From: Bacteroidales bacterium
Lineage (GTDB): Bacteria; Bacteroidota; Bacteroidia; Bacteroidales; P3
Length of the DNA: 50,950 nt
Direction: 5' to 3'
Assembly: GCA_017449975.1 (NCBI GenBank)
Contig: JAFSYK010000006.1
Location: 1 to 50,950 of the forward strand
This document shows, one piece after another, positions 1 through 50,950 of the stretch. The stretch's first letter is position 1. The number at the start of each line of letters is the position of its first letter. The notes below the pieces were generated by a model. That model was given only the letters and a program-made list of their open reading frames with translations. It had not been told where the DNA came from and did not search any database. A program made the position numbers and the translations under genes.

Positions 1-1
1 G

Positions 2-140
2 TCCGTTGTGTCGGATTTGCAATCTGCAATGTTCACCCTCAGGAATGAATAATCCCTACAACAAAAACTAGACTCACCGATATGCAGCAGCCTTCAACCA
101 CCAACATATACGTTTCGGATTGCAAATCCGAAACAACGGA
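2..140. repeat. REP-like inverted pair, each arm itself a hairpin
   Basis: The 25 bases at 2-26 and the 25 bases at 116-140 are inverted copies of each other with two mismatches. Each arm also folds on itself. The right arm has a 9-bp perfect stem around a GCA loop (core CGGATTGCAAATCCG). The left arm has a 6-bp core with one G-T pair around TGC. About 90 bases separate the arms. This layout matches REP/BIME elements mobilised by Y1 (RAYT-type) transposases, or a tiny MITE; no transposase is in the window. Nothing else was found in 1-200. Confidence 0.55.
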
Positions 141-200
141 ATCAACTTAAACGAATAGAGAAAATCCTTCCTTTGGAAGAAAGAGAAAGAATTATTTTCT

Positions 201-410
201 ATGGGAATTAACCATAGAGTAATCATGATTGCATATAGAAATCCACAATATACAAATGGGCGTGCGGCGGGCTCGGCGCAGAGCGTCGTCGAGCTGTGCG
301 ACCCGGTGTATTATGTGTCTCCGCTGGTCACGCTGACGAGAAGAGGCTACACGAAACATTATTTCGAGGGCGAGCGGCGTATCTGCAGCTCCATAGGCGG
401 GTGTGTGGTG
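201..410 (+). pseudogene. relic of an RHS-repeat-type protein
   Basis: The frame starting at 201 contains YVSPLVTLTRRGYTKHYFEG followed by ERRICSSIGG. This resembles the stretch YxSPyLVxxxxGYTKHYxxxxxRIxSxIGGG that precedes the C-terminal core of Bacteroidetes RHS-repeat proteins, judged from memory of the family. Only about 40 to 50 residues look related. Upstream sequence is short and downstream sequence runs directly into hairpins with no recognisable RHS core. No full RHS gene, immunity gene or secretion gene is nearby. I read it as a decayed fragment and not a working gene. The open frame runs on to 650, but the part after about 410 covers the hairpins and the antisense of a glycosyltransferase. 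Confidence 0.42.
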
Positions 411-426
411 AAGCCATGTTTGATAA

Positions 427-533
427 CCGCCGTATTCGAATCGGCGGAGCGGTCGTCAACGACCGCCGGCACCTCAAGGGTGCCGTTCTCCGCTCCCGAT
501 GGTCGCTATCGAAAGCATCCACAGGATGCTTTC
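427..533. repeat. array of four compact hairpins
   Basis: Four perfect hairpins are packed into 107 bases: 427-432/442-447 (6-bp stem), 449-456/459-466 (8-bp stem, 2-base loop), 467-473/479-485 (7-bp stem), and 511-520/524-533 (10-bp stem, loop ACA). The last begins two bases past the stop codon of the minus-strand glycosyltransferase and may end or protect its transcript. The linker CTCCGCT...CGCTATCGAAA before the last hairpin recurs at the right end of the window (50831-50849), so the two arrays belong to one family. Confidence 0.7.
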
Positions 534-534
534 T

Positions 535-1629
535 TCACACACGGTAAATTTTCAACATCGTGTCGACGTTTTGCTCCCAGTCGTAGCGTTCCGCTACGCG
601 GCGGCGGCCCGCCTCTCCCATGGTTTGTCGCAGCTGCGGGTCGTCGATGAATTTCTGTATGGCGGCGGCGGCGGCCTGCGCGTTGTCCTTGGGCACGACG
701 AAGCCCGTCACGCCGTCGGCAACGACCTCTTGGAAACCCTCGGCATCAGAAGTAACGACAGGGCACTGGCACGACATGGCCTCGACAGCAACCACACCAA
801 AACTCTCCTCACGCGAGAGCGACACCGCCACATCAAACTGGGCATAGAGTGACGGCAGCTCGTCGTTGGGGATAAAGCCCAGAAACTCCACCCTATCGCG
901 CACTGCCAGCTGATCGCAGAGCTGTTCGAAATCCGCACGGTCGGGGCCCGTTCCTGCGATGAGTAGTCGCATATCCTTTCCGCTGTTGCGACGACACACC
1001 AATGCAAAAGCACGGATAAGCGTGTCAATACCATAGCAGTATTTCAGTGCTTTGACATTACCAACCACGAAAGTGGCAGGCTTCGATGGAGCCGCAATCG
1101 GAGCAAAACGGTTCATATCCACGCCGAAAGGGGTGACCTGTATCGGCTTGGCTGTATACTTGTTGGTCTCGCGCGCCATACAGTGGCTGGTAGACAGGAC
1201 ACCGTCGGCACGACGCAACGCGAAACGTAGCAGATGGTTGTAGAGTTTTCCCTGACGGGGGAAAGTGTAAACATCGCTACCCCACACCGACAACAGGAAA
1301 GGATGGAAGCACGACAGTGCACCCACCAATCCACAACTGCTGGCGTTGTGGGCATGAAGCAGGTCGGGACGGAAACGACGTATCTGTCTGCGCAGGTGCT
1401 TCACCGCCTTGAGATATATGAGCTTGGCGGCGATGCGCTGCGAGCCGGCTGCCGCCTCATCCAACACGAAATCGCAACTGTAGACCTGAACATGTGGCAT
1501 CCCGTCGTAAAACGAACAGTCGCACCGCAGCAGATTGAACAACAGTATCTCACAACCCCGCTGACTGAGCGATGATACCCAGCGGCGAGTGTGGATGCTG
1601 TCGGCGTCGGCGATGAGGAGGAGGCGCAT
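535..1629 (-). CDS. GT4-family glycosyltransferase
   Basis: Predicted cytoplasmic GT-B glycosyltransferase of 364 residues that would transfer a sugar from a nucleotide donor during O-antigen or capsule assembly. The N-terminal Rossmann half begins MRLLLIADADSIHTRRWVSS, typical of GT4 enzymes. The donor half has the family signature EESFGVVAVEAM (an EX7E motif, glutamates eight apart) followed by P-V-V-T-S-D-A-E-G, and ends in the usual C-terminal helices. The length is normal for the family. It is the last gene of a minus-strand envelope block and follows a second glycosyltransferase and a flippase. The gap before it (1630-1855) is filled by a simple-sequence tract. Donor and acceptor cannot be told from sequence. 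Confidence 0.88.
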   Translation of the reverse strand: MRLLLIADADSIHTRRWVSSLSQRGCEILLFNLLRCDCSFYDGMPHVQVYSCDFVLDEAAAGSQRIAAKLIYLKAVKHLRRQIRRFRPDLLHAHNASSCGLVGALSCFHPFLLSVWGSDVYTFPRQGKLYNHLLRFALRRADGVLSTSHCMARETNKYTAKPIQVTPFGVDMNRFAPIAAPSKPATFVVGNVKALKYCYGIDTLIRAFALVCRRNSGKDMRLLIAGTGPDRADFEQLCDQLAVRDRVEFLGFIPNDELPSLYAQFDVAVSLSREESFGVVAVEAMSCQCPVVTSDAEGFQEVVADGVTGFVVPKDNAQAAAAAIQKFIDDPQLRQTMGEAGRRRVAERYDWEQNVDTMLKIYRV

Positions 1630-1631
1630 GG

Positions 1632-1800
1632 GATGAATGGTTAGTGGTTATGGGTTATTGGTTATTGAGAAGAAGTAAAGGAGACAGTAGTTAAGGAGTT
1701 AAGACAAATGAATGGTTAGTGGTTATGGGTTAGTGGTTATGGGTTATGGGCTAGGGGTAATTGGTTATGAGTTATTGGTTATTGACAAGTGCGTGATTGG
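1632..1800 (-). repeat. simple-sequence leader tract (ATAACCCATAACCACTAACC words)
   Basis: On the minus strand this leader of the GT4 gene is built from repeated words such as ATAACCAATAACCCATAACC and CCACTAACCATT, with almost no G. The tract is degenerate, so it is not a clean microsatellite. It fills most of the gap between the two glycosyltransferase genes. No promoter box was recognised in it. Confidence 0.7.
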
Positions 1801-1806
1801 TGATTG

Positions 1807-1859
1807 GTGACCTGTGAAACGAGTGCGTGACTAAAATCGTATCACGGGTCACAGGTCAC
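1807..1859. repeat. 11-bp inverted repeat at a gene end
   Basis: GTGACCTGTGA at 1807-1817 and its exact complement at 1849-1859 flank 31 bases and overlap the stop codon of the upstream minus-strand glycosyltransferase. The long loop and lack of a T-run make it a weak terminator candidate. It may instead be a local duplication product like the neighbouring simple repeats. Confidence 0.45.
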
Positions 1860-2947
1860 GATGCGGTAAGCGAGTTGGCGATTTGCTGGCAGCGGGCTTG
1901 CCAAGTATTCTTGACCGCCACCTCTTCAATGTGTTCTTTATATGCAGCCAGAATATCCCTATTCTGCAGAACATGCTCCAAGGCGGCACGAATGGATGCC
2001 GCATCCTTGTGGCTCACCATACCAATATGGTTCCTCTCGACAAAGCGAGCCATCCAGCTGTCCTCGACGACAAGCATCGGAACACCATAGCCGATTGTTT
2101 CGAAAAACTTGTAGGGGGCCGCAAAATCGATATAGTCATTATAGAAAGTCATGGCAAACAGATCCGCCTGCTGATACCGCTGTCGGACCGCCTCTCCGCT
2201 TTCGTGAACCACATTAACGTTGGAACTGACAAGCGGCGCGTATTCTTCGGAGACGGCATCCCAGTCGTAATCGCGGCAACAGAGTGTCAATCGTACATCC
2301 GGCAATCCCGAAACCGCTTGGAGCAGAGGTTTGAGGTTGTAGTTGGTACCCAAACCACCGACGTACAGCAAAGAGAGGGATGCGGTGTCGCTGGACTTGC
2401 AGTTTTTGCTATCCGCAGACAACAAACGCTCACATCCTGACGGCAGTTCCACCACTCGGCAGGTAAACTCGGCTGGTATGTGGGTTCGCATCTCCATCGT
2501 CGGAAGAAAAAGCACGTCGAGCCACCTGCGGTATTGCCACAAATCATAGCGATAGAACAGTGTAGCCATGCTATTCTTCCACCCATCACCGCGGTTGGCG
2601 AAACGCCAATGGATGTCGCGATAGAACAATCCGATAGGGATGCCATGCTGCTTACAGAAACGGAAGAATCCGAAATCGAGGAACGGGTAGGTAGGCAGGT
2701 GGTTGCGCTCGGTGAGCAGGGTGGGCATGGTCGACGACTCGCTGTAGAGGAAATCGTAATGCACGCCCTGACGGATATTCCGCTTGATGGCTGCGATGCG
2801 TTGTTTGCGTTCCGCACCGTAGCCCTCAACCACATCGACCTCGTAACCCAATTCGGCAAATGCCGCCATCAACTTTTGCGGACGAATCTGACTCGCCGAC
2901 GGATCGGAACGGTCGATATGGATAGGTATATGGAAAATAATTCTCAT
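1856..2947 (-). CDS. GT-B-fold glycosyltransferase
   Basis: Predicted glycosyltransferase of 363 residues. It begins MRIIFHIPIHIDRSDPSASQ, with RPQKLMAAFAELGYEVDVV forming the first Rossmann unit. The C-terminal half has LLYVGGLGTNYNLKPLLQAV, a GT4/GT1-like start of the donor-binding domain, and later FAAPYKFFETIGYGVPMLV, which holds the usual glutamate of the donor site. Its ATG overlaps the stop codon of the flippase gene by four bases (ATGA), so the two are probably translationally coupled. The context (flippase before, GT4 enzyme after) points to surface polysaccharide synthesis. The exact linkage is unknown. Confidence 0.75.
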   Translation of the reverse strand: MRIIFHIPIHIDRSDPSASQIRPQKLMAAFAELGYEVDVVEGYGAERKQRIAAIKRNIRQGVHYDFLYSESSTMPTLLTERNHLPTYPFLDFGFFRFCKQHGIPIGLFYRDIHWRFANRGDGWKNSMATLFYRYDLWQYRRWLDVLFLPTMEMRTHIPAEFTCRVVELPSGCERLLSADSKNCKSSDTASLSLLYVGGLGTNYNLKPLLQAVSGLPDVRLTLCCRDYDWDAVSEEYAPLVSSNVNVVHESGEAVRQRYQQADLFAMTFYNDYIDFAAPYKFFETIGYGVPMLVVEDSWMARFVERNHIGMVSHKDAASIRAALEHVLQNRDILAAYKEHIEEVAVKNTWQARCQQIANSLTAS

Positions 2948-4392
2948 CGTTTCAAAACATAGCCTGTCACCTCACGCAGATACCCACGGTTGAACAGCCA
3001 ATAATAGAGCAGATAACCAATGCCAAAAATCACCATGTCAGCCAAATAAATCATCGGACGTTCCATATCACCCCAGAGCAATAATGGTAACGCCAGCAGC
3101 AGCGCCACACAGGCGGCGGAAAAAGGTGTCGCCATCGCACGGAGATATTCTGCAAAGCGCATGCCGATAAGCCGATGCACCACAATCTTCCAGCAGCCGA
3201 AGAAGAGGACGACAGCAATAATCACCTGTGCCCACGTCATCGCCTCGATACTGATACGTGCCGCGACCAGCGTGCCTATCAGCATCAGCACCATGCGCAG
3301 ACACATCCACAGAAAGCCCAAATCGGTGCGTCCCAGCGAGACAATCAAGATGGCTATCGGATTGGCAATGGAATGGAGAATTCCCCACAGCGCCAAAATC
3401 CGCACAAACCATACCATCTCCATCATCCCACTGCCGTATAGCACGCTGACGATGCCTTCGGGAAAGAGAAACACGGCGAAGAAGATGGGAAAGTTGATAA
3501 ACGAGAGCAGCGTAAGCACACGGCCGTAGGCATCACGCATCCGCGGCTTGTCGTCCTGGAAGCGGGCAAACGCCGGCGCAGCCACACCGGTGACGATGGG
3601 GTTGACCAACTGAACAGCCTTGTAAAGCAACTCTTTAGCCAGATTGTAGACACCCAGCACCTCGGCACTGAAGAAGCGGCCGATGAGGAAGACATCCAGC
3701 TTGGTGGCGGCATAGTCGACCACCTGGGTGGAGAGCTGGTAGCCGCCGATGCGCAGCAGCTCTTTGATTTCGCCCAGCCGGAAGTGCCAAAGGACACGAT
3801 AGCTACGCAAGCCCGATACGGCATAGACGCCGTGGGTCAGCACCGCCTGCAGGATGGCGCCATAGACCAGACTGAACACGCCCGCGCCCCGCAACGCCAG
3901 CACGATGGTAAAGATCACACCCAACGACACGCCCGTCACCTCGACGATGGCGATAAAACGGAAATCCATCTCCTTGGTCTTGAAGGTGTAGAACATCTTG
4001 CCAAAGGCATTGATAACCAGCGTCAGCGACAGTAGCGGTATCACCTTGAGTAGCTGTGGCTGGTGATAGTAGGAAGCGATGAGCGGCGTGAGGGCGAAGA
4101 GGATGGCATAGAGCGTCACACTCAACAACAGGTTGAGCCAGAACACAGAAGAATACTGCTCACGCGTGATATCCTGCTTGTGGATCAGTCCCGTCGCCAG
4201 TCCCAGGTTGGCAAAAATTTCGGTAAAACCCAAGAACATAGTGGCGATGGCGATCAAACCAAAGTCACTCTTGGAGAGAATACGCGCCAAGATGAAAAGT
4301 TTGAGCATGTGCAAGACGGTCGTGGTGATAGTGCCGACACTATTCCACTTGACACCTTTGACAGTTTGATTGCGCAGCCCGTCGCTTTCCAA
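2944..4392 (-). CDS. polysaccharide flippase, MOP superfamily (Wzx-like)
   Basis: Predicted inner-membrane flippase of 482 residues that would move undecaprenyl-linked oligosaccharide units to the periplasmic face. It begins with LRNQTVKGVKWNSVGTITTT and RILSKSDFGLIAIA, the usual opening of the WzxC/TuaB-type branch of the MOP superfamily. About a dozen hydrophobic segments follow, and the length is normal. It starts 38 bases after lpxA, and its stop overlaps the next glycosyltransferase start by four bases. This places O-antigen or capsule export in one transcription block with lipid A synthesis. Substrate specificity cannot be read from sequence. Confidence 0.9.
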   Translation of the reverse strand: MESDGLRNQTVKGVKWNSVGTITTTVLHMLKLFILARILSKSDFGLIAIATMFLGFTEIFANLGLATGLIHKQDITREQYSSVFWLNLLLSVTLYAILFALTPLIASYYHQPQLLKVIPLLSLTLVINAFGKMFYTFKTKEMDFRFIAIVEVTGVSLGVIFTIVLALRGAGVFSLVYGAILQAVLTHGVYAVSGLRSYRVLWHFRLGEIKELLRIGGYQLSTQVVDYAATKLDVFLIGRFFSAEVLGVYNLAKELLYKAVQLVNPIVTGVAAPAFARFQDDKPRMRDAYGRVLTLLSFINFPIFFAVFLFPEGIVSVLYGSGMMEMVWFVRILALWGILHSIANPIAILIVSLGRTDLGFLWMCLRMVLMLIGTLVAARISIEAMTWAQVIIAVVLFFGCWKIVVHRLIGMRFAEYLRAMATPFSAACVALLLALPLLLWGDMERPMIYLADMVIFGIGYLLYYWLFNRGYLREVTGYVLKR

Positions 4393-4430
4393 TTGAGAGA
4401 CAATAAGAAGTTAGGGTATATTTTGACCGT

Positions 4431-5210
4431 TTACCGTCCGGTGTAGCCACGCATGAGGCCGGTGTTGGCGCTGCCGATGAAGCTGAGCACTTGCTTACCC
4501 TCGTCGGTGTGGCCGTAGCGCTCTTTCACCTCCTCGACAGCGTGCGTGATGGTGAGGCCTTTTTGGAAGATATAACGATAGATGTCGGTGATATTCTCGA
4601 TGGACTCCCGACTGAAACCGCGACGCTGCAGTCCCAGCGAGTTGACGCCGGCATACTGGATGGGATAGCGGGCCGCTTTCACAAAGGGAGGTATATCCTT
4701 GTCGATCAAGGCACCTCCCTGCGTGATGACATGGGAGCCGATATGGACAAACTGGATGATGGCCGTCTTGCCGCCCAGAATGACATAGTCACCAACGATG
4801 ATATGGCCCGCCAGCGTGGCGTTGTTGGCAAAGACACAGTTGTCGCCCACCACGCAGTCGTGCGCAACATGGACGTAGGCCATCAGCAGGTTGTTGTTGC
4901 CTATTACGGTCTTTCCAGAAGCTGAGGTGCCACGGTTGATGGTGCAGCACTCGCGAATCACATTATTATCGCCAATCTCGACAGTGGTATATTCACCTGC
5001 AAACTTCAGATCCTGCGGCACAGCGGAAATCACGCTGCCGGGGAAAATCTTGCAATTCTTTCCGATGCGGGCACCCGGGAAAATAGTAACATTGGGCCCA
5101 ATCCAGGTACCGTCGCCAATCTCCACATCTTCATATATAGTGGTGAAGTTCGAAATCGTCACATCTTTACCCACACGGGCATCGGGATGAAGGTCGTATA
5201 GCTTTGTCAT
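4431..5210 (-). CDS. lpxA: acyl-ACP--UDP-N-acetylglucosamine O-acyltransferase LpxA
   Basis: First enzyme of lipid A synthesis; it transfers a 3-hydroxyacyl chain from acyl-ACP to the 3-OH of UDP-GlcNAc in the cytoplasm. The 259 residues form a left-handed beta-helix of hexapeptide repeats (for example VEIGDGTWIGPNVTIFPGARI). The catalytic histidine is in MAYVHVAHDCVVG, and the C-terminal helical part (GVNSLGLQRRGFSRESIENI) is typical. Length matches the family. It starts 16 bases after lpxC, an order common in Bacteroidetes, where lpxC normally carries a fused fabZ. Confidence 0.96.
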   Translation of the reverse strand: MTKLYDLHPDARVGKDVTISNFTTIYEDVEIGDGTWIGPNVTIFPGARIGKNCKIFPGSVISAVPQDLKFAGEYTTVEIGDNNVIRECCTINRGTSASGKTVIGNNNLLMAYVHVAHDCVVGDNCVFANNATLAGHIIVGDYVILGGKTAIIQFVHIGSHVITQGGALIDKDIPPFVKAARYPIQYAGVNSLGLQRRGFSRESIENITDIYRYIFQKGLTITHAVEEVKERYGHTDEGKQVLSFIGSANTGLMRGYTGR

Positions 5211-5226
5211 TATTACTAAGAATTAT

Positions 5227-6150
5227 TTATTGACAATAGTTTTCAATTAAATACTTTGCAAACATGGTGTTGGCCTTGTGGCCAGGCTTATAGATAGCAA
5301 AATGGCCTTTGATGAGAATACCCGTGGTGCGGATATCGCCCACAAAGTCCAGCAGTTTGTGTCGCGCCGGCTCATTGGTGAAATAGGGGTCGGTGGTATT
5401 CAGCACACCGTCGTGAACCTTGAACTGCGCCGGATCCTTGTGGAAGGTCTTGCCCAGACGACGCAGCGAGCGACTGCTCAGTTCTTTGTTGACAAACACC
5501 AATGCGTTGTCGAGGCTGCCGCCCTTGATGAGGTTCAGATGCAGCAAAGGTTCAATCTCGTGGAGAAACACGAAGGTGCGACAAGGGGCGATGCCGGCGG
5601 CATACTCGCTCATATCGTTCAACGTGGCCTCCTGCCACCCGATAACGCTGTTGGGGAAGTCGATCACACAGTCCACCGAGAAGGTGTCGGCCGGCGTGAG
5701 ATCGTAGACAGAGCCCGTCTCCGCCACCTCGTAGTGGATAGGCTCCTTCACCTCGTAGAACTTGCGCGGCACCTCGAGCTCACGCACACCCACACGGTGC
5801 AGCTGCAGCAGCCAGGGACGCGCCGATCCGTCGAGGATGGGCACCTCGCCGCCGTCCATCTCCACCAGCACATTGTCGACCTGCATGCCATGCAGTGCCG
5901 ACATCAGGTGTTCGATGGTGGCGATAGAATGACGACCGCTACCCAGCGTAGTGCCGCGCGACGTGGCGCCGACATTGGTGGCCAGCGCATACTGCGTGAC
6001 GATATTGATGCGGTCGATACGCCGGAAGGCGATACCGAAATCGGCTGGTGCGGGTTTCACCGTCACGGTGACCGTTCGACCGGTGTGCAGACCCATACCG
6101 GTCATGCGGAATTCCTTGTTTATGGTGGTCTGCATCATGGTTATCGACAT
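5227..6150 (-). CDS. lpxC: UDP-3-O-acyl-N-acetylglucosamine deacetylase LpxC, without a FabZ domain
   Basis: Zinc deacetylase for the committed step of lipid A synthesis. Visible are the zinc histidine in ATIEHLMSAL, the second ligand pair in RHKLLDFVGDI, and the catalytic histidine in the GHxxxYxPGHKAN segment. The protein is 307 residues, close to proteobacterial LpxC. In Bacteroidetes this gene is usually fused to fabZ, giving about 460 residues; here it stops at YLIENYCQ and lpxA follows after 16 bases, so no FabZ exists at this locus. The first ATG (6150) overlaps the end of the upstream gene by 10 bases. The ATG pair at 6138 and 6135, just after the upstream stop, is an equally good start and suggests coupling. 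Confidence 0.94.
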   Translation of the reverse strand: MSITMMQTTINKEFRMTGMGLHTGRTVTVTVKPAPADFGIAFRRIDRINIVTQYALATNVGATSRGTTLGSGRHSIATIEHLMSALHGMQVDNVLVEMDGGEVPILDGSARPWLLQLHRVGVRELEVPRKFYEVKEPIHYEVAETGSVYDLTPADTFSVDCVIDFPNSVIGWQEATLNDMSEYAAGIAPCRTFVFLHEIEPLLHLNLIKGGSLDNALVFVNKELSSRSLRRLGKTFHKDPAQFKVHDGVLNTTDPYFTNEPARHKLLDFVGDIRTTGILIKGHFAIYKPGHKANTMFAKYLIENYCQ

Positions 6151-7679
6151 TCAAAAAACTGAAAATTATTCAAGCGAAACAGCAGTGCCGTGTTGCCCTC
6201 GAAGCCGTTGCCCGGCTGCGTGCAGTGGAACGACGCGGGACGCAGCAATCCTTCGGGAGCACGGTCCAGATTGGGGTTGCGCCAAAAAGCCGTTCCCTTC
6301 GAGTGGATGCCGGTGACAAAATAGAGGATGGCGTCGTGACCCAACGCCGCATAGTAGTTGGAGGGCTCGACATGATACTGCCGATAAAAATCGCGCAGAA
6401 AATCCAACTGGCGACGGCTGCTGTAGTCCCACTCATTGCTGAGGAAAGTATGGTAATGTTGGTTCTGAAGGAAGATCAAGTCTACATCGGGATAGATATC
6501 GCACCAGTTGTCCAGCGTCACCAACGTAATATCGCACTTGGATGACACCGAGGAGAGACGGCTCAGCAACGTGTTGTTGTACGTCCGATTGCGGTCACGC
6601 CCGGCATCATAGACACTCAACACGACAATTTTATTCTCGCCTTTGAGCGTAGAAGCCAACTTGCCCGACGCCGCCCAGTCAAAGAACGTGTAACGGATGG
6701 CCGTCTGCGACGAGAGCTGGCTACGCAGCTCGTCGAGCACCGGCTTCTCGGCATTCGACTTGGAATGGATGATATAGAGCGGAGTTCCCGGCATCGTGGT
6801 GCGCATGTATTCCAACAATCGGCGGATGCGTGCCGACGCCGACGGCTGGCACTTCACCACGTAGGGGTTCTGGTTGACAATCTCGTCGCGCATCGAGAGG
6901 GGGTTGATGATGAAGACATGGTCGTCTGCCGCCAGTTGTGCGGCACGGGTGAACGACTCCTTGGGCAACAATGTGATGACCACGTCCGAAGCTCCCACAT
7001 TGAAGCTGCGCCACTGCCGCTCGACGGTGGCGGCATCCTGCGTGGCGACATCCACCACGTTGAGACGGACATTGACCCCTTGCTGCTGCAGCTCATTCAG
7101 GCCCATCTGGATACCCTCGTAGAACTGGATAAACTCAAACTGCTTGTAGCTCTTGCGTCCACGCTGCTCCACATCGAACTTCGTGGTGGAAATCGACTCA
7201 ATCTGATCCAGATAGAGCGGCATCATCAGCGACACCACGACGGTCGACGGACTCATGCGGTCGCGTATAACGGCCTGCGGTATAGGTTTGGGCTGTGCCG
7301 ACGAGTGTGAAGTAGACTGGGTGGAGCTTGACTGTGACGTGGTGGCCGGAGCCGATGTCGTAACCTTCGAAGGGGTCTGCGTGGACTGCGCTGACACAGC
7401 AGCGTTCTCATTCACCTTCTGAACGGGAATCCACACCGTATCGCCCACCGAAAGGAAATGGATATCTTTCTTGACAACGGCATCGTAGTCTTTGACACCA
7501 TAGGCTCTGGAGATGGAATAGACGGTCTGTCCACTCTGCACCACATGCACATAGAACTGACGACCATTCATCCACTGCGTCTTCGTGGAACGCTCCACCG
7601 GAACACCGCCAGGCATCTGGGCCCAACAGATCGGGCCAGCCAGCAGGATAAGCATCGTCAAGTAGAAACGTTTCAGCAT
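6141..7679 (-). CDS. LysM-domain protein with a periplasmic-receptor-like domain
   Basis: Exported protein of 512 residues. It has a signal peptide (about 1-21, ending CWAQ) and a LysM peptidoglycan-binding domain (about 42-88, YVHVVQSGQTVYSISRAYGV). A Ser/Thr/Gln-rich linker (about 92-135) leads to a C-terminal part of about 350 residues that resembles type-1 periplasmic binding folds: SLMMPLYLDQIES, then FYEGIQMGLNELQQQGVNVR. Proteins of this LysM plus receptor layout are common in Bacteroidetes and are often annotated as amino-acid ABC receptors, but no transporter genes lie here. Its stop overlaps or abuts the lpxC start, and guaA lies 47 bases upstream. A cell-wall-anchored sensor or scaffold role is my inference. 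Confidence 0.8.
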   Translation of the reverse strand: MLKRFYLTMLILLAGPICWAQMPGGVPVERSTKTQWMNGRQFYVHVVQSGQTVYSISRAYGVKDYDAVVKKDIHFLSVGDTVWIPVQKVNENAAVSAQSTQTPSKVTTSAPATTSQSSSTQSTSHSSAQPKPIPQAVIRDRMSPSTVVVSLMMPLYLDQIESISTTKFDVEQRGRKSYKQFEFIQFYEGIQMGLNELQQQGVNVRLNVVDVATQDAATVERQWRSFNVGASDVVITLLPKESFTRAAQLAADDHVFIINPLSMRDEIVNQNPYVVKCQPSASARIRRLLEYMRTTMPGTPLYIIHSKSNAEKPVLDELRSQLSSQTAIRYTFFDWAASGKLASTLKGENKIVVLSVYDAGRDRNRTYNNTLLSRLSSVSSKCDITLVTLDNWCDIYPDVDLIFLQNQHYHTFLSNEWDYSSRRQLDFLRDFYRQYHVEPSNYYAALGHDAILYFVTGIHSKGTAFWRNPNLDRAPEGLLRPASFHCTQPGNGFEGNTALLFRLNNFQFFECR

Positions 7680-7726
7680 AAAATCAATATACTATCTCGC
7701 AACTATAAACTTTAAACTATCTACCC

Positions 7727-9253
7727 CTACTCCCACTCAATCGTTGCGGGCGGCTTGGAGCTGATGTCATAGCATACACGGTTCACGCCGCGCACGCGGT
7801 TGATAATCTCATTGGACATCTTGGCGAGGAATTCATAGGGCAGATGGCACCAGTCGGCCGTCATGCCGTCCACCGACTCCACAGCGCGCAGTGCCACCAC
7901 ACGCTCGTAGGTGCGCTCGTCGCCCATCACGCCTACCGACTGGATAGGCAACAGAATGGCGCCAGCCTGCCACACCTTGTCGTAGAGATCGGCATCGCGC
8001 AGACCCTGGATGAAGATATCGTCGACCTCCTGCAGCACATGCACCTTCTCGGGCGTCACCTCGCCGAGGATGCGGATAGCCAGACCGGGCCCCGGGAACG
8101 GGTGTCGGCCGATGAGGCTGTCCTTGATACCCAACTGGCGACCCACGCGACGCACCTCATCCTTGAAGAGGCTGCGCAGCGGCTCCACCAGTTTCAATTT
8201 CATATAATCAGGCAAACCGCCCACATTGTGGTGCGACTTGATGGTCTGCGACGGACCTTTCACCGAGCTACTCTCGATAACATCGGGGTAGATTGTTCCC
8301 TGTGCCAGCCATTTGGCATCGGATATCTGTTTGGCTTCGGCATCGAACACATCAATGAATGTCTTGCCGATGGCTTTGCGTTTCTTCTCGGGGTCGGTCA
8401 GACCGCTCAGCGCCTTGTAGAAACGAGACTTGGCGTCGACGCCCTTCACATTGAGACCCATGTCGCGATAGGACTCCAACACGTTTTGGAATTCGTTCTT
8501 ACGCAGCAGTCCATTGTCGACAAAGATACAGTGCAGTCGGCTACCGATGGCTTTGTTGAGCAACACCGCCGCCACCGTCGAATCGACACCGCCGGAGAGA
8601 CCCAGCACCACGGTGTCGTCGCCCACCTGGGCACGCAACTGCTCCACCGTAGTCTCCACAAACGAAGCGGGCGTCCAAGTGGCGTTGCAGTGGCAGATGT
8701 CCATCACAAAGTTACGCAGCAGCGTCAAGCCATCGGTGCTGTGGTGCACCTCGGGGTGGAACTGGATGGCATAGGTCGGTTCACCCTCTATCTGATAGCC
8801 GGCATAGCGCACATTGTCCGTAGAACAGATGCAGCGATAGTTGTCGGGCACATGCTGAATGGTGTCGCCGTGGCTCATCCACACCTGGCTGCCCACGGAG
8901 ACGCCCCGCAAGAGCGGTGACGACGCATCGACATAGGAGAGGTTGGCACGGCCATACTCGCGGGTGGCAGAGGGTTCCACCACACCGCCGCCCCAACGGG
9001 CGAGGTACTGCGCACCATAGCACACGGCCAACAAGGGCAGCTTGCCTTTGATACCCACCATGTCGGGTACCGGCGCATCAGGAGCCGTACAGCTGTAAGG
9101 ACTTCCCGAGAACACGACACCTTTCACGTCAGGCGTCAAAGCGGGAATTTTATTGAACGGATGAATCTCACAATAGACATTCAATTCACGTATTTTGCGT
9201 GCAATCAACTGCGTATATTGCGAACCAAAGTCAAGAATAATAATAGTATCCAT
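7727..9253 (-). CDS. guaA: GMP synthase (glutamine-hydrolysing) GuaA
   Basis: Converts XMP to GMP using glutamine amide nitrogen and ATP. The N-terminal class I amidotransferase domain starts [16 protein letters not shown], with the catalytic cysteine in [10 protein letters not shown] and the histidine/glutamate pair in FHPEVHHS. The ATP-pyrophosphatase domain has the P-loop [13 protein letters not shown], and the dimerisation domain ends PATIEWE. An in-frame ATG six codons upstream exists, but MDTIII fits family starts and follows a TATCTTTG box by about 28 bases. It heads the minus-strand envelope block. Confidence 0.97.
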
Positions 9254-9280
9254 CGAGTAAAACGATTGCATTCAATCTTG

Positions 9281-9288
9281 CAAAGATA
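9281..9288 (-). promoter_or_regulatory. TATCTTTG promoter box for guaA
   Basis: A match to the Bacteroidetes -7 element TAnnTTTG on the minus strand, about 28 bases before the guaA ATG at 9253. It forms a divergent promoter region with the bamD box at 9373. No clear -33 element was seen. Confidence 0.7.
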
Positions 9289-9372
9289 AGTAAAAAATCG
9301 GGACTAGCAGCCATCCGAAATCCTTAATAAATAATAAATAGACATGCGCGCGTCTGTTCAAGATAATTTTCG

Positions 9373-9380
9373 TACCTTTG
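9373..9380 (+). promoter_or_regulatory. TACCTTTG promoter box for bamD
   Basis: TAnnTTTG match ending only six bases before the bamD ATG at 9387. If transcription starts at the usual distance from this element, the mRNA has almost no leader. Confidence 0.68.
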
Positions 9381-9386
9381 CACTTC

Positions 9387-10184
9387 ATGAAAAAAACAAG
9401 CATCATCTCTCTTGTACTGACAACCTGCATCTTATTGGCCGGTTGCGGTGGCGTAGGAAAGGTTCTGAAAAGCAACGATTTCGAAAAGAAATACGAGGCT
9501 GCGATGAACTACTACAACAACAATAGTTTCAGCAAGGCCATCCAGGTGTTTGAGAACCTGACCCTTTACTACCGCGGGCAGGAACACGGCGAGGACATTG
9601 TGTGGTACTATGGCCAGTCGCTGTTGCAGGAGAAGGACTACTACTCGGCAGCCTACCAATTCAAACGTTTTACCAAGCAATATCCCTACAGCAAGCGAGC
9701 TGAGGAAGCAGCTTTCCTGGCGGCCTACTGCCAGTACAAAGAGTCGCCAGAATACTCGCTGGACCAGACGACCACAAAAATGGCCATCAGCGATTTCGAG
9801 CATTTCGTGGAGCGTTACCCCTATAGCACACACATCCCTGAAATCAATGGCTACCTGGATGAGATGCGTGGCAAACTGATGCGCAAAGACTACGAAATTG
9901 CCTACGGCTACTACCTCATCGAGGCGTACCATGCGGCCTATGTCTCACTGCAGAGTTTTCTGAACAACTACCCCGACTCGCCCTATCGCGAGGACGCCAC
10001 CTTCTACCTGCTGCGCAGCGGCTACGAATACGCCATCAACAGTACCGAAGAGAAACGTCCCGAGCGTCTGAAACAGGTTATCAACGACTTCGAAAAGTTG
10101 TCAAGCAGTTTCCGCGAAAGCAAGTACATGGCGGAAGCCCAGGAAATCTACAACAAGACCCGCGCTGCCATGCGTGAGAAATAA
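9387..10184 (+). CDS. bamD: outer-membrane assembly lipoprotein BamD-like
   Basis: Predicted BAM-complex lipoprotein of 265 residues. A lipoprotein signal ends in the lipobox LLAGC (Cys about 20). Tetratricopeptide-like repeats follow, with the BamD/YfiO pattern (KAIQVFENL, then AAYQFKRFTKQYPYSKRAEEAAF, then AISDFEHFVERYPYS). In the family it sits on the periplasmic face of the outer membrane and helps BamA fold barrel proteins. A TTG three codons earlier lies inside the promoter box, so the ATG at 9387 is the start. rpoZ and coaBC follow on the same strand, an arrangement seen in other Bacteroidetes. Confidence 0.88.
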   Translation: MKKTSIISLVLTTCILLAGCGGVGKVLKSNDFEKKYEAAMNYYNNNSFSKAIQVFENLTLYYRGQEHGEDIVWYYGQSLLQEKDYYSAAYQFKRFTKQYPYSKRAEEAAFLAAYCQYKESPEYSLDQTTTKMAISDFEHFVERYPYSTHIPEINGYLDEMRGKLMRKDYEIAYGYYLIEAYHAAYVSLQSFLNNYPDSPYREDATFYLLRSGYEYAINSTEEKRPERLKQVINDFEKLSSSFRESKYMAEAQEIYNKTRAAMREK

Positions 10185-10234
10185 GCATTTAGATATTCAA
10201 TTACACACTAACGCAATAACGCATTTTAAGATAT

Positions 10235-10618
10235 ATGGAAGATCAGAAAAAACGTGTCACCAACACTACAGTAACACGCAACACGGCTGAATTCAGCCAG
10301 CAGACCGACAACATCTACGAGACGGTGGCCATGCTCTCGAAGCGTGCCAACCAGATTGCCGCCGACGAGAAGCGCGAGCTGCACAAAAAGATTGAGGAGT
10401 TCTCCTCGAACAACGACAACGCCGACGAGCTGTACGAGAACCGCGAGCAGATCGAGATTGTGCGTCACTACGAGCAGATGCCCAAGCCCACGCTGGAGGC
10501 CATCGACGAGTACCTCGACCATAAGCTCTACTATCGCAATCCTGCCAAGGAGAACAACAACGACAGCCGCATGGAGGCCCTCGAGAACGAGGTCATCTCC
10601 TCGACAAGCCAGGAATAA
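10235..10618 (+). CDS. rpoZ: RNA polymerase omega subunit, Bacteroidetes type
   Basis: Small acidic protein of 127 residues. TDNIYETVAMLSKRANQIA matches the omega-family helix (xNxFxxVxxxxxRAxQI), followed by NREQIEIVRHYEQMPKPTLEA and YYRNPAKE, typical of the Bacteroidetes omega protein. It would bind the beta' subunit and stabilise RNA polymerase. It lies between bamD and coaBC, three bases before coaBC, matching a conserved Bacteroidetes order. Identification rests on motif and neighbourhood. Confidence 0.78.
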   Translation: MEDQKKRVTNTTVTRNTAEFSQQTDNIYETVAMLSKRANQIAADEKRELHKKIEEFSSNNDNADELYENREQIEIVRHYEQMPKPTLEAIDEYLDHKLYYRNPAKENNNDSRMEALENEVISSTSQE

Positions 10619-10621
10619 GCA

Positions 10622-11818
10622 ATGAACATTGTCGTCGGCATCAGCGGTGGCATTGCAGCCTACAAGTCGCCCCATCTGGTGCGACTGCTACGCGATGCGG
10701 GACACAGTGTGCAATGCGTCGCCACAACCCATGCACTGGAGTTTGTGACCCGCACCACGCTGGAGACCGTGTCGGGACGACGGCTGTACTGCGACCTCTT
10801 CGACCCCGCCAACGACCACTCTACCGAGCATATCTCACTGAAAGACTGGTGCGACGCCGTCATTGTGGCGCCTGCCACCGCCAACATCATCGGCAAGATG
10901 GCCAACGGCATTGCCGACGACGCCTTGTCGACACTGTTGCTGGCGGTAGGCGGCAAACCGATCTTCGTCTGTCCCGCCATGAATAGCGAGATGTGGCGTA
11001 ACACCGCTGTGCAGCGCAACATCGAAACACTGCGCCGACAGGGTGTCGTCATGATCGGCCCCGACGACGGCCATCTGGCCTGCGGCACCAACGGCGTAGG
11101 CCGTATGTCGCAACCCGAAGCCATCGTCGCCGCTTTCAATGCCGCGACAGCCGAAGCAAAATTCCTTGCGGGGAAATGGGTGCTGGTGACCGCCGGCCCC
11201 ACCTACGAGCGTATTGATCCGGTACGATTCATCGGCAATTACTCGTCGGGTAAGATGGGGGTGGCACTGGCCGAAGCACTGGCTGAAGCGGGTGCAACCG
11301 TCGAACTGGTGGCCGGTCCTATGCAGGCCCGCTGCCATGCGGAACGTGTCAATGTCCACAACGTGGAGAGCGCCCAGGAGATGTACGATGCCGCCACGCA
11401 GCTTTTCCCCCAATGCGATGCCGCCATACTGGCCGCCGCCGTCGCCGACTACCGTCCCGACCACTGTGCCGACACCAAAATCAAACGGCAGGACAAGGAC
11501 GAGATGACGCTGCGACTGGTGCGCAATCCCGACATTCTGGCCACGCTGGGTAGCCACAAGCGCGACGACCAGACGCTCATCGGCTTTGCGCTGGAGACCA
11601 ACGACGAGGAACGGCATGCCAAAGACAAGCTGGAACGCAAAAACCTGGACTACATCGTGCTGAACTCGCTACGCGACAAAGGCGCCGGTTTCGGTGTCGA
11701 TACCAACAAAGTGACCATCCTGCGTCGCGACGGGGAAATCCACTCCCTCCCGCTGATGGACAAGCACGAAGTAGCCCGCCAGATTGTCGCATATTGCTTC
11801 CCCACCCTTCAACCCTAA
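10622..11818 (+). CDS. coaBC: bifunctional phosphopantothenoylcysteine decarboxylase / phosphopantothenate--cysteine ligase CoaBC
   Basis: Catalyses two steps of coenzyme A synthesis. The N-terminal flavoprotein half starts VVGISGGIAAYKSPHLVRLL, has VAPATANIIGKMANGIADD, and carries the PxMNxxMW substrate motif as PAMNSEMW. The C-terminal ligase half starts VLVTAGPTYERIDPVRFIGN and includes GKMGVALAEALAEAGA, AAVADYRP and RNPDIL. The 398 residues equal the family length. A simple-sequence tract begins right at its stop codon. Confidence 0.96.
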   Translation: MNIVVGISGGIAAYKSPHLVRLLRDAGHSVQCVATTHALEFVTRTTLETVSGRRLYCDLFDPANDHSTEHISLKDWCDAVIVAPATANIIGKMANGIADDALSTLLLAVGGKPIFVCPAMNSEMWRNTAVQRNIETLRRQGVVMIGPDDGHLACGTNGVGRMSQPEAIVAAFNAATAEAKFLAGKWVLVTAGPTYERIDPVRFIGNYSSGKMGVALAEALAEAGATVELVAGPMQARCHAERVNVHNVESAQEMYDAATQLFPQCDAAILAAAVADYRPDHCADTKIKRQDKDEMTLRLVRNPDILATLGSHKRDDQTLIGFALETNDEERHAKDKLERKNLDYIVLNSLRDKGAGFGVDTNKVTILRRDGEIHSLPLMDKHEVARQIVAYCFPTLQP

Positions 11819-11861
11819 AACCCTTTAACCCTAAAACCGTCCAACCCTCCAACCCACCACC
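11815..11861 (+). repeat. AACCCTAAAACCCT leader tract
   Basis: The 47 bases between coaBC and the transglycosylase start are repeats of AACCCTAAAACCC and CCAACCCTCC, with only one G before the start codon. The same words recur before the starts of the VIT-VWA gene, the alcohol dehydrogenase and the thioesterase, always in coding orientation. Confidence 0.8.
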
Positions 11862-12833
11862 GTGAAAAAACTCACCATTGCAGCCATCGTACTGGCCTCT
11901 TTGGCAATGATCGGAGAGGTCTTTATTTATGCAACCACACGCGAGTCGAACGACGACGTGCACCGCAAAGCCATCAAAGCCAACTACCACATCTATGCCC
12001 CCGTGCTGCCCGATACGCTCTATTTCGCCGGCGAACGGGTACCGATGAATATATATTATGTACGCGAAAGTATGGACCGCGAGTTGATGGTCAACATGTA
12101 CTGGCACTCCAACATCCTGCTCTACATGAAACGGGCAGGACGTTTCTTCCCGGTCATCGAGCCCATCCTGAAAAAGAACGGTGTGCCGGAGGATTTCAAA
12201 TACCTATGCGTCATTGAGAGCGGTCTGCAGAACGTCACCTCGTCGGCCAAAGCGCAGGGCTACTGGCAGTTTATCAAAAGTACCGGTGAGAAATATGGTC
12301 TCACCATCAACGACGACATCGACATGCGCAACAACATTGAGGCCTCGACCGAAGCCGCCTGTCGCTACCTGAAAGACTTGAAACAGCGTTTCGGCAGCTG
12401 GACCAGCGCCGCCGCTGCCTACAACTGTGGCGAAGGCGGACTGGGACGCCGCTACAAACTGGAGTCGGTCAACAACTACTACGATGTGCGGCTGAACCCC
12501 GAAACGGCGCGCTATGTCTTCCGCATCCTGGCTGTGAAACAGATTATGCAGCATCCGCAGGACTACGGCATCTACATCCGCCAGTGCGACCTCTACCCGC
12601 CCATTCCCACACAGACAGCCACCCTGTCGGGTCGCGACATCGACCTCTATGAGTACGCCCGTCAACACAACTGCAGCTACAAGATGCTGCGTGAGTTGAA
12701 TCCCTGGCTTATCAACGAGACCATCAAAAACAAAGCCGACAGGACCTACACCGTCAAGCTGCCCATCAAGAAAGGCACCGAGATGAGCACCATCCGTCCC
12801 GAAAACTCCAACGAACTGGTCACGAAACTATGA
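11862..12833 (+). CDS. membrane-anchored lytic transglycosylase (GH23, SLT domain)
   Basis: Predicted periplasmic enzyme of 323 residues that cleaves peptidoglycan glycan strands to form 1,6-anhydroMurNAc ends. An N-terminal hydrophobic segment (about 4-27) gives a signal anchor. The SLT domain shows the catalytic glutamate in LCVIESGLQ, then AQGYWQFIKSTGEKYGL and AAAYNCGEGGL, the three usual GH23 motifs in MltD-like enzymes. The C-terminal part (LYEYARQHNCSYKMLRELNP) looks like a diverged LysM. It starts with GTG. The uvrA ATG overlaps its stop (ATGA), so the two are coupled. Confidence 0.9.
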   Translation: MKKLTIAAIVLASLAMIGEVFIYATTRESNDDVHRKAIKANYHIYAPVLPDTLYFAGERVPMNIYYVRESMDRELMVNMYWHSNILLYMKRAGRFFPVIEPILKKNGVPEDFKYLCVIESGLQNVTSSAKAQGYWQFIKSTGEKYGLTINDDIDMRNNIEASTEAACRYLKDLKQRFGSWTSAAAAYNCGEGGLGRRYKLESVNNYYDVRLNPETARYVFRILAVKQIMQHPQDYGIYIRQCDLYPPIPTQTATLSGRDIDLYEYARQHNCSYKMLRELNPWLINETIKNKADRTYTVKLPIKKGTEMSTIRPENSNELVTKL

Positions 12834-15712
12834 CCTCTATCTCCATCCGAGGGGCACGCGAAAACAACCTGCAGAATATCGACATCGATATCCCGCGCAA
12901 CAAACTGGTTGTCATCACAGGTCTCAGCGGCAGCGGCAAATCAAGTCTGGCCTTCAACACCATTCATGCCGAAGGACAGCGTCGCTACATGGAGACCTTC
13001 TCCTCCTATGCCCGTCATTTTGTAGGCAACATGGAGCGTCCCGATGTGGACAGCATCGACGGACTAAGTCCCGTCATCGCCATCGAGCAGAAGACCACCA
13101 ACAAAAATCCCCGTTCCACCGTCGGCACCATCACCGAAATCTATGACTTTCTGCGTCTGCTTTACGCCCGTGTGGGCGAAGCCTACTCGCACATCAGCGG
13201 GGAAAAGATGGTGCGCTACACCGAAGAACAGATCATCCATACCATCGAAGAGCAGTATGCCGACCACGACATCATGGTGCTGGCACCCATGGTCAAACGA
13301 CGCAAAGGTCATTATAGGGAACTCTTTGTGCAGATTGCCAAGAAGGGATTCCTGCGCGTGCGTATCGATGGCGAGGTGCGTGAACTGACCGTCAACATGC
13401 AGGTGGATCGCTACAAGGTACACGACATCGAGGTGGTGGTCGACCGCATCCATATCAAACCACATTCCTCACGCCTCAAAGAGGCAGTGCGCACCGCCTT
13501 TAAGCTGGGTAAAGGTGTGCTGATGCTGCTGGACAACAGCGTCGATGTCGACGACGAAGCACGCTGTCGCTATTTCAGTCGCCTGCTCATGGACCCCACC
13601 ACAGGTCTCTCCTACCCTGAGCCGGAACCCAATACCTTCTCGTTCAACTCGCCCTATGGCGCTTGCCCCAAATGCAACGGACTGGGTGAAATAGCCGAAA
13701 TAGACTTAAACAAGCTGATACCAAACCGGCACAAGAGCATCCGCCAGGGTGCTTTCGACGTGCTGGGAAAATATAGCGCCACCAACTACCTCTACCGTCA
13801 GCTGGAGCGTCTCGGACAAAGCTACGGCTTCACCATCGACGACCCCGTTGAGCAGTTCAGCCCCGAGGCGATGGATGTCATCCTCTATGGCACCAGCGAC
13901 TATTCCGACATGAGCGACTACTCGGAAAAGGCCGCCACAGGCAACGGCTTCCCCGGCATCGTGAACTACATCGTCCAGACTGCCTCTGAAGAGAGCTCTG
14001 CCGCCATGCAGAAATGGGCCAGCAGTTTCATGAACACCGTCGTCTGTCCCGAGTGCCACGGTCACCGGCTACGTCCCGAATCGCTGGCGTTCAAAATCGA
14101 CGGGATGCACATCGGCGAGATGGCAGCCCTCGACATCGACGAACTGATGCAACAGTTGGAGGGATTGGAGGATCGACTGGACAACACCCGCTCCGCCGTC
14201 GCCCACGAGATTCTAGGCGAGATACGCACACGGCTGCAGTTTATGATAGATGTGGGCACCAGCTACCTTTCGCTCAACCGCAGCACACGGTCGCTGTCGG
14301 GCGGTGAATCGCAGCGCATCCGTCTGGCCACCCAGATTGGGTCGCGGCTGGTCAATGTGCTTTACATCCTCGACGAACCAAGCATCGGACTGCACCAGCG
14401 CGACAACGCCAAACTCATCGAAGCATTGAAATCGTTGCGCGACCTTGGCAATAGCGTCATCGTGGTTGAACACGACCGCGACATGATGCTCAACGCCGAC
14501 TGGCTCATCGACATCGGTCCCGGCGCCGGCGTCCACGGCGGCAAGGTGCTGTTTCAAGGTAACCCCCAGAATCAGATTATTCCGAATACTCAGAATACTC
14601 TGAGTACTCAGAGTACTCTGAATACTCCGATAACAACCAGCCTGACGCTCGAATACCTCTCACGGAAGCGCGACATTCCGATTCCGGAGAGGAGAAGCAT
14701 CGAAGGCCACCAGCACCTTATCATCGAAGGTGCCACGGGCAACAACCTCAAATCGGTCACGCTCGATCTGCCACTGGGTGTATTCGTCTGCGTGACGGGT
14801 GTCAGCGGCAGCGGCAAATCAACACTCATCAACGAGACGCTGCATCCCATCCTGAGCCAACGACTCAACCGTTCCGACAAAAAGCCACTACCCTACAAGG
14901 CTATCCATGGCGTCGAACATATCGACAAAGTTATCGAGATCGACCAAGCGCCCATCGGACGTACACCGCGCAGTAACCCCGCCACCTACGTGGGACTTTT
15001 CGACGACATCCGTCGACTCTTTGCCGAGCTGCCCAGCGCACGCATCCGTGGCTACAAACCAGGGCACTTCTCCTTCAACGTCAGCGGTGGCCGCTGCGAG
15101 CACTGCAAAGGTGCCGGCGTGCGCACCATCGAGATGAACTTCCTGCCCGACGTCTACGTCAACTGCGAGATGTGCAACGGCAAACGGTACAACCGCGAGA
15201 CGTTAGAGATTCGCTACAAAGGCAAGAGCATCTCCGATGTGCTGGACATGACCATCGACGACGCCGTCGATTTCTTCTCCTCCTTCCCGAGACTATACAA
15301 CAAGCTCAAGACCTTGCAGGAGGTCGGACTGGGCTATATCCGACTCGGCCAGCAGAGCACCACACTCAGCGGTGGCGAGGCACAACGCATCAAGCTGGCC
15401 ACCGAGCTGGCACGCACCGACACCGGCAACACCCTCTATATCCTCGACGAACCCACCACGGGATTGCACTTCGAGGACATCCGCGCCCTGCTCGACGTGC
15501 TGCAACGACTGGTGGAACGCGGCAACAGCGTGGTGGTCATTGAGCACAACCTCGACGTGGTGAAAGTCGCCGACTGGGTCATCGACATGGGTCCCGACGG
15601 CGGTCGCAACGGCGGACAGATTGTCTTTGCCGGCACACCCGAGCAATTGGCCAAACAGCCCAACAACAGCACGGGATACTATCTGGCGAAAGAGTTGAAT
15701 AGTGAATCGTGA
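12830..15712 (+). CDS. uvrA: excinuclease ABC subunit UvrA
   Basis: Damage-recognition ATPase of nucleotide excision repair, 960 residues. Two ABC ATPase modules are visible: Walker A GLSGSGKSSLAF and GVSGSGKSTLIN, ABC signatures RSLSGGESQRIRLA and TLSGGEAQRIKLA, and Walker B segments ending LDEP. Zinc-binding cysteine pairs occur as CPKCNGLG...CPECHGHRL and CEHCKGAG...CEMCNGKRYN. The protein is about 16 residues longer than expected at the junction of the two halves (about residues 579-604), where an in-frame simple repeat is inserted. It overlaps the transglycosylase stop by four bases. Confidence 0.97.
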   Translation: MTSISIRGARENNLQNIDIDIPRNKLVVITGLSGSGKSSLAFNTIHAEGQRRYMETFSSYARHFVGNMERPDVDSIDGLSPVIAIEQKTTNKNPRSTVGTITEIYDFLRLLYARVGEAYSHISGEKMVRYTEEQIIHTIEEQYADHDIMVLAPMVKRRKGHYRELFVQIAKKGFLRVRIDGEVRELTVNMQVDRYKVHDIEVVVDRIHIKPHSSRLKEAVRTAFKLGKGVLMLLDNSVDVDDEARCRYFSRLLMDPTTGLSYPEPEPNTFSFNSPYGACPKCNGLGEIAEIDLNKLIPNRHKSIRQGAFDVLGKYSATNYLYRQLERLGQSYGFTIDDPVEQFSPEAMDVILYGTSDYSDMSDYSEKAATGNGFPGIVNYIVQTASEESSAAMQKWASSFMNTVVCPECHGHRLRPESLAFKIDGMHIGEMAALDIDELMQQLEGLEDRLDNTRSAVAHEILGEIRTRLQFMIDVGTSYLSLNRSTRSLSGGESQRIRLATQIGSRLVNVLYILDEPSIGLHQRDNAKLIEALKSLRDLGNSVIVVEHDRDMMLNADWLIDIGPGAGVHGGKVLFQGNPQNQIIPNTQNTLSTQSTLNTPITTSLTLEYLSRKRDIPIPERRSIEGHQHLIIEGATGNNLKSVTLDLPLGVFVCVTGVSGSGKSTLINETLHPILSQRLNRSDKKPLPYKAIHGVEHIDKVIEIDQAPIGRTPRSNPATYVGLFDDIRRLFAELPSARIRGYKPGHFSFNVSGGRCEHCKGAGVRTIEMNFLPDVYVNCEMCNGKRYNRETLEIRYKGKSISDVLDMTIDDAVDFFSSFPRLYNKLKTLQEVGLGYIRLGQQSTTLSGGEAQRIKLATELARTDTGNTLYILDEPTTGLHFEDIRALLDVLQRLVERGNSVVVIEHNLDVVKVADWVIDMGPDGGRNGGQIVFAGTPEQLAKQPNNSTGYYLAKELNSES
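14573..14635 (+). repeat. in-frame simple repeat inside uvrA
   Basis: Degenerate repeats of AATACTC/AGTACTC encode a Gln/Asn/Thr/Ser-rich stretch (NTQNTLSTQSTLNTP) between the N- and C-terminal halves of UvrA. It includes a perfect 16-base palindrome at 14598-14613. The reading frame is kept. Confidence 0.8.
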
Positions 15713-15835
15713 AGTTGAGAAATTGTGAAGTTGTAAAGTTGTGAAGTTGTGAACTTAACATCTTCTCATCATAACATCTTAGTTTTAACCACTGACCACT
15801 TTTTAGATCTTACTTTTTAGTTTTTAGTTTTCAAA
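15700..15835. repeat. simple-sequence tract between uvrA and the DUF819 gene
   Basis: From the uvrA stop onward the gap holds GTGAATCGTGAAGTTG and GTGAAGTTG repeats, then CCACTGACCACT, then TTTTTAGTTTTTAG runs. The same words occur elsewhere: GTGAATCGTGAATCG at 45952-45966, TGACCACTGACCACT at 38643-38658, and TTTTTAGTTTTTAG at 45987-46004. No promoter box or terminator was identified in this 127-base gap. Confidence 0.65.
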
Positions 15836-15839
15836 GTCT

Positions 15840-17060
15840 GTGCACTCCCTCCTTTACGCCCTCTACCTTATCGTCGTTCCCATCGTCGTCATGCGACTGG
15901 GCAGTCGTTGGCGTTGGATTGAGCGCATCAGTCCCATGACGGTGCTCTACATCATCGGACTTCTGGTGGCCAACTTCACCCATTTCTCGGCAGCGGAAAA
16001 GGTGGGCGACATCACCGACCTCTTCAACACCGTCGCCGTACCCACCGCCATACCGCTCATGCTGATGAGCTGCAACTTGAAAGGCTGGTCGGTGGGCAAA
16101 GCTGTCAAAGTGTTCCTCTGCGGACTGGTGTCCGTACTGGCTTGCTGCATCATTGGCTACTTCATCTTTCGCGACCCCGACAATCCCACCCGCTTTGCTC
16201 AAGTCAGCGCGGTAACGACAGGACTCTACACGGGCGGCATCCCCAATGTCGGCGCCATCTCGCAAGCAGTGGGCATCAGCAACGAATTATATCTTTACAT
16301 CACCTCCTACGACTTGATTGTCACCGGACTCTACCTTGTCTTCGTCATCTTCGCCGGCAAGGTGGTCTTCCGCCGTCTGTTGCCTCCACAGAACACAACA
16401 ATTCAACAAATCAACAACCCAACAACTCAACAACCCAACTTATCAACAGACAGCCAAATCAACATCTCAACATTTCAACGACTCAACATATCAACAATAC
16501 TAAAAGAGCTCTGGCTACCCTTTCTGCTGACCGCTGTGATTGTGGGCGTCTCCGTCTTGGTGTCCACCCTCTTTTCGCCTGCCGGCAAACGAAACATGAC
16601 CCTGCTGATTCTGACGCTGACCACCCTCTCCATCGCCGCCTCGCTGCTGCCAGGCATCCGCCGGCGCAATACAAAAGCCGACAGCGAAGGCCGCCAGCCC
16701 TATTCCTTCGAGTGCGGCCTCTACTGCGTCTATCTTTTCTGTTTTGCCATTGCCAACAGCTGCGACGTACGCGAGATGGATCTCTCGGGCAGCTTGGATG
16801 TGCTCTATTACCTGGGCTTCGTCATCTTTGGCTCGCTCACCCTGCAAGTCATCCTGGCCAAAGTGATGAAGATTGACGGCGACAGCGTCCTCGTCAGTTC
16901 CATCTCACTCATCAACTCGCCGCCCTTCGTACCCATGGTGGCAGCCCTGCTGGGCAACAAAGACATCATCGTCCTCGGCATCACTGTCGGACTCCTGGGC
17001 TACATGCTCGGCAACTACATGGGCATCGGCATCTTCCACCTGCTCACCAGCCTCGGATAA
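15840..17060 (+). CDS. DUF819-family integral membrane protein
   Basis: Polytopic inner-membrane protein of 406 residues with about ten hydrophobic segments. Motifs such as VAVPTAIPLMLMSCNL, TGLYTGGIPNVGAISQAVGI and LINSPPFVPMVAALLGNK are typical of DUF819 (YjcL-like), a family of unknown function with a repeated transporter-like fold. Residues about 183-220 are a Gln/Asn/Thr-rich insert (TTIQQINNPTTQQPN and so on) encoded by a simple repeat, probably in a cytoplasmic or periplasmic loop. The start is GTG at 15840; I found no better ATG. A strong bidirectional hairpin follows two bases after the stop. Confidence 0.82.
   Translation: MHSLLYALYLIVVPIVVMRLGSRWRWIERISPMTVLYIIGLLVANFTHFSAAEKVGDITDLFNTVAVPTAIPLMLMSCNLKGWSVGKAVKVFLCGLVSVLACCIIGYFIFRDPDNPTRFAQVSAVTTGLYTGGIPNVGAISQAVGISNELYLYITSYDLIVTGLYLVFVIFAGKVVFRRLLPPQNTTIQQINNPTTQQPNLSTDSQINISTFQRLNISTILKELWLPFLLTAVIVGVSVLVSTLFSPAGKRNMTLLILTLTTLSIAASLLPGIRRRNTKADSEGRQPYSFECGLYCVYLFCFAIANSCDVREMDLSGSLDVLYYLGFVIFGSLTLQVILAKVMKIDGDSVLVSSISLINSPPFVPMVAALLGNKDIIVLGITVGLLGYMLGNYMGIGIFHLLTSLG
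16395..16500 (+). repeat. in-frame AACAACCCAACAACTCAACA repeat inside the DUF819 gene
   Basis: About 105 bases of degenerate CAACAA/TCAACA words with very few G encode roughly 38 residues rich in Gln, Asn, Thr and Ser. The tract has the composition of the intergenic leader tracts, yet lies within a membrane-protein gene and keeps its frame. Confidence 0.82.
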
Positions 17061-17061
17061 A

Positions 17062-17093
17062 ACAAAAAAGAGACCAATAAGTCTCTTTTTTGT
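17062..17093. terminator. bidirectional intrinsic terminator
   Basis: A perfect 13-bp stem (ACAAAAAAGAGAC / GTCTCTTTTTTGT) with a six-base loop. A-rich and T-rich arms serve both the DUF819 gene (plus) and tRNA-Ser (minus). Confidence 0.88.
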
Positions 17094-17099
17094 TTTCAG

Positions 17100-17184
17100 C
17101 GGAAGGAGAGGGATTCGAACCCCCGGACCCTCGCAGGTCAACGGTTTTCAAGACCGCCGCATTCGACCGCTCTGCCATCCTTCC
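17100..17184 (-). tRNA. tRNA-Ser(TGA)
   Basis: An 85-base tRNA on the minus strand. The acceptor stem GGAAGGA pairs with TCCTTCC, with discriminator G. The anticodon loop CTTGAAA gives TGA, a long variable arm typical of serine tRNA is present, and the T loop reads GGTTCGAATCC. The CCA end is not encoded. A TACCTTTG box lies 12 bases upstream. Confidence 0.95.
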
Positions 17185-17195
17185 GAATTGCGATG

Positions 17196-17203
17196 CAAAG
17201 GTA
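17196..17203 (-). promoter_or_regulatory. TACCTTTG promoter box for tRNA-Ser
   Basis: TAnnTTTG match on the minus strand, 12 bases before the mature 5' end of tRNA-Ser. Confidence 0.72.
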
Positions 17204-17284
17204 AAGAAAAATGTTGAATTGTTGCGTTGTTTAGCTGTTGATTTGTGAAATTCGTGAGCTGTGATTAGATAGTTCATACAACCC

Positions 17285-17767
17285 TCAATCCTCAATGCTC
17301 AACTTAGATAGCAGCGCCTCGCAGCCTACGTAGATATCCTCATAAGCGGTGTCGAAGTCGCGCGTGTACCACGGGTCGGCAACACCACGGCCATGGTGGG
17401 CGGCATCGCTGGCCGGCGTATGGTCGAGCAACATCGACAGCTTGTGCTGCGGGTCGCCACCCAGCATACGGTGCAGGTCACGCATATTACTCTCATTCAT
17501 GCCCACGATGTAGTCGTAGCGATCGTAGTCGGCCAACGTAATCTGTCGCGCATGGTGCCCCTCGCAAGCAATACCCTCCTGCTGCAGCTTCTTGCGTGCA
17601 GGCGGATAGAGCGGGTTGCCATGCTCTTCGTCGCTGGTAGCGGCAGAATCGACGACAAAGCGGTCGGCAACACCCTGCTGCTCGGCCAGGTGACGAAACA
17701 CGAACTCCGCCATGGGACTACGGCAGATATTGCCTAAACAAACAAAGAGTATCTTCTTGGGTGTCAT
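17285..17767 (-). CDS. low-molecular-weight protein tyrosine phosphatase
   Basis: Cytoplasmic phosphatase of 160 residues. The P-loop CLGNICRSP (CX5RS) lies near the N-terminus, and the general-acid aspartate is in VADPWYTRDFDTAYEDI. In Gram-negative bacteria such enzymes often act on tyrosine kinases that control capsule export (Wzc/Wzb), but no kinase is in the window. A longer frame starting at 17794 would place its first codons inside the tRNA-Asn terminator hairpin, so the ATG at 17767 (MTPKKILFVCLG) is the start. Between it and tRNA-Ser (17204-17284) only short AT-rich sequence is seen. Confidence 0.92.
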   Translation of the reverse strand: MTPKKILFVCLGNICRSPMAEFVFRHLAEQQGVADRFVVDSAATSDEEHGNPLYPPARKKLQQEGIACEGHHARQITLADYDRYDYIVGMNESNMRDLHRMLGGDPQHKLSMLLDHTPASDAAHHGRGVADPWYTRDFDTAYEDIYVGCEALLSKLSIED

Positions 17768-17781
17768 AACTATCGGATAAC

Positions 17782-17806
17782 AAAAGAGCCGCATCGGCTG
17801 CGGCTC
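17782..17806 (-). terminator. intrinsic terminator of tRNA-Asn
   Basis: On the minus strand, an 8-bp GC-rich stem (GAGCCGCA / TGCGGCTC, five-base loop) is followed by TTTT. It lies seven bases beyond tRNA-Asn and before the phosphatase start. Confidence 0.8.
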
Positions 17807-17812
17807 TCGTTG

Positions 17813-17886
17813 CTCCCCAAGCAGGACTTGAACCTGCGACCCCCTGATTAACAGTCAGGTGCTCTAACCAACTGAGCTATTGAGGA
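17813..17886 (-). tRNA. tRNA-Asn(GTT)
   Basis: A 74-base tRNA. The acceptor TCCTCAA pairs with TTGGGGA (one T-G pair), discriminator G. The anticodon loop CTGTTAA gives GTT, the D arm is AGCTCAGTTGGTTAGAGC, and the T loop is GTTCAAGTC. CCA is not encoded. Confidence 0.95.
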
Positions 17887-17912
17887 AGGTTTCGTTCTCT
17901 CGAAATCGATTG

Positions 17913-17920
17913 CAAAGATA
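17913..17920 (-). promoter_or_regulatory. TATCTTTG promoter box for tRNA-Asn
   Basis: TAnnTTTG match on the minus strand about 27 bases before tRNA-Asn. Confidence 0.7.
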
Positions 17921-17982
17921 CAACGTTTTTTTGGATGCTGCAAATTTATTTTCGAAAAAATAATTAGCCGCTGACAATCGGG

Positions 17983-19116
17983 CTAATGGGAGAAGGCGAA
18001 GATGGCGGTGTCACTATGGGCGGGACGCTGCGGAGCGTAGGTACAGCCCGTGGAGTCGGTATAGACCAACGGCTGGATGAGACAGATGACACCGGCTCGC
18101 GCTTTGACTTTCAGTCCCTGCAAAGACTGTCCGTCGTCGTTCATACCTACCTGCCGATAAAAACGTATCTGGAAATAGGATTCAGGCACATGGCTCTTTG
18201 CCAGCAGCTGTCGGAACTCCTCGTTCTGTTCCACCCACTGCTGCCGCTTGCGACGGCTGTTGAAAGAGGGCATCGACTCTCCCGGCGCATAGAAATACTC
18301 ATAGGTGCAGGGAACGATAAAGCTGAAGTGGTAGATTTGTGCGGGGTTGTCTTGAAAACGGCGGCGCAGCCCCTCTTCCCAGCGTACCTTGTCGGCAGGA
18401 TAGCGTCGTTTCAACTGCTGCACCAGCTGACTGTTGTCGACTGCCGAGTCGGGATGGTGGAAGGCGTACCAGGTGCGGGCGTAGTAGTGGCGCAGCGATT
18501 GCGGGTTGCGGTTCCGCGAGAGGTAGGCGTAGTATTCGAATAATTTGGAGGCCATCACCGTGACGTGGCCACCGAAGGCTTCGGCCAGCACGTCGAGCAG
18601 TGCTTGGTTCTGTCCCACAGCGCAGCCATGCAAGAAGACCACGGTGAGCGAATCGACCAGCGTGCTGTCGGGCGACACCACTAACCGTTGCTCCAACGCC
18701 TGCCGTAACGTTTCGGGCGAAGTCCGCGGACCGCGCGGCGTGACGGACATCTGCAGGTCGACAAACTCATTGCCATGGCTGACGAGGTTGATGAGGCCGT
18801 AGGGACGGTGGTTGACAGTGTCGGGATGGGCACGCAGCCAGTCCATCACTTGACTGAGCGACGTGAGGTTGTCGACCACTACATCGGTACGGTCGTCGGC
18901 ATTGATCCGATAGTAATGCCCCGCCATTTCATAATATCTGTTATAGACACTATTGTCGTGGCCCAAGATAAAAGTCACCGAGCGACGCGGAATGGTATCG
19001 ACCTCGATGGTGTCGGCGACACTATCCGTCGCAACAACGTCGATGTCGCCCCTCCCCTTGCAGGAGAAGAGCGACATCGCAGTAGCCAGTCCGAGGAGGA
19101 GCAGTTGCAGCCTCAT
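17983..19116 (-). CDS. lipoprotein with caspase-like (clan CD) His/Cys layout, function unknown
   Basis: Protein of 377 residues starting MRLQLLLLGLATAMSLFSCK, with the lipobox cysteine at 19. I do not recognise the family by name. Two motifs stand out. A hydrophobic strand ends in NLVSHGNE (His114). About 50 residues later, a hydrophobic strand ends in VVFLHGCAVGQ (Cys165). A strand-then-HG and a strand-then-Cys at this spacing is the arrangement of clan CD cysteine peptidases (caspase, gingipain, CHAT types). Catalysis is inference. The ATG overlaps the stop of the VIT-VWA-TonB gene (ATGA), so the two are translated together. An upstream in-frame start (19194) would lie inside that gene and read through non-signal sequence. 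The C-terminal 150 residues show no known motif. Confidence 0.72.
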   Translation of the reverse strand: MRLQLLLLGLATAMSLFSCKGRGDIDVVATDSVADTIEVDTIPRRSVTFILGHDNSVYNRYYEMAGHYYRINADDRTDVVVDNLTSLSQVMDWLRAHPDTVNHRPYGLINLVSHGNEFVDLQMSVTPRGPRTSPETLRQALEQRLVVSPDSTLVDSLTVVFLHGCAVGQNQALLDVLAEAFGGHVTVMASKLFEYYAYLSRNRNPQSLRHYYARTWYAFHHPDSAVDNSQLVQQLKRRYPADKVRWEEGLRRRFQDNPAQIYHFSFIVPCTYEYFYAPGESMPSFNSRRKRQQWVEQNEEFRQLLAKSHVPESYFQIRFYRQVGMNDDGQSLQGLKVKARAGVICLIQPLVYTDSTGCTYAPQRPAHSDTAIFAFSH

Positions 19117-21443
19117 TCCTCGGGGATGACAAAGTTGATAGGTAGAGCGAATTGTACGCGGACGGGTTTGCCCTGCATCATGCCGGGCTTCCACTTGGGC
19201 ATCATCTTCACCACGCGCACCGCTTCGGCGCCGCAGCCACTACCGATATCTCTCAGAATCTTGATATCCGTGATGGTGCCGTCTTTCTCGACAACAAAAG
19301 AGAGAAACACCCTGCCTGAAACGTTGTTGTCGATGGCCTCCTGCGGATAGGCAATATTGCGCGAAAGGAAGGCGATGAGCGAGTCCATGCCACCGGGGAA
19401 CTCCGGGTTGGTCTCCACCAACGAGTATATTTCTTCTTCCTCTGTCTCATCCTCTTCTATCTCCAGTTCGACAACAGCCGATTCCAGCACCATCCCCTTG
19501 CCATTGGGAACTGCTCCCGAACGCATTAGCATCGGAGCGGCATCATAGCCTACGGCGTAGTCGCTCACACCCTCGGGCATGGGCAGCGGCTGTTTGACGA
19601 CAACCTGCTTGCCATCCTTGTTGACCACCTGCTCGTCGATAGCGATGAAGGAGGTGTAGTTGGACATAAGATTGTATTTCAGTCCCAATGCAAGAATCTG
19701 CTTGGCGGTGGGATTCGTTTCGTCGGCATTTTGTCCAACCATATAGTCGAGGTATTTGATGCGCTCGCGTGCCCAGAGGTAGCGCAGAGCAGCATTAGCC
19801 GTGTCGGCCTTCACTTTCGACAGGTCAAAGCTCTGCTTCCAGCCCTTGCGTCCCACCTTGCCAGTGAGGGTCAGCGAGCCCGTGGCTTTGCCTTTGTATT
19901 TGCCATAGATAAGGATAGGACGCTCGGCCATCATGTCGGGCACCGCAGCGGGTTCGACATCGTAGGCCTTGAAACTGCCACCCAACTTGATGCGCGTCAG
20001 CACCGGTGTGCTGATATACTCGCGGAAGCGCTTGGCTTGTGCGGCGGACTCCTTCTCGCTGGTGACGACAAACGGTTCACCGCCGCCGGCAAAGGCCATA
20101 CCCTCGATGAGGTAGCGGTTGACGCTGGAGCCGATACCAAAGGCGAAGAAATTGGCTTGTCCGCTACGTTGACGTATCCACTCGAAGCAATCGCTCTCGG
20201 CATCTACATAGCCGTCGGTGGCGATGACAACGGTGCGCGCCATATCCTGGTCGGGCAGCGGGATGGCATAGGCGGTCTTCAAGGCGTCGAGCACCTCGGT
20301 GCCACTCCACTTGTTGGCACCCTTGATGAAGTCGAGTGCCCGCTGGACGTTGGCCTCGGTGACATCGACAGAGGTGGGACTAAAGATGTCAGCATTGCTC
20401 GAGAAGAGCACCACATTGAACTTGTCGCCTGGGTTGAGTCCCATAATCAGGTTGCACATCAGGCTCTTGGTCACCTCCATCGGGAAACCCCACATCGAGC
20501 CACTGACATCGACGATGAAAATGTACTCCCGCGGCGGGATATTCTCTTTGGCCACACGATTGGGAGGCTGTACCATGGCGAGGAAGAAATTCTCGTCGGC
20601 GCCCTCGTAGAGCAGCACGCCACTCTCAATCTGGCCACCCTGCAGCGAGTAGTTGACGATGACGTCACGGTTGCCGCCGGCTGTCTCCGAAGGATCAAGG
20701 GTCACCGTAGCCCGACGCAGGTCGGCGTGATTAACCCTCATCTTGTGACTGGTACAATGAATATCCTGGATGGGGATGCCCGAACGGATTTCGAGTTTGT
20801 AGCCAAAGCCGTAGGTCGGTTTCTCGCCCGCATGAGTATAGGGCGTCCGCACGAAGTCGTCGTCGGGGGCATTGTCCGACCGTTCCTTGTTGGAGTAGCG
20901 GGGCCCCACCACGGTGGGATAGACGAAGGCGTAGACTCCCTTCTCCGGCACCAGCAACTCAGTGTATTTCAGCTCAACGATGATGGTGTCGGCCGGCATA
21001 ATGTTGCTGACATTCATGGTGAAGACATTGGGGCGACTCTGTTCGAGCAGCGAGGCACGCTTACCTTCCTGCTTGGCCTGCTCGTAGTCGGCACGCGCCT
21101 TCTTCTTCTCCTCAATCTGAGCGCGGACGATGCGGCTGCCAATGGTCATCTGCATCCCGTAGACGGCGGCACGCGTCGACATGGGGAATGTGTAGATAGC
21201 CTCCAGCGCGTTCTTACCGCTGTTGACGTAGACCTGACGCACGGTGACATCGGCGATGGAGCCCACGATGACCGTGTTGACCGAGGTCTCTTTCAGCGGC
21301 AGCGCGTCGATCTCGGGATTGTCGCTAATGACAACGAAATAAGGCGAGAGGGTTTTGTCCTCGTCTCTGTCGCCACGTTGTGCGAAGACGCTGCTCAGTG
21401 TCAGCAGACAGAAGCCCAAAAAGAGAAAGAGTTGTTTTTTCAT
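19113..21443 (-). CDS. VIT and von Willebrand A domain protein with C-terminal TonB domain
   Basis: Exported protein of 776 residues. Layout: signal peptide (1-21, ending VFAQ); VIT domain (about 40-165, with EAIYTFPMSTRAAVYGMQM and a DYEQAKQEG helix); VWA domain (about 305-480) with a complete MIDAS start DVSGSMWG (Asp312, Ser314, Ser316); an acidic linker (ELEIEEDETEEEEI); and a TonB C-terminal domain (about 690-776, PEFPGGMDSLIAFLSRNIAY to VQFALPINF). VIT-VWA proteins bind partner proteins through a metal site, and TonB domains touch outer-membrane receptors. No N-terminal membrane anchor for energy coupling is visible beyond the signal peptide. The longer frame to 21506 is only the translated repeat tract. 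The next gene encodes the caspase-like lipoprotein. Confidence 0.9.
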   Translation of the reverse strand: MKKQLFLFLGFCLLTLSSVFAQRGDRDEDKTLSPYFVVISDNPEIDALPLKETSVNTVIVGSIADVTVRQVYVNSGKNALEAIYTFPMSTRAAVYGMQMTIGSRIVRAQIEEKKKARADYEQAKQEGKRASLLEQSRPNVFTMNVSNIMPADTIIVELKYTELLVPEKGVYAFVYPTVVGPRYSNKERSDNAPDDDFVRTPYTHAGEKPTYGFGYKLEIRSGIPIQDIHCTSHKMRVNHADLRRATVTLDPSETAGGNRDVIVNYSLQGGQIESGVLLYEGADENFFLAMVQPPNRVAKENIPPREYIFIVDVSGSMWGFPMEVTKSLMCNLIMGLNPGDKFNVVLFSSNADIFSPTSVDVTEANVQRALDFIKGANKWSGTEVLDALKTAYAIPLPDQDMARTVVIATDGYVDAESDCFEWIRQRSGQANFFAFGIGSSVNRYLIEGMAFAGGGEPFVVTSEKESAAQAKRFREYISTPVLTRIKLGGSFKAYDVEPAAVPDMMAERPILIYGKYKGKATGSLTLTGKVGRKGWKQSFDLSKVKADTANAALRYLWARERIKYLDYMVGQNADETNPTAKQILALGLKYNLMSNYTSFIAIDEQVVNKDGKQVVVKQPLPMPEGVSDYAVGYDAAPMLMRSGAVPNGKGMVLESAVVELEIEEDETEEEEIYSLVETNPEFPGGMDSLIAFLSRNIAYPQEAIDNNVSGRVFLSFVVEKDGTITDIKILRDIGSGCGAEAVRVVKMMPKWKPGMMQGKPVRVQFALPINFVIPEE

Positions 21444-21506
21444 ATTTGGAGGATTGAAGGGTTTTAGGGTTTGAAGGTTTGAGGGATTAAGGGGGTTAGG
21501 GTACAC
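21444..21506 (-). repeat. AACCCT/CTTCAAACCCTAAAACCC leader tract
   Basis: On the minus strand, directly before the ATG of the VIT-VWA gene, words such as AACCCTAATCCC, TTCAAACCCTAAAACCC and TTCAATCCTCC repeat with almost no G. The vocabulary and orientation match the tract before the transglycosylase gene. The rest of the gap (21507-21582) shows nothing recognisable. Confidence 0.8.
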
Positions 21507-21582
21507 CTTTTATACTGCAGAACAGACGGTTCTACATTAAAAATAACGCACCACGTTGTCATTCATTGTGTCGGCATTAATA

Positions 21583-21611
21583 AAAAAGCAAGGGTGGCCG
21601 GATGGCCACCC
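21583..21611 (-). terminator. intrinsic terminator of nnrD
   Basis: On the minus strand an 8-bp stem GGGTGGCC / GGCCACCC with a four-base loop is followed, a few bases later, by TTTTTT. It lies 30 bases after the nnrD stop. Confidence 0.8.
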
Positions 21612-21640
21612 CTGCTGCAATTATTCCGTATGTCGTTACT

Positions 21641-22465
21641 TCAACCCCGTGTTGCTGTTTTCAGTGTCTCGATTATGTCGGAGGCGATGAGCGAGGCTTG
21701 GGACTGCTGCTGCACTGCGATATCCCCTGCCCTGCCGTGGAGGTAGACTCCCAATCGGGCTGCCTGGTCGGGGGCTAGACCCTGCGCCAGCAGCGCGAGG
21801 ATGACACCCGTGAGCACATCACCGCTGCCCGCCGTGGCCATACCGGGGTTGCCACTGTCGTTGACATAACAGGTGCCATCGGGGCAATAGATGCGAGAAT
21901 GATGGCCCTTGCGGACGATATGTAGCTGATGTTGCATGGCGACTGCCGCTGTTTCGGCTTCACCGAAGAGGCGGCTGTATTCGCCGTCGTGGGGTGTCAG
22001 TACCGACTGCGACGGGATGGTTGCCAGCATCCCCGCCCGAGCGATGCAGTTGAGTGCGTCGGCGTCGAGCACCAGCGGAAAACGCACCGCCATAAGCAAG
22101 GCCTGTACCGCCTGTTGCGTGGCCGCCGAAGTGCCCAATCCCGGCCCCATGGCTACAGCATTATAGCGTTCCAGATTATCCGGAAGCGAAGTAAAACAGA
22201 CGTCGTCCTTATCAACCGACACCATTGCCTCGGGCACGGCGACCTGCAGGAGTGGCACCAGCTGTCGTGGCACATGGACGGTGAGCAGGCCCACACCAGA
22301 CCGCAGGCAGGCGCGTGCCGCCAGGATGGCGGCACCGGCTTTTCCGTAGCTGCCGGCGACAAGCAGGGCATGACCGTAGTCACCCTTGTGGGTGTCGGGA
22401 CGACGGTGGTTGAGGCAGTCAGCCATGAAGGGGATAGTAACAGACATGGGGGTTGTTTTGATCAT
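21641..22465 (-). CDS. nnrD: ADP-dependent (S)-NAD(P)H-hydrate dehydratase
   Basis: Repairs hydrated NAD(P)H in the cytoplasm. The 274 residues form a ribokinase-like fold with HKGDYGHALLVAGSYGKAGA near the start, VAMGPGLG in the middle, LDADALN, and the anion-hole/catalytic motif TAGSGDVLTG. Many bacteria fuse this domain to the NAD(P)HX epimerase; here only the dehydratase half exists, and no epimerase gene is nearby. The ATG at 22465 or the one at 22447 could be the start. It is followed by its own terminator. Confidence 0.92.
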   Translation of the reverse strand: MIKTTPMSVTIPFMADCLNHRRPDTHKGDYGHALLVAGSYGKAGAAILAARACLRSGVGLLTVHVPRQLVPLLQVAVPEAMVSVDKDDVCFTSLPDNLERYNAVAMGPGLGTSAATQQAVQALLMAVRFPLVLDADALNCIARAGMLATIPSQSVLTPHDGEYSRLFGEAETAAVAMQHQLHIVRKGHHSRIYCPDGTCYVNDSGNPGMATAGSGDVLTGVILALLAQGLAPDQAARLGVYLHGRAGDIAVQQQSQASLIASDIIETLKTATRG

Positions 22466-22470
22466 TTCTA

Positions 22471-22505
22471 AAAAAGTCAGATGCGGCGCAAGCGCCGCAT
22501 CCGAC
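22471..22505 (-). terminator. intrinsic terminator of the large M16 protease gene
   Basis: On the minus strand a 10-bp GC-rich stem (GATGCGGCGC / GCGCCGCATC), extended by GTC/GAC pairs, is followed by TTTTTT. It sits between the M16 gene and nnrD. Confidence 0.88.
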
Positions 22506-22535
22506 TCAACACATTGAAAAGACGTGTAACGTGTT

Positions 22536-25412
22536 TTATTCCGTTTTGCCTGCAGCTTCAGGCTTCAGCATCACGACGACATAGTTGTCGAGTTTGATGT
22601 ACTTCTTGGCGATGTCGCGCACCTGCTTCGGCGTGACAGCGTTCACACGACGGCTGTAGTCCTCGATGGAGGCATTGTTGTCACGGTTCTCGTTGTACTG
22701 ATAGCTGCCCGAGATCTGACCCAGCCAGTAACCGTTGTTCTGCATAGCGTTCTCGCGGTTGTGGATCATCTGACGCTGCACCTTGTTGAGGGTAGCGGTA
22801 TCGGGACCATTCTTTTGGTACTGCTTGACGATTTCGATGGCAGCAGCCTCGACCTCTTCAGCCTTGTCGGGATCGCAGCCGATGTAGAACATCCAGTTGA
22901 AGGACTTGTCGGGCATGATCTCATAGTCGATGTTGACCGAAGGACTGTAGGTGCCACCCATCTTCTCGCGGATCACCTCGAGGGCGGTGATGGACATGGC
23001 TTCGCTCAGCTGGTTGACAATCATGCGGTTCTCCATCGAAGCGTCAAACTTCTCGGTCTCGCCGTAGATCATCAGCATACCCTGGTTGTCTTCACCTTTG
23101 TAGACGGTCTCGTGCTTCACGCCTTTGGCAAACTTGGCGGAACGGTTGACCCATTTCTCCTTAGCCTGCTTGCCATCGCAAGGCAGGTTGCCCAGATACT
23201 TGGCAATCATGTCGACGTCGCCGTCGGCAATGTTACCCACGAAGAAGAAGATCTGGCCGGAGGCGTCGTGGAAACGCTCGCGGAAGATGTTATAGACCTG
23301 GTCCAAAGAGAGCGAGTTGATCTGCTCCTCGGTGGGCAGGAGGACACGACGTTTGTCGTTGGGATAGGCCGTCTCGTAGAATTTCTTGAGGAAGGCGAAC
23401 TGCGGGTTCTGGGCCACAAACTTGATCTGGTTGCGCAGGGCGTCGATGTTCTTGTCGAACGACTCCTGGTCCTTGCGCGGAGCATCGTAGTAGAGGTAGG
23501 TCAGCTGGAGCATCGTCTCCAGGTCTTTGGGCGAGCAGTTGCCCGAGAAGCCCTGCGACAGCTCGTTGATGCTGGGGCTGATGGAGAGGTTGACACCCTT
23601 CAGTTTCTTCTGCAACTGGGTGGAGTTGAACTGAGCGATACCGGCGTCGTCGATCAGACCGTCGGCCGACTGGGCGGCGTAGGCATCCTTGTCTTCATAG
23701 AGCGAGGTACCACCCCAAGCAAACGAGCTCATCAGAATCTCATCCTCTTTGAGGTCGGTCTTCTTGACGATGAAGCGGACACCGTTGGGGAGGGTGTACT
23801 CCTTGTAACCCAGCGCGGTGTTCTCGCGGGTCATCTTGTAGTTCTTCACAGCGGGCAACTCCTTGGCGAAGAGGGGCTCATCCTTGAAGTTGTCGACCCA
23901 AGGCTCCGTCTTGATATTCTTGGTCTCGTTGTATATTTTCAGCACCTCGGCCTCGGTGGGGAAGCGGTAGCCTTCCTGATCGGGACCCGTCAGATAGTAG
24001 ACAAAGTTCTCTTCGGTAATCCACTGCTGGACCATAGCGTTGACCTCTTCGAGGGTGATTTCGGGGACGAACTCCTTGGCGCGCTGCCACTCCCAACGGA
24101 TGCCGGGGATGACTTCACCTTCCAGGTAGTTGTTGGTGTATTCCTGAGCCAAGCTGTTGCTCTGGGTCTTGTTCTCCTCCTTAGCCATCTTGGTGTAGCG
24201 GCTGATGAGTTCCTCTTTCTGACGGTCGAGCTCGCTCTGGAGGAAACCGTGCTGGTCGACGCGATAGAGCTCGGTGAGCATCATGCGGGTAGCATCCTCG
24301 ATGCGATTCTCCTTGGGGGCACCGGAGGCCATAAAGGCGTCGCAGCTGCGGCCGAGGAATCCGCCGTAACCGGCACCGGCACCCATCATGGGCGAGGTAG
24401 CCTTCTCGCACAGCTCGTTGAAGCGGTCGTCAAGCATGCTGTTGATCAGCTGACGGACGAGGCTCTGACGGTAGTCACCGATGGTGCCCTGCGGGGCTTT
24501 CGGGTGTTTCCAGAAGAACATCAGGCTGGTGGAGGTAGCCTCCTTATCGGTAGCGATAGCGATGAGCGGCTCTTTGTTGCCGGGGATATCGAAAGTGGGA
24601 CGCGGCTTGGGGTTGACGGGGGCAGCATGCTTGCTGAAAATCTCCTTCACGCGGGCCTCCATCTCGTCGACACCCTTGGCACCACCGAGGTCGCCAACGA
24701 TGACCACAGCCTGCATATCGGGACGATACCAGTCGTGGTAGAAGCGCACGATGTCGTCACGCTTGAAACCCATGATGACACTCTCCAGACCGATGGGCAG
24801 ACGCTCGGCATAGAGCGAACCCTTCAGCATGATGGGCCAGGTCTTGTCGCGCAGACGCTCGCTGGCGCCCTGACCGCCACGCCACTCCTCATGGATGACG
24901 CCACGTTCGTCTTCGAGCTCCTGCGGATCGAACAGCAGGTTGCCGGCCCAGCCATTGAGGATGTCCAGACCCATCTGGACCATCTCGGGCTTGTCGGCAG
25001 GCATGTTGACGTAGTAGACCGTCTCGTCGAACGACGTCCAGGCGTTGATTTCACGACCGAACTCGATACCGTTCTTCTGCAGCGTGTCAATCATCTTGTT
25101 GTGGGGGAAACCCTCAATGCCGTTGAAAGCCATGTGCTCGCAGAAGTGGGCCAGACCGCGCTGACTCTCGTCCTCGAGGATGGAGCCGGCGTTGCTCACC
25201 ATACGGAACTGGATACGGTTCTCGGGCTTGCGGTTGTCACGGATGTAATAGGTGAAACCGTTGGGCAACTTACCGATGCGCACCTTCTTGTCGACGGGCA
25301 CAGCGGCCTTGAGATCCGATTTCTTTGCGGGCTTGTCGCCACCAGGAAGCTGGGCGAAAGCCATGCTGCCGACAAACAGGAGCAGCAGCATCGTCAAAAA
25401 ACTTTTTTTCAT
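22536..25412 (-). CDS. M16-family zinc metalloprotease, two-module (PqqL-like)
   Basis: Exported protease of 958 residues with a signal peptide (1-20, ending AFAQ). The first module has the inverted zinc motif HFCEH (His89, Glu92, His93) and the third ligand Glu169 in QELEDERGVIHEEW, about 76 residues on, as the family requires. The second, non-catalytic module starts around residue 520 (YTLPNGVRFIVKKTDLKED). The length and arrangement resemble PqqL and other periplasmic M16 enzymes of Bacteroidetes, which degrade peptides. It has its own terminator and a long simple-repeat leader. Substrate unknown. Confidence 0.93.
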   Translation of the reverse strand: MKKSFLTMLLLLFVGSMAFAQLPGGDKPAKKSDLKAAVPVDKKVRIGKLPNGFTYYIRDNRKPENRIQFRMVSNAGSILEDESQRGLAHFCEHMAFNGIEGFPHNKMIDTLQKNGIEFGREINAWTSFDETVYYVNMPADKPEMVQMGLDILNGWAGNLLFDPQELEDERGVIHEEWRGGQGASERLRDKTWPIMLKGSLYAERLPIGLESVIMGFKRDDIVRFYHDWYRPDMQAVVIVGDLGGAKGVDEMEARVKEIFSKHAAPVNPKPRPTFDIPGNKEPLIAIATDKEATSTSLMFFWKHPKAPQGTIGDYRQSLVRQLINSMLDDRFNELCEKATSPMMGAGAGYGGFLGRSCDAFMASGAPKENRIEDATRMMLTELYRVDQHGFLQSELDRQKEELISRYTKMAKEENKTQSNSLAQEYTNNYLEGEVIPGIRWEWQRAKEFVPEITLEEVNAMVQQWITEENFVYYLTGPDQEGYRFPTEAEVLKIYNETKNIKTEPWVDNFKDEPLFAKELPAVKNYKMTRENTALGYKEYTLPNGVRFIVKKTDLKEDEILMSSFAWGGTSLYEDKDAYAAQSADGLIDDAGIAQFNSTQLQKKLKGVNLSISPSINELSQGFSGNCSPKDLETMLQLTYLYYDAPRKDQESFDKNIDALRNQIKFVAQNPQFAFLKKFYETAYPNDKRRVLLPTEEQINSLSLDQVYNIFRERFHDASGQIFFFVGNIADGDVDMIAKYLGNLPCDGKQAKEKWVNRSAKFAKGVKHETVYKGEDNQGMLMIYGETEKFDASMENRMIVNQLSEAMSITALEVIREKMGGTYSPSVNIDYEIMPDKSFNWMFYIGCDPDKAEEVEAAAIEIVKQYQKNGPDTATLNKVQRQMIHNRENAMQNNGYWLGQISGSYQYNENRDNNASIEDYSRRVNAVTPKQVRDIAKKYIKLDNYVVVMLKPEAAGKTE

Positions 25413-25450
25413 AGTGGTTAGAATTAAAGGGTTGTTGTTTATTGGGTTTG

Positions 25451-25590
25451 TTATGTGACGTTTGACATTTAATGTTTAACGTTTAATGTTTAACGTTTAA
25501 CGTTTAATGGTTAATGTTTAATGTTTAACGTTTAGTGTTTATCGTTTAGTGTTTATCGTTTGACGTTTAATGTGATTCTGAGTTTGACGT
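25451..25590 (-). repeat. ATTAAACGTTAAAC leader tract
   Basis: About 140 bases of degenerate ATTAAACGTTAAACATTAAAC words (minus strand) precede the M16 gene. The same words occur before the alcohol dehydrogenase gene (29300-29325) and before the TonB-receptor-like gene (38593-38627). No promoter box was recognised in this 223-base gap. Confidence 0.85.
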
Positions 25591-25635
25591 TCAATATTGT
25601 GCAATGAGGAAATGTATACCTTATATATTATGCAT

Positions 25636-25851
25636 TTATACTGTCTCGTCAGGCCTATATTCCAACACATCGCCCGGCTGACACTCCAGCTCCTGACAGA
25701 TGCGCTCAAGGGTACTGAACCGCACCGCCTTGGCCTTCCCCGTCTTGAGAATGGAGAGGTTGGCCGGCGTGATGTCCACCCGCTCGCTGAGCTCCAGGAG
25801 CGAGATGCCGCGATCCAGCATCATCTTGTCGAGGTTGACGATAATGGCCAT
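25636..25851 (-). CDS. XRE-family DNA-binding regulator
   Basis: A 71-residue protein made almost entirely of a Cro/C1 helix-turn-helix: MMLDRGISLLELSERVDITPANLSILKTGKAKAVRFSTLE. The ending ERICQELECQPGDVLEY is typical of the small YozG-like branch. It lies seven bases after a DUF2975 gene; this pair recurs in many bacteria, where the regulator probably controls the membrane partner. Target unknown. Confidence 0.9.
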   Translation of the reverse strand: MAIIVNLDKMMLDRGISLLELSERVDITPANLSILKTGKAKAVRFSTLERICQELECQPGDVLEYRPDETV

Positions 25852-25858
25852 AGAGATA

Positions 25859-26542
25859 TTAGATAGTGAGGTCCTGCTCCTGCTGCATGGTGTTGCCGAT
25901 ATGAATCAACTCGCCCACGAAGAGGATGACAAGTGCAAAGAATAGACGGGTAAAATGAATGGTATAGCGCACCTGCGGCACCCAGTCGGTCGACTGCAGC
26001 ACCTCAAAGGCGGTACGGCGTTCGAGATAGAGCGAAGTATCGAAAGCCAATGTCATCAAGAACATCAAGATGCCGATGGAGCGGAACACCCAAACCTTGC
26101 GCCACTGGAACACACGACCGCTACGAATAGCGCGGTTGATATTGGCAAGCAGCACCACCACCAGCACAATGATGGCCAGCATAGAGACGATGCCAACCAC
26201 CTGCAGCACCACCGTCCACGTCACCATCGGCGAGTCGGTCCATTCGTCGCGGGAAGAGAAGAGCGCCATATCGAAGGTTGCCACACGTGCCAAGATTGCA
26301 CCGTCGGCATCCGTGCCATGCACCACATAGGTGTGTGTCGTATCCGACTCGGCGCAGGGCAGATCGGTGACGCCCAAAACAAAGGAACGGTCGTCGGCCA
26401 ATGAGCGATCCACCTGTCGCAGCAAAAAGTCGTCCTCGGCACTGACCAGGCGGAGGAAGAACAGCGTGGCGCAGAACAAGACGATACAGACGAAAGCGCC
26501 GTATATCAGCCACAGGCGACGAGTGTTGTTGGATGTTTTCAT
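25859..26542 (-). CDS. DUF2975-family membrane protein
   Basis: Membrane protein of 227 residues with four hydrophobic segments: about 12-35 (LWLIYGAFVCIVLFCATLFF), 115-140 (VVLQVVGIVSMLAIIVLVVV), 160-180 and 200-220. An extracytoplasmic loop lies between the first two. The layout fits DUF2975, usually paired with a small XRE regulator as here. The start is ATG 26542; a TTG nine codons upstream sits inside the TATCTTTG promoter box. Function unknown. Confidence 0.82.
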   Translation of the reverse strand: MKTSNNTRRLWLIYGAFVCIVLFCATLFFLRLVSAEDDFLLRQVDRSLADDRSFVLGVTDLPCAESDTTHTYVVHGTDADGAILARVATFDMALFSSRDEWTDSPMVTWTVVLQVVGIVSMLAIIVLVVVLLANINRAIRSGRVFQWRKVWVFRSIGILMFLMTLAFDTSLYLERRTAFEVLQSTDWVPQVRYTIHFTRLFFALVILFVGELIHIGNTMQQEQDLTI

Positions 26543-26566
26543 GGTTTTGTCTGCTTGTTTTCGATG

Positions 26567-26574
26567 CAAAGATA
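26567..26574 (-). promoter_or_regulatory. TATCTTTG promoter box for the DUF2975-XRE operon
   Basis: TAnnTTTG match on the minus strand, about 25 bases before the DUF2975 ATG. Confidence 0.7.
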
Positions 26575-26635
26575 AGAATATTTATTGAATTACAATAAAG
26601 ATTTATCGTTTTTCAATAAAAATATTTTTTTATGC

Positions 26636-26673
26636 ACAAAAAATGTGGGCGCATCGTGCGATGCGCCCACATT
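26636..26673 (-). terminator. intrinsic terminator of the ompA-like gene
   Basis: A perfect stem of about 14 bp (AATGTGGGCGCATCG and its complement) is followed on the minus strand by a T-run. It lies about 30 bases after the OmpA-family stop. Confidence 0.9.
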
Positions 26674-26705
26674 ATTATTGTACCCTTTCGGGATATTGGC
26701 GATAA

Positions 26706-28121
26706 TTATTCAGCCACGCTGATGACCACGCAGCGCGACACCTTGTTGTCGTTGAGCCACATGTTCTCCACTCCACCCTTGGCGGAGACCATCAAGCGGT
26801 CGCGGCTGACGCCGTACTTGTTGACCAGCATGTCGGCCACAGCGTTGGCACGGCGCTCGGAGAGAGCCTGGTTGTATTCCTTCGAAGCGGTCTGGATGTC
26901 GGCATAACCCGTCACAGCAATCTTCACGTTCTCCGGCATATCCTTGATAGCGTCGGCAGCGGCGATAATGGAGACCTCTTCGTAGTTCGTGATATTCCAC
27001 TTGTCGATACCGAAGTGGATAGGCACCCAGAACTTGGTCGGAACCTTAACCACCTTCGGGGCGGTAGTATTGTCCGGCGTAGGAGCAGGCTTCTGGATAA
27101 TGTAGTCGACATACTTCGGTGCATTGGCGCAGGCACGCGAAGCCAACTCGCGGTCGCCCGTCAGGCGTTCGACATCGACACCGGCGCCACAAGCGGCGGC
27201 GGCAACCTTGTCGAGCGTCTCATTATTCTTATTGGCCATCTCACGCATGACATCCTCGCGGATGTTCTTGGCGTAAGCATCGGTGTTCTGCTCGACGATG
27301 GTAGAAACAGGCACCCAGGTGTAGGCGGTCGGGTCGTTCTTGTCGAAGCCGAAACGATAGGTCACACCGACCAAAGCGGAGAAGGCTCCATCCAGCGGGA
27401 AGTTGTCAGCATCGATATGGTTTCTCTGATCGTGGTTGCTCCAACCTTTGCCATCGAAATCTTCGGCAATCAGCGAACCGCTCAGGGTTAGATCGAAACT
27501 CCAACGTTTGCTGAGCAGCCACTGGTTGCGGAGACCCAACTGCATGGCGGCGCCAAACTGGGTAACATCCGTCTGCACGGCCATCAGCAAGCCGGCACCA
27601 ACAAATCCCACCAAGTTGAAACGACGGCTCTCGTCGTAGCCACCATAGATGAGGTTGGAGATACTGAATGAACCGTAAACATTCATACTGAGATAACCAC
27701 CAGTAGAAGAGACATAATTCAAGTCCTTGTACTGCTTGTCACTGTCTGAATAGAAAGTGCAATTGTCATCGCCGACAGGACTCAAGCCCTTGTAGGGACG
27801 ATAGGAGAAACCCAGACTGAGACCCAACAGCGGGCTAGCCCACTTGGTGATGGTCAGGTCGACGGCGGGAACGCTCCACCAATCGAGGAAGTTGGCATGC
27901 CAATCCTCCTCGCCAATATAGAACGAGGGACCCACGGACAAACCAATCTCCCAGTTGTTGGCGAAACGGGTACTAGCAACAGTCTGCATTTGGTAGGTAG
28001 TAGTTGTGACGGTGTGCGTGGAGCCATCCGTGGTGGTCTCCGTAACCGTCGTGCGGTTGTTCTGAGCGTTGGCGAAAGCCATCATGCTCATCGCAACTAA
28101 CATCACATAAAACTTTTTCAT
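26706..28121 (-). CDS. OmpA-family outer-membrane protein with N-terminal barrel
   Basis: Exported protein of 471 residues: signal peptide (to AFANAQ), an N-terminal beta-barrel-like region (about 30-245, rich in aromatic strands such as YIGEEDWHANFLDWWSVP), a linker, then an OmpA peptidoglycan-binding domain (about 355-470). That domain has IAVTGYADIQTASKEYNQAL and LSERRANAVADMLVNKYGV. It would anchor the outer membrane to the wall. A TTG six codons before the ATG is not needed. The next gene upstream on the same strand is a shorter relative of the barrel part. Confidence 0.9.
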   Translation of the reverse strand: MKKFYVMLVAMSMMAFANAQNNRTTVTETTTDGSTHTVTTTTYQMQTVASTRFANNWEIGLSVGPSFYIGEEDWHANFLDWWSVPAVDLTITKWASPLLGLSLGFSYRPYKGLSPVGDDNCTFYSDSDKQYKDLNYVSSTGGYLSMNVYGSFSISNLIYGGYDESRRFNLVGFVGAGLLMAVQTDVTQFGAAMQLGLRNQWLLSKRWSFDLTLSGSLIAEDFDGKGWSNHDQRNHIDADNFPLDGAFSALVGVTYRFGFDKNDPTAYTWVPVSTIVEQNTDAYAKNIREDVMREMANKNNETLDKVAAAACGAGVDVERLTGDRELASRACANAPKYVDYIIQKPAPTPDNTTAPKVVKVPTKFWVPIHFGIDKWNITNYEEVSIIAAADAIKDMPENVKIAVTGYADIQTASKEYNQALSERRANAVADMLVNKYGVSRDRLMVSAKGGVENMWLNDNKVSRCVVISVAE

Positions 28122-28270
28122 AATAGAATTTCGTTTCAAAAATGTATTTTAATTTTTCTAATATACGTAATAAACAAATAAAAGTTACACAAATTCAATC
28201 AAAAACACAAAATCCACCCCTTTATTTATTTTACAAAAATACTAATTAATTTATAATCCAGAAAATAAAT

Positions 28271-28939
28271 CTACAATTTGTAGGTAAAACCCAGCAAAAA
28301 AGCCATTGTTCCATCTATTGGAATATTATTGTCACTCACCGGGCCATACTCCCCATCAAACTTATCCGAAATCAAAGAACCGGTGACTGTCGCATCCAGA
28401 TCCCATTGGTCTGTCAGTTTCCATTGACCACGGAAGCCACCCTGCGCTGTCCAATCCATGGCATGCGTAGCGGCTTTCATAGCGACGACAGCACCCGCTC
28501 CGACAAACATCACAAACCGGAACTCCCCACGCACATCCCAATGGAATAGGCGGGTAACATCCAGACAACCATTGGCCACAAAGCCCATATAGGAGCCCGT
28601 GGCCTGTGAATAAGCTGTACCACCATACATGGGATCACCAGTCCTTCCAAAAGTAGCCTTTATATCCTCAGGTGATCCTAAACCCTTGTATTTCCTAAAG
28701 AAAACATCACCACCGACACCAATGCATCGGGTTACCCAATAGGTAGCCGAAAAGTCCAGCGCAGGAAAGCTCCACCAATCTTTAAAACCAGCCTCCCAGT
28801 CATACTCTCCCATATAGAGACATGTACCTGCAGAAAAGCCTAAGTCCAATGAATGATGGGTGGAAGGATAAACAAGAGTTTGTGCCTTACAAAAAGTAAA
28901 AGGCATGAGTAGCAATAGAGCAAAAAGCAGTTTCCTCAT
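28271..28939 (-). CDS. outer-membrane barrel protein, paralogue of the neighbouring OmpA N-terminus
   Basis: Exported protein of 222 residues with a signal peptide (to FCKAQ). YMGEYDWEAGFKDWWSFP aligns with YIGEEDWHANFLDWWSVP of the next gene, and DATVTGSLISDKFDGEYG with DLTLSGSLIAEDFDGKGW. It ends in a barrel-type strand (FLLGFTYKL) and lacks the OmpA domain. It is thus a tandem relative reduced to the membrane part, or the ancestor before fusion. The 130-base AT-rich gap between the two genes shows no clear promoter or terminator. Function unknown. Confidence 0.82.
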   Translation of the reverse strand: MRKLLFALLLLMPFTFCKAQTLVYPSTHHSLDLGFSAGTCLYMGEYDWEAGFKDWWSFPALDFSATYWVTRCIGVGGDVFFRKYKGLGSPEDIKATFGRTGDPMYGGTAYSQATGSYMGFVANGCLDVTRLFHWDVRGEFRFVMFVGAGAVVAMKAATHAMDWTAQGGFRGQWKLTDQWDLDATVTGSLISDKFDGEYGPVSDNNIPIDGTMAFLLGFTYKL

Positions 28940-28968
28940 GGTTCAGACAACGCGTTGCAAATTTTTGA

Positions 28969-28976
28969 CAAAAGTA
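28969..28976 (-). promoter_or_regulatory. TACTTTTG promoter box for the short barrel gene
   Basis: TAnnTTTG match on the minus strand 30 bases before the ATG at 28939. Confidence 0.62.
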
Positions 28977-29046
28977 CAATACTATATCAACACGAAAACA
29001 AATCCTATTTTCAAGTTGTGAACAATGATTTGTTACCGAAAAAGAG

Positions 29047-29054
29047 TATCTTTG
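29047..29054 (+). promoter_or_regulatory. TATCTTTG promoter box for the Cys-rich microprotein
   Basis: TAnnTTTG match 13 bases before the ATG at 29068, implying a leader of roughly ten bases. Confidence 0.68.
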
Positions 29055-29067
29055 CATCACCTATTAT

Positions 29068-29244
29068 ATGAAAACACTAATATTTGTTCTGGTCGCCACG
29101 ATGGTCTGCCTGTCACTGCTGATGGCGGGACTGGGCATCAAGATACTGTGTCACCGCAGCAAGTCGTTCCGCCGACCCTGTACCAACGCCGACCCCAAGA
29201 CCGGTCGCTGCGCACACTGCACCTGTGGAAAAAACAAATTTTGA
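29068..29244 (+). CDS. 58-residue Cys-rich membrane microprotein
   Basis: A small gene with its own promoter box. The product starts MKTLIFVLVATMVCLSLLMA and has one hydrophobic segment (about 3-26), then a basic patch (HRSKSFRR). A Cys-rich tail follows, with Cys38, Cys48, Cys51 and Cys53 in the order C-X9-C-X2-C-X-C. The tail could bind a metal or an iron-sulfur cluster. Similar short one-segment proteins with Cys tails occur in Bacteroidetes, but I cannot name the family. Coding is supported by promoter spacing, the hydrophobic segment and an orderly stop. An overlapping frame at 29025-29258 lacks these traits. Confidence 0.68.
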   Translation: MKTLIFVLVATMVCLSLLMAGLGIKILCHRSKSFRRPCTNADPKTGRCAHCTCGKNKF

Positions 29245-29289
29245 ATTTCGAATTTTGAATGGTGAACTGAGCTCGGCAACATTGAGGAG

Positions 29290-29437
29290 CCAATGGACGC
29301 ATTAAACGTAAAACATTAAACCTCTAAAACCCTTTCACCCCTCAAACCCTCGACCCCTCGAACCTTTCAACCCTTTCAACCCTTTCAACCCTTGAACCCT
29401 CGAACCCTCAAACCATCAAACCCTCAAACCCTCTGAA
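29290..29437 (+). repeat. mixed leader tract: TTAAACGT words then AACCCT words
   Basis: The leader of the alcohol dehydrogenase starts with CATTAAACGTAAAACATTAAAC and changes to long runs of TTTCAACCC, CTCGAACCC and CTCAAACCC. Both word families occur separately before other genes in this window. G is rare. The tract fills most of the 196-base gap after the microprotein gene. Confidence 0.85.
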
Positions 29438-29440
29438 AAT

Positions 29441-30607
29441 ATGAATATCGATTTCACCTTTGAGAACCCCACACGCATCCATTTCGGACGCACCGCCATG
29501 CAGCACCTTCCCGAGGAGCTGCGGCTTTACGGCAGCAACGTGCTGCTCGTCTACGGAAAGAATTCCATCAAGGCCAGCGGCCTCTACGACCAAGTCATCG
29601 CAGTGCTGAAAGAGACCGGCAAAAATGTCTGCGAGTTGTCGGGCATCAATTCCAATCCACGCTACAGTCAGGTACTGGAAGGTGCCCGTCTGGTGCGGGA
29701 GAACCATGTCGACCTTATCCTGGCCGTGGGCGGCGGCTCCGTCATCGACTGCTGCAAAGGCATCTCCGCCTCCGCCTATTGCGACGGCGACGCCTGGGAG
29801 AAATACTGGATGCAAGGCGAAGCCGTGAGCGGCCGCATCACCCCCATCGGCACCATCCTCACCATGACCGGCACGGCGTCGGAGATGAACAGCGGGGCCG
29901 TCATCACCAACGAGGAGAGGAAAATCAAGCAGGGGCGCGTGTTCCCCATGGGCGACCTCAACCCCCGTTTCTCCATCCTGAATCCCGAGTTCACCTATAG
30001 CGTACCAAGATATCAGATGGTTAGCGGCATCTTCGACATCTTCTCGCACCTGATGGAACAGTATTTCGGTGGCGACGACGACAACGTGAGCGACTATCTG
30101 CTCGAGGGTGACATGCGCGCCCTTATCAGCGCCGCGCGCGCCGCCCTGCGCGACCCTCACAACTACGAAGCACGCAGCAACATCATGTGGTGCGCCACCA
30201 TGGGACTTAACAAGATACTCGCCGTGTCGAAGAAACAGGACTGGGAGGTACACCAAATCGAACACCAGCTGGGTGCTTATACCGATTGCGCACACGGCAT
30301 CGGTTTAGCCATCATTTCCGTACCCTACTATCGCCATATCTATCGCTACGGACTACACCGTTTTGTGCGCTATGCCCGCAATATCTGGGACGTTGACCCC
30401 ACCGGCAAAAGCGACGAACAGGTGGCGCTAGAAGGCATCGACCGATTGAGCGACTTCATCGCCGAGCTGGGCATCCCGCAGACACTGCGCGAGGTGGGAG
30501 CCACCGAGGAGATGCTGCCCCTCATCGCCGAGAGCGCCAACAAGATTGGCGGCTACCACACACCTACCACCGAGGAGGTGCTGGAAATCCTCCGTGCCTG
30601 TTATTAA
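29441..30607 (+). CDS. iron-containing alcohol dehydrogenase (YqhD/BdhA-like)
   Basis: NAD(P)H-dependent alcohol dehydrogenase of 388 residues. The N-terminal nucleotide-binding half has NPTRIHFGRTAMQHL and the GGGSVID motif (LAVGGGSVIDCCKGI). TGTASEMNSGAVI follows. Iron ligands are expected in GIFDIFSHLMEQYF and EHQLGAYTDCAHGIGLA. The length fits the YqhD/butanol dehydrogenase branch, which reduces short aldehydes. It starts at the ATG right after a simple-repeat leader. Physiological substrate unknown; it may dispose of reactive aldehydes or reductant. Confidence 0.93.
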   Translation: MNIDFTFENPTRIHFGRTAMQHLPEELRLYGSNVLLVYGKNSIKASGLYDQVIAVLKETGKNVCELSGINSNPRYSQVLEGARLVRENHVDLILAVGGGSVIDCCKGISASAYCDGDAWEKYWMQGEAVSGRITPIGTILTMTGTASEMNSGAVITNEERKIKQGRVFPMGDLNPRFSILNPEFTYSVPRYQMVSGIFDIFSHLMEQYFGGDDDNVSDYLLEGDMRALISAARAALRDPHNYEARSNIMWCATMGLNKILAVSKKQDWEVHQIEHQLGAYTDCAHGIGLAIISVPYYRHIYRYGLHRFVRYARNIWDVDPTGKSDEQVALEGIDRLSDFIAELGIPQTLREVGATEEMLPLIAESANKIGGYHTPTTEEVLEILRACY

Positions 30608-30623
30608 AAACACACTCCATCTT

Positions 30624-33019
<2,396 letters not shown>

Positions 33020-33024
33020 AGGGA

Positions 33025-34227
33025 TTAGTCTATAGCCAATCCACCCAGTGAGGTCTCTTTGTAGAGACTGGGCAAATCCTTGCCCGTCAGCTTCATGGTA
33101 CGCACCACCTTGTCGAACGAGATAAGGTGTCGTCCGTCGCTCATTATGGCATAAATATTGATATCCAGCGCGCGCAGTGCCGCCATGGCGTTGCGCTCAA
33201 TACAGGGTATCTGCACCAGTCCGCACAGCGGATCGCACGTCAAGCCAAGGTTGTGCTCCATCGCCATCTCAGCAGCGTATTCTATCTGCTTCGGGCTACC
33301 GCCAAAAAGCTGGTTACTGGCCACGGCAGCCATCACACAGGCGCTGCCCACCTCACCCTGGCATCCTACTTCGGCACCGCTGATGCTGGCATTGTGCTTG
33401 ATGATGTTGGCAAAGAGACCTGCGGTGGCCATGGCGCGCAGGATCTCACGGTCACTGAATCCGTGGTTTTTCTTCAAGTGGTAGAGCACCGCTGGCAGCA
33501 CACCGCTGCTGCCACAGGTGGGTGCGGTGACGATACGGCCACCACAGGCGTTCTGTTCGCTGGTGGCAAGGGCATAGGCGATGACCAGCGCACGACTCTG
33601 CAGTGACGGTTTGAAAGCCGATGCACGAATGAAGTACTGGTGTGCCTTGGAACGCAGATGCAGGCCGCCGGCAATGACACGGTCATCCAGCAATCCCTCC
33701 TCGATGGTCTGCTGCATCTGCTGCCACATCTCTTCGAGATACATCCACAGACTGCCGTCCTCGCACTGCTCCACGTATTCCCAAAAACTCAGTCCTTCAC
33801 GATCGATATACTCCATTATCTCCTGCATCGTGTTGTGCGGGTAGGCCTCCCCTTCCGGCGTGATACCCAGCGGCACCTCGCCCTCCTCGGTAGCCAGATA
33901 GCCGCCACCGATGCTGTACACCAGCCACGAGTCGGTCACTCCACCCTGCTCGTCGATGGACTCAAACAGCATGCCGTTGGGATGAAACGGCTTCACTTCG
34001 TCGGCATGCCACACAATCTCGGTGTTCTTGGGTGCCAGACCACGGCTGATGGCCAAGTCGGTGTGGTGACCTTTTCCAGTAGCCGCCAGCGAACCGTAGA
34101 GCGTCACTCTGTAGCGTGCCGCGTCGGGCGTGCGTTTCTTAAACATCTCCGCCGCACGATGGGGACCCATCGTGTGACTACTGCTCGGCCCGAAGCCTAT
34201 CTTATAAATTTTCTTGATTGTTTCCAT
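33025..34227 (-). CDS. L-serine ammonia-lyase, iron-sulfur type, single chain
   Basis: Deaminates L-serine to pyruvate and ammonia. The 400 residues contain the N-terminal beta domain (IGFGPSSSHTMGPHRAAEMF) and the catalytic alpha domain. Cluster cysteines are visible in APTCGSSGVLPA and CDPLCGLVQIPCIERNA. This is the SdaA/SdaB arrangement in one polypeptide. It lies five bases after a thioesterase gene on the same strand and converges with the GH97 gene with a gap of only five bases; no terminator is visible there. Confidence 0.95.
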   Translation of the reverse strand: METIKKIYKIGFGPSSSHTMGPHRAAEMFKKRTPDAARYRVTLYGSLAATGKGHHTDLAISRGLAPKNTEIVWHADEVKPFHPNGMLFESIDEQGGVTDSWLVYSIGGGYLATEEGEVPLGITPEGEAYPHNTMQEIMEYIDREGLSFWEYVEQCEDGSLWMYLEEMWQQMQQTIEEGLLDDRVIAGGLHLRSKAHQYFIRASAFKPSLQSRALVIAYALATSEQNACGGRIVTAPTCGSSGVLPAVLYHLKKNHGFSDREILRAMATAGLFANIIKHNASISGAEVGCQGEVGSACVMAAVASNQLFGGSPKQIEYAAEMAMEHNLGLTCDPLCGLVQIPCIERNAMAALRALDINIYAIMSDGRHLISFDKVVRTMKLTGKDLPSLYKETSLGGLAID

Positions 34228-34232
34228 GGTTG

Positions 34233-34613
34233 TTACGATAAAAGATGACGGAAATCATCAGGTATGGGGGCGCTGGTGGAGGTGGAACGGCAGTAGCCGG
34301 CCATCACCGTGCGACACTCGGCACAGAGGGTGCCGTCAGACTTGACAACCCGCTGCAGGATATGAAGACTCTTGTTGCCGATACGCTCCAATTCGGTTTC
34401 GACGGCTATCTCGTCGTTCATGTGTATCTGGCTGCGAAAATCGACCTCGACATGCACCACCATCACCGTGAAGTCTCCCTCCTCGGCATGGATGCCGCGG
34501 TCAGAAAAAAAGCGGGCTTTGCCCAGGTCAAAAAACTCCATGATGACAGCATTGTTGACATGCCCCATGGCATCGACATCATTGAAGCGCAGTTGGATAG
34601 GTAAGGTGTGCAT
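34233..34613 (-). CDS. acyl-CoA thioesterase, hotdog fold (YbgC / 4-hydroxybenzoyl-CoA type)
   Basis: A 126-residue hotdog protein. RFNDVDAMGHVNNAVIMEFFD holds the conserved Asp near the N-terminus (RxxDxDxxGHVNN) of the 4-hydroxybenzoyl-CoA thioesterase family; VVHVEVDFRSQIHMNDEI forms the central strands. It would hydrolyse a short- or medium-chain acyl-CoA in the cytoplasm. Probably cotranscribed with the serine deaminase five bases downstream. Substrate unknown. Confidence 0.9.
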   Translation of the reverse strand: MHTLPIQLRFNDVDAMGHVNNAVIMEFFDLGKARFFSDRGIHAEEGDFTVMVVHVEVDFRSQIHMNDEIAVETELERIGNKSLHILQRVVKSDGTLCAECRTVMAGYCRSTSTSAPIPDDFRHLLS

Positions 34614-34616
34614 GGA

Positions 34617-34743
34617 TGGGAGGGGTTGAAGGGTTAAAGGGTTAAGGGTTTAAAACTTGGAGGGGTTAAGGGCTGGAGGGATAATTAGTCCTATTGGACC
34701 CATTAGACCAATTAGTCTTATTAGACCAATTAGTCCTATATCC
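34617..34743 (-). repeat. two leader tracts: AACCCT words and TTAGTCTAATTAGTCC words
   Basis: Next to the thioesterase ATG, the minus strand reads CCCTTAACCCTTTAACCCTTCAACCCC with almost no G (34617-34680). Beyond it (34684-34740) lies a second tract of ATTAGTCCTATTGGACCCATTAGACCAATT words that recurs at 41345-41405. Two word families abut at a sharp border. Confidence 0.8.
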
Positions 34744-34772
34744 AATAAAAAAGGAAGCACATGGTGCTTCCT
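34744..34772 (-). terminator. intrinsic terminator of tRNA-Phe
   Basis: On the minus strand a 9-bp stem (AGGAAGCAC / GTGCTTCCT, three-base loop) is followed by TTTTTTATT, three bases after the tRNA. Confidence 0.88.
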
Positions 34773-34775
34773 GAG

Positions 34776-34848
<73 letters not shown>

Positions 34849-34890
34849 ATCGAATCATCGGTTGACATACGTCTAACCTTAATTCATTTG

Positions 34891-34898
34891 CAAAAGTA
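34891..34898 (-). promoter_or_regulatory. TACTTTTG promoter box for tRNA-Phe
   Basis: TAnnTTTG match on the minus strand, 43 bases before the mature tRNA-Phe 5' end. Confidence 0.58.
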
Positions 34899-34961
34899 CA
34901 AGTTTTTTATAAACCTACCAAATTTTTTTTATCACACACAGGAGCACCTGTACAATATTGA

Positions 34962-35618
34962 CTAATTATCAGACGATTGCACAGATTTCTCAACTACATT
35001 TTTCTTATTGCGACCAAAGAACATCTGGTCAATCAGTAGCCAAATAACCCCGATGGTGATGGCAGAATCGGCCACATTGAAGATGGCGTTGAAGAAGACA
35101 AAGCGCTGGCCTCCGACCCAAGGTACCCACGACGGCCACTGGCTGTCTATAAGAGGGAAATAGAACATATCGACCACCCGTCCCTGCAGAAACGGTGCAT
35201 AACCACCGTCGGGCGGGAAGAGTGTGGCCACCTCATAGTAACTCTCATTGAAAATGAGCCCATAGAAACAGCTGTCAATCAGGTTGCCTATAGCCCCCAC
35301 GAAGATAAGGCTGATGCAGACCAGCAGCGAGGTGCGGGTCTGGTTGCGGCGGATAAGTCTTAAAAGGTAATAGAGAATCGCCGCCGAAGCGATAAGACGG
35401 AACAGCGAAAGAATAATCTTACCCACATGTCCGCCAAAGGCCATACCGAAAGCCATACCCTCATTCTCAACGAAATGAATGAGGCACCAATCTCCAATCA
35501 GCGGTATTTCCTCACCGATACGCATCGTGGTTTTTATCCATATCTTCACAATCTGGTCGATGATCAGTATGGCGGCGATAAGACCAAAGCAGAGCCAATA
35601 GTTTTTACGACGGGACAT
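34962..35618 (-). CDS. lspA: lipoprotein signal peptidase LspA
   Basis: Inner-membrane aspartyl peptidase of 218 residues that removes lipoprotein signal peptides after lipidation. Four hydrophobic segments are visible. The two catalytic aspartates sit in GAIGNLIDSCFYG and FNVADSAITIG, and the motif FVENEGMAFGM matches the family's F-x-x-N-x-G-x-A-F/W-G. The start MSRRKNYW at 35618 is chosen; a longer frame to 35834 reads antisense through the DUF3109 gene. It is the last gene of an operon with DUF3109, an ion channel and an M16 protease. Confidence 0.95.
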   Translation of the reverse strand: MSRRKNYWLCFGLIAAILIIDQIVKIWIKTTMRIGEEIPLIGDWCLIHFVENEGMAFGMAFGGHVGKIILSLFRLIASAAILYYLLRLIRRNQTRTSLLVCISLIFVGAIGNLIDSCFYGLIFNESYYEVATLFPPDGGYAPFLQGRVVDMFYFPLIDSQWPSWVPWVGGQRFVFFNAIFNVADSAITIGVIWLLIDQMFFGRNKKNVVEKSVQSSDN

Positions 35619-35649
35619 GGGAAGTAAAGTGTAAGATAATAATATGTAA

Positions 35650-36216
35650 TTAGGGTTGCGATGTGATTTGCGATAGCAGTTCGTCGTACCAGTCCTGACC
35701 AAACTTGCGAATGAGCGGCTCACGCAGATACTGGTAGAGCGGCACACCTGTGGCGGCACCCTTCTTGCGGGCGCTGCAGCAGACATCCCACTGGTGGTAG
35801 TTGACAGCGGCAAACTCCTCGTAGTTGTCGACACGGATGGGATAGAGGTGACACGACACCGGCTTCATGAAGTCAATCTTCCCGTCACGGTAGGCCTGCT
35901 CAATGGCACAGTAAGCGGTACCGTCTTCGCCCCACGCCACAAACGCGCACTCCCGCTTGTTGACCAGCGGGGTGCATGGCTCCCACGCATTATCGTAGGT
36001 CCACACACCTGTCTTTTCGACCACCGCACGTCCCGCCTCAGTCATATAGGGCTGCACGTCGGGCAGTATGCGTTCCAGCACAGGAATCTCCTCCTTGTCG
36101 AGTGGCGCCCCACAGTCGCCCTCCACACAGCACTGTCCCTTGCAGCACTGCAAGTCGCAGTCAAAACAGCAATCGGCAATGTCGTCAGACACGATGGTAT
36201 TTTGGACGATTAACAT
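35650..36216 (-). CDS. DUF3109-family Cys-rich protein
   Basis: A 188-residue protein with many cysteines: CCFDCDLQCCKGQCCVEGDCG near the start, then PCTPLVNKRECAF, YCAIEQAY, and SCHLYPIRV. This matches DUF3109, widespread in Bacteroidetes and related to the Cys-rich YkgJ-like zinc or iron-sulfur proteins. Cytoplasmic; function unknown. It starts 10 bases after the ion-channel gene and precedes lspA by 31 bases. Confidence 0.88.
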   Translation of the reverse strand: MLIVQNTIVSDDIADCCFDCDLQCCKGQCCVEGDCGAPLDKEEIPVLERILPDVQPYMTEAGRAVVEKTGVWTYDNAWEPCTPLVNKRECAFVAWGEDGTAYCAIEQAYRDGKIDFMKPVSCHLYPIRVDNYEEFAAVNYHQWDVCCSARKKGAATGVPLYQYLREPLIRKFGQDWYDELLSQITSQP

Positions 36217-36226
36217 TACTATTCAA

Positions 36227-37198
36227 TCAATGTATGGAATTCGACTCATCTTCGCCTACATCATCTTCGTTGATGGAATGCAACTGTTCCAGCCATGAGG
36301 CCCAATGCAAATCATTTTCAGCCTCTTCTTCTTTCGAACGACGGTGCTCGGCCATCGTCTCGCCCGCCACAATACCTGTCGGGACGGCTATGATGGAGTA
36401 ACCGAGAATCATAATCACAATGGCGATAAACTGTCCCACCGGCGTCACCGGTGTCACGTCGCCATAGCCCACCGTGGTCAGCGTCACCACTGCCCAATAA
36501 ATACCCCTGGGGATGCTGGTAATCTTATCATTATAGCCATCCTCGACCATGAAGATAATCGTGCCGAGGATAACGGCCATGATATAGACAAATAGCATAA
36601 AAATGAGAATCTTGGCAAAACTGTTGCGCAATGCGTTCATCAATCGATGACCCTCATACAGGAAGCGCTGCATGTGGAAGATGCGGAAAATGCGCAGCAT
36701 ACGCAACAACCGCAGCACCATCAGCGAGTGGGTAGCCGGAAACAGCAGACTCAGATAGGCAGGCAGAATCGACACCAAATCGATGATGCCGTAGAACGAA
36801 AAAACATACTTGCGTGGCTTCTTGAGACAGTAGAGACGCAGGTAATATTCCACGGTAAAAGCGATGGTGAAACCCCACTCCAGCAGTGACACAATGATAC
36901 GCATCACAGGATTGGTGATGATGCTGTCGACCATCAGCAACAACGTGTTGGCCAGAATGGCCACCAGCAGCCACACGTCGAACCGCTTGCCCGCCGGCGT
37001 GTCGGCCTGGAAAATCACCGTATAGATCTGTCGCTTCGTCGCCCCACGAAAACGTTTGGGCAGCAAAAGCGAGAATACAATATAATGAATAATCTTATAT
37101 ACCTTAGGCTGAAGCTTGGCCCAAAACATAACCCAACGGGCTCGGAAAGCCCGCCGCCGTTCAGCTAAAGGTTTTTTGTTTTTATTCATCAATCCCAT
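36227..37198 (-). CDS. voltage-gated-like potassium channel
   Basis: Six-segment ion channel subunit of 323 residues. The S4-like helix carries regularly spaced arginines (LRLLRMLRIFRIFHMQRFLY). The pore has the potassium selectivity filter TLTTVGYGDVTPV. The S6 helix is IAIVIMILGYSIIAVPTGIV, followed by an acidic tail (HSINEDDVGEDES). It belongs to the ion transporter/Kch group and would form a tetramer in the inner membrane. ATG codons at 37198 and 37189 are both possible. It sits between an M16 protease and DUF3109 in one operon. Confidence 0.92.
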   Translation of the reverse strand: MGLMNKNKKPLAERRRAFRARWVMFWAKLQPKVYKIIHYIVFSLLLPKRFRGATKRQIYTVIFQADTPAGKRFDVWLLVAILANTLLLMVDSIITNPVMRIIVSLLEWGFTIAFTVEYYLRLYCLKKPRKYVFSFYGIIDLVSILPAYLSLLFPATHSLMVLRLLRMLRIFRIFHMQRFLYEGHRLMNALRNSFAKILIFMLFVYIMAVILGTIIFMVEDGYNDKITSIPRGIYWAVVTLTTVGYGDVTPVTPVGQFIAIVIMILGYSIIAVPTGIVAGETMAEHRRSKEEEAENDLHWASWLEQLHSINEDDVGEDESNSIH

Positions 37199-37214
37199 AG
37201 TTCATAATAATCCA

Positions 37215-38468
37215 TCAGTCCGTCGCCGCTCCACGCAAGTAGTGCAGCGTGTTGGCATGACAGGGTTCCAGATAGCGCCGGGCGGCGGAACGGACCATCG
37301 CGGGGGTCACCCGACGGTACAGCTCCGGCTCGGTATTGATCAGCTGCAGGTCGCCCAGCCACTGGTAGTAGCAGAGGCTGTGGGCGCGGTCGGCAACGCG
37401 GTAGTGGGAGAAGAGAAACGTGGACTCGTACTTGTTGACCACCTTCTCCAGCTCGTCGTCCGTCACCTCCTGTTCCAACAACTGTCGCACCTCGGCATCC
37501 ACCGCCTGTTCGGCATCGGCCATCGCCACACCGTCGCACAGCTTTCCGGAAATCAGAAAAAGACCCCGGTCCACGTCGCCCGTCACGCTGGCGTCGAGTT
37601 CGGCAAAAAGCGCCTGCTCTTTGACCAGCCTGCGGTGGAAACGCGACGAATCGCCGTTGGAGAGAATATCCGAGACAAGGTCCATGGCCGGGAACAGCGC
37701 ATCGTGGCGGTCGCACATCAGGTAGGTGCGGTAGAAAGCGTCGGCACCCACAGGACGCTGCACGGTCTGCCGACAGGGCTCATCGGAATCCGGTTCAGGT
37801 GTCAGATGCCGTGCGCGACAGGGGTCGCCACCGTCGGCAATGCCACCGAACCATTGTTCCACCCACCGCAGCGTCTGTGCCACATCGACAGCACCTGCCA
37901 CCGAAAGGATAGCGTTGGATGGGCGGTAGTAGCGTTCAAAGAAAGACTGCACATCATCCAGCGACGCCTCCTGCACATGGGCAATGTCGGCACCGATAGT
38001 GCACCAGCGGTATGGGTGCTGCCGATAGCTGAGCGGACGCAGCAGCATCCACACGTCGCCGTAAGGCTGGTTGAGATAGCGCTGGTGGTACTCTTCGGTC
38101 ACCACCCGCTGTTGCACCTGCAGCCGCTCGAGCGACAGGTCGAGTCCATGCATACGGTCGGCCTCCAGCCGCAACGCCGTCTCCAGCTGTCGTGCTGGAA
38201 CCGTGAGGTAATAGTTCGTATAGTCGAGGTTGGTGAAAGCGTTCGACTCGCCGCCGATGCCATTGACCACAAGGTCGTAGTCGGGCACCGCCCGGGTGCC
38301 GCCAAACATCAGGTGTTCGAAAAGATGGGCAAAGCCCGTACGATGGGGATTCTCGTCGCGCGAACCCACGCCATAGAGCAGGTTCACCGTCACCAGCGGG
38401 GTGTCCGCTTCGTGGTGACAGATAACGGTCAACCCATTGTCCAGAATATGACGTGTACAGGCAATCAT
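37215..38468 (-). CDS. M16-family metalloprotease, single-module
   Basis: Peptidase of 417 residues with the inverted zinc motif HLFEH (His48, Glu51, His52) and a third ligand near Glu125 in QRVVTEEYHQR. The arginine/tyrosine region DRAHSLCYYQW lies in the C-terminal half. No signal peptide is visible, unlike the large M16 gene at 22536, so it may be cytoplasmic or non-classically exported. First gene of an operon through channel, DUF3109 and lspA, with a TACCTTTG box 16 bases before the ATG. Confidence 0.9.
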   Translation of the reverse strand: MIACTRHILDNGLTVICHHEADTPLVTVNLLYGVGSRDENPHRTGFAHLFEHLMFGGTRAVPDYDLVVNGIGGESNAFTNLDYTNYYLTVPARQLETALRLEADRMHGLDLSLERLQVQQRVVTEEYHQRYLNQPYGDVWMLLRPLSYRQHPYRWCTIGADIAHVQEASLDDVQSFFERYYRPSNAILSVAGAVDVAQTLRWVEQWFGGIADGGDPCRARHLTPEPDSDEPCRQTVQRPVGADAFYRTYLMCDRHDALFPAMDLVSDILSNGDSSRFHRRLVKEQALFAELDASVTGDVDRGLFLISGKLCDGVAMADAEQAVDAEVRQLLEQEVTDDELEKVVNKYESTFLFSHYRVADRAHSLCYYQWLGDLQLINTEPELYRRVTPAMVRSAARRYLEPCHANTLHYLRGAATD

Positions 38469-38483
38469 ACTTGTTCAAAATTA

Positions 38484-38491
38484 CAAAGGTA
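38484..38491 (-). promoter_or_regulatory. TACCTTTG promoter box for the M16-channel-DUF3109-lspA operon
   Basis: TAnnTTTG match on the minus strand, 16 bases before the ATG at 38468, so the leader would be about a dozen bases. Confidence 0.7.
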
Positions 38492-38507
38492 CAGAAAAAT
38501 TGAGAAT

Positions 38508-38665
38508 TGAGAGTTGAGAATTGAGAATTTTAGTTTCTGGGTGAAAGTTATTTTACTAATCTAACACTAATTATTCGTATCTTTGTTTTTTTAATAACGT
38601 TTAAAGTTTAATGTTTAACGTTTAATGTGCTCCCACTAACAACTGACCACTGACCACTAAAAACA
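38508..38665 (+). repeat. simple-sequence words around the barrel-gene promoter
   Basis: GAGAATTGAGAGTTGAGAAT repeats lie at 38504-38530. Past the promoter box, GTTTAAAGTTTAATGTTTAACG (38599-38627) and ACTGACCACTGACCACT (38642-38658) fill the leader up to the ATG. The words match tracts at 25451, 29300 and 15787. Confidence 0.7.
38578..38585 (+). promoter_or_regulatory. TATCTTTG promoter box for the TonB-receptor-like gene
   Basis: TAnnTTTG match about 92 bases before the ATG at 38677. The long leader downstream consists of simple-sequence words. Confidence 0.65.
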
Positions 38666-38676
38666 TTCATTTTTCT

Positions 38677-41328
38677 ATGCGCAACATTCGTTTCATCCGC
38701 ACGCTCTCCATTTTTGTTTTACTGTCCATAGCTGTTTTACCCCTCGTGGCCGAAGCGCAGCCCGGCGGTCCTCCTTCAGGCGGCGGCCGTCCTCCGATGG
38801 GTGGCCCCGGCGGTTTTCGCCCTGGTCGATTCCCCGGACAAAACAACGAAAACAACCAGCAGCAACAGCAGCAGAAGACGGTGCGTAAGAAAATCATCGG
38901 CAACACCTACAAGGTGGTTGGCACGTTGCGCGACAGCGTCAGCGGCGAAACGCTGCCCTTTGTCAACGTCAGCGTGCTGGAGCGCGCCGACAGCACCTTT
39001 GTCAAAGGTGCCTCGTCGGACTTCAACGGCGAGTTCGAGGTGAACGGCGTGCCCGCCGGCGAATACTTGCTGCGCGTCTCCGCCATCGGCTACCGCAACT
39101 ACTACCACCCCTTCACCGTGGAAAACAACACCGCACTGGGCACACTGAAACTGAAACAGGGTGCCACCACGCTGCAGGAGGTACAGATCTCCGCCGACCG
39201 GCCGCTCTACGCCATGGACGGTGAGAAGATGATATATAATGTCAGCGACGACCCCTCCATCCAGACCGGAACCACCGAGGACGCCCTCCAGAATGCCCCG
39301 GGCGTGGAGGTCGACGTGGAAGGTAACATCACCCTGCGCGGTGTGAGCAGCGTGGAGATTTGGATCAACGACAAGCCATCTAAACTGACGGAAGAGAACC
39401 TCAAAACCTACCTGCAGACGCTGCCCGCCAACGCACTGGCCCGCATCGAGACCATCACCAACCCGTCGGCCAAATATGCCACCGACGCCGAGGCGGTCAT
39501 CAACATCATCACCTCCGCCCATATTAAGAGCAACCAGTTTGTCAGCTTCGGTGTCAATGGTTCCAACCAGCCGTTCGTCAGCCCCTGGATCAGCTATATG
39601 TGGGCCAAGGAGAAACTGAGCTTCAACATCTTCGCCTCGGGTCGTTACTCCAAGCGCGACAACACCAGCGAGAGCTGGTCGATGCGCCGCAACGACCGCG
39701 CCGGCGGTGTGCGGGGACAAGACTACGACACCACCTTCTATCAGGGCGACACCTCCAAGAGCCAGAATATCAGTAGCAGCGGCAACTTCTTTGCCAACCT
39801 CAACTACGAGATTGACTCCATGAGCGAGCTGTCCGTCAATGCCGGCGGTTTCTACAACTACAACCGCGCCCGTTCCTACCGTCAGACCGACCAAACCTTC
39901 TACAACACCACCATCGGCGACAGCATCCTGGCCTACACCATTGGCGACACCGCCACTACCCCGTCGTTTTTCACCCACGCCGGTGCCGACTACACCAAGA
40001 AATTCGACAACGAAGGACACAACCTGCGTATCGGCATCAACACTCGCTTGAACCGCAACGCTGGAGACGACTACTACGACCGCACCTATACCACCTACAG
40101 TCTGCCTGGAAAGAACGAGGACCGCTACCTGAAAACCGACAACTATGGCTACGGTCTCAGTCTCGACGCACGCTACAACCGTCCTTATTCGAAAGACGGC
40201 GAACTGAGCTATGGTCTGCGTGCCGACCACCAGCAGAGCAAGAACGACTACCGTCGCTACTACTCCAACGATGGTGGCAGCAACTACGACAGCGTCGATG
40301 CATTGCGCACCTATCACTTCAACGGACAGGAGACCAACGTCAGCGTCGATGTCAACTGGACGCACCGCTGGGGCGGTTTCACCCTCAGCAGCGGACTGGG
40401 CTACGAACTGGGTCGCACCTATTATAGCTACAGCGAGAACATCCAGCCGTCGACAGACAGCTCCTTCTTCACCCACAGTCTCCGTCCATCCATCCACCTC
40501 ACCTACCGCACGGCGGACATGAACAACTACAAGCTCAACTACACCATGCGTATGAGCCACGCCGGCGAGGAGGATGTCACCCGCTTCAAGATCTACGGCG
40601 AGGACTCCTACCGCACCGGCAACCCCGACGGGCTGAAACCCAGCTACACCCACTCGCTGGAGGCTGGCTGGCAGAAATTCTTCGAGACCTTCGGCAATGT
40701 AGGCATTGAAGCCTACGGACGCTGGAGCACCAACGAAATCAGTTCGCTGACTGACGCCGAATACGACAACCTGCTGGAGCGCATCGTCAGCTACTCCACA
40801 CCCTACAACATGGGATCGTCGTGGCGCTATGGCTCCTCGCTCAACATGACCTATCGCCCGACGGGCTTCTTCAATGTGCGACTCTACGCCAACGTATACA
40901 ACTACGGCTATCACCTCGACAACTACCGTGGTCAGTCCTACGAGAACAACAAATGGTCGTGGAGCGCTCGCATCAACGGATGGGCTAAAGTCTTCGACCA
41001 ATACCAGGTTACCATGTCGCTGAACTACTCATCGCCCACCATCAGCCTGATGAGCGAGCAGAAAGCGCGCTACTGGTTCAATATTGGCGTCCGCAGTGAT
41101 TTCTTCAAACGCAAGCTGTCGGTCTTCGTCAACGTACAGGACCTCTTCAACTGGGGTGCCCGCTACGGATCGGGATCGGAGAACACCAACCCCTACTACC
41201 TGAGCGAGAGCACCAGCAAGATGATCAACAGCCGATATATCTCGGTTGGCATCACGCTGCGCTTTGGCAAAATGGAACTGGAAAGAAATGCCAAAGACGG
41301 CTCGTCGGAGACCGGTGACTCCTTGTAA
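38677..41328 (+). CDS. TonB-receptor-like outer-membrane barrel protein
   Basis: Outer-membrane protein of 883 residues: signal peptide (to AEAQ); a Gly/Pro-rich stretch (about 29-55) and an Asn/Gln run; a carboxypeptidase-regulatory-like domain (about 80-165, GTLRDSVSGETLPFVNVSV); a plug-like segment (about 175-275, with NAPGVEVDVEGNITLRG and ITNPSAKYATDAEAVINI); then a large barrel ending IGVTLRFGK-like (VGITLRFGKMELERN). This is the outer membrane beta-barrel/CarboxypepD_reg family common in Bacteroidetes, not a SusC, since no SusD partner follows. Ligand unknown. Confidence 0.9.
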   Translation: MRNIRFIRTLSIFVLLSIAVLPLVAEAQPGGPPSGGGRPPMGGPGGFRPGRFPGQNNENNQQQQQQKTVRKKIIGNTYKVVGTLRDSVSGETLPFVNVSVLERADSTFVKGASSDFNGEFEVNGVPAGEYLLRVSAIGYRNYYHPFTVENNTALGTLKLKQGATTLQEVQISADRPLYAMDGEKMIYNVSDDPSIQTGTTEDALQNAPGVEVDVEGNITLRGVSSVEIWINDKPSKLTEENLKTYLQTLPANALARIETITNPSAKYATDAEAVINIITSAHIKSNQFVSFGVNGSNQPFVSPWISYMWAKEKLSFNIFASGRYSKRDNTSESWSMRRNDRAGGVRGQDYDTTFYQGDTSKSQNISSSGNFFANLNYEIDSMSELSVNAGGFYNYNRARSYRQTDQTFYNTTIGDSILAYTIGDTATTPSFFTHAGADYTKKFDNEGHNLRIGINTRLNRNAGDDYYDRTYTTYSLPGKNEDRYLKTDNYGYGLSLDARYNRPYSKDGELSYGLRADHQQSKNDYRRYYSNDGGSNYDSVDALRTYHFNGQETNVSVDVNWTHRWGGFTLSSGLGYELGRTYYSYSENIQPSTDSSFFTHSLRPSIHLTYRTADMNNYKLNYTMRMSHAGEEDVTRFKIYGEDSYRTGNPDGLKPSYTHSLEAGWQKFFETFGNVGIEAYGRWSTNEISSLTDAEYDNLLERIVSYSTPYNMGSSWRYGSSLNMTYRPTGFFNVRLYANVYNYGYHLDNYRGQSYENNKWSWSARINGWAKVFDQYQVTMSLNYSSPTISLMSEQKARYWFNIGVRSDFFKRKLSVFVNVQDLFNWGARYGSGSENTNPYYLSESTSKMINSRYISVGITLRFGKMELERNAKDGSSETGDSL

Positions 41329-41342
41329 GATGCCTTGGGAAT

Positions 41343-41405
41343 GCGTTAGGTACTATTAGACTAATAGGTCTAATTGGTCCTATTAGTCTAATTAGTCTAA
41401 TAGTG
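41343..41405 (+). repeat. TTAGTCTAATTAGTCC-type tract
   Basis: Words such as TATTAGACTAATAGGTCTAATTGGTCC and ATTAGTCTAATTAGTC, partly palindromic, lie between the barrel gene and tRNA-Gln. The same words occur at 34684-34740. No terminator for the barrel gene was identified in the gap. Confidence 0.75.
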
Positions 41406-41463
41406 CGTTAGGACTTTAAGATGAGATTTTGAAAAAAAATTTGGCAGTATTGAGAAAAAGTGC

Positions 41464-41471
41464 TACCTTTG
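41464..41471 (+). promoter_or_regulatory. TACCTTTG promoter box for tRNA-Gln(CTG)
   Basis: TAnnTTTG match 28 bases before the mature tRNA. Confidence 0.7.
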
Positions 41472-41499
41472 CAACCGCTTTTGAAAGAGAAAAAGCCAT

Positions 41500-41570
41500 T
41501 GTCCAATGGTGTAATGGTAGCACATCTGACTCTGGATCAGCCAGTCTAGGTTCGAGTCCTGGTTGGACAA
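41500..41570 (+). tRNA. tRNA-Gln(CTG)
   Basis: A 71-base tRNA. The acceptor TGTCCAA pairs with TTGGACA, discriminator A. The anticodon loop CTCTGGA gives CTG, and the T loop is GTTCGAGTC. CCA is not encoded. It is a single-gene unit with its own box and terminator. Confidence 0.95.
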
Positions 41571-41575
41571 CAAGA

Positions 41576-41614
41576 ACAAAAGGTTTCAGTAAACGCTGAA
41601 ACCTTTTGTTTTTC
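41576..41614 (+). terminator. intrinsic terminator of tRNA-Gln(CTG)
   Basis: A 14-bp stem (ACAAAAGGTTTCAG / CTGAAACCTTTTGT, six-base loop) is followed by TTTTT, six bases after the tRNA. Confidence 0.9.
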
Positions 41615-41659
41615 CTCAATTCACTACTATTGGCGATAGACCATTTCAAACATTAGGTT

Positions 41660-41667
41660 TATCTTTG
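41660..41667 (+). promoter_or_regulatory. TATCTTTG promoter box for feoAB
   Basis: TAnnTTTG match 20 bases before the feoAB ATG at 41688. No Fur-box-like palindrome was recognised. Confidence 0.7.
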
Positions 41668-41687
41668 CATTGGAAAGATTCCTTACT

Positions 41688-44042
41688 ATGACACTTAAAG
41701 AACTGGAAATAGGTGCAGTGGCCCGCATCACCGCCATCGGTGGCGAAGGTGCGCGACGTCAGCACTTCCTGGATATGGGTCTCATACCCGGCACCACGGT
41801 ACGCATGATCAAGCACGCCCCCATGGGCGACCCTGTGGAGGTGATGCTGCACAGCTACTCGCTGACTTTGCGTAAATCCGATGCCGAGGAGATCAACATC
41901 GAACCCCAGACCGACGATAACTACACTACCTCCTGCCACTCCGACAGTACCGCCTATTTAGAGCATCTGCACGACCACAACGCCCACCCCGGACTGGGCG
42001 AGATGGGCGTGTACCACACCAAGGACGACGAACATCCGCTGCCCAAGGAGACGACACTCACCTTTGGTTTGGCCGGACAACAAAACTGCGGCAAGACGAC
42101 GCTGTTCAACCTGCTGACAGGCTCCAACCAGCATGTGGGCAACTTCCCCGGGGTAACCATCGACCGCAAAGACGGTGCCATCAAAGGGCATCCCAACACC
42201 CGTATCACCGACCTGCCGGGCATCTACTCGCTGTCGCCCTATACGGCGGAGGAGCGTGTAAGCCGTCAGTTCCTACTCAAAGAACATCCCCATTGTATCA
42301 TCAACGTGGTAGATGCCACCAATATCGAGCGACACCTATACCTCACCATGCAGCTAATGGAGCTGGACATCCCCATGGTACTGGCGTTGAACATGATGGA
42401 CGAGCTGCGCAACAACGGCGGTTCCATCCGCGTCAACGAGATGGAGCGTCTGCTCGGCATCCCCGTGGTGCCCATCTCGGCCGCCAAGAACGAAGGCATC
42501 GAAGAGCTGGTGGAACATGCGCTGCATATCGCCCACTACCAGGAGCGCCCGCTGATGCAAGACTTCTGCAGTGCCGACGACCACGGTGGTGCCGTACACA
42601 ACTGCCTGCACGGCATCATGGACGACATCGCCACCCACGCCGAGGTAGCACAGCTGCCACTGCGTTTCTCGGCCGACAAACTGGCGGAAGGCGACGCGGA
42701 GGTGCAAGAGGCATTGCAACTCGACGCCACCACCACCGACTCCATCAACCAACGCATAGCACGCATGGAACAAGAGCGAGGACTGGACCGCGCCGCCGCC
42801 ATTGCCGACATGCGGTTCCACTACATCGAACACCTCTGCGCCCACACCGTCGTCAAGCCCCGCGAGAGCAAGGAGGCGCTGCGCAGCCGCAAGATGGACA
42901 AGGTACTCACGGGACGCTTCACCGCCATCCCCTTGTTCATCACCCTGATGGCGTTGATTATCTGGCTCTCCATCGACTTCATCGGCGTGCCGCTGCAGGA
43001 CGGACTGCAGCAGTGCATCGACTGGCTGGCGAACCTCACCGCCGGCGCCATGGAACGGTGGCATGTAGGCACCGGCATCCAGTCGCTGGTCACCGACGGC
43101 CTCTATGGCGGTGTCGGAAGCGTGGTGAGCTTTGTGCCCATCATCATCGTGCTCTTCTTTTTCCTCAGCCTGCTGGAGGACAGCGGCTACATGGCACGCG
43201 TGGCCTTCGTCACCGACAAGTTGCTGCGTCATGTCGGTCTCACAGGACACAGCATCGTGCCCATGATCATCGGCTTCGGCTGCACCGTGCCCAGCGTCAT
43301 GGCGACACGTACCCTACCCTCTTCGCGCGACCGTCGCATGACCATCCTCATGACGCCCTTTATGAGCTGCTCGGCCAAGATACCCATCTACGTATTCCTT
43401 GCCACCACCTTCTTCCCTCGTCACGGCGGACTGGTGCTGGCGGGACTCTACCTGCTGGGCATCGCCACTGGCGTCACCATGGCGCTAGTTGTCAAAATGA
43501 GCCACCGCAACGAGAGGCCGGCACCCTTCGTTATGGAGTTGCCCAACTACCGCATGCCGCAGCCGCGCAACGTGGGTCACCTGCTGTGGGACCGCACCAA
43601 AGACTTCCTGCAACGCGCCTTTTCCATCATCCTCATCGCCTCACTGGTCATCTGGTTCCTGCAGACCTTCAACTTCCGGCTGCAGATGGTCGACGAGGGC
43701 GACAGCATCCTGGCTTGGATTGCCAACCTGCTGACGCCGCTATTCCGTCCCATCGGACTGGGCCACTGGCAGCTGGTTACCGCCTTGGTGAGCGGATTCC
43801 TCGCCAAAGAAAGTGTTGTTGCAACCATGGGTGTGCTCGACTGCGCCACGTTGCTCACCCCGGCATCGGCACTCGCCATGATGGTATTCTGCCTGCTCTA
43901 CACCCCCTGCGTCGCCGCCATCGCCGCCATCCGTCGCGAGTTAGGTGGCAAATGGGCGTTCTTCGTCGTCATCTACCAATGTGTGATAGCCTGGCTCCTC
44001 GCCGGCGCAACATGGCTGTTGGCCAGCTGGATGCTGGGATAA
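41688..44042 (+). CDS. feoB: ferrous iron transporter FeoAB fusion
   Basis: Inner-membrane Fe(II) uptake protein of 784 residues. An N-terminal FeoA SH3-like domain (about 1-75, LKELEIGAVARITAIGGEGA and LGLIPGTT-like DMGLIPGTTVRMIKHAPMGD) is fused to FeoB. The G domain has GQQNCGKTTLFNLLTG, DLPGIYSLSPYTAEE and NMMD. The membrane part contains two gate regions (GYMARVAFVTDKLLRHVGLTG and CTVPSVMATRT), and the C-terminal half has FLAKESVVATMGVL. Fusion is usual in Bacteroidetes. The start is ATG 41688; a TTG six codons earlier is not supported. Confidence 0.96.
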   Translation: MTLKELEIGAVARITAIGGEGARRQHFLDMGLIPGTTVRMIKHAPMGDPVEVMLHSYSLTLRKSDAEEINIEPQTDDNYTTSCHSDSTAYLEHLHDHNAHPGLGEMGVYHTKDDEHPLPKETTLTFGLAGQQNCGKTTLFNLLTGSNQHVGNFPGVTIDRKDGAIKGHPNTRITDLPGIYSLSPYTAEERVSRQFLLKEHPHCIINVVDATNIERHLYLTMQLMELDIPMVLALNMMDELRNNGGSIRVNEMERLLGIPVVPISAAKNEGIEELVEHALHIAHYQERPLMQDFCSADDHGGAVHNCLHGIMDDIATHAEVAQLPLRFSADKLAEGDAEVQEALQLDATTTDSINQRIARMEQERGLDRAAAIADMRFHYIEHLCAHTVVKPRESKEALRSRKMDKVLTGRFTAIPLFITLMALIIWLSIDFIGVPLQDGLQQCIDWLANLTAGAMERWHVGTGIQSLVTDGLYGGVGSVVSFVPIIIVLFFFLSLLEDSGYMARVAFVTDKLLRHVGLTGHSIVPMIIGFGCTVPSVMATRTLPSSRDRRMTILMTPFMSCSAKIPIYVFLATTFFPRHGGLVLAGLYLLGIATGVTMALVVKMSHRNERPAPFVMELPNYRMPQPRNVGHLLWDRTKDFLQRAFSIILIASLVIWFLQTFNFRLQMVDEGDSILAWIANLLTPLFRPIGLGHWQLVTALVSGFLAKESVVATMGVLDCATLLTPASALAMMVFCLLYTPCVAAIAAIRRELGGKWAFFVVIYQCVIAWLLAGATWLLASWMLG

Positions 44043-44130
44043 AAAATTATCGTTATAACGTGATAATGTGATAACGAAAAAATGAAATCGTAATAACGAA
44101 ATAACGTTATAACGTAATAACGAAAACAAA
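44043..44130 (+). repeat. ATAACGAAATAACG leader tract
   Basis: Degenerate words ATCGTTATAACGTGATAATG and GTAATAACGAAATAACGTTATAACG fill the space between feoAB and the next gene. They continue as a G-poor stretch to the ATG at 44154. Related words lie at 44893-44934 and 47165-47210. Confidence 0.85.
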
Positions 44131-44153
44131 TCAACAACAAATAACAAACCACC

Positions 44154-44891
44154 ATGCAAATCAACAGCCCTGGTTATTATTGGCTGGATTCGTGGGTGAT
44201 GGCCAACGTTATCCAGTTGGCCACGCAAGACTTCTGCACACGCTTTCTAGACCACACCAACGACCCGTGTGGCCGACAATACGACCAGATGACACAAGCC
44301 GCCCGCTCCGCAGCAGCCAACATCGCCGAGGGCAACTCACGCCACACCACATCCAAGGAGACCGAGATGCGTCTCACCGACGTGGCAAAGGCCAGCATGG
44401 CCGAACTCTCCAACGACTACCTCAACTGGCTCATGCTTCACGAGCAGATTCCCTGGTCCATCCATTCGGTGGAGTACCGTGAGGTAAGCAACATCATCCT
44501 TGACCGTGCCACCTATAAGGATGACATCCAGCACCTAAGCAGCCTCCATATCCTGACACAGAAGCACAAATTTAACCAATGGTTCGGGAGCGACGACTCC
44601 ATCGTGTCGGCCAACTGCATCCTAATCCTCTGCAACCGACTGATGCTTATGTTGGGAAAGCAGATCGAGAGTCAATTGGCCAATTTCAGGGAGGAGGGCG
44701 GCTTCACCGAAGCGCTCACCACTGTACGACTTGCCGCCAAAGCAGAAAAGAGCATCACCGATGGGGCACCCGCCTGTCCAAAGTGCGGCAAGCCGATGAT
44801 CAAACGCATGGCCAAGAAAGGCGTCAACTCCGGAAAACCGTTCTGGAGTTGTTCCACCTATCCCGAATGTAACGGGACAAGGAATATCTGA
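44154..44891 (+). CDS. S23-like four-helix-bundle protein with C-terminal topoisomerase-type zinc ribbon
   Basis: A 245-residue protein. The N-terminal 180 residues are helical and hold AARSAAANIAEGNSRHTTSK, the signature of the S23/four-helix-bundle family first seen in 23S rRNA intervening sequences. The last 40 residues (from about 207) form a C4 zinc ribbon, CPKCGKPMIKR...FWSCSTYPECNGTRNI, as at the end of topoisomerase I. The combination suggests a nucleic-acid-binding protein, perhaps of RNA; this is inference. It is flanked on both sides by ATAACG-type repeat tracts. No catalytic motif is seen. Confidence 0.82.
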   Translation: MQINSPGYYWLDSWVMANVIQLATQDFCTRFLDHTNDPCGRQYDQMTQAARSAAANIAEGNSRHTTSKETEMRLTDVAKASMAELSNDYLNWLMLHEQIPWSIHSVEYREVSNIILDRATYKDDIQHLSSLHILTQKHKFNQWFGSDDSIVSANCILILCNRLMLMLGKQIESQLANFREEGGFTEALTTVRLAAKAEKSITDGAPACPKCGKPMIKRMAKKGVNSGKPFWSCSTYPECNGTRNI

Positions 44892-44892
44892 A

Positions 44893-44934
44893 TTAATTCG
44901 TAATTACGTTATAACGAAAAAAACGCAATAACCT
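44893..44934. repeat. short ATTACGTTATAACG tract
   Basis: The 43-base gap between the convergent S23-like and dihydroorotate-dehydrogenase-like genes holds TTCGTAATTACGTTATAACG and AACGCAATAACC words, related to the tract upstream at 44043. No terminator is visible. Confidence 0.6.
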
Positions 44935-45921
44935 TTAGTTCAACTCGTTCTTTGCTTGGGAGATATTGCTGAAGAACTGGATGCGCTCGAAGCGGTCGCC
45001 GTCCTGGCGGTGCGCCGCGTTGAGGCGGCCACGCATCTGCTCCATGTTCTCGCAATGGTGACGCACCATCCAATCGTTGAGTTCCGCCACCATGTCGGTG
45101 ATGGCCGAGACACCCTTCTTGTAGAGCACCGAGCAGACCTCGGCGGCTGTGGCACCAGCCAGCAGCACCTTGACGAAAGCGTTGCCATCGACAACACCAC
45201 CCGACGCCAGCAACGGCATGGCAGGCAGCTTGGCGGACGTCAACGCCGTCCAACGTAACACCTCAGACAGTTCACTGCCGTTACTCAAGGCTTCGCCACT
45301 GCGCACCGACAACTTCTCGATATCGAAATCGAGCGGGCACATCTTGTTGAAGAGCACCACCGCGGCGGCACCTTCGGAGCGCAGACGGCTGACCAACGGC
45401 ACCACATTGGTAAAGCTGTGACCCAGCTTCATGATGATGGGGATGGTGACCACCGCCTTCACGGCGCGCAACAGCTCCACATGCTGCTGCTCCAGTGTAC
45501 CGTAATCGTAGTCGTAGTCGCTGACGATACGCATCACATTCAGCTCGATGGCATCGGCACCGGCCTCCTGGAACATCTTGGCGTAGACCGTCCACTCGGT
45601 ACCCGTGAAGCAGTTGACACTGGCGATGATGGGAATGCTGCAGACCTTCTTCGTGTCGCGAATCAGACGGCAGTACTCGTCGAGACAGTGCTGTTTCTGA
45701 TAGAAACTGACATAGTCGTACCCCGAAATACCCAGCGGATCGTGGTCCATATTACCCACCTGCGCCATAATCTCTTCCTCAAAGATGGATTTGAGGACAA
45801 TGGCGCCGGCTCCTGCCTTTTCCATCTCCAGGTTCTTCTCGGGATGGGCTGTCAAGGAGCAGCTGCTAACGATAAAGGGATTGCGCAAGGTGAGACCACC
45901 AAATGATGTTGTAAGGTTCAT
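44935..45921 (-). CDS. dihydroorotate dehydrogenase-like flavoprotein
   Basis: TIM-barrel FMN protein of 328 residues. The N-terminus LTTSFGGLTLRNPFIVSSCSLT matches the dihydroorotate dehydrogenase-like group. Later IIASVNCFTGTEW, AIELNVM and LLASGGVVDGNAFVKVLLAGA mark the flavin-binding strands. The ending GVSAITDMVAELNDWMVRH is usual for the side group, not for true PyrD. No pyrimidine genes are near, so its role is uncertain; it may oxidise another substrate or replace PyrD. It has its own TACATTTG box. Confidence 0.85.
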   Translation of the reverse strand: MNLTTSFGGLTLRNPFIVSSCSLTAHPEKNLEMEKAGAGAIVLKSIFEEEIMAQVGNMDHDPLGISGYDYVSFYQKQHCLDEYCRLIRDTKKVCSIPIIASVNCFTGTEWTVYAKMFQEAGADAIELNVMRIVSDYDYDYGTLEQQHVELLRAVKAVVTIPIIMKLGHSFTNVVPLVSRLRSEGAAAVVLFNKMCPLDFDIEKLSVRSGEALSNGSELSEVLRWTALTSAKLPAMPLLASGGVVDGNAFVKVLLAGATAAEVCSVLYKKGVSAITDMVAELNDWMVRHHCENMEQMRGRLNAAHRQDGDRFERIQFFSNISQAKNELN

Positions 45922-45967
45922 ATCTTTTGATTGTTTGATTGCGTATTTCTGGTGAATCGTGAATCGA

Positions 45968-45975
45968 CAAATGTA
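45968..45975 (-). promoter_or_regulatory. TACATTTG promoter box
   Basis: TAnnTTTG match on the minus strand 47 bases before the ATG of the dihydroorotate-dehydrogenase-like gene. The leader in between is G-poor, with GATTCACGATTCACC words. Confidence 0.6.
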
Positions 45976-45984
45976 CTAGCCGCA

Positions 45985-46018
45985 AATTTTTTAGTTTTTA
46001 GTTTTTACTTTTTAGTTT
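45985..46018 (-). repeat. CTAAAAACTAAAAAGT tract
   Basis: On the minus strand AAACTAAAAAGTAAAAACTAAAAACTAAAAAA follows the rfbB stop. The same T-rich words occur on the plus strand at 15801-15830. Confidence 0.65.
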
Positions 46019-46024
46019 AGCTAA

Positions 46025-47161
46025 CTAACGGCTCCCGTACATATCTTCGTAATACTTCATATAGTCGCCCGAGGTGACGTTGTCCATCCACTCCTGGTTG
46101 TCGAGATACCAGCGGACGGTCTTCTCGATGCCCTCTTCGAACTGGAGACTGGGCTCCCAGCCCAGCTCGCGCTGCAGCTTGCTGCTATCGATGGCGTAGC
46201 GCATATCGTGGCCGGCGCGGTCGGTGACATAGGTGATGAGATCCATGTCGGCACCCTCGGGGCGACCCAACAGCCGGTCGACCGTGTTGATGACCACCTT
46301 GATGATGTCGATGTTCTTCCATTCGTTGAAGCCACCGATGTTGTAGGTCTCCGCTACCTTGCCCTCATGGAAAATGAGGTCGATGGCACGGGCATGATCC
46401 TCAACATAGAGCCAGTCGCGCACATTCTCGCCCTTGCCGTAGACGGGCAACGGCTTGCGGTGACGGATATTGTTGATGAAGAGCGGTATCAGCTTCTCGG
46501 GGAACTGGTAGGGACCATAGTTGTTCGAGCAGTTGGTCACCACTGTCGGCAGACCATAGGTATCGTGGAAGGCACGCACAAAATGGTCGCTGCTGGCCTT
46601 GGCGGCGCTGTAAGGGCTATGGGGCTGGTACTTCAAATCCTCGGTAAAGAATTTCTCCCCGTAGGCCAGATGATGCTCGCCACTGGAAGCCTTGGTGGTG
46701 AACGGGGGCTTGACACCCTCGGGATGCGTCATCTCCAACGCACCGTAGACCTCATCGGTCGAGATATGGTAGAAACGTTTGCCCTCATACTTTTCCGGCA
46801 GACTTTCCCAATACAGCTTGGCAGCCTGCAGCAGGCTGAGTGTACCCATCACATTGGTCTGTGCAAAGGTGAAGGGATCCTTGATGCTGCGGTCCACATG
46901 GCTTTCAGCCGCCAGGTGGATGATGCCGTCAACCCGCTCCTCCTGCATCAACTTATAGACTCCGTCGAAGTCGCAGATATCCATGCGAACAAACTTGTAG
47001 TTGGGCTTCGACTCGATGTCCTTCAGATTGGCCAGGTTGCCGGCGTAGGTCAGCTTGTCGAGATTGATAATCTTGTACTGCGGGTACTTGTTGACAAACA
47101 GCCGCACGACATGGCTTCCAATAAAGCCCGCTCCACCGGTTATGATGATATTCATATTCAA
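46025..47161 (-). CDS. rfbB: dTDP-glucose 4,6-dehydratase
   Basis: Makes dTDP-4-keto-6-deoxyglucose for rhamnose and related sugars. It is an SDR enzyme of 378 residues with NAD motif ITGGAGFIGSHVVRLF, LAAESHVDRSI, the catalytic TDEVYG (Thr, Asp, Glu), YxxxK as YSAAKAS, and NNYGPYQFPEKLIP. It lies 67 bases after rfbA, separated by a simple-repeat tract. rfbC and rfbD, usual partners, are not in the window. A start at 47155 (MNIIITGG) is also possible. Confidence 0.96.
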   Translation of the reverse strand: MNMNIIITGGAGFIGSHVVRLFVNKYPQYKIINLDKLTYAGNLANLKDIESKPNYKFVRMDICDFDGVYKLMQEERVDGIIHLAAESHVDRSIKDPFTFAQTNVMGTLSLLQAAKLYWESLPEKYEGKRFYHISTDEVYGALEMTHPEGVKPPFTTKASSGEHHLAYGEKFFTEDLKYQPHSPYSAAKASSDHFVRAFHDTYGLPTVVTNCSNNYGPYQFPEKLIPLFINNIRHRKPLPVYGKGENVRDWLYVEDHARAIDLIFHEGKVAETYNIGGFNEWKNIDIIKVVINTVDRLLGRPEGADMDLITYVTDRAGHDMRYAIDSSKLQRELGWEPSLQFEEGIEKTVRWYLDNQEWMDNVTSGDYMKYYEDMYGSR

Positions 47162-47226
47162 TTATTTATTTATCGTCATTTCGTTATTTCGTTATATCGT
47201 TATTTATCAAGCATTCACGCATTCAA
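47162..47226 (-). repeat. ATAACGAAATAACGAAATGACG tract between rfbA and rfbB
   Basis: The minus strand reads GATAAATAACGATATAACGAAATAACG just before the rfbB ATG. The words match the tract before the S23-like gene at 44043-44130. Confidence 0.75.
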
Positions 47227-47228
47227 AT

Positions 47229-48143
47229 TCATCTTTTGCTGAAGGTTTCCGAGTTGACCTCCTCTTTCAGTTCGTCGATGACGCGCAACAGATACTGCCC
47301 GTACTGGTTTTTGAGCATGGGCTGTGCAATCTGCTTCAGCCGTTGCTCGTCAATCCAGCCATTGCGGTAGGCGATGCCCTCCAGGCAGGCAATCTTCAGC
47401 CCCTGACGTTTCTCAATCACTTCGACAAAGGTCGACGCCTCGCTGAGCGAGTCGTGCGTGCCCGTGTCGAGCCAGGCGAAGCCACGACCGAACACCTGCA
47501 CCTTCAACTCGCCATCCATGAGGAATCGTTGGTTGACAGTGGTGATCTCCAGCTCGCCACGTGCCGAAGGCTTGATGTGCTTGGCCACGTCGACCACCTT
47601 GTTGGGGTAGAAATAGAGTCCCACCACCGCATAGTTGCTCTTGGGCTCCTTGGGCTTCTCTTCTATGCTCAGGCAGTTGCCCTGTTTGTCGAACTCCGCC
47701 ACGCCGTAGCGCTCCGGGTCGCTGACCCAATAGCCAAACACCGTGGCCTTCTTCTCCTCCTCGGCGGCACGCACGGCGTTGCGCAGCAACTGCGTAAACC
47801 CGCTACCATGGAAGATATTGTCGCCCAGCACCAGACAGACGCTGTCATCACCGATGAACTTCTCGCCAATAATGAACGCCTGCGCCAGTCCGTCGGGCGA
47901 AGGCTGCTCGGCATACTCAAAATGCACACCATAGTCGCTACCATCCCCCAACAGGCGTCGGAAACCCGGCAAATCATTGGGAGTGGAGATAATCAAAATC
48001 TCGCGGATACCCGCCAGCAGCAACGCGCTGATGGGATAGTAGACCATTGGCTTATCATAGATAGGCAGCAGTTGCTTACTCACACCCTTGGTAATGGGAT
48101 AGAGACGCGTGCCCGAGCCACCAGCCAGAACAATTCCTTTCAT
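47229..48143 (-). CDS. rfbA: glucose-1-phosphate thymidylyltransferase
   Basis: Couples glucose-1-phosphate to dTTP, the first step of dTDP-sugar synthesis. The 304 residues begin [20 protein letters not shown], then [16 protein letters not shown], with VLGDNIFHG in the middle and LDTGTHDSL in the C-terminal half. The length is normal. The ATG at 48143 is preferred; a TTG two codons earlier is not. Promoter box at 48209. It supplies the neighbouring rfbB. Confidence 0.96.
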
Positions 48144-48208
48144 AATCAATTATACTACATACTGTTGCGACAAAAACAAGACGCAACAGCACAACAAACA
48201 TTTTGGAA

Positions 48209-48216
48209 CAAAGATA
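48209..48216 (-). promoter_or_regulatory. TATCTTTG promoter box for rfbA-rfbB
   Basis: TAnnTTTG match on the minus strand, 66 bases before the rfbA ATG. It is back to back with the tRNA-Gln(TTG) box. Confidence 0.68.
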
Positions 48217-48245
48217 AGAAAATAAATCAAATAAAAAAAAACTTG

Positions 48246-48253
48246 TATCTTTG
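48246..48253 (+). promoter_or_regulatory. TATCTTTG promoter box for tRNA-Gln(TTG)
   Basis: TAnnTTTG match 10 bases before the mature tRNA. Confidence 0.72.
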
Positions 48254-48263
48254 CATCCGTTTT

Positions 48264-48334
48264 TGTCCTATGGTGTAATGGTAGCACATCAGATTTTGGT
48301 TCTGCTTGTCTAGGTTCGAATCCTGGTAGGACAA
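48264..48334 (+). tRNA. tRNA-Gln(TTG)
   Basis: A 71-base tRNA. The acceptor TGTCCTA pairs with TAGGACA, discriminator A. The anticodon loop TTTTGGT gives TTG, and the D arm and T loop are nearly identical to the CTG isoacceptor at 41500. CCA is not encoded. Confidence 0.95.
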
Positions 48335-48340
48335 CGCAAG

Positions 48341-48368
48341 AAAAGGCATCTCAGGATGTCTTTTCTAT
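48341..48368 (+). terminator. intrinsic terminator of tRNA-Gln(TTG)
   Basis: A 10-bp stem with one G-T pair (AAAAGGCATC / GATGTCTTTT, loop TCAG), then a T-rich stretch. Confidence 0.72.
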
Positions 48369-48393
48369 TTATATATAATTTCAAAAATAATCG

Positions 48394-48401
48394 TACCTTT
48401 G
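48394..48401 (+). promoter_or_regulatory. TACCTTTG promoter box for the cobalamin riboswitch and btuB
   Basis: TAnnTTTG match seven bases before the P1 stem of the riboswitch, so the transcript would begin almost at the aptamer. Confidence 0.72.
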
Positions 48402-48407
48402 CACCCG

Positions 48408-48573
48408 ATTTGGTCACCCACGGGTGCTAACAGGGAACCGGGTGAAAGTCCCGGACAGTCCCGCTGCTGTGAGTCCTGAACGAGGCCCTTTCGATTACGC
48501 CACTGCATGCCGCCACAGGTATGTGGGAAGGCCGAAAGAGAGCCGAATGGACAAGTCAGAAGACCTGCCAAAT
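48408..48573 (+). ncRNA. cobalamin (B12) riboswitch
   Basis: P1 pairs ATTTGG (48408-48413) with CCAAAT (48568-48573). In between are AACAGGGAA, GGTGAAAGTCCCGGAC, CCCGCTGCTGTGAGTCC, GCCACTG, GGGAAGG and AAGTCAGAAGACCTGCC, the conserved order of the B12 aptamer. It would lower expression of the downstream BtuB-like receptor when cobalamin binds. The 33 bases after P1 show no intrinsic terminator, so control of translation is more likely; this is inference. The open frame that runs through the aptamer is not coding. Confidence 0.95.
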
Positions 48574-48606
48574 TGCGCATGTATCAGTTCTCGAGGAAAG
48601 GACTTC

Positions 48607-50709
48607 ATGGTTTGGGAACATCTTGTCATATTATCCCGTAGGTTGAATGCCATCCCGACAGCGACGCGGCTGACGGCGATAGGATTGTTGCTGTGTCTGC
48701 TTCCGACGTGGCTGCAGGCGCAGACCGGCGACACGCTGCGCCGCGAGCACCTGCAGGAAGTGGAGATCCAGGGCCAGCGCACCCCCTCGACGCTGCGCGT
48801 GGCCACGCCCACACAAGTCGTCACCATCGAGAAGATACAGAACACCGGCGCGCTGCAAGTAAGCGACGCCTTGAAGCAACTGGCGGGTGTCACGCTGAAA
48901 GACTACGGCGGCATCGGCGGCATGAAGACCGTCTCGGCCCGTGGACTGGGCAGCCAGTTCTCCACCCTCTCCATTGACGGCATCACCGTGAGTGACGCCC
49001 GCAACGGACAAATCGACATGGGACGATATACGCTGGGCAACAGTGCCTACGTGAGTTTCGCCAACGGACAAAACGACGATCCGCTGCAGTCGGCGCACTC
49101 CTATGCCGCTGGCAACGTGGTGAGCATAGCAACACAGCAGCCCTGGTTTGCCAGCGGCGAGCACACACATCTATCCGGCAAAATGGACGTAGGTTCCTTC
49201 TGTTTAAGCGCATTCACGCTGCTGTGGCAGGAGCGGCTGAGCGGAAAGACCACCATCAGCCTGTGGGGAAACCACACCCGCAGCGACGGCGACTACCCTT
49301 TCACCTTGTATTACACCCGTAGCCACAACGACAGCACATCGCGAGAACGGCGGCAGAACACACAGATGCGCACCACGACCATCGACGCCAATCTGTTCCA
49401 CCAGTTTGCCAAACGACGCCAGCTGCACATCAAAGCCCATTACATCAACGGCTACCACGCCCTGCCAGGCGCTGTGATACTGTACAATACAGTCAAATCG
49501 TCGGAACACACCGAGGAGCAGATGATATTGGTGCAGGCTCGCTACCGCGCCGAATGGGAACGGCTGCAAATGCAACTGTTGGCGAAATACCAATACAACG
49601 ACGATTTGTATGAAGACACCGCTGTGTCAAGTCCCGTTTACAACACCTACTATCAAAACTACGCCTACATGTCGGCTACCGTCGGCTACAAACTGCTGCC
49701 CTCTCTACAGATAAGCTGGGCCAACGATGTATCGGGGGAGTGGCTGAACAGCAACCTCGTGCTGAACAACCGCATGCAGCGCGATAACCTGCTGTCGACC
49801 ATAGCGTTGCACTTCGAGCGTCGTCGCGTCACCGCAGACGCGCACCTACTGGCCACCCTCATCCACGAAGACAACAGCCGCAGCAACTCAGCATTCTCTA
49901 CCCTGCAGGTAGACAATCCCGCCTACTATCGCCGCGTGTCGCCCTACCTGGGTGCGACCCTGCAACCGCTGGGCGCGATACCGCTGCGGCTTCGCTACTT
50001 CGTCAAGGAGACCTACCGTGTACCCAACTTCAGCGAGCTCTACTTCCTCTCCACGCCGCGCAGTCTTGAACCCGAGTGTGCGCTACAGCACAATGTCGGC
50101 CTCACCTGGAGCCACTACGGGGGCGAGCGATGGCAGTGCCGGCTGACCGCCGACGGCTACTACAACCGAGTCAGCAACAAGATTGTGGCCATGCCGCGCC
50201 AGAATATGTTTGTGTGGTCGATGTACAACCTTGGAAAAGTGGAAATTACCGGTGCAGAGGTATGTGTGGACGGCGAAGTGCGGCTGGGTGCGGACTGCGA
50301 CGACGACTGGCGGCTGCAGCTGTCGGCCAGCTACAGCTACCAGAAAGCTGTGGACCGCACCGACCCCGACATAACCACTGTCGCAGGCAAGACCTACGGC
50401 CACCAGATACCCTACACCCCGCGTCACAGCGCCGTGGGCAGCGCCTACATCACAACAGCGTGGGTCAACCTCGGCTACACCGTCACCTGGGTGGGCGAAC
50501 GATACAGCACGGGGCAGAACAAGCCAGAGAACAGAATGGAACCCTACTGCGACCAAGGGGTCAGCGTGGACCGCAGCATCCGACTACGACACGGCGAGAT
50601 GAAGCTGCGACTGATGCTGAACAACATCTTCGACACACAATACGAGATAGTGCGTTCTTACCCCATGATGGGCCGAAACTGGCGATTGACACTGCAATAT
50701 GCTTTTTAG
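48607..50709 (+). CDS. btuB: BtuB-like TonB-dependent cobalamin receptor
   Basis: Outer-membrane receptor of about 700 residues. The start MVWEHLVILSRRLNAIPTAT leads into a hydrophobic signal segment (LTAIGLLLCLLPTWLQAQ), the TonB-box-like LQEVEIQGQ, the plug domain (VSDALKQLAGVTLKDYGGIG, KTVSARGLGSQFSTLSIDGI) and a 22-strand-type barrel ending WRLTLQYAF. The riboswitch upstream points to a B12 or corrinoid ligand. The chosen start is the first ATG after the aptamer; it gives a long n-region, so a later non-ATG start is possible. No BtuCDF transport genes follow. Confidence 0.9.
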   Translation: MVWEHLVILSRRLNAIPTATRLTAIGLLLCLLPTWLQAQTGDTLRREHLQEVEIQGQRTPSTLRVATPTQVVTIEKIQNTGALQVSDALKQLAGVTLKDYGGIGGMKTVSARGLGSQFSTLSIDGITVSDARNGQIDMGRYTLGNSAYVSFANGQNDDPLQSAHSYAAGNVVSIATQQPWFASGEHTHLSGKMDVGSFCLSAFTLLWQERLSGKTTISLWGNHTRSDGDYPFTLYYTRSHNDSTSRERRQNTQMRTTTIDANLFHQFAKRRQLHIKAHYINGYHALPGAVILYNTVKSSEHTEEQMILVQARYRAEWERLQMQLLAKYQYNDDLYEDTAVSSPVYNTYYQNYAYMSATVGYKLLPSLQISWANDVSGEWLNSNLVLNNRMQRDNLLSTIALHFERRRVTADAHLLATLIHEDNSRSNSAFSTLQVDNPAYYRRVSPYLGATLQPLGAIPLRLRYFVKETYRVPNFSELYFLSTPRSLEPECALQHNVGLTWSHYGGERWQCRLTADGYYNRVSNKIVAMPRQNMFVWSMYNLGKVEITGAEVCVDGEVRLGADCDDDWRLQLSASYSYQKAVDRTDPDITTVAGKTYGHQIPYTPRHSAVGSAYITTAWVNLGYTVTWVGERYSTGQNKPENRMEPYCDQGVSVDRSIRLRHGEMKLRLMLNNIFDTQYEIVRSYPMMGRNWRLTLQYAF

Positions 50710-50830
50710 AAAACAATCATTTGTCCCCCTCACTCCCCTTTCACTCCATTATCATTTCACCTTATTATTTAGAAGCTGTTTAAATTTAATTCAATGTTTT
50801 TCTTAAAGTACATGAACGGCATCTTTTGTT

Positions 50831-50945
50831 CTCCGCTACGCTATCGAAATGCCACTGGCATTTCTTCATCTCAGTCACAATTTCCTCGCCTTCTTCGAAA
50901 AGTGGGAACTTTTCGAGGCTCGGCTCACAAGTCCACAGGACTTGT
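50831..50945. repeat. array of three compact hairpins with conserved linkers
   Basis: Hairpins: GAAATGCC-ACT-GGCATTTC (50846-50864), TCGAAAAGT-GGGA-ACTTTTCGA (50895-50916) and ACAAGTCC-ACA-GGACTTGT (50927-50945). The linker CTCCGCTACGCTATCGAAA before the first matches the linker at 490-513 of the left array, apart from an insertion there. On the minus strand a frame of 54 residues is open from the window end to a stop at 50786, but it is not kept in the left copy, so a nucleic-acid element is more likely than a gene. Between btuB and the array (50710-50830) there is only AT-rich sequence. The array may continue past the window. Confidence 0.68.
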
Positions 50946-50950
50946 TCACA

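Follow-up and report, generated by a model that had tools for sequence, protein, structure and literature searches.

Why do the same short tandem words return in spacers far apart along one bacterial contig? The question came from a sequence-only reading of the window, the whole 50,950-nt stretch analysed here, which is one contig of a 2.31-Mb Bacteroidales genome (G000) near Candidatus Hemicellulosilyticus sp. P3 (hereafter P3). About fourteen tracts in 51 kb had been counted by that reading; Tandem Repeats Finder (TRF, score at least 45) found more, namely 16 intergenic arrays plus four lying mostly in called genes (Table 1). Across the 490 kb analysed (21% of the genome), 172 of 221 TRF arrays were intergenic, although called genes cover 81% of the sample. 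These 172 arrays were counted in 91,027 bp of intergenic DNA, against zero to one array in each of ten order-2 Markov sequences.

The arrays draw on a restricted dictionary of words 7, 8 or 9 bp long, at least ten across these three periods, in which the cores are fixed and one to a few positions vary. Same-word pairs between gaps numbered 123 for period 7, 23 for period 8 and 53 for period 9, compared with at most 25, 5 and 3 across 500 letter-shuffled sets that kept each word's composition. Recurrence is thus far above what base composition predicts, the point on which the idea of a shared vocabulary turned. Tandem units of 5-11 nt stand at far more loci than chance would give, single words return at many unrelated loci of the genome and the position is mainly intergenic; the arrays have the marks of multi-locus short tandem repeats (the STRR/LSSR kind). 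Period-7 and period-8 words mostly lack G on one strand, which for period 7 reduces the effective dictionary. Unit variants of period-7 words are mixed within one array about as much as across the genome, and period-8 and period-9 arrays are less mixed (Fst-like values up to 0.51).

Within the window, most of the named words were recovered where they had been reported. AACCCT forms four clusters, at 11811-11843, 21458-21466 (reverse), 29328-29427 and 34630-34645 (reverse), with single copies elsewhere too; TGACCACT lies at 15793, 38644 and 38651, CTAAAAACT as reverse complement at 15819 and 45993, and the sharp abutment of word families at 29325 and 34682 is visible. For ATAACG there are clusters at 44055-44117 and, in reverse, at 47182-47198, besides one reverse copy at 44907 and one forward copy at 44911. 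Two words are inexact at some of the reported places. Exact copies of TTAAACGTTAAAC, all reverse, stand at 25474, 25488, 25495 and 38613, whereas the match near 29300 is imperfect; and the 16-mer TTAGTCTAATTAGTCC has no exact copy on either strand, its period-9 family standing at 34683-34739 and 41349-41401.

Table 1. Arrays, joins and blocks in the window, with their gene setting and their counterparts in P3.
Position	Strand	Feature	Setting and remarks	Called by
1638..1784	-	Two CAATAAC-type arrays (TGGTTAT on +) joined by block GTAGTTAAGGAGTTAAGACAAATGAATGG	Between two - strand gene calls	TRF
1698-1718		Recurrent join 21-mer	One of 19 genome-wide matches	
11804..11859	+	AACCCTTC-type period-8 array, sense strand G-poor	Upstream stop codon within array (11816-11818); gap 88 bp vs 56 bp in P3	TRF
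14572..14627	+	Period-9 array (TCAGAATAC/TCTGAATAC)	Within called uvrA frame	TRF
15698..15753	+	GTGAAGTT period-8 array, sense G-rich	Left half of recurrent mirrored block (FAM17); uvrA stop codon within array (15710-15712)	
15749..15779	+	CTTAACATCTTCTCATC words	G-poor right-hand half of mirrored block	
15787..15831	+	TGACCACT copy and TTTTTAG (AAAAACT family) array		TRF, word search
16392..16497	+	CAACAACT/CAACAAAT period-8 array	Within coding frame	TRF
21454..21502	-	AACCCT-family array (AGGGTTT on +)	Precedes - gene 19113-21443	
25468..25573	-	TTAAACG-family array (TTTAACG/TTTAATG on +)	Precedes M16 peptidase gene; 223-bp gap, 83 bp in P3	
29328..29433	+	AACCCTTTC/AACCCTCA array	Before + gene at 29441; adjoins short TTAAAC stretch	
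34617..34655	-	TTAACCCT array (GGGTTAAA on +)	Before - gene 34233-34613; missing from P3 gap	
34683..34739	-	ATTAGWCY period-9 self-complementary array	Predicted hairpin z = -7.0 (mononucleotide shuffles)	
38498..38529	-	CTCAATT/CTCAACT (AATTCTC family) array		TRF
38595..38660	+	TTTAACG-family array, then TGACCACTGACCACTAAAAAC	Between TATCTTTG motif and + gene	
41349..41401	+	ATTAGTCTA period-9 self-complementary array	Directly after stop; predicted hairpin z = -9.1; P3 sequence at site unrelated	
44051..44122	+	ATAACG period-8 array	Between feoB and next gene	
44907..44925	+	ATAACG copies, short		Word search
45988..46018	-	AAAAACT-family array (TTTTTAG on +)		TRF, word search
47173..47205	-	AATAACGA array (TCGTTATT on +)	73-bp gap, 65 bp in P3	

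Could independent microsatellites produce this picture, growing by local slippage from chance seeds, with a few slippage-prone G-free sequences only looking shared? The reduced effective dictionary speaks for such an origin, as do visible multi-unit duplications and the word CAATAACC, which in a phylum-wide draw (nearly all outside the order) was rare, often in pure arrays and at few places. Composition-keeping shuffles, however, share far fewer words, and the joins between word families also tell against it. Mosaic blocks of at least two words with unique letters at the join, a mirrored block among them, occur at many unrelated gaps, which is beyond what local slippage alone can give. One 21-nt join, the only block followed genome-wide, has 19 matches on 11 contigs of the genome and none among 120 congeners (genomes of the same genus, one per species), bearing out the earlier view that slippage by itself does not suffice. 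Its copies differ in word number beside an identical join, and by eye block copies end raggedly. A separate 116-bp palindromic element is also present. For the copied joins the microsatellite account is refuted, and as a whole we regard it as quite unlikely. Loss of mutS was rejected as a cause, and the presence of the gene family counts against that account too: MutS_V (PF00488) matched in 28/28 genomes, 14 word-rich and 14 word-poor by rough labels taken from array samples or CAATAACC counts (G027, labelled poor, has five arrays in 20 kb, and G007, labelled rich, lacks any CAATAACC match).

Local change nonetheless takes part, so that the earlier suggestion of a copying or spreading process, which the recurring joins and shared words support, needs this addition. 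Neighbouring units are not wholly unrelated: unit variants are more alike than expected at lag 1 for CAATAAC (z 2.4), although not for most families, and at lag 2 or lag 3 in several families, the latter indicating multi-unit duplication. We lean, at slightly better than an even chance, towards dispersed repeats of a REP- or STRR-like kind, specific to the species and shaped by block copying, local multi-unit duplication and a filter set by transcript context. Short tandem-repeat arrays would have colonised the spacers of this genome from seeds one or a few words long, which recombination or some other small-scale copying would have carried between spacers. The arrays would then lengthen and shorten locally through duplication of several units at once, which would keep several unit variants in each array. 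They would survive only where least harmful to the transcript, being tolerated where they add neither start codons nor structure ahead of a gene and stay clear of promoters. The outcome would resemble the dispersal of REP/BIME elements or of the cyanobacterial heptamer repeats (STRR), but with many words; there is no need to assume a function beyond tolerated occupancy. If confirmed, the copying step would be a bacterial counterpart of the concerted evolution of satellite DNA.

The positions of the arrays relative to genes are consistent with such a filter. Arrays favour co-directional spacers that lack a promoter motif: they occur in 84/173 tandem gaps of 60-600 bp (67/142 when the window and two stretches chosen for their words are left out), at densities per kb of 2.6 in tandem, 2.18 in convergent and 0.82 in divergent gaps, and the TAnnTTTG motif is found in 11/84 array gaps versus 30/89 others. 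The words had been placed in gene leaders. G-poor words do lean towards starts, but trailers and promoter-poor spacers are filled too; once tracts were mapped against start codons, as had been proposed, 15/132 tandem-gap arrays lay at (within 5 nt) or over the downstream start, called starts being approximate, versus 36/132 at or over the upstream stop. Orientation follows the genes as well. The strand read outward from a gene is mostly G-rich, strongly so after stops and less strictly before starts: all 28 arrays with a G-rich sense strand lie in the first half of their gap, and 33/51 with a G-poor sense strand in the second. Among strongly skewed arrays the rule holds for 8/15 in divergent and 8/10 in convergent gaps, many of the divergent exceptions being period-11 arrays of another kind; restriction to periods 7, 8, 14 and 16 with good flanking genes leaves 3/5 and 4/4, too few to judge.

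A general base trend was rejected as the cause of orientation after stops. In 15 samples from tract-poor congeners, which cover 79 tandem gaps in 345 kb, C (0.218) and G (0.215) are even over the first 40 nt past stops, and only before starts is there a mild shortage of G (G 0.179, C 0.205). Selection for extra stops after genes is a weak candidate, with 145 stops versus 120 in shuffles and starts also up (160 versus 125). The transcript filter accounts for G-poor leaders and not clearly for C-poor arrays after stops, a bias that tract-poor species do not have.

Orientation also recurs between neighbouring arrays. Oppositely skewed neighbours read G-rich then C-rich in a ratio of 39:9, or 35:4 with periods 10-13 left out, and 32:4 when each species-by-word-pair is counted once (32/36 classes, drawn from 10/57 genomes sampled). 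Such polarity would follow if a telomerase-like or other polymerase added C-free words to 3′ ends at spacer breaks, because both rejoined ends would then carry them, and the mixing of period-7 variants at fixed positions within arrays fits that mechanism. Gene context gives the orientation rule equally well, however; period-11 arrays break the rule, divergent gaps are too few to judge, and the recurring non-repetitive joins represent copying of existing DNA. Reverse transcriptase was rejected as the writer, since PF00078 occurs in 6/14 word-rich and 6/14 word-poor genomes and shows no link. We consider end extension very improbable. The same low credence goes to a novel Bacteroidales enzyme or repair route that would write degenerate words of 7-8 letters at DNA ends within spacers with a C-free growing 3′ strand, much like telomerase on chromosome ends, its library both inherited and exchanged between species.

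Might the arrays instead be selected between genes in a set orientation, as recognition sites for an RNA-binding protein, Rho, a nucleoid or a ribbon-helix-helix protein, or as stability or termination hairpins? The fixed cores and the orientation rule are what this would predict, and three TCTAGA arrays add 11 different triplets among 20 spacers (retrieved by an exact-core query). Period-9 words are largely palindromic and predicted to form hairpins (folding z below -2 in 18/34 arrays), with three convergent gaps filled stop-to-stop by period-9 arrays; period-7 and period-8 words have mostly weak or no predicted structure. CAATAAC shares its main variable position with 22 arrays in 13 other species. 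AAAAACT and CAATTCT, on the other hand, vary at other positions in congeners, and a dictionary this varied would require many readers. In P3, the nearest relative compared, 80 kb that take in the same genes are free of such arrays, and CAATAACC is missing from 79/120 congeners, which argues against any conserved need. Selected function is in our judgement unlikely.

When eight array gaps were aligned to P3 (one in part), the P3 stretches held no period-7, -8 or -9 array, and the counterparts were changed in length or replaced in sequence. Matches to one tripled word range from 0 to 126 in the 120 related species and number 171 here, so that these species offer a ready comparison set for word content. 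For CAATAAC, the shared variable position in 13 species means that simple copying within a genome is insufficient there; its presence in far congeners calls for ancient inheritance followed by repeated loss, for transfer, or for constraint. Bacterial spacers are generally regarded as short and streamlined; in the present sample roughly every second co-directional spacer of appreciable length bears arrays drawn from one dictionary, most of them oriented consistently relative to the genes, and P3 is without them where compared.

What might carry the blocks? GTAG palindromes moved by a Y1 transposase could take words along, and the genome has 75 GTAG matches, some copies of which flank a Y1 gene; 31/121 genomes, this one included, are positive. 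A GTAG copy lies within 250 bp of 7/12 join loci examined (two overlap). Yet for only 14/172 arrays is there a copy at a distance of about 150 bp or less (nulls: mean 5.5, maximum also 14), the word-rich genomes G090, G008, G023, G103 and G095 have no GTAG match, and the Y1 transposase domain (PF01797), present in 15/20 genomes, has no visible link to word richness. REP/RAYT is thereby refuted as the general agent and carrier, and as the driver of these arrays it is extremely improbable; a REP-linked block family could be the only place left for it.

That no named element fits, as had been asserted, was too strong, because other bacteria also have multi-locus short tandem repeats, although none fits fully. 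The cited account describes heptamers at many, mostly non-coding loci in Calothrix, Nostoc (GGGGA(T/C)T) and Xanthomonas (GGGNATC) (PMC4692102). Heptamer units, many loci, a mostly non-coding position and one degenerate unit position are common to those repeats and the present ones, but those are known as one or a few words per genome, against at least ten in three periods here, where the words also form mosaics whose joins are copied and keep to an orientation rule. GGGAATC, GGGGATT and GGGGACT gave no exact tandem pair in the 490-kb sample. TAACTGA direct repeats, reported in Beggiatoaceae, Cyanobacteria and five Bacteroidetes, are likewise spacer heptamers that are patchy among species, and run forward before starts, with one Flexibacter case reversed directly after a stop (PMC4679880); they differ in being a single word, mostly in short sets a little ahead of starts. 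The sample holds no exact tandem pair of TAACTGA, and the arrays are not typically placed directly upstream of starts. Phase-variable simple sequence repeats, the contingency loci, resemble the arrays in having short tandem units near genes; here the units are degenerate, 7-9 bp long and at many loci. REP/BIME elements come closer in position, preferring co-directional and convergent gaps near 3′ ends (PMC3733652), a bias found here too. Such elements are palindromes of 20-40 bp bearing a GTAG or CGTC tag; by inspection the recurrent tandem words have neither tag, and they occur in genomes without a match to this GTAG REP; the mosaic block structure is shared. The copying step, if confirmed, would make the spread of interspersed heptamer repeats such as STRR and TAACTGA directly testable.

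We found that words of 7-9 bp are shared between distant spacers of this genome (G000; 2,313,358 bases in 103 contigs, 95% complete, with the window as contig C12). The sequence-only reading had reported repeat arrays in the window, and these are present, 16 of them intergenic at a score of 45 (Tandem Repeats Finder). Four of the six words it quoted are found in the form given, one of them reverse-complemented, while TTAAACGTTAAAC is imperfect near 29300 and the 16-mer TTAGTCTAATTAGTCC is never exact in the window. The same program returned 221 arrays from a 489,585-bp sample comprising the window and 33 further stretches, two chosen for holding a word and the others by contig number. Gene calls from a home-made method based on codons (399 genes; 81% coding) put 172 of these arrays between genes; when the 91,027 intergenic bases were simulated ten times with an order-2 Markov model, each copy yielded 0 or 1. 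Once the window and both word-picked stretches were left out, 149 intergenic arrays remained in 398,635 bp. The commonest periods were 7, 8 and 9. A period-8 word array lies within a coding frame of the window (Table), indicating that arrays enter genes too, and 49 of the 221 lie mostly in called genes. Throughout, the data are draft assemblies, one genome per species, with home-made gene calls and uneven sampling partly steered by words (congener G036, parts of congeners G090 and G095, and two stretches of G000).

The proposal that distant loci draw on a small common set of words withstood the refuting condition attached to it. With each word scored once per gap, same-word pairs exceeded the maxima from shuffled units at period 7 (123 pairs from 48 entries; shuffled mean 9.6, highest 25), period 8 (23 from 37; highest 5) and period 9 (53 from 36; highest 3), and the 19-mer TTTAACGTTTAACGTTTAA has 100 matches in G000 (≤1 mismatch, overlapping matches included). 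Leading words are AACCAAT, AAACGTT, AAAAACT and AATTCTC; AACTACTT, AACAATTC, AACATCTT and AACTTCAC; and AATTAGACC.

Words combine a fixed core with one to a few variable positions, as in C[ACT]ATAAC, CAA[TC]TCT and AAAAA[CG]T, among arrays chosen at ~72-75% identity to the word. Consensus units in G000 lack G (or C) on one strand in 43/60 cases at period 7 and 40/52 at period 8, compared with 45% and 40% of random intergenic 7-mers and 8-mers. With an A+T filter on units the counts are 50/63 and 40/46 in G000 and 164/176 and 11/24 in congener samples, so that the rule holds strongly at period 7 throughout but weakly at period 8 in congeners. No RNA fold is predicted for 57 of 98 period-7/8 arrays (31/51 and 26/47), and z falls below -2 in 15; for period-9 arrays, z < -2 in 18/34 and five have no fold. 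Self-complementarity at ≥70% occurs in 19/34 period-9 and 7/102 period-7/8 arrays. The variable letter of period-7 words is about as diverse inside a single array as between arrays (Fst-like values at main positions 0.04, -0.09, -0.21 and 0.06; permutation p 0.025 for the last), and mixing is lower at periods 8 and 9 (values up to 0.51). CAATAAC keeps its main variable position in 13 further species (22 arrays), and TTTAACG keeps its own in seven; arrays elsewhere that resemble AAAAACT and CAATTCT vary mostly at different positions.

Joins between words are copied as well. Comparison of 334 gaps with one another revealed families of joins between unlike words, including GTTAAGRCAAATGAATGGTTA, which holds non-repetitive letters. 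At ≤2 mismatches this join matches 19 sites spread over 11 contigs of G000, one of them in the window, and neither the 120 other genomes of the genus nor a reversed control gave a match. Its copies share the join and differ in the number of adjoining words. A second recurrent block consists of a GTGAAGTT array followed by a CTTAACATC array, in both orientations. Slippage cannot generate such recurrent joins and blocks, the copies of any one block not being independent events, and we suggest that words may be copied on a small scale from spacer to spacer. Local duplication of several units acts too, since unit variants repeat at lag 2 in CAATTCT (z 2.5) and AAAAACT (z 2.4) and at lag 3 in TTTAACG (z 2.3); lag-1 repetition is clearly raised in CAATAAC only (z 2.4).

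Placement and direction follow rules. Excluding 21 of the 172 intergenic arrays at stretch ends, density per kb is 2.6 in tandem, 2.18 in convergent and 0.82 in divergent gaps. Of the 173 tandem gaps measuring 60-600 bp, 84 contain an array, and TAnnTTTG, which we take to be the Bacteroidales -7 element, occurs in 11 of these 84 versus 30 of the 89 others (p 0.002). Strongly G-rich-sense arrays occupy the first half of the tandem gap in 28/28 cases, a median of 2 nt past the stop; G-poor-sense arrays lean to the second half (33/51), and 83/129 tandem-gap arrays of any skew strength are G-poor in sense. With well-supported flanking genes, the order G-rich left, C-rich right holds in 50/65 tandem cases in G000 and 59/83 in other species, in 4/4 convergent and in 3/5 divergent cases. 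Where adjoining arrays have opposite skew, the G-rich one precedes the C-rich one in 32 of 36 species-by-word-pair classes (57 genomes sampled), the 32 coming from 10 genomes and the four from two. This polarity also fits an unlikely alternative in which a putative polymerase would add C-free words to 3' ends at breaks in spacers. With spacer-to-spacer copying, transcription and translation would impose a filter.

Across relatives, arrays are patchy. The closest named relative found, 'bacterium P3' (Candidatus Hemicellulosilyticus sp. P3, Bacteroidales), is 79% identical in FeoB; genome G031, taken to be P3, is 86% identical in UvrA and 87% in M16 peptidase, and has no period-7/8/9 arrays in 80 kb. 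Eight array-bearing gaps aligned with P3 (one seen in part) hold none on its side; the M16 gene is preceded by a gap of 223 bp in G000 and 83 bp in P3, and other gaps are similar in length and mostly unrelated in sequence. G036 (UvrA identity 71%) has 73 such arrays in 120 kb, a density that is no fair average because its stretches were picked at TTTAACG matches; 19 of 52 congeners sampled, mostly at ≤20 kb each, had none. Tripled CAATAACC occurs in 42/121 genomes of the genus, G000 included, with more than 20 matches in 12 other congeners at UvrA identities from 77% (G090) down to 69-74% (two from partial matches) and in none of several equally near or nearer to G000, P3 foremost. Phylum-wide, CAATAACC occurs in 20/296 genomes including G000, the others with ≤8 matches, in a draw where the order contributed just two genomes besides G000. 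Tripled CAAYTCT occurs in 37/295 Bacteroidales genomes and 32/184 genera, G000 included.

The nearest known kinds are families of heptamers from Xanthomonas and Nostoc (PMC4692102), TAACTGA repeats, beside which two Bacteroidetes carry other heptamers (PMC4679880), and GTAG/CGTC REPs, in a survey whose available part names no Bacteroidetes for GTAG repeats (PMC3733652). The literature searched, with subscription papers mostly outside it, describes no multi-word system in Bacteroidales, a weak negative. MutS_V, PF00078, PF01797 and GTAG-REP were each tested as candidate agents, and no link was found.

Other repeats were noted besides the words. The GTAG-tagged palindrome GTAGGGGCGTACCCCCGTGTACGCCC has 75 matches in G000 (≤3 mismatches), occurs in 31/121 genomes of the genus, G000 included, and lies on both sides of Y1 transposase genes in three genomes. 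A MITE-like palindromic element recurs in eight related gaps of the 490 kb sample, and a repeat with TGAATTAAATTTAAACAGCTTCT has seven copies there, several close to contig ends. Several congeners have period-11 arrays, near the DNA helical repeat, in their divergent gaps; these arrays resemble regulator sites and are separate from the 7-9 bp words. The window also carries a cobalamin riboswitch (111 bits) upstream of a BtuB-like TonB receptor gene.

Table. Positions of arrays, dispersed repeats and other features (L, sampled stretches; G, genomes; C, contigs)
Feature	Location	Remark
Join GTTAAGRCAAATGAATGGTTA	window 1698-1718	
Period-8 word array in coding frame	window 16392-16497	
Cobalamin riboswitch	window 48394-48586	
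Y1 gene flanked by GTAGGGGCGTACCCCCGTGTACGCCC	L284, G000:C102, 67225-67521	one in-frame stop
Y1 locus flanked by GTAGGGGCGTACCCCCGTGTACGCCC	G002:C3:74295-75040	
Y1 locus flanked by GTAGGGGCGTACCCCCGTGTACGCCC	G056:C3:158473-159187	
~116-bp palindromic element GAACACGAATCTAACGAATTACTATTCGTG...	L014 15244-15359, L010 16324, L103 147, L107 11014, L110 7157, L117 490	
TGAATTAAATTTAAACAGCTTCT repeat	window 50775-50950; L009 3771, L010 6961, L011 3626, L103 117, L106 18785, L115 117	
Period-11 ACCAACTCCGT-like arrays	L180 17307, L186 6966, L195 6484, L192 17965, L215 17547	others also present
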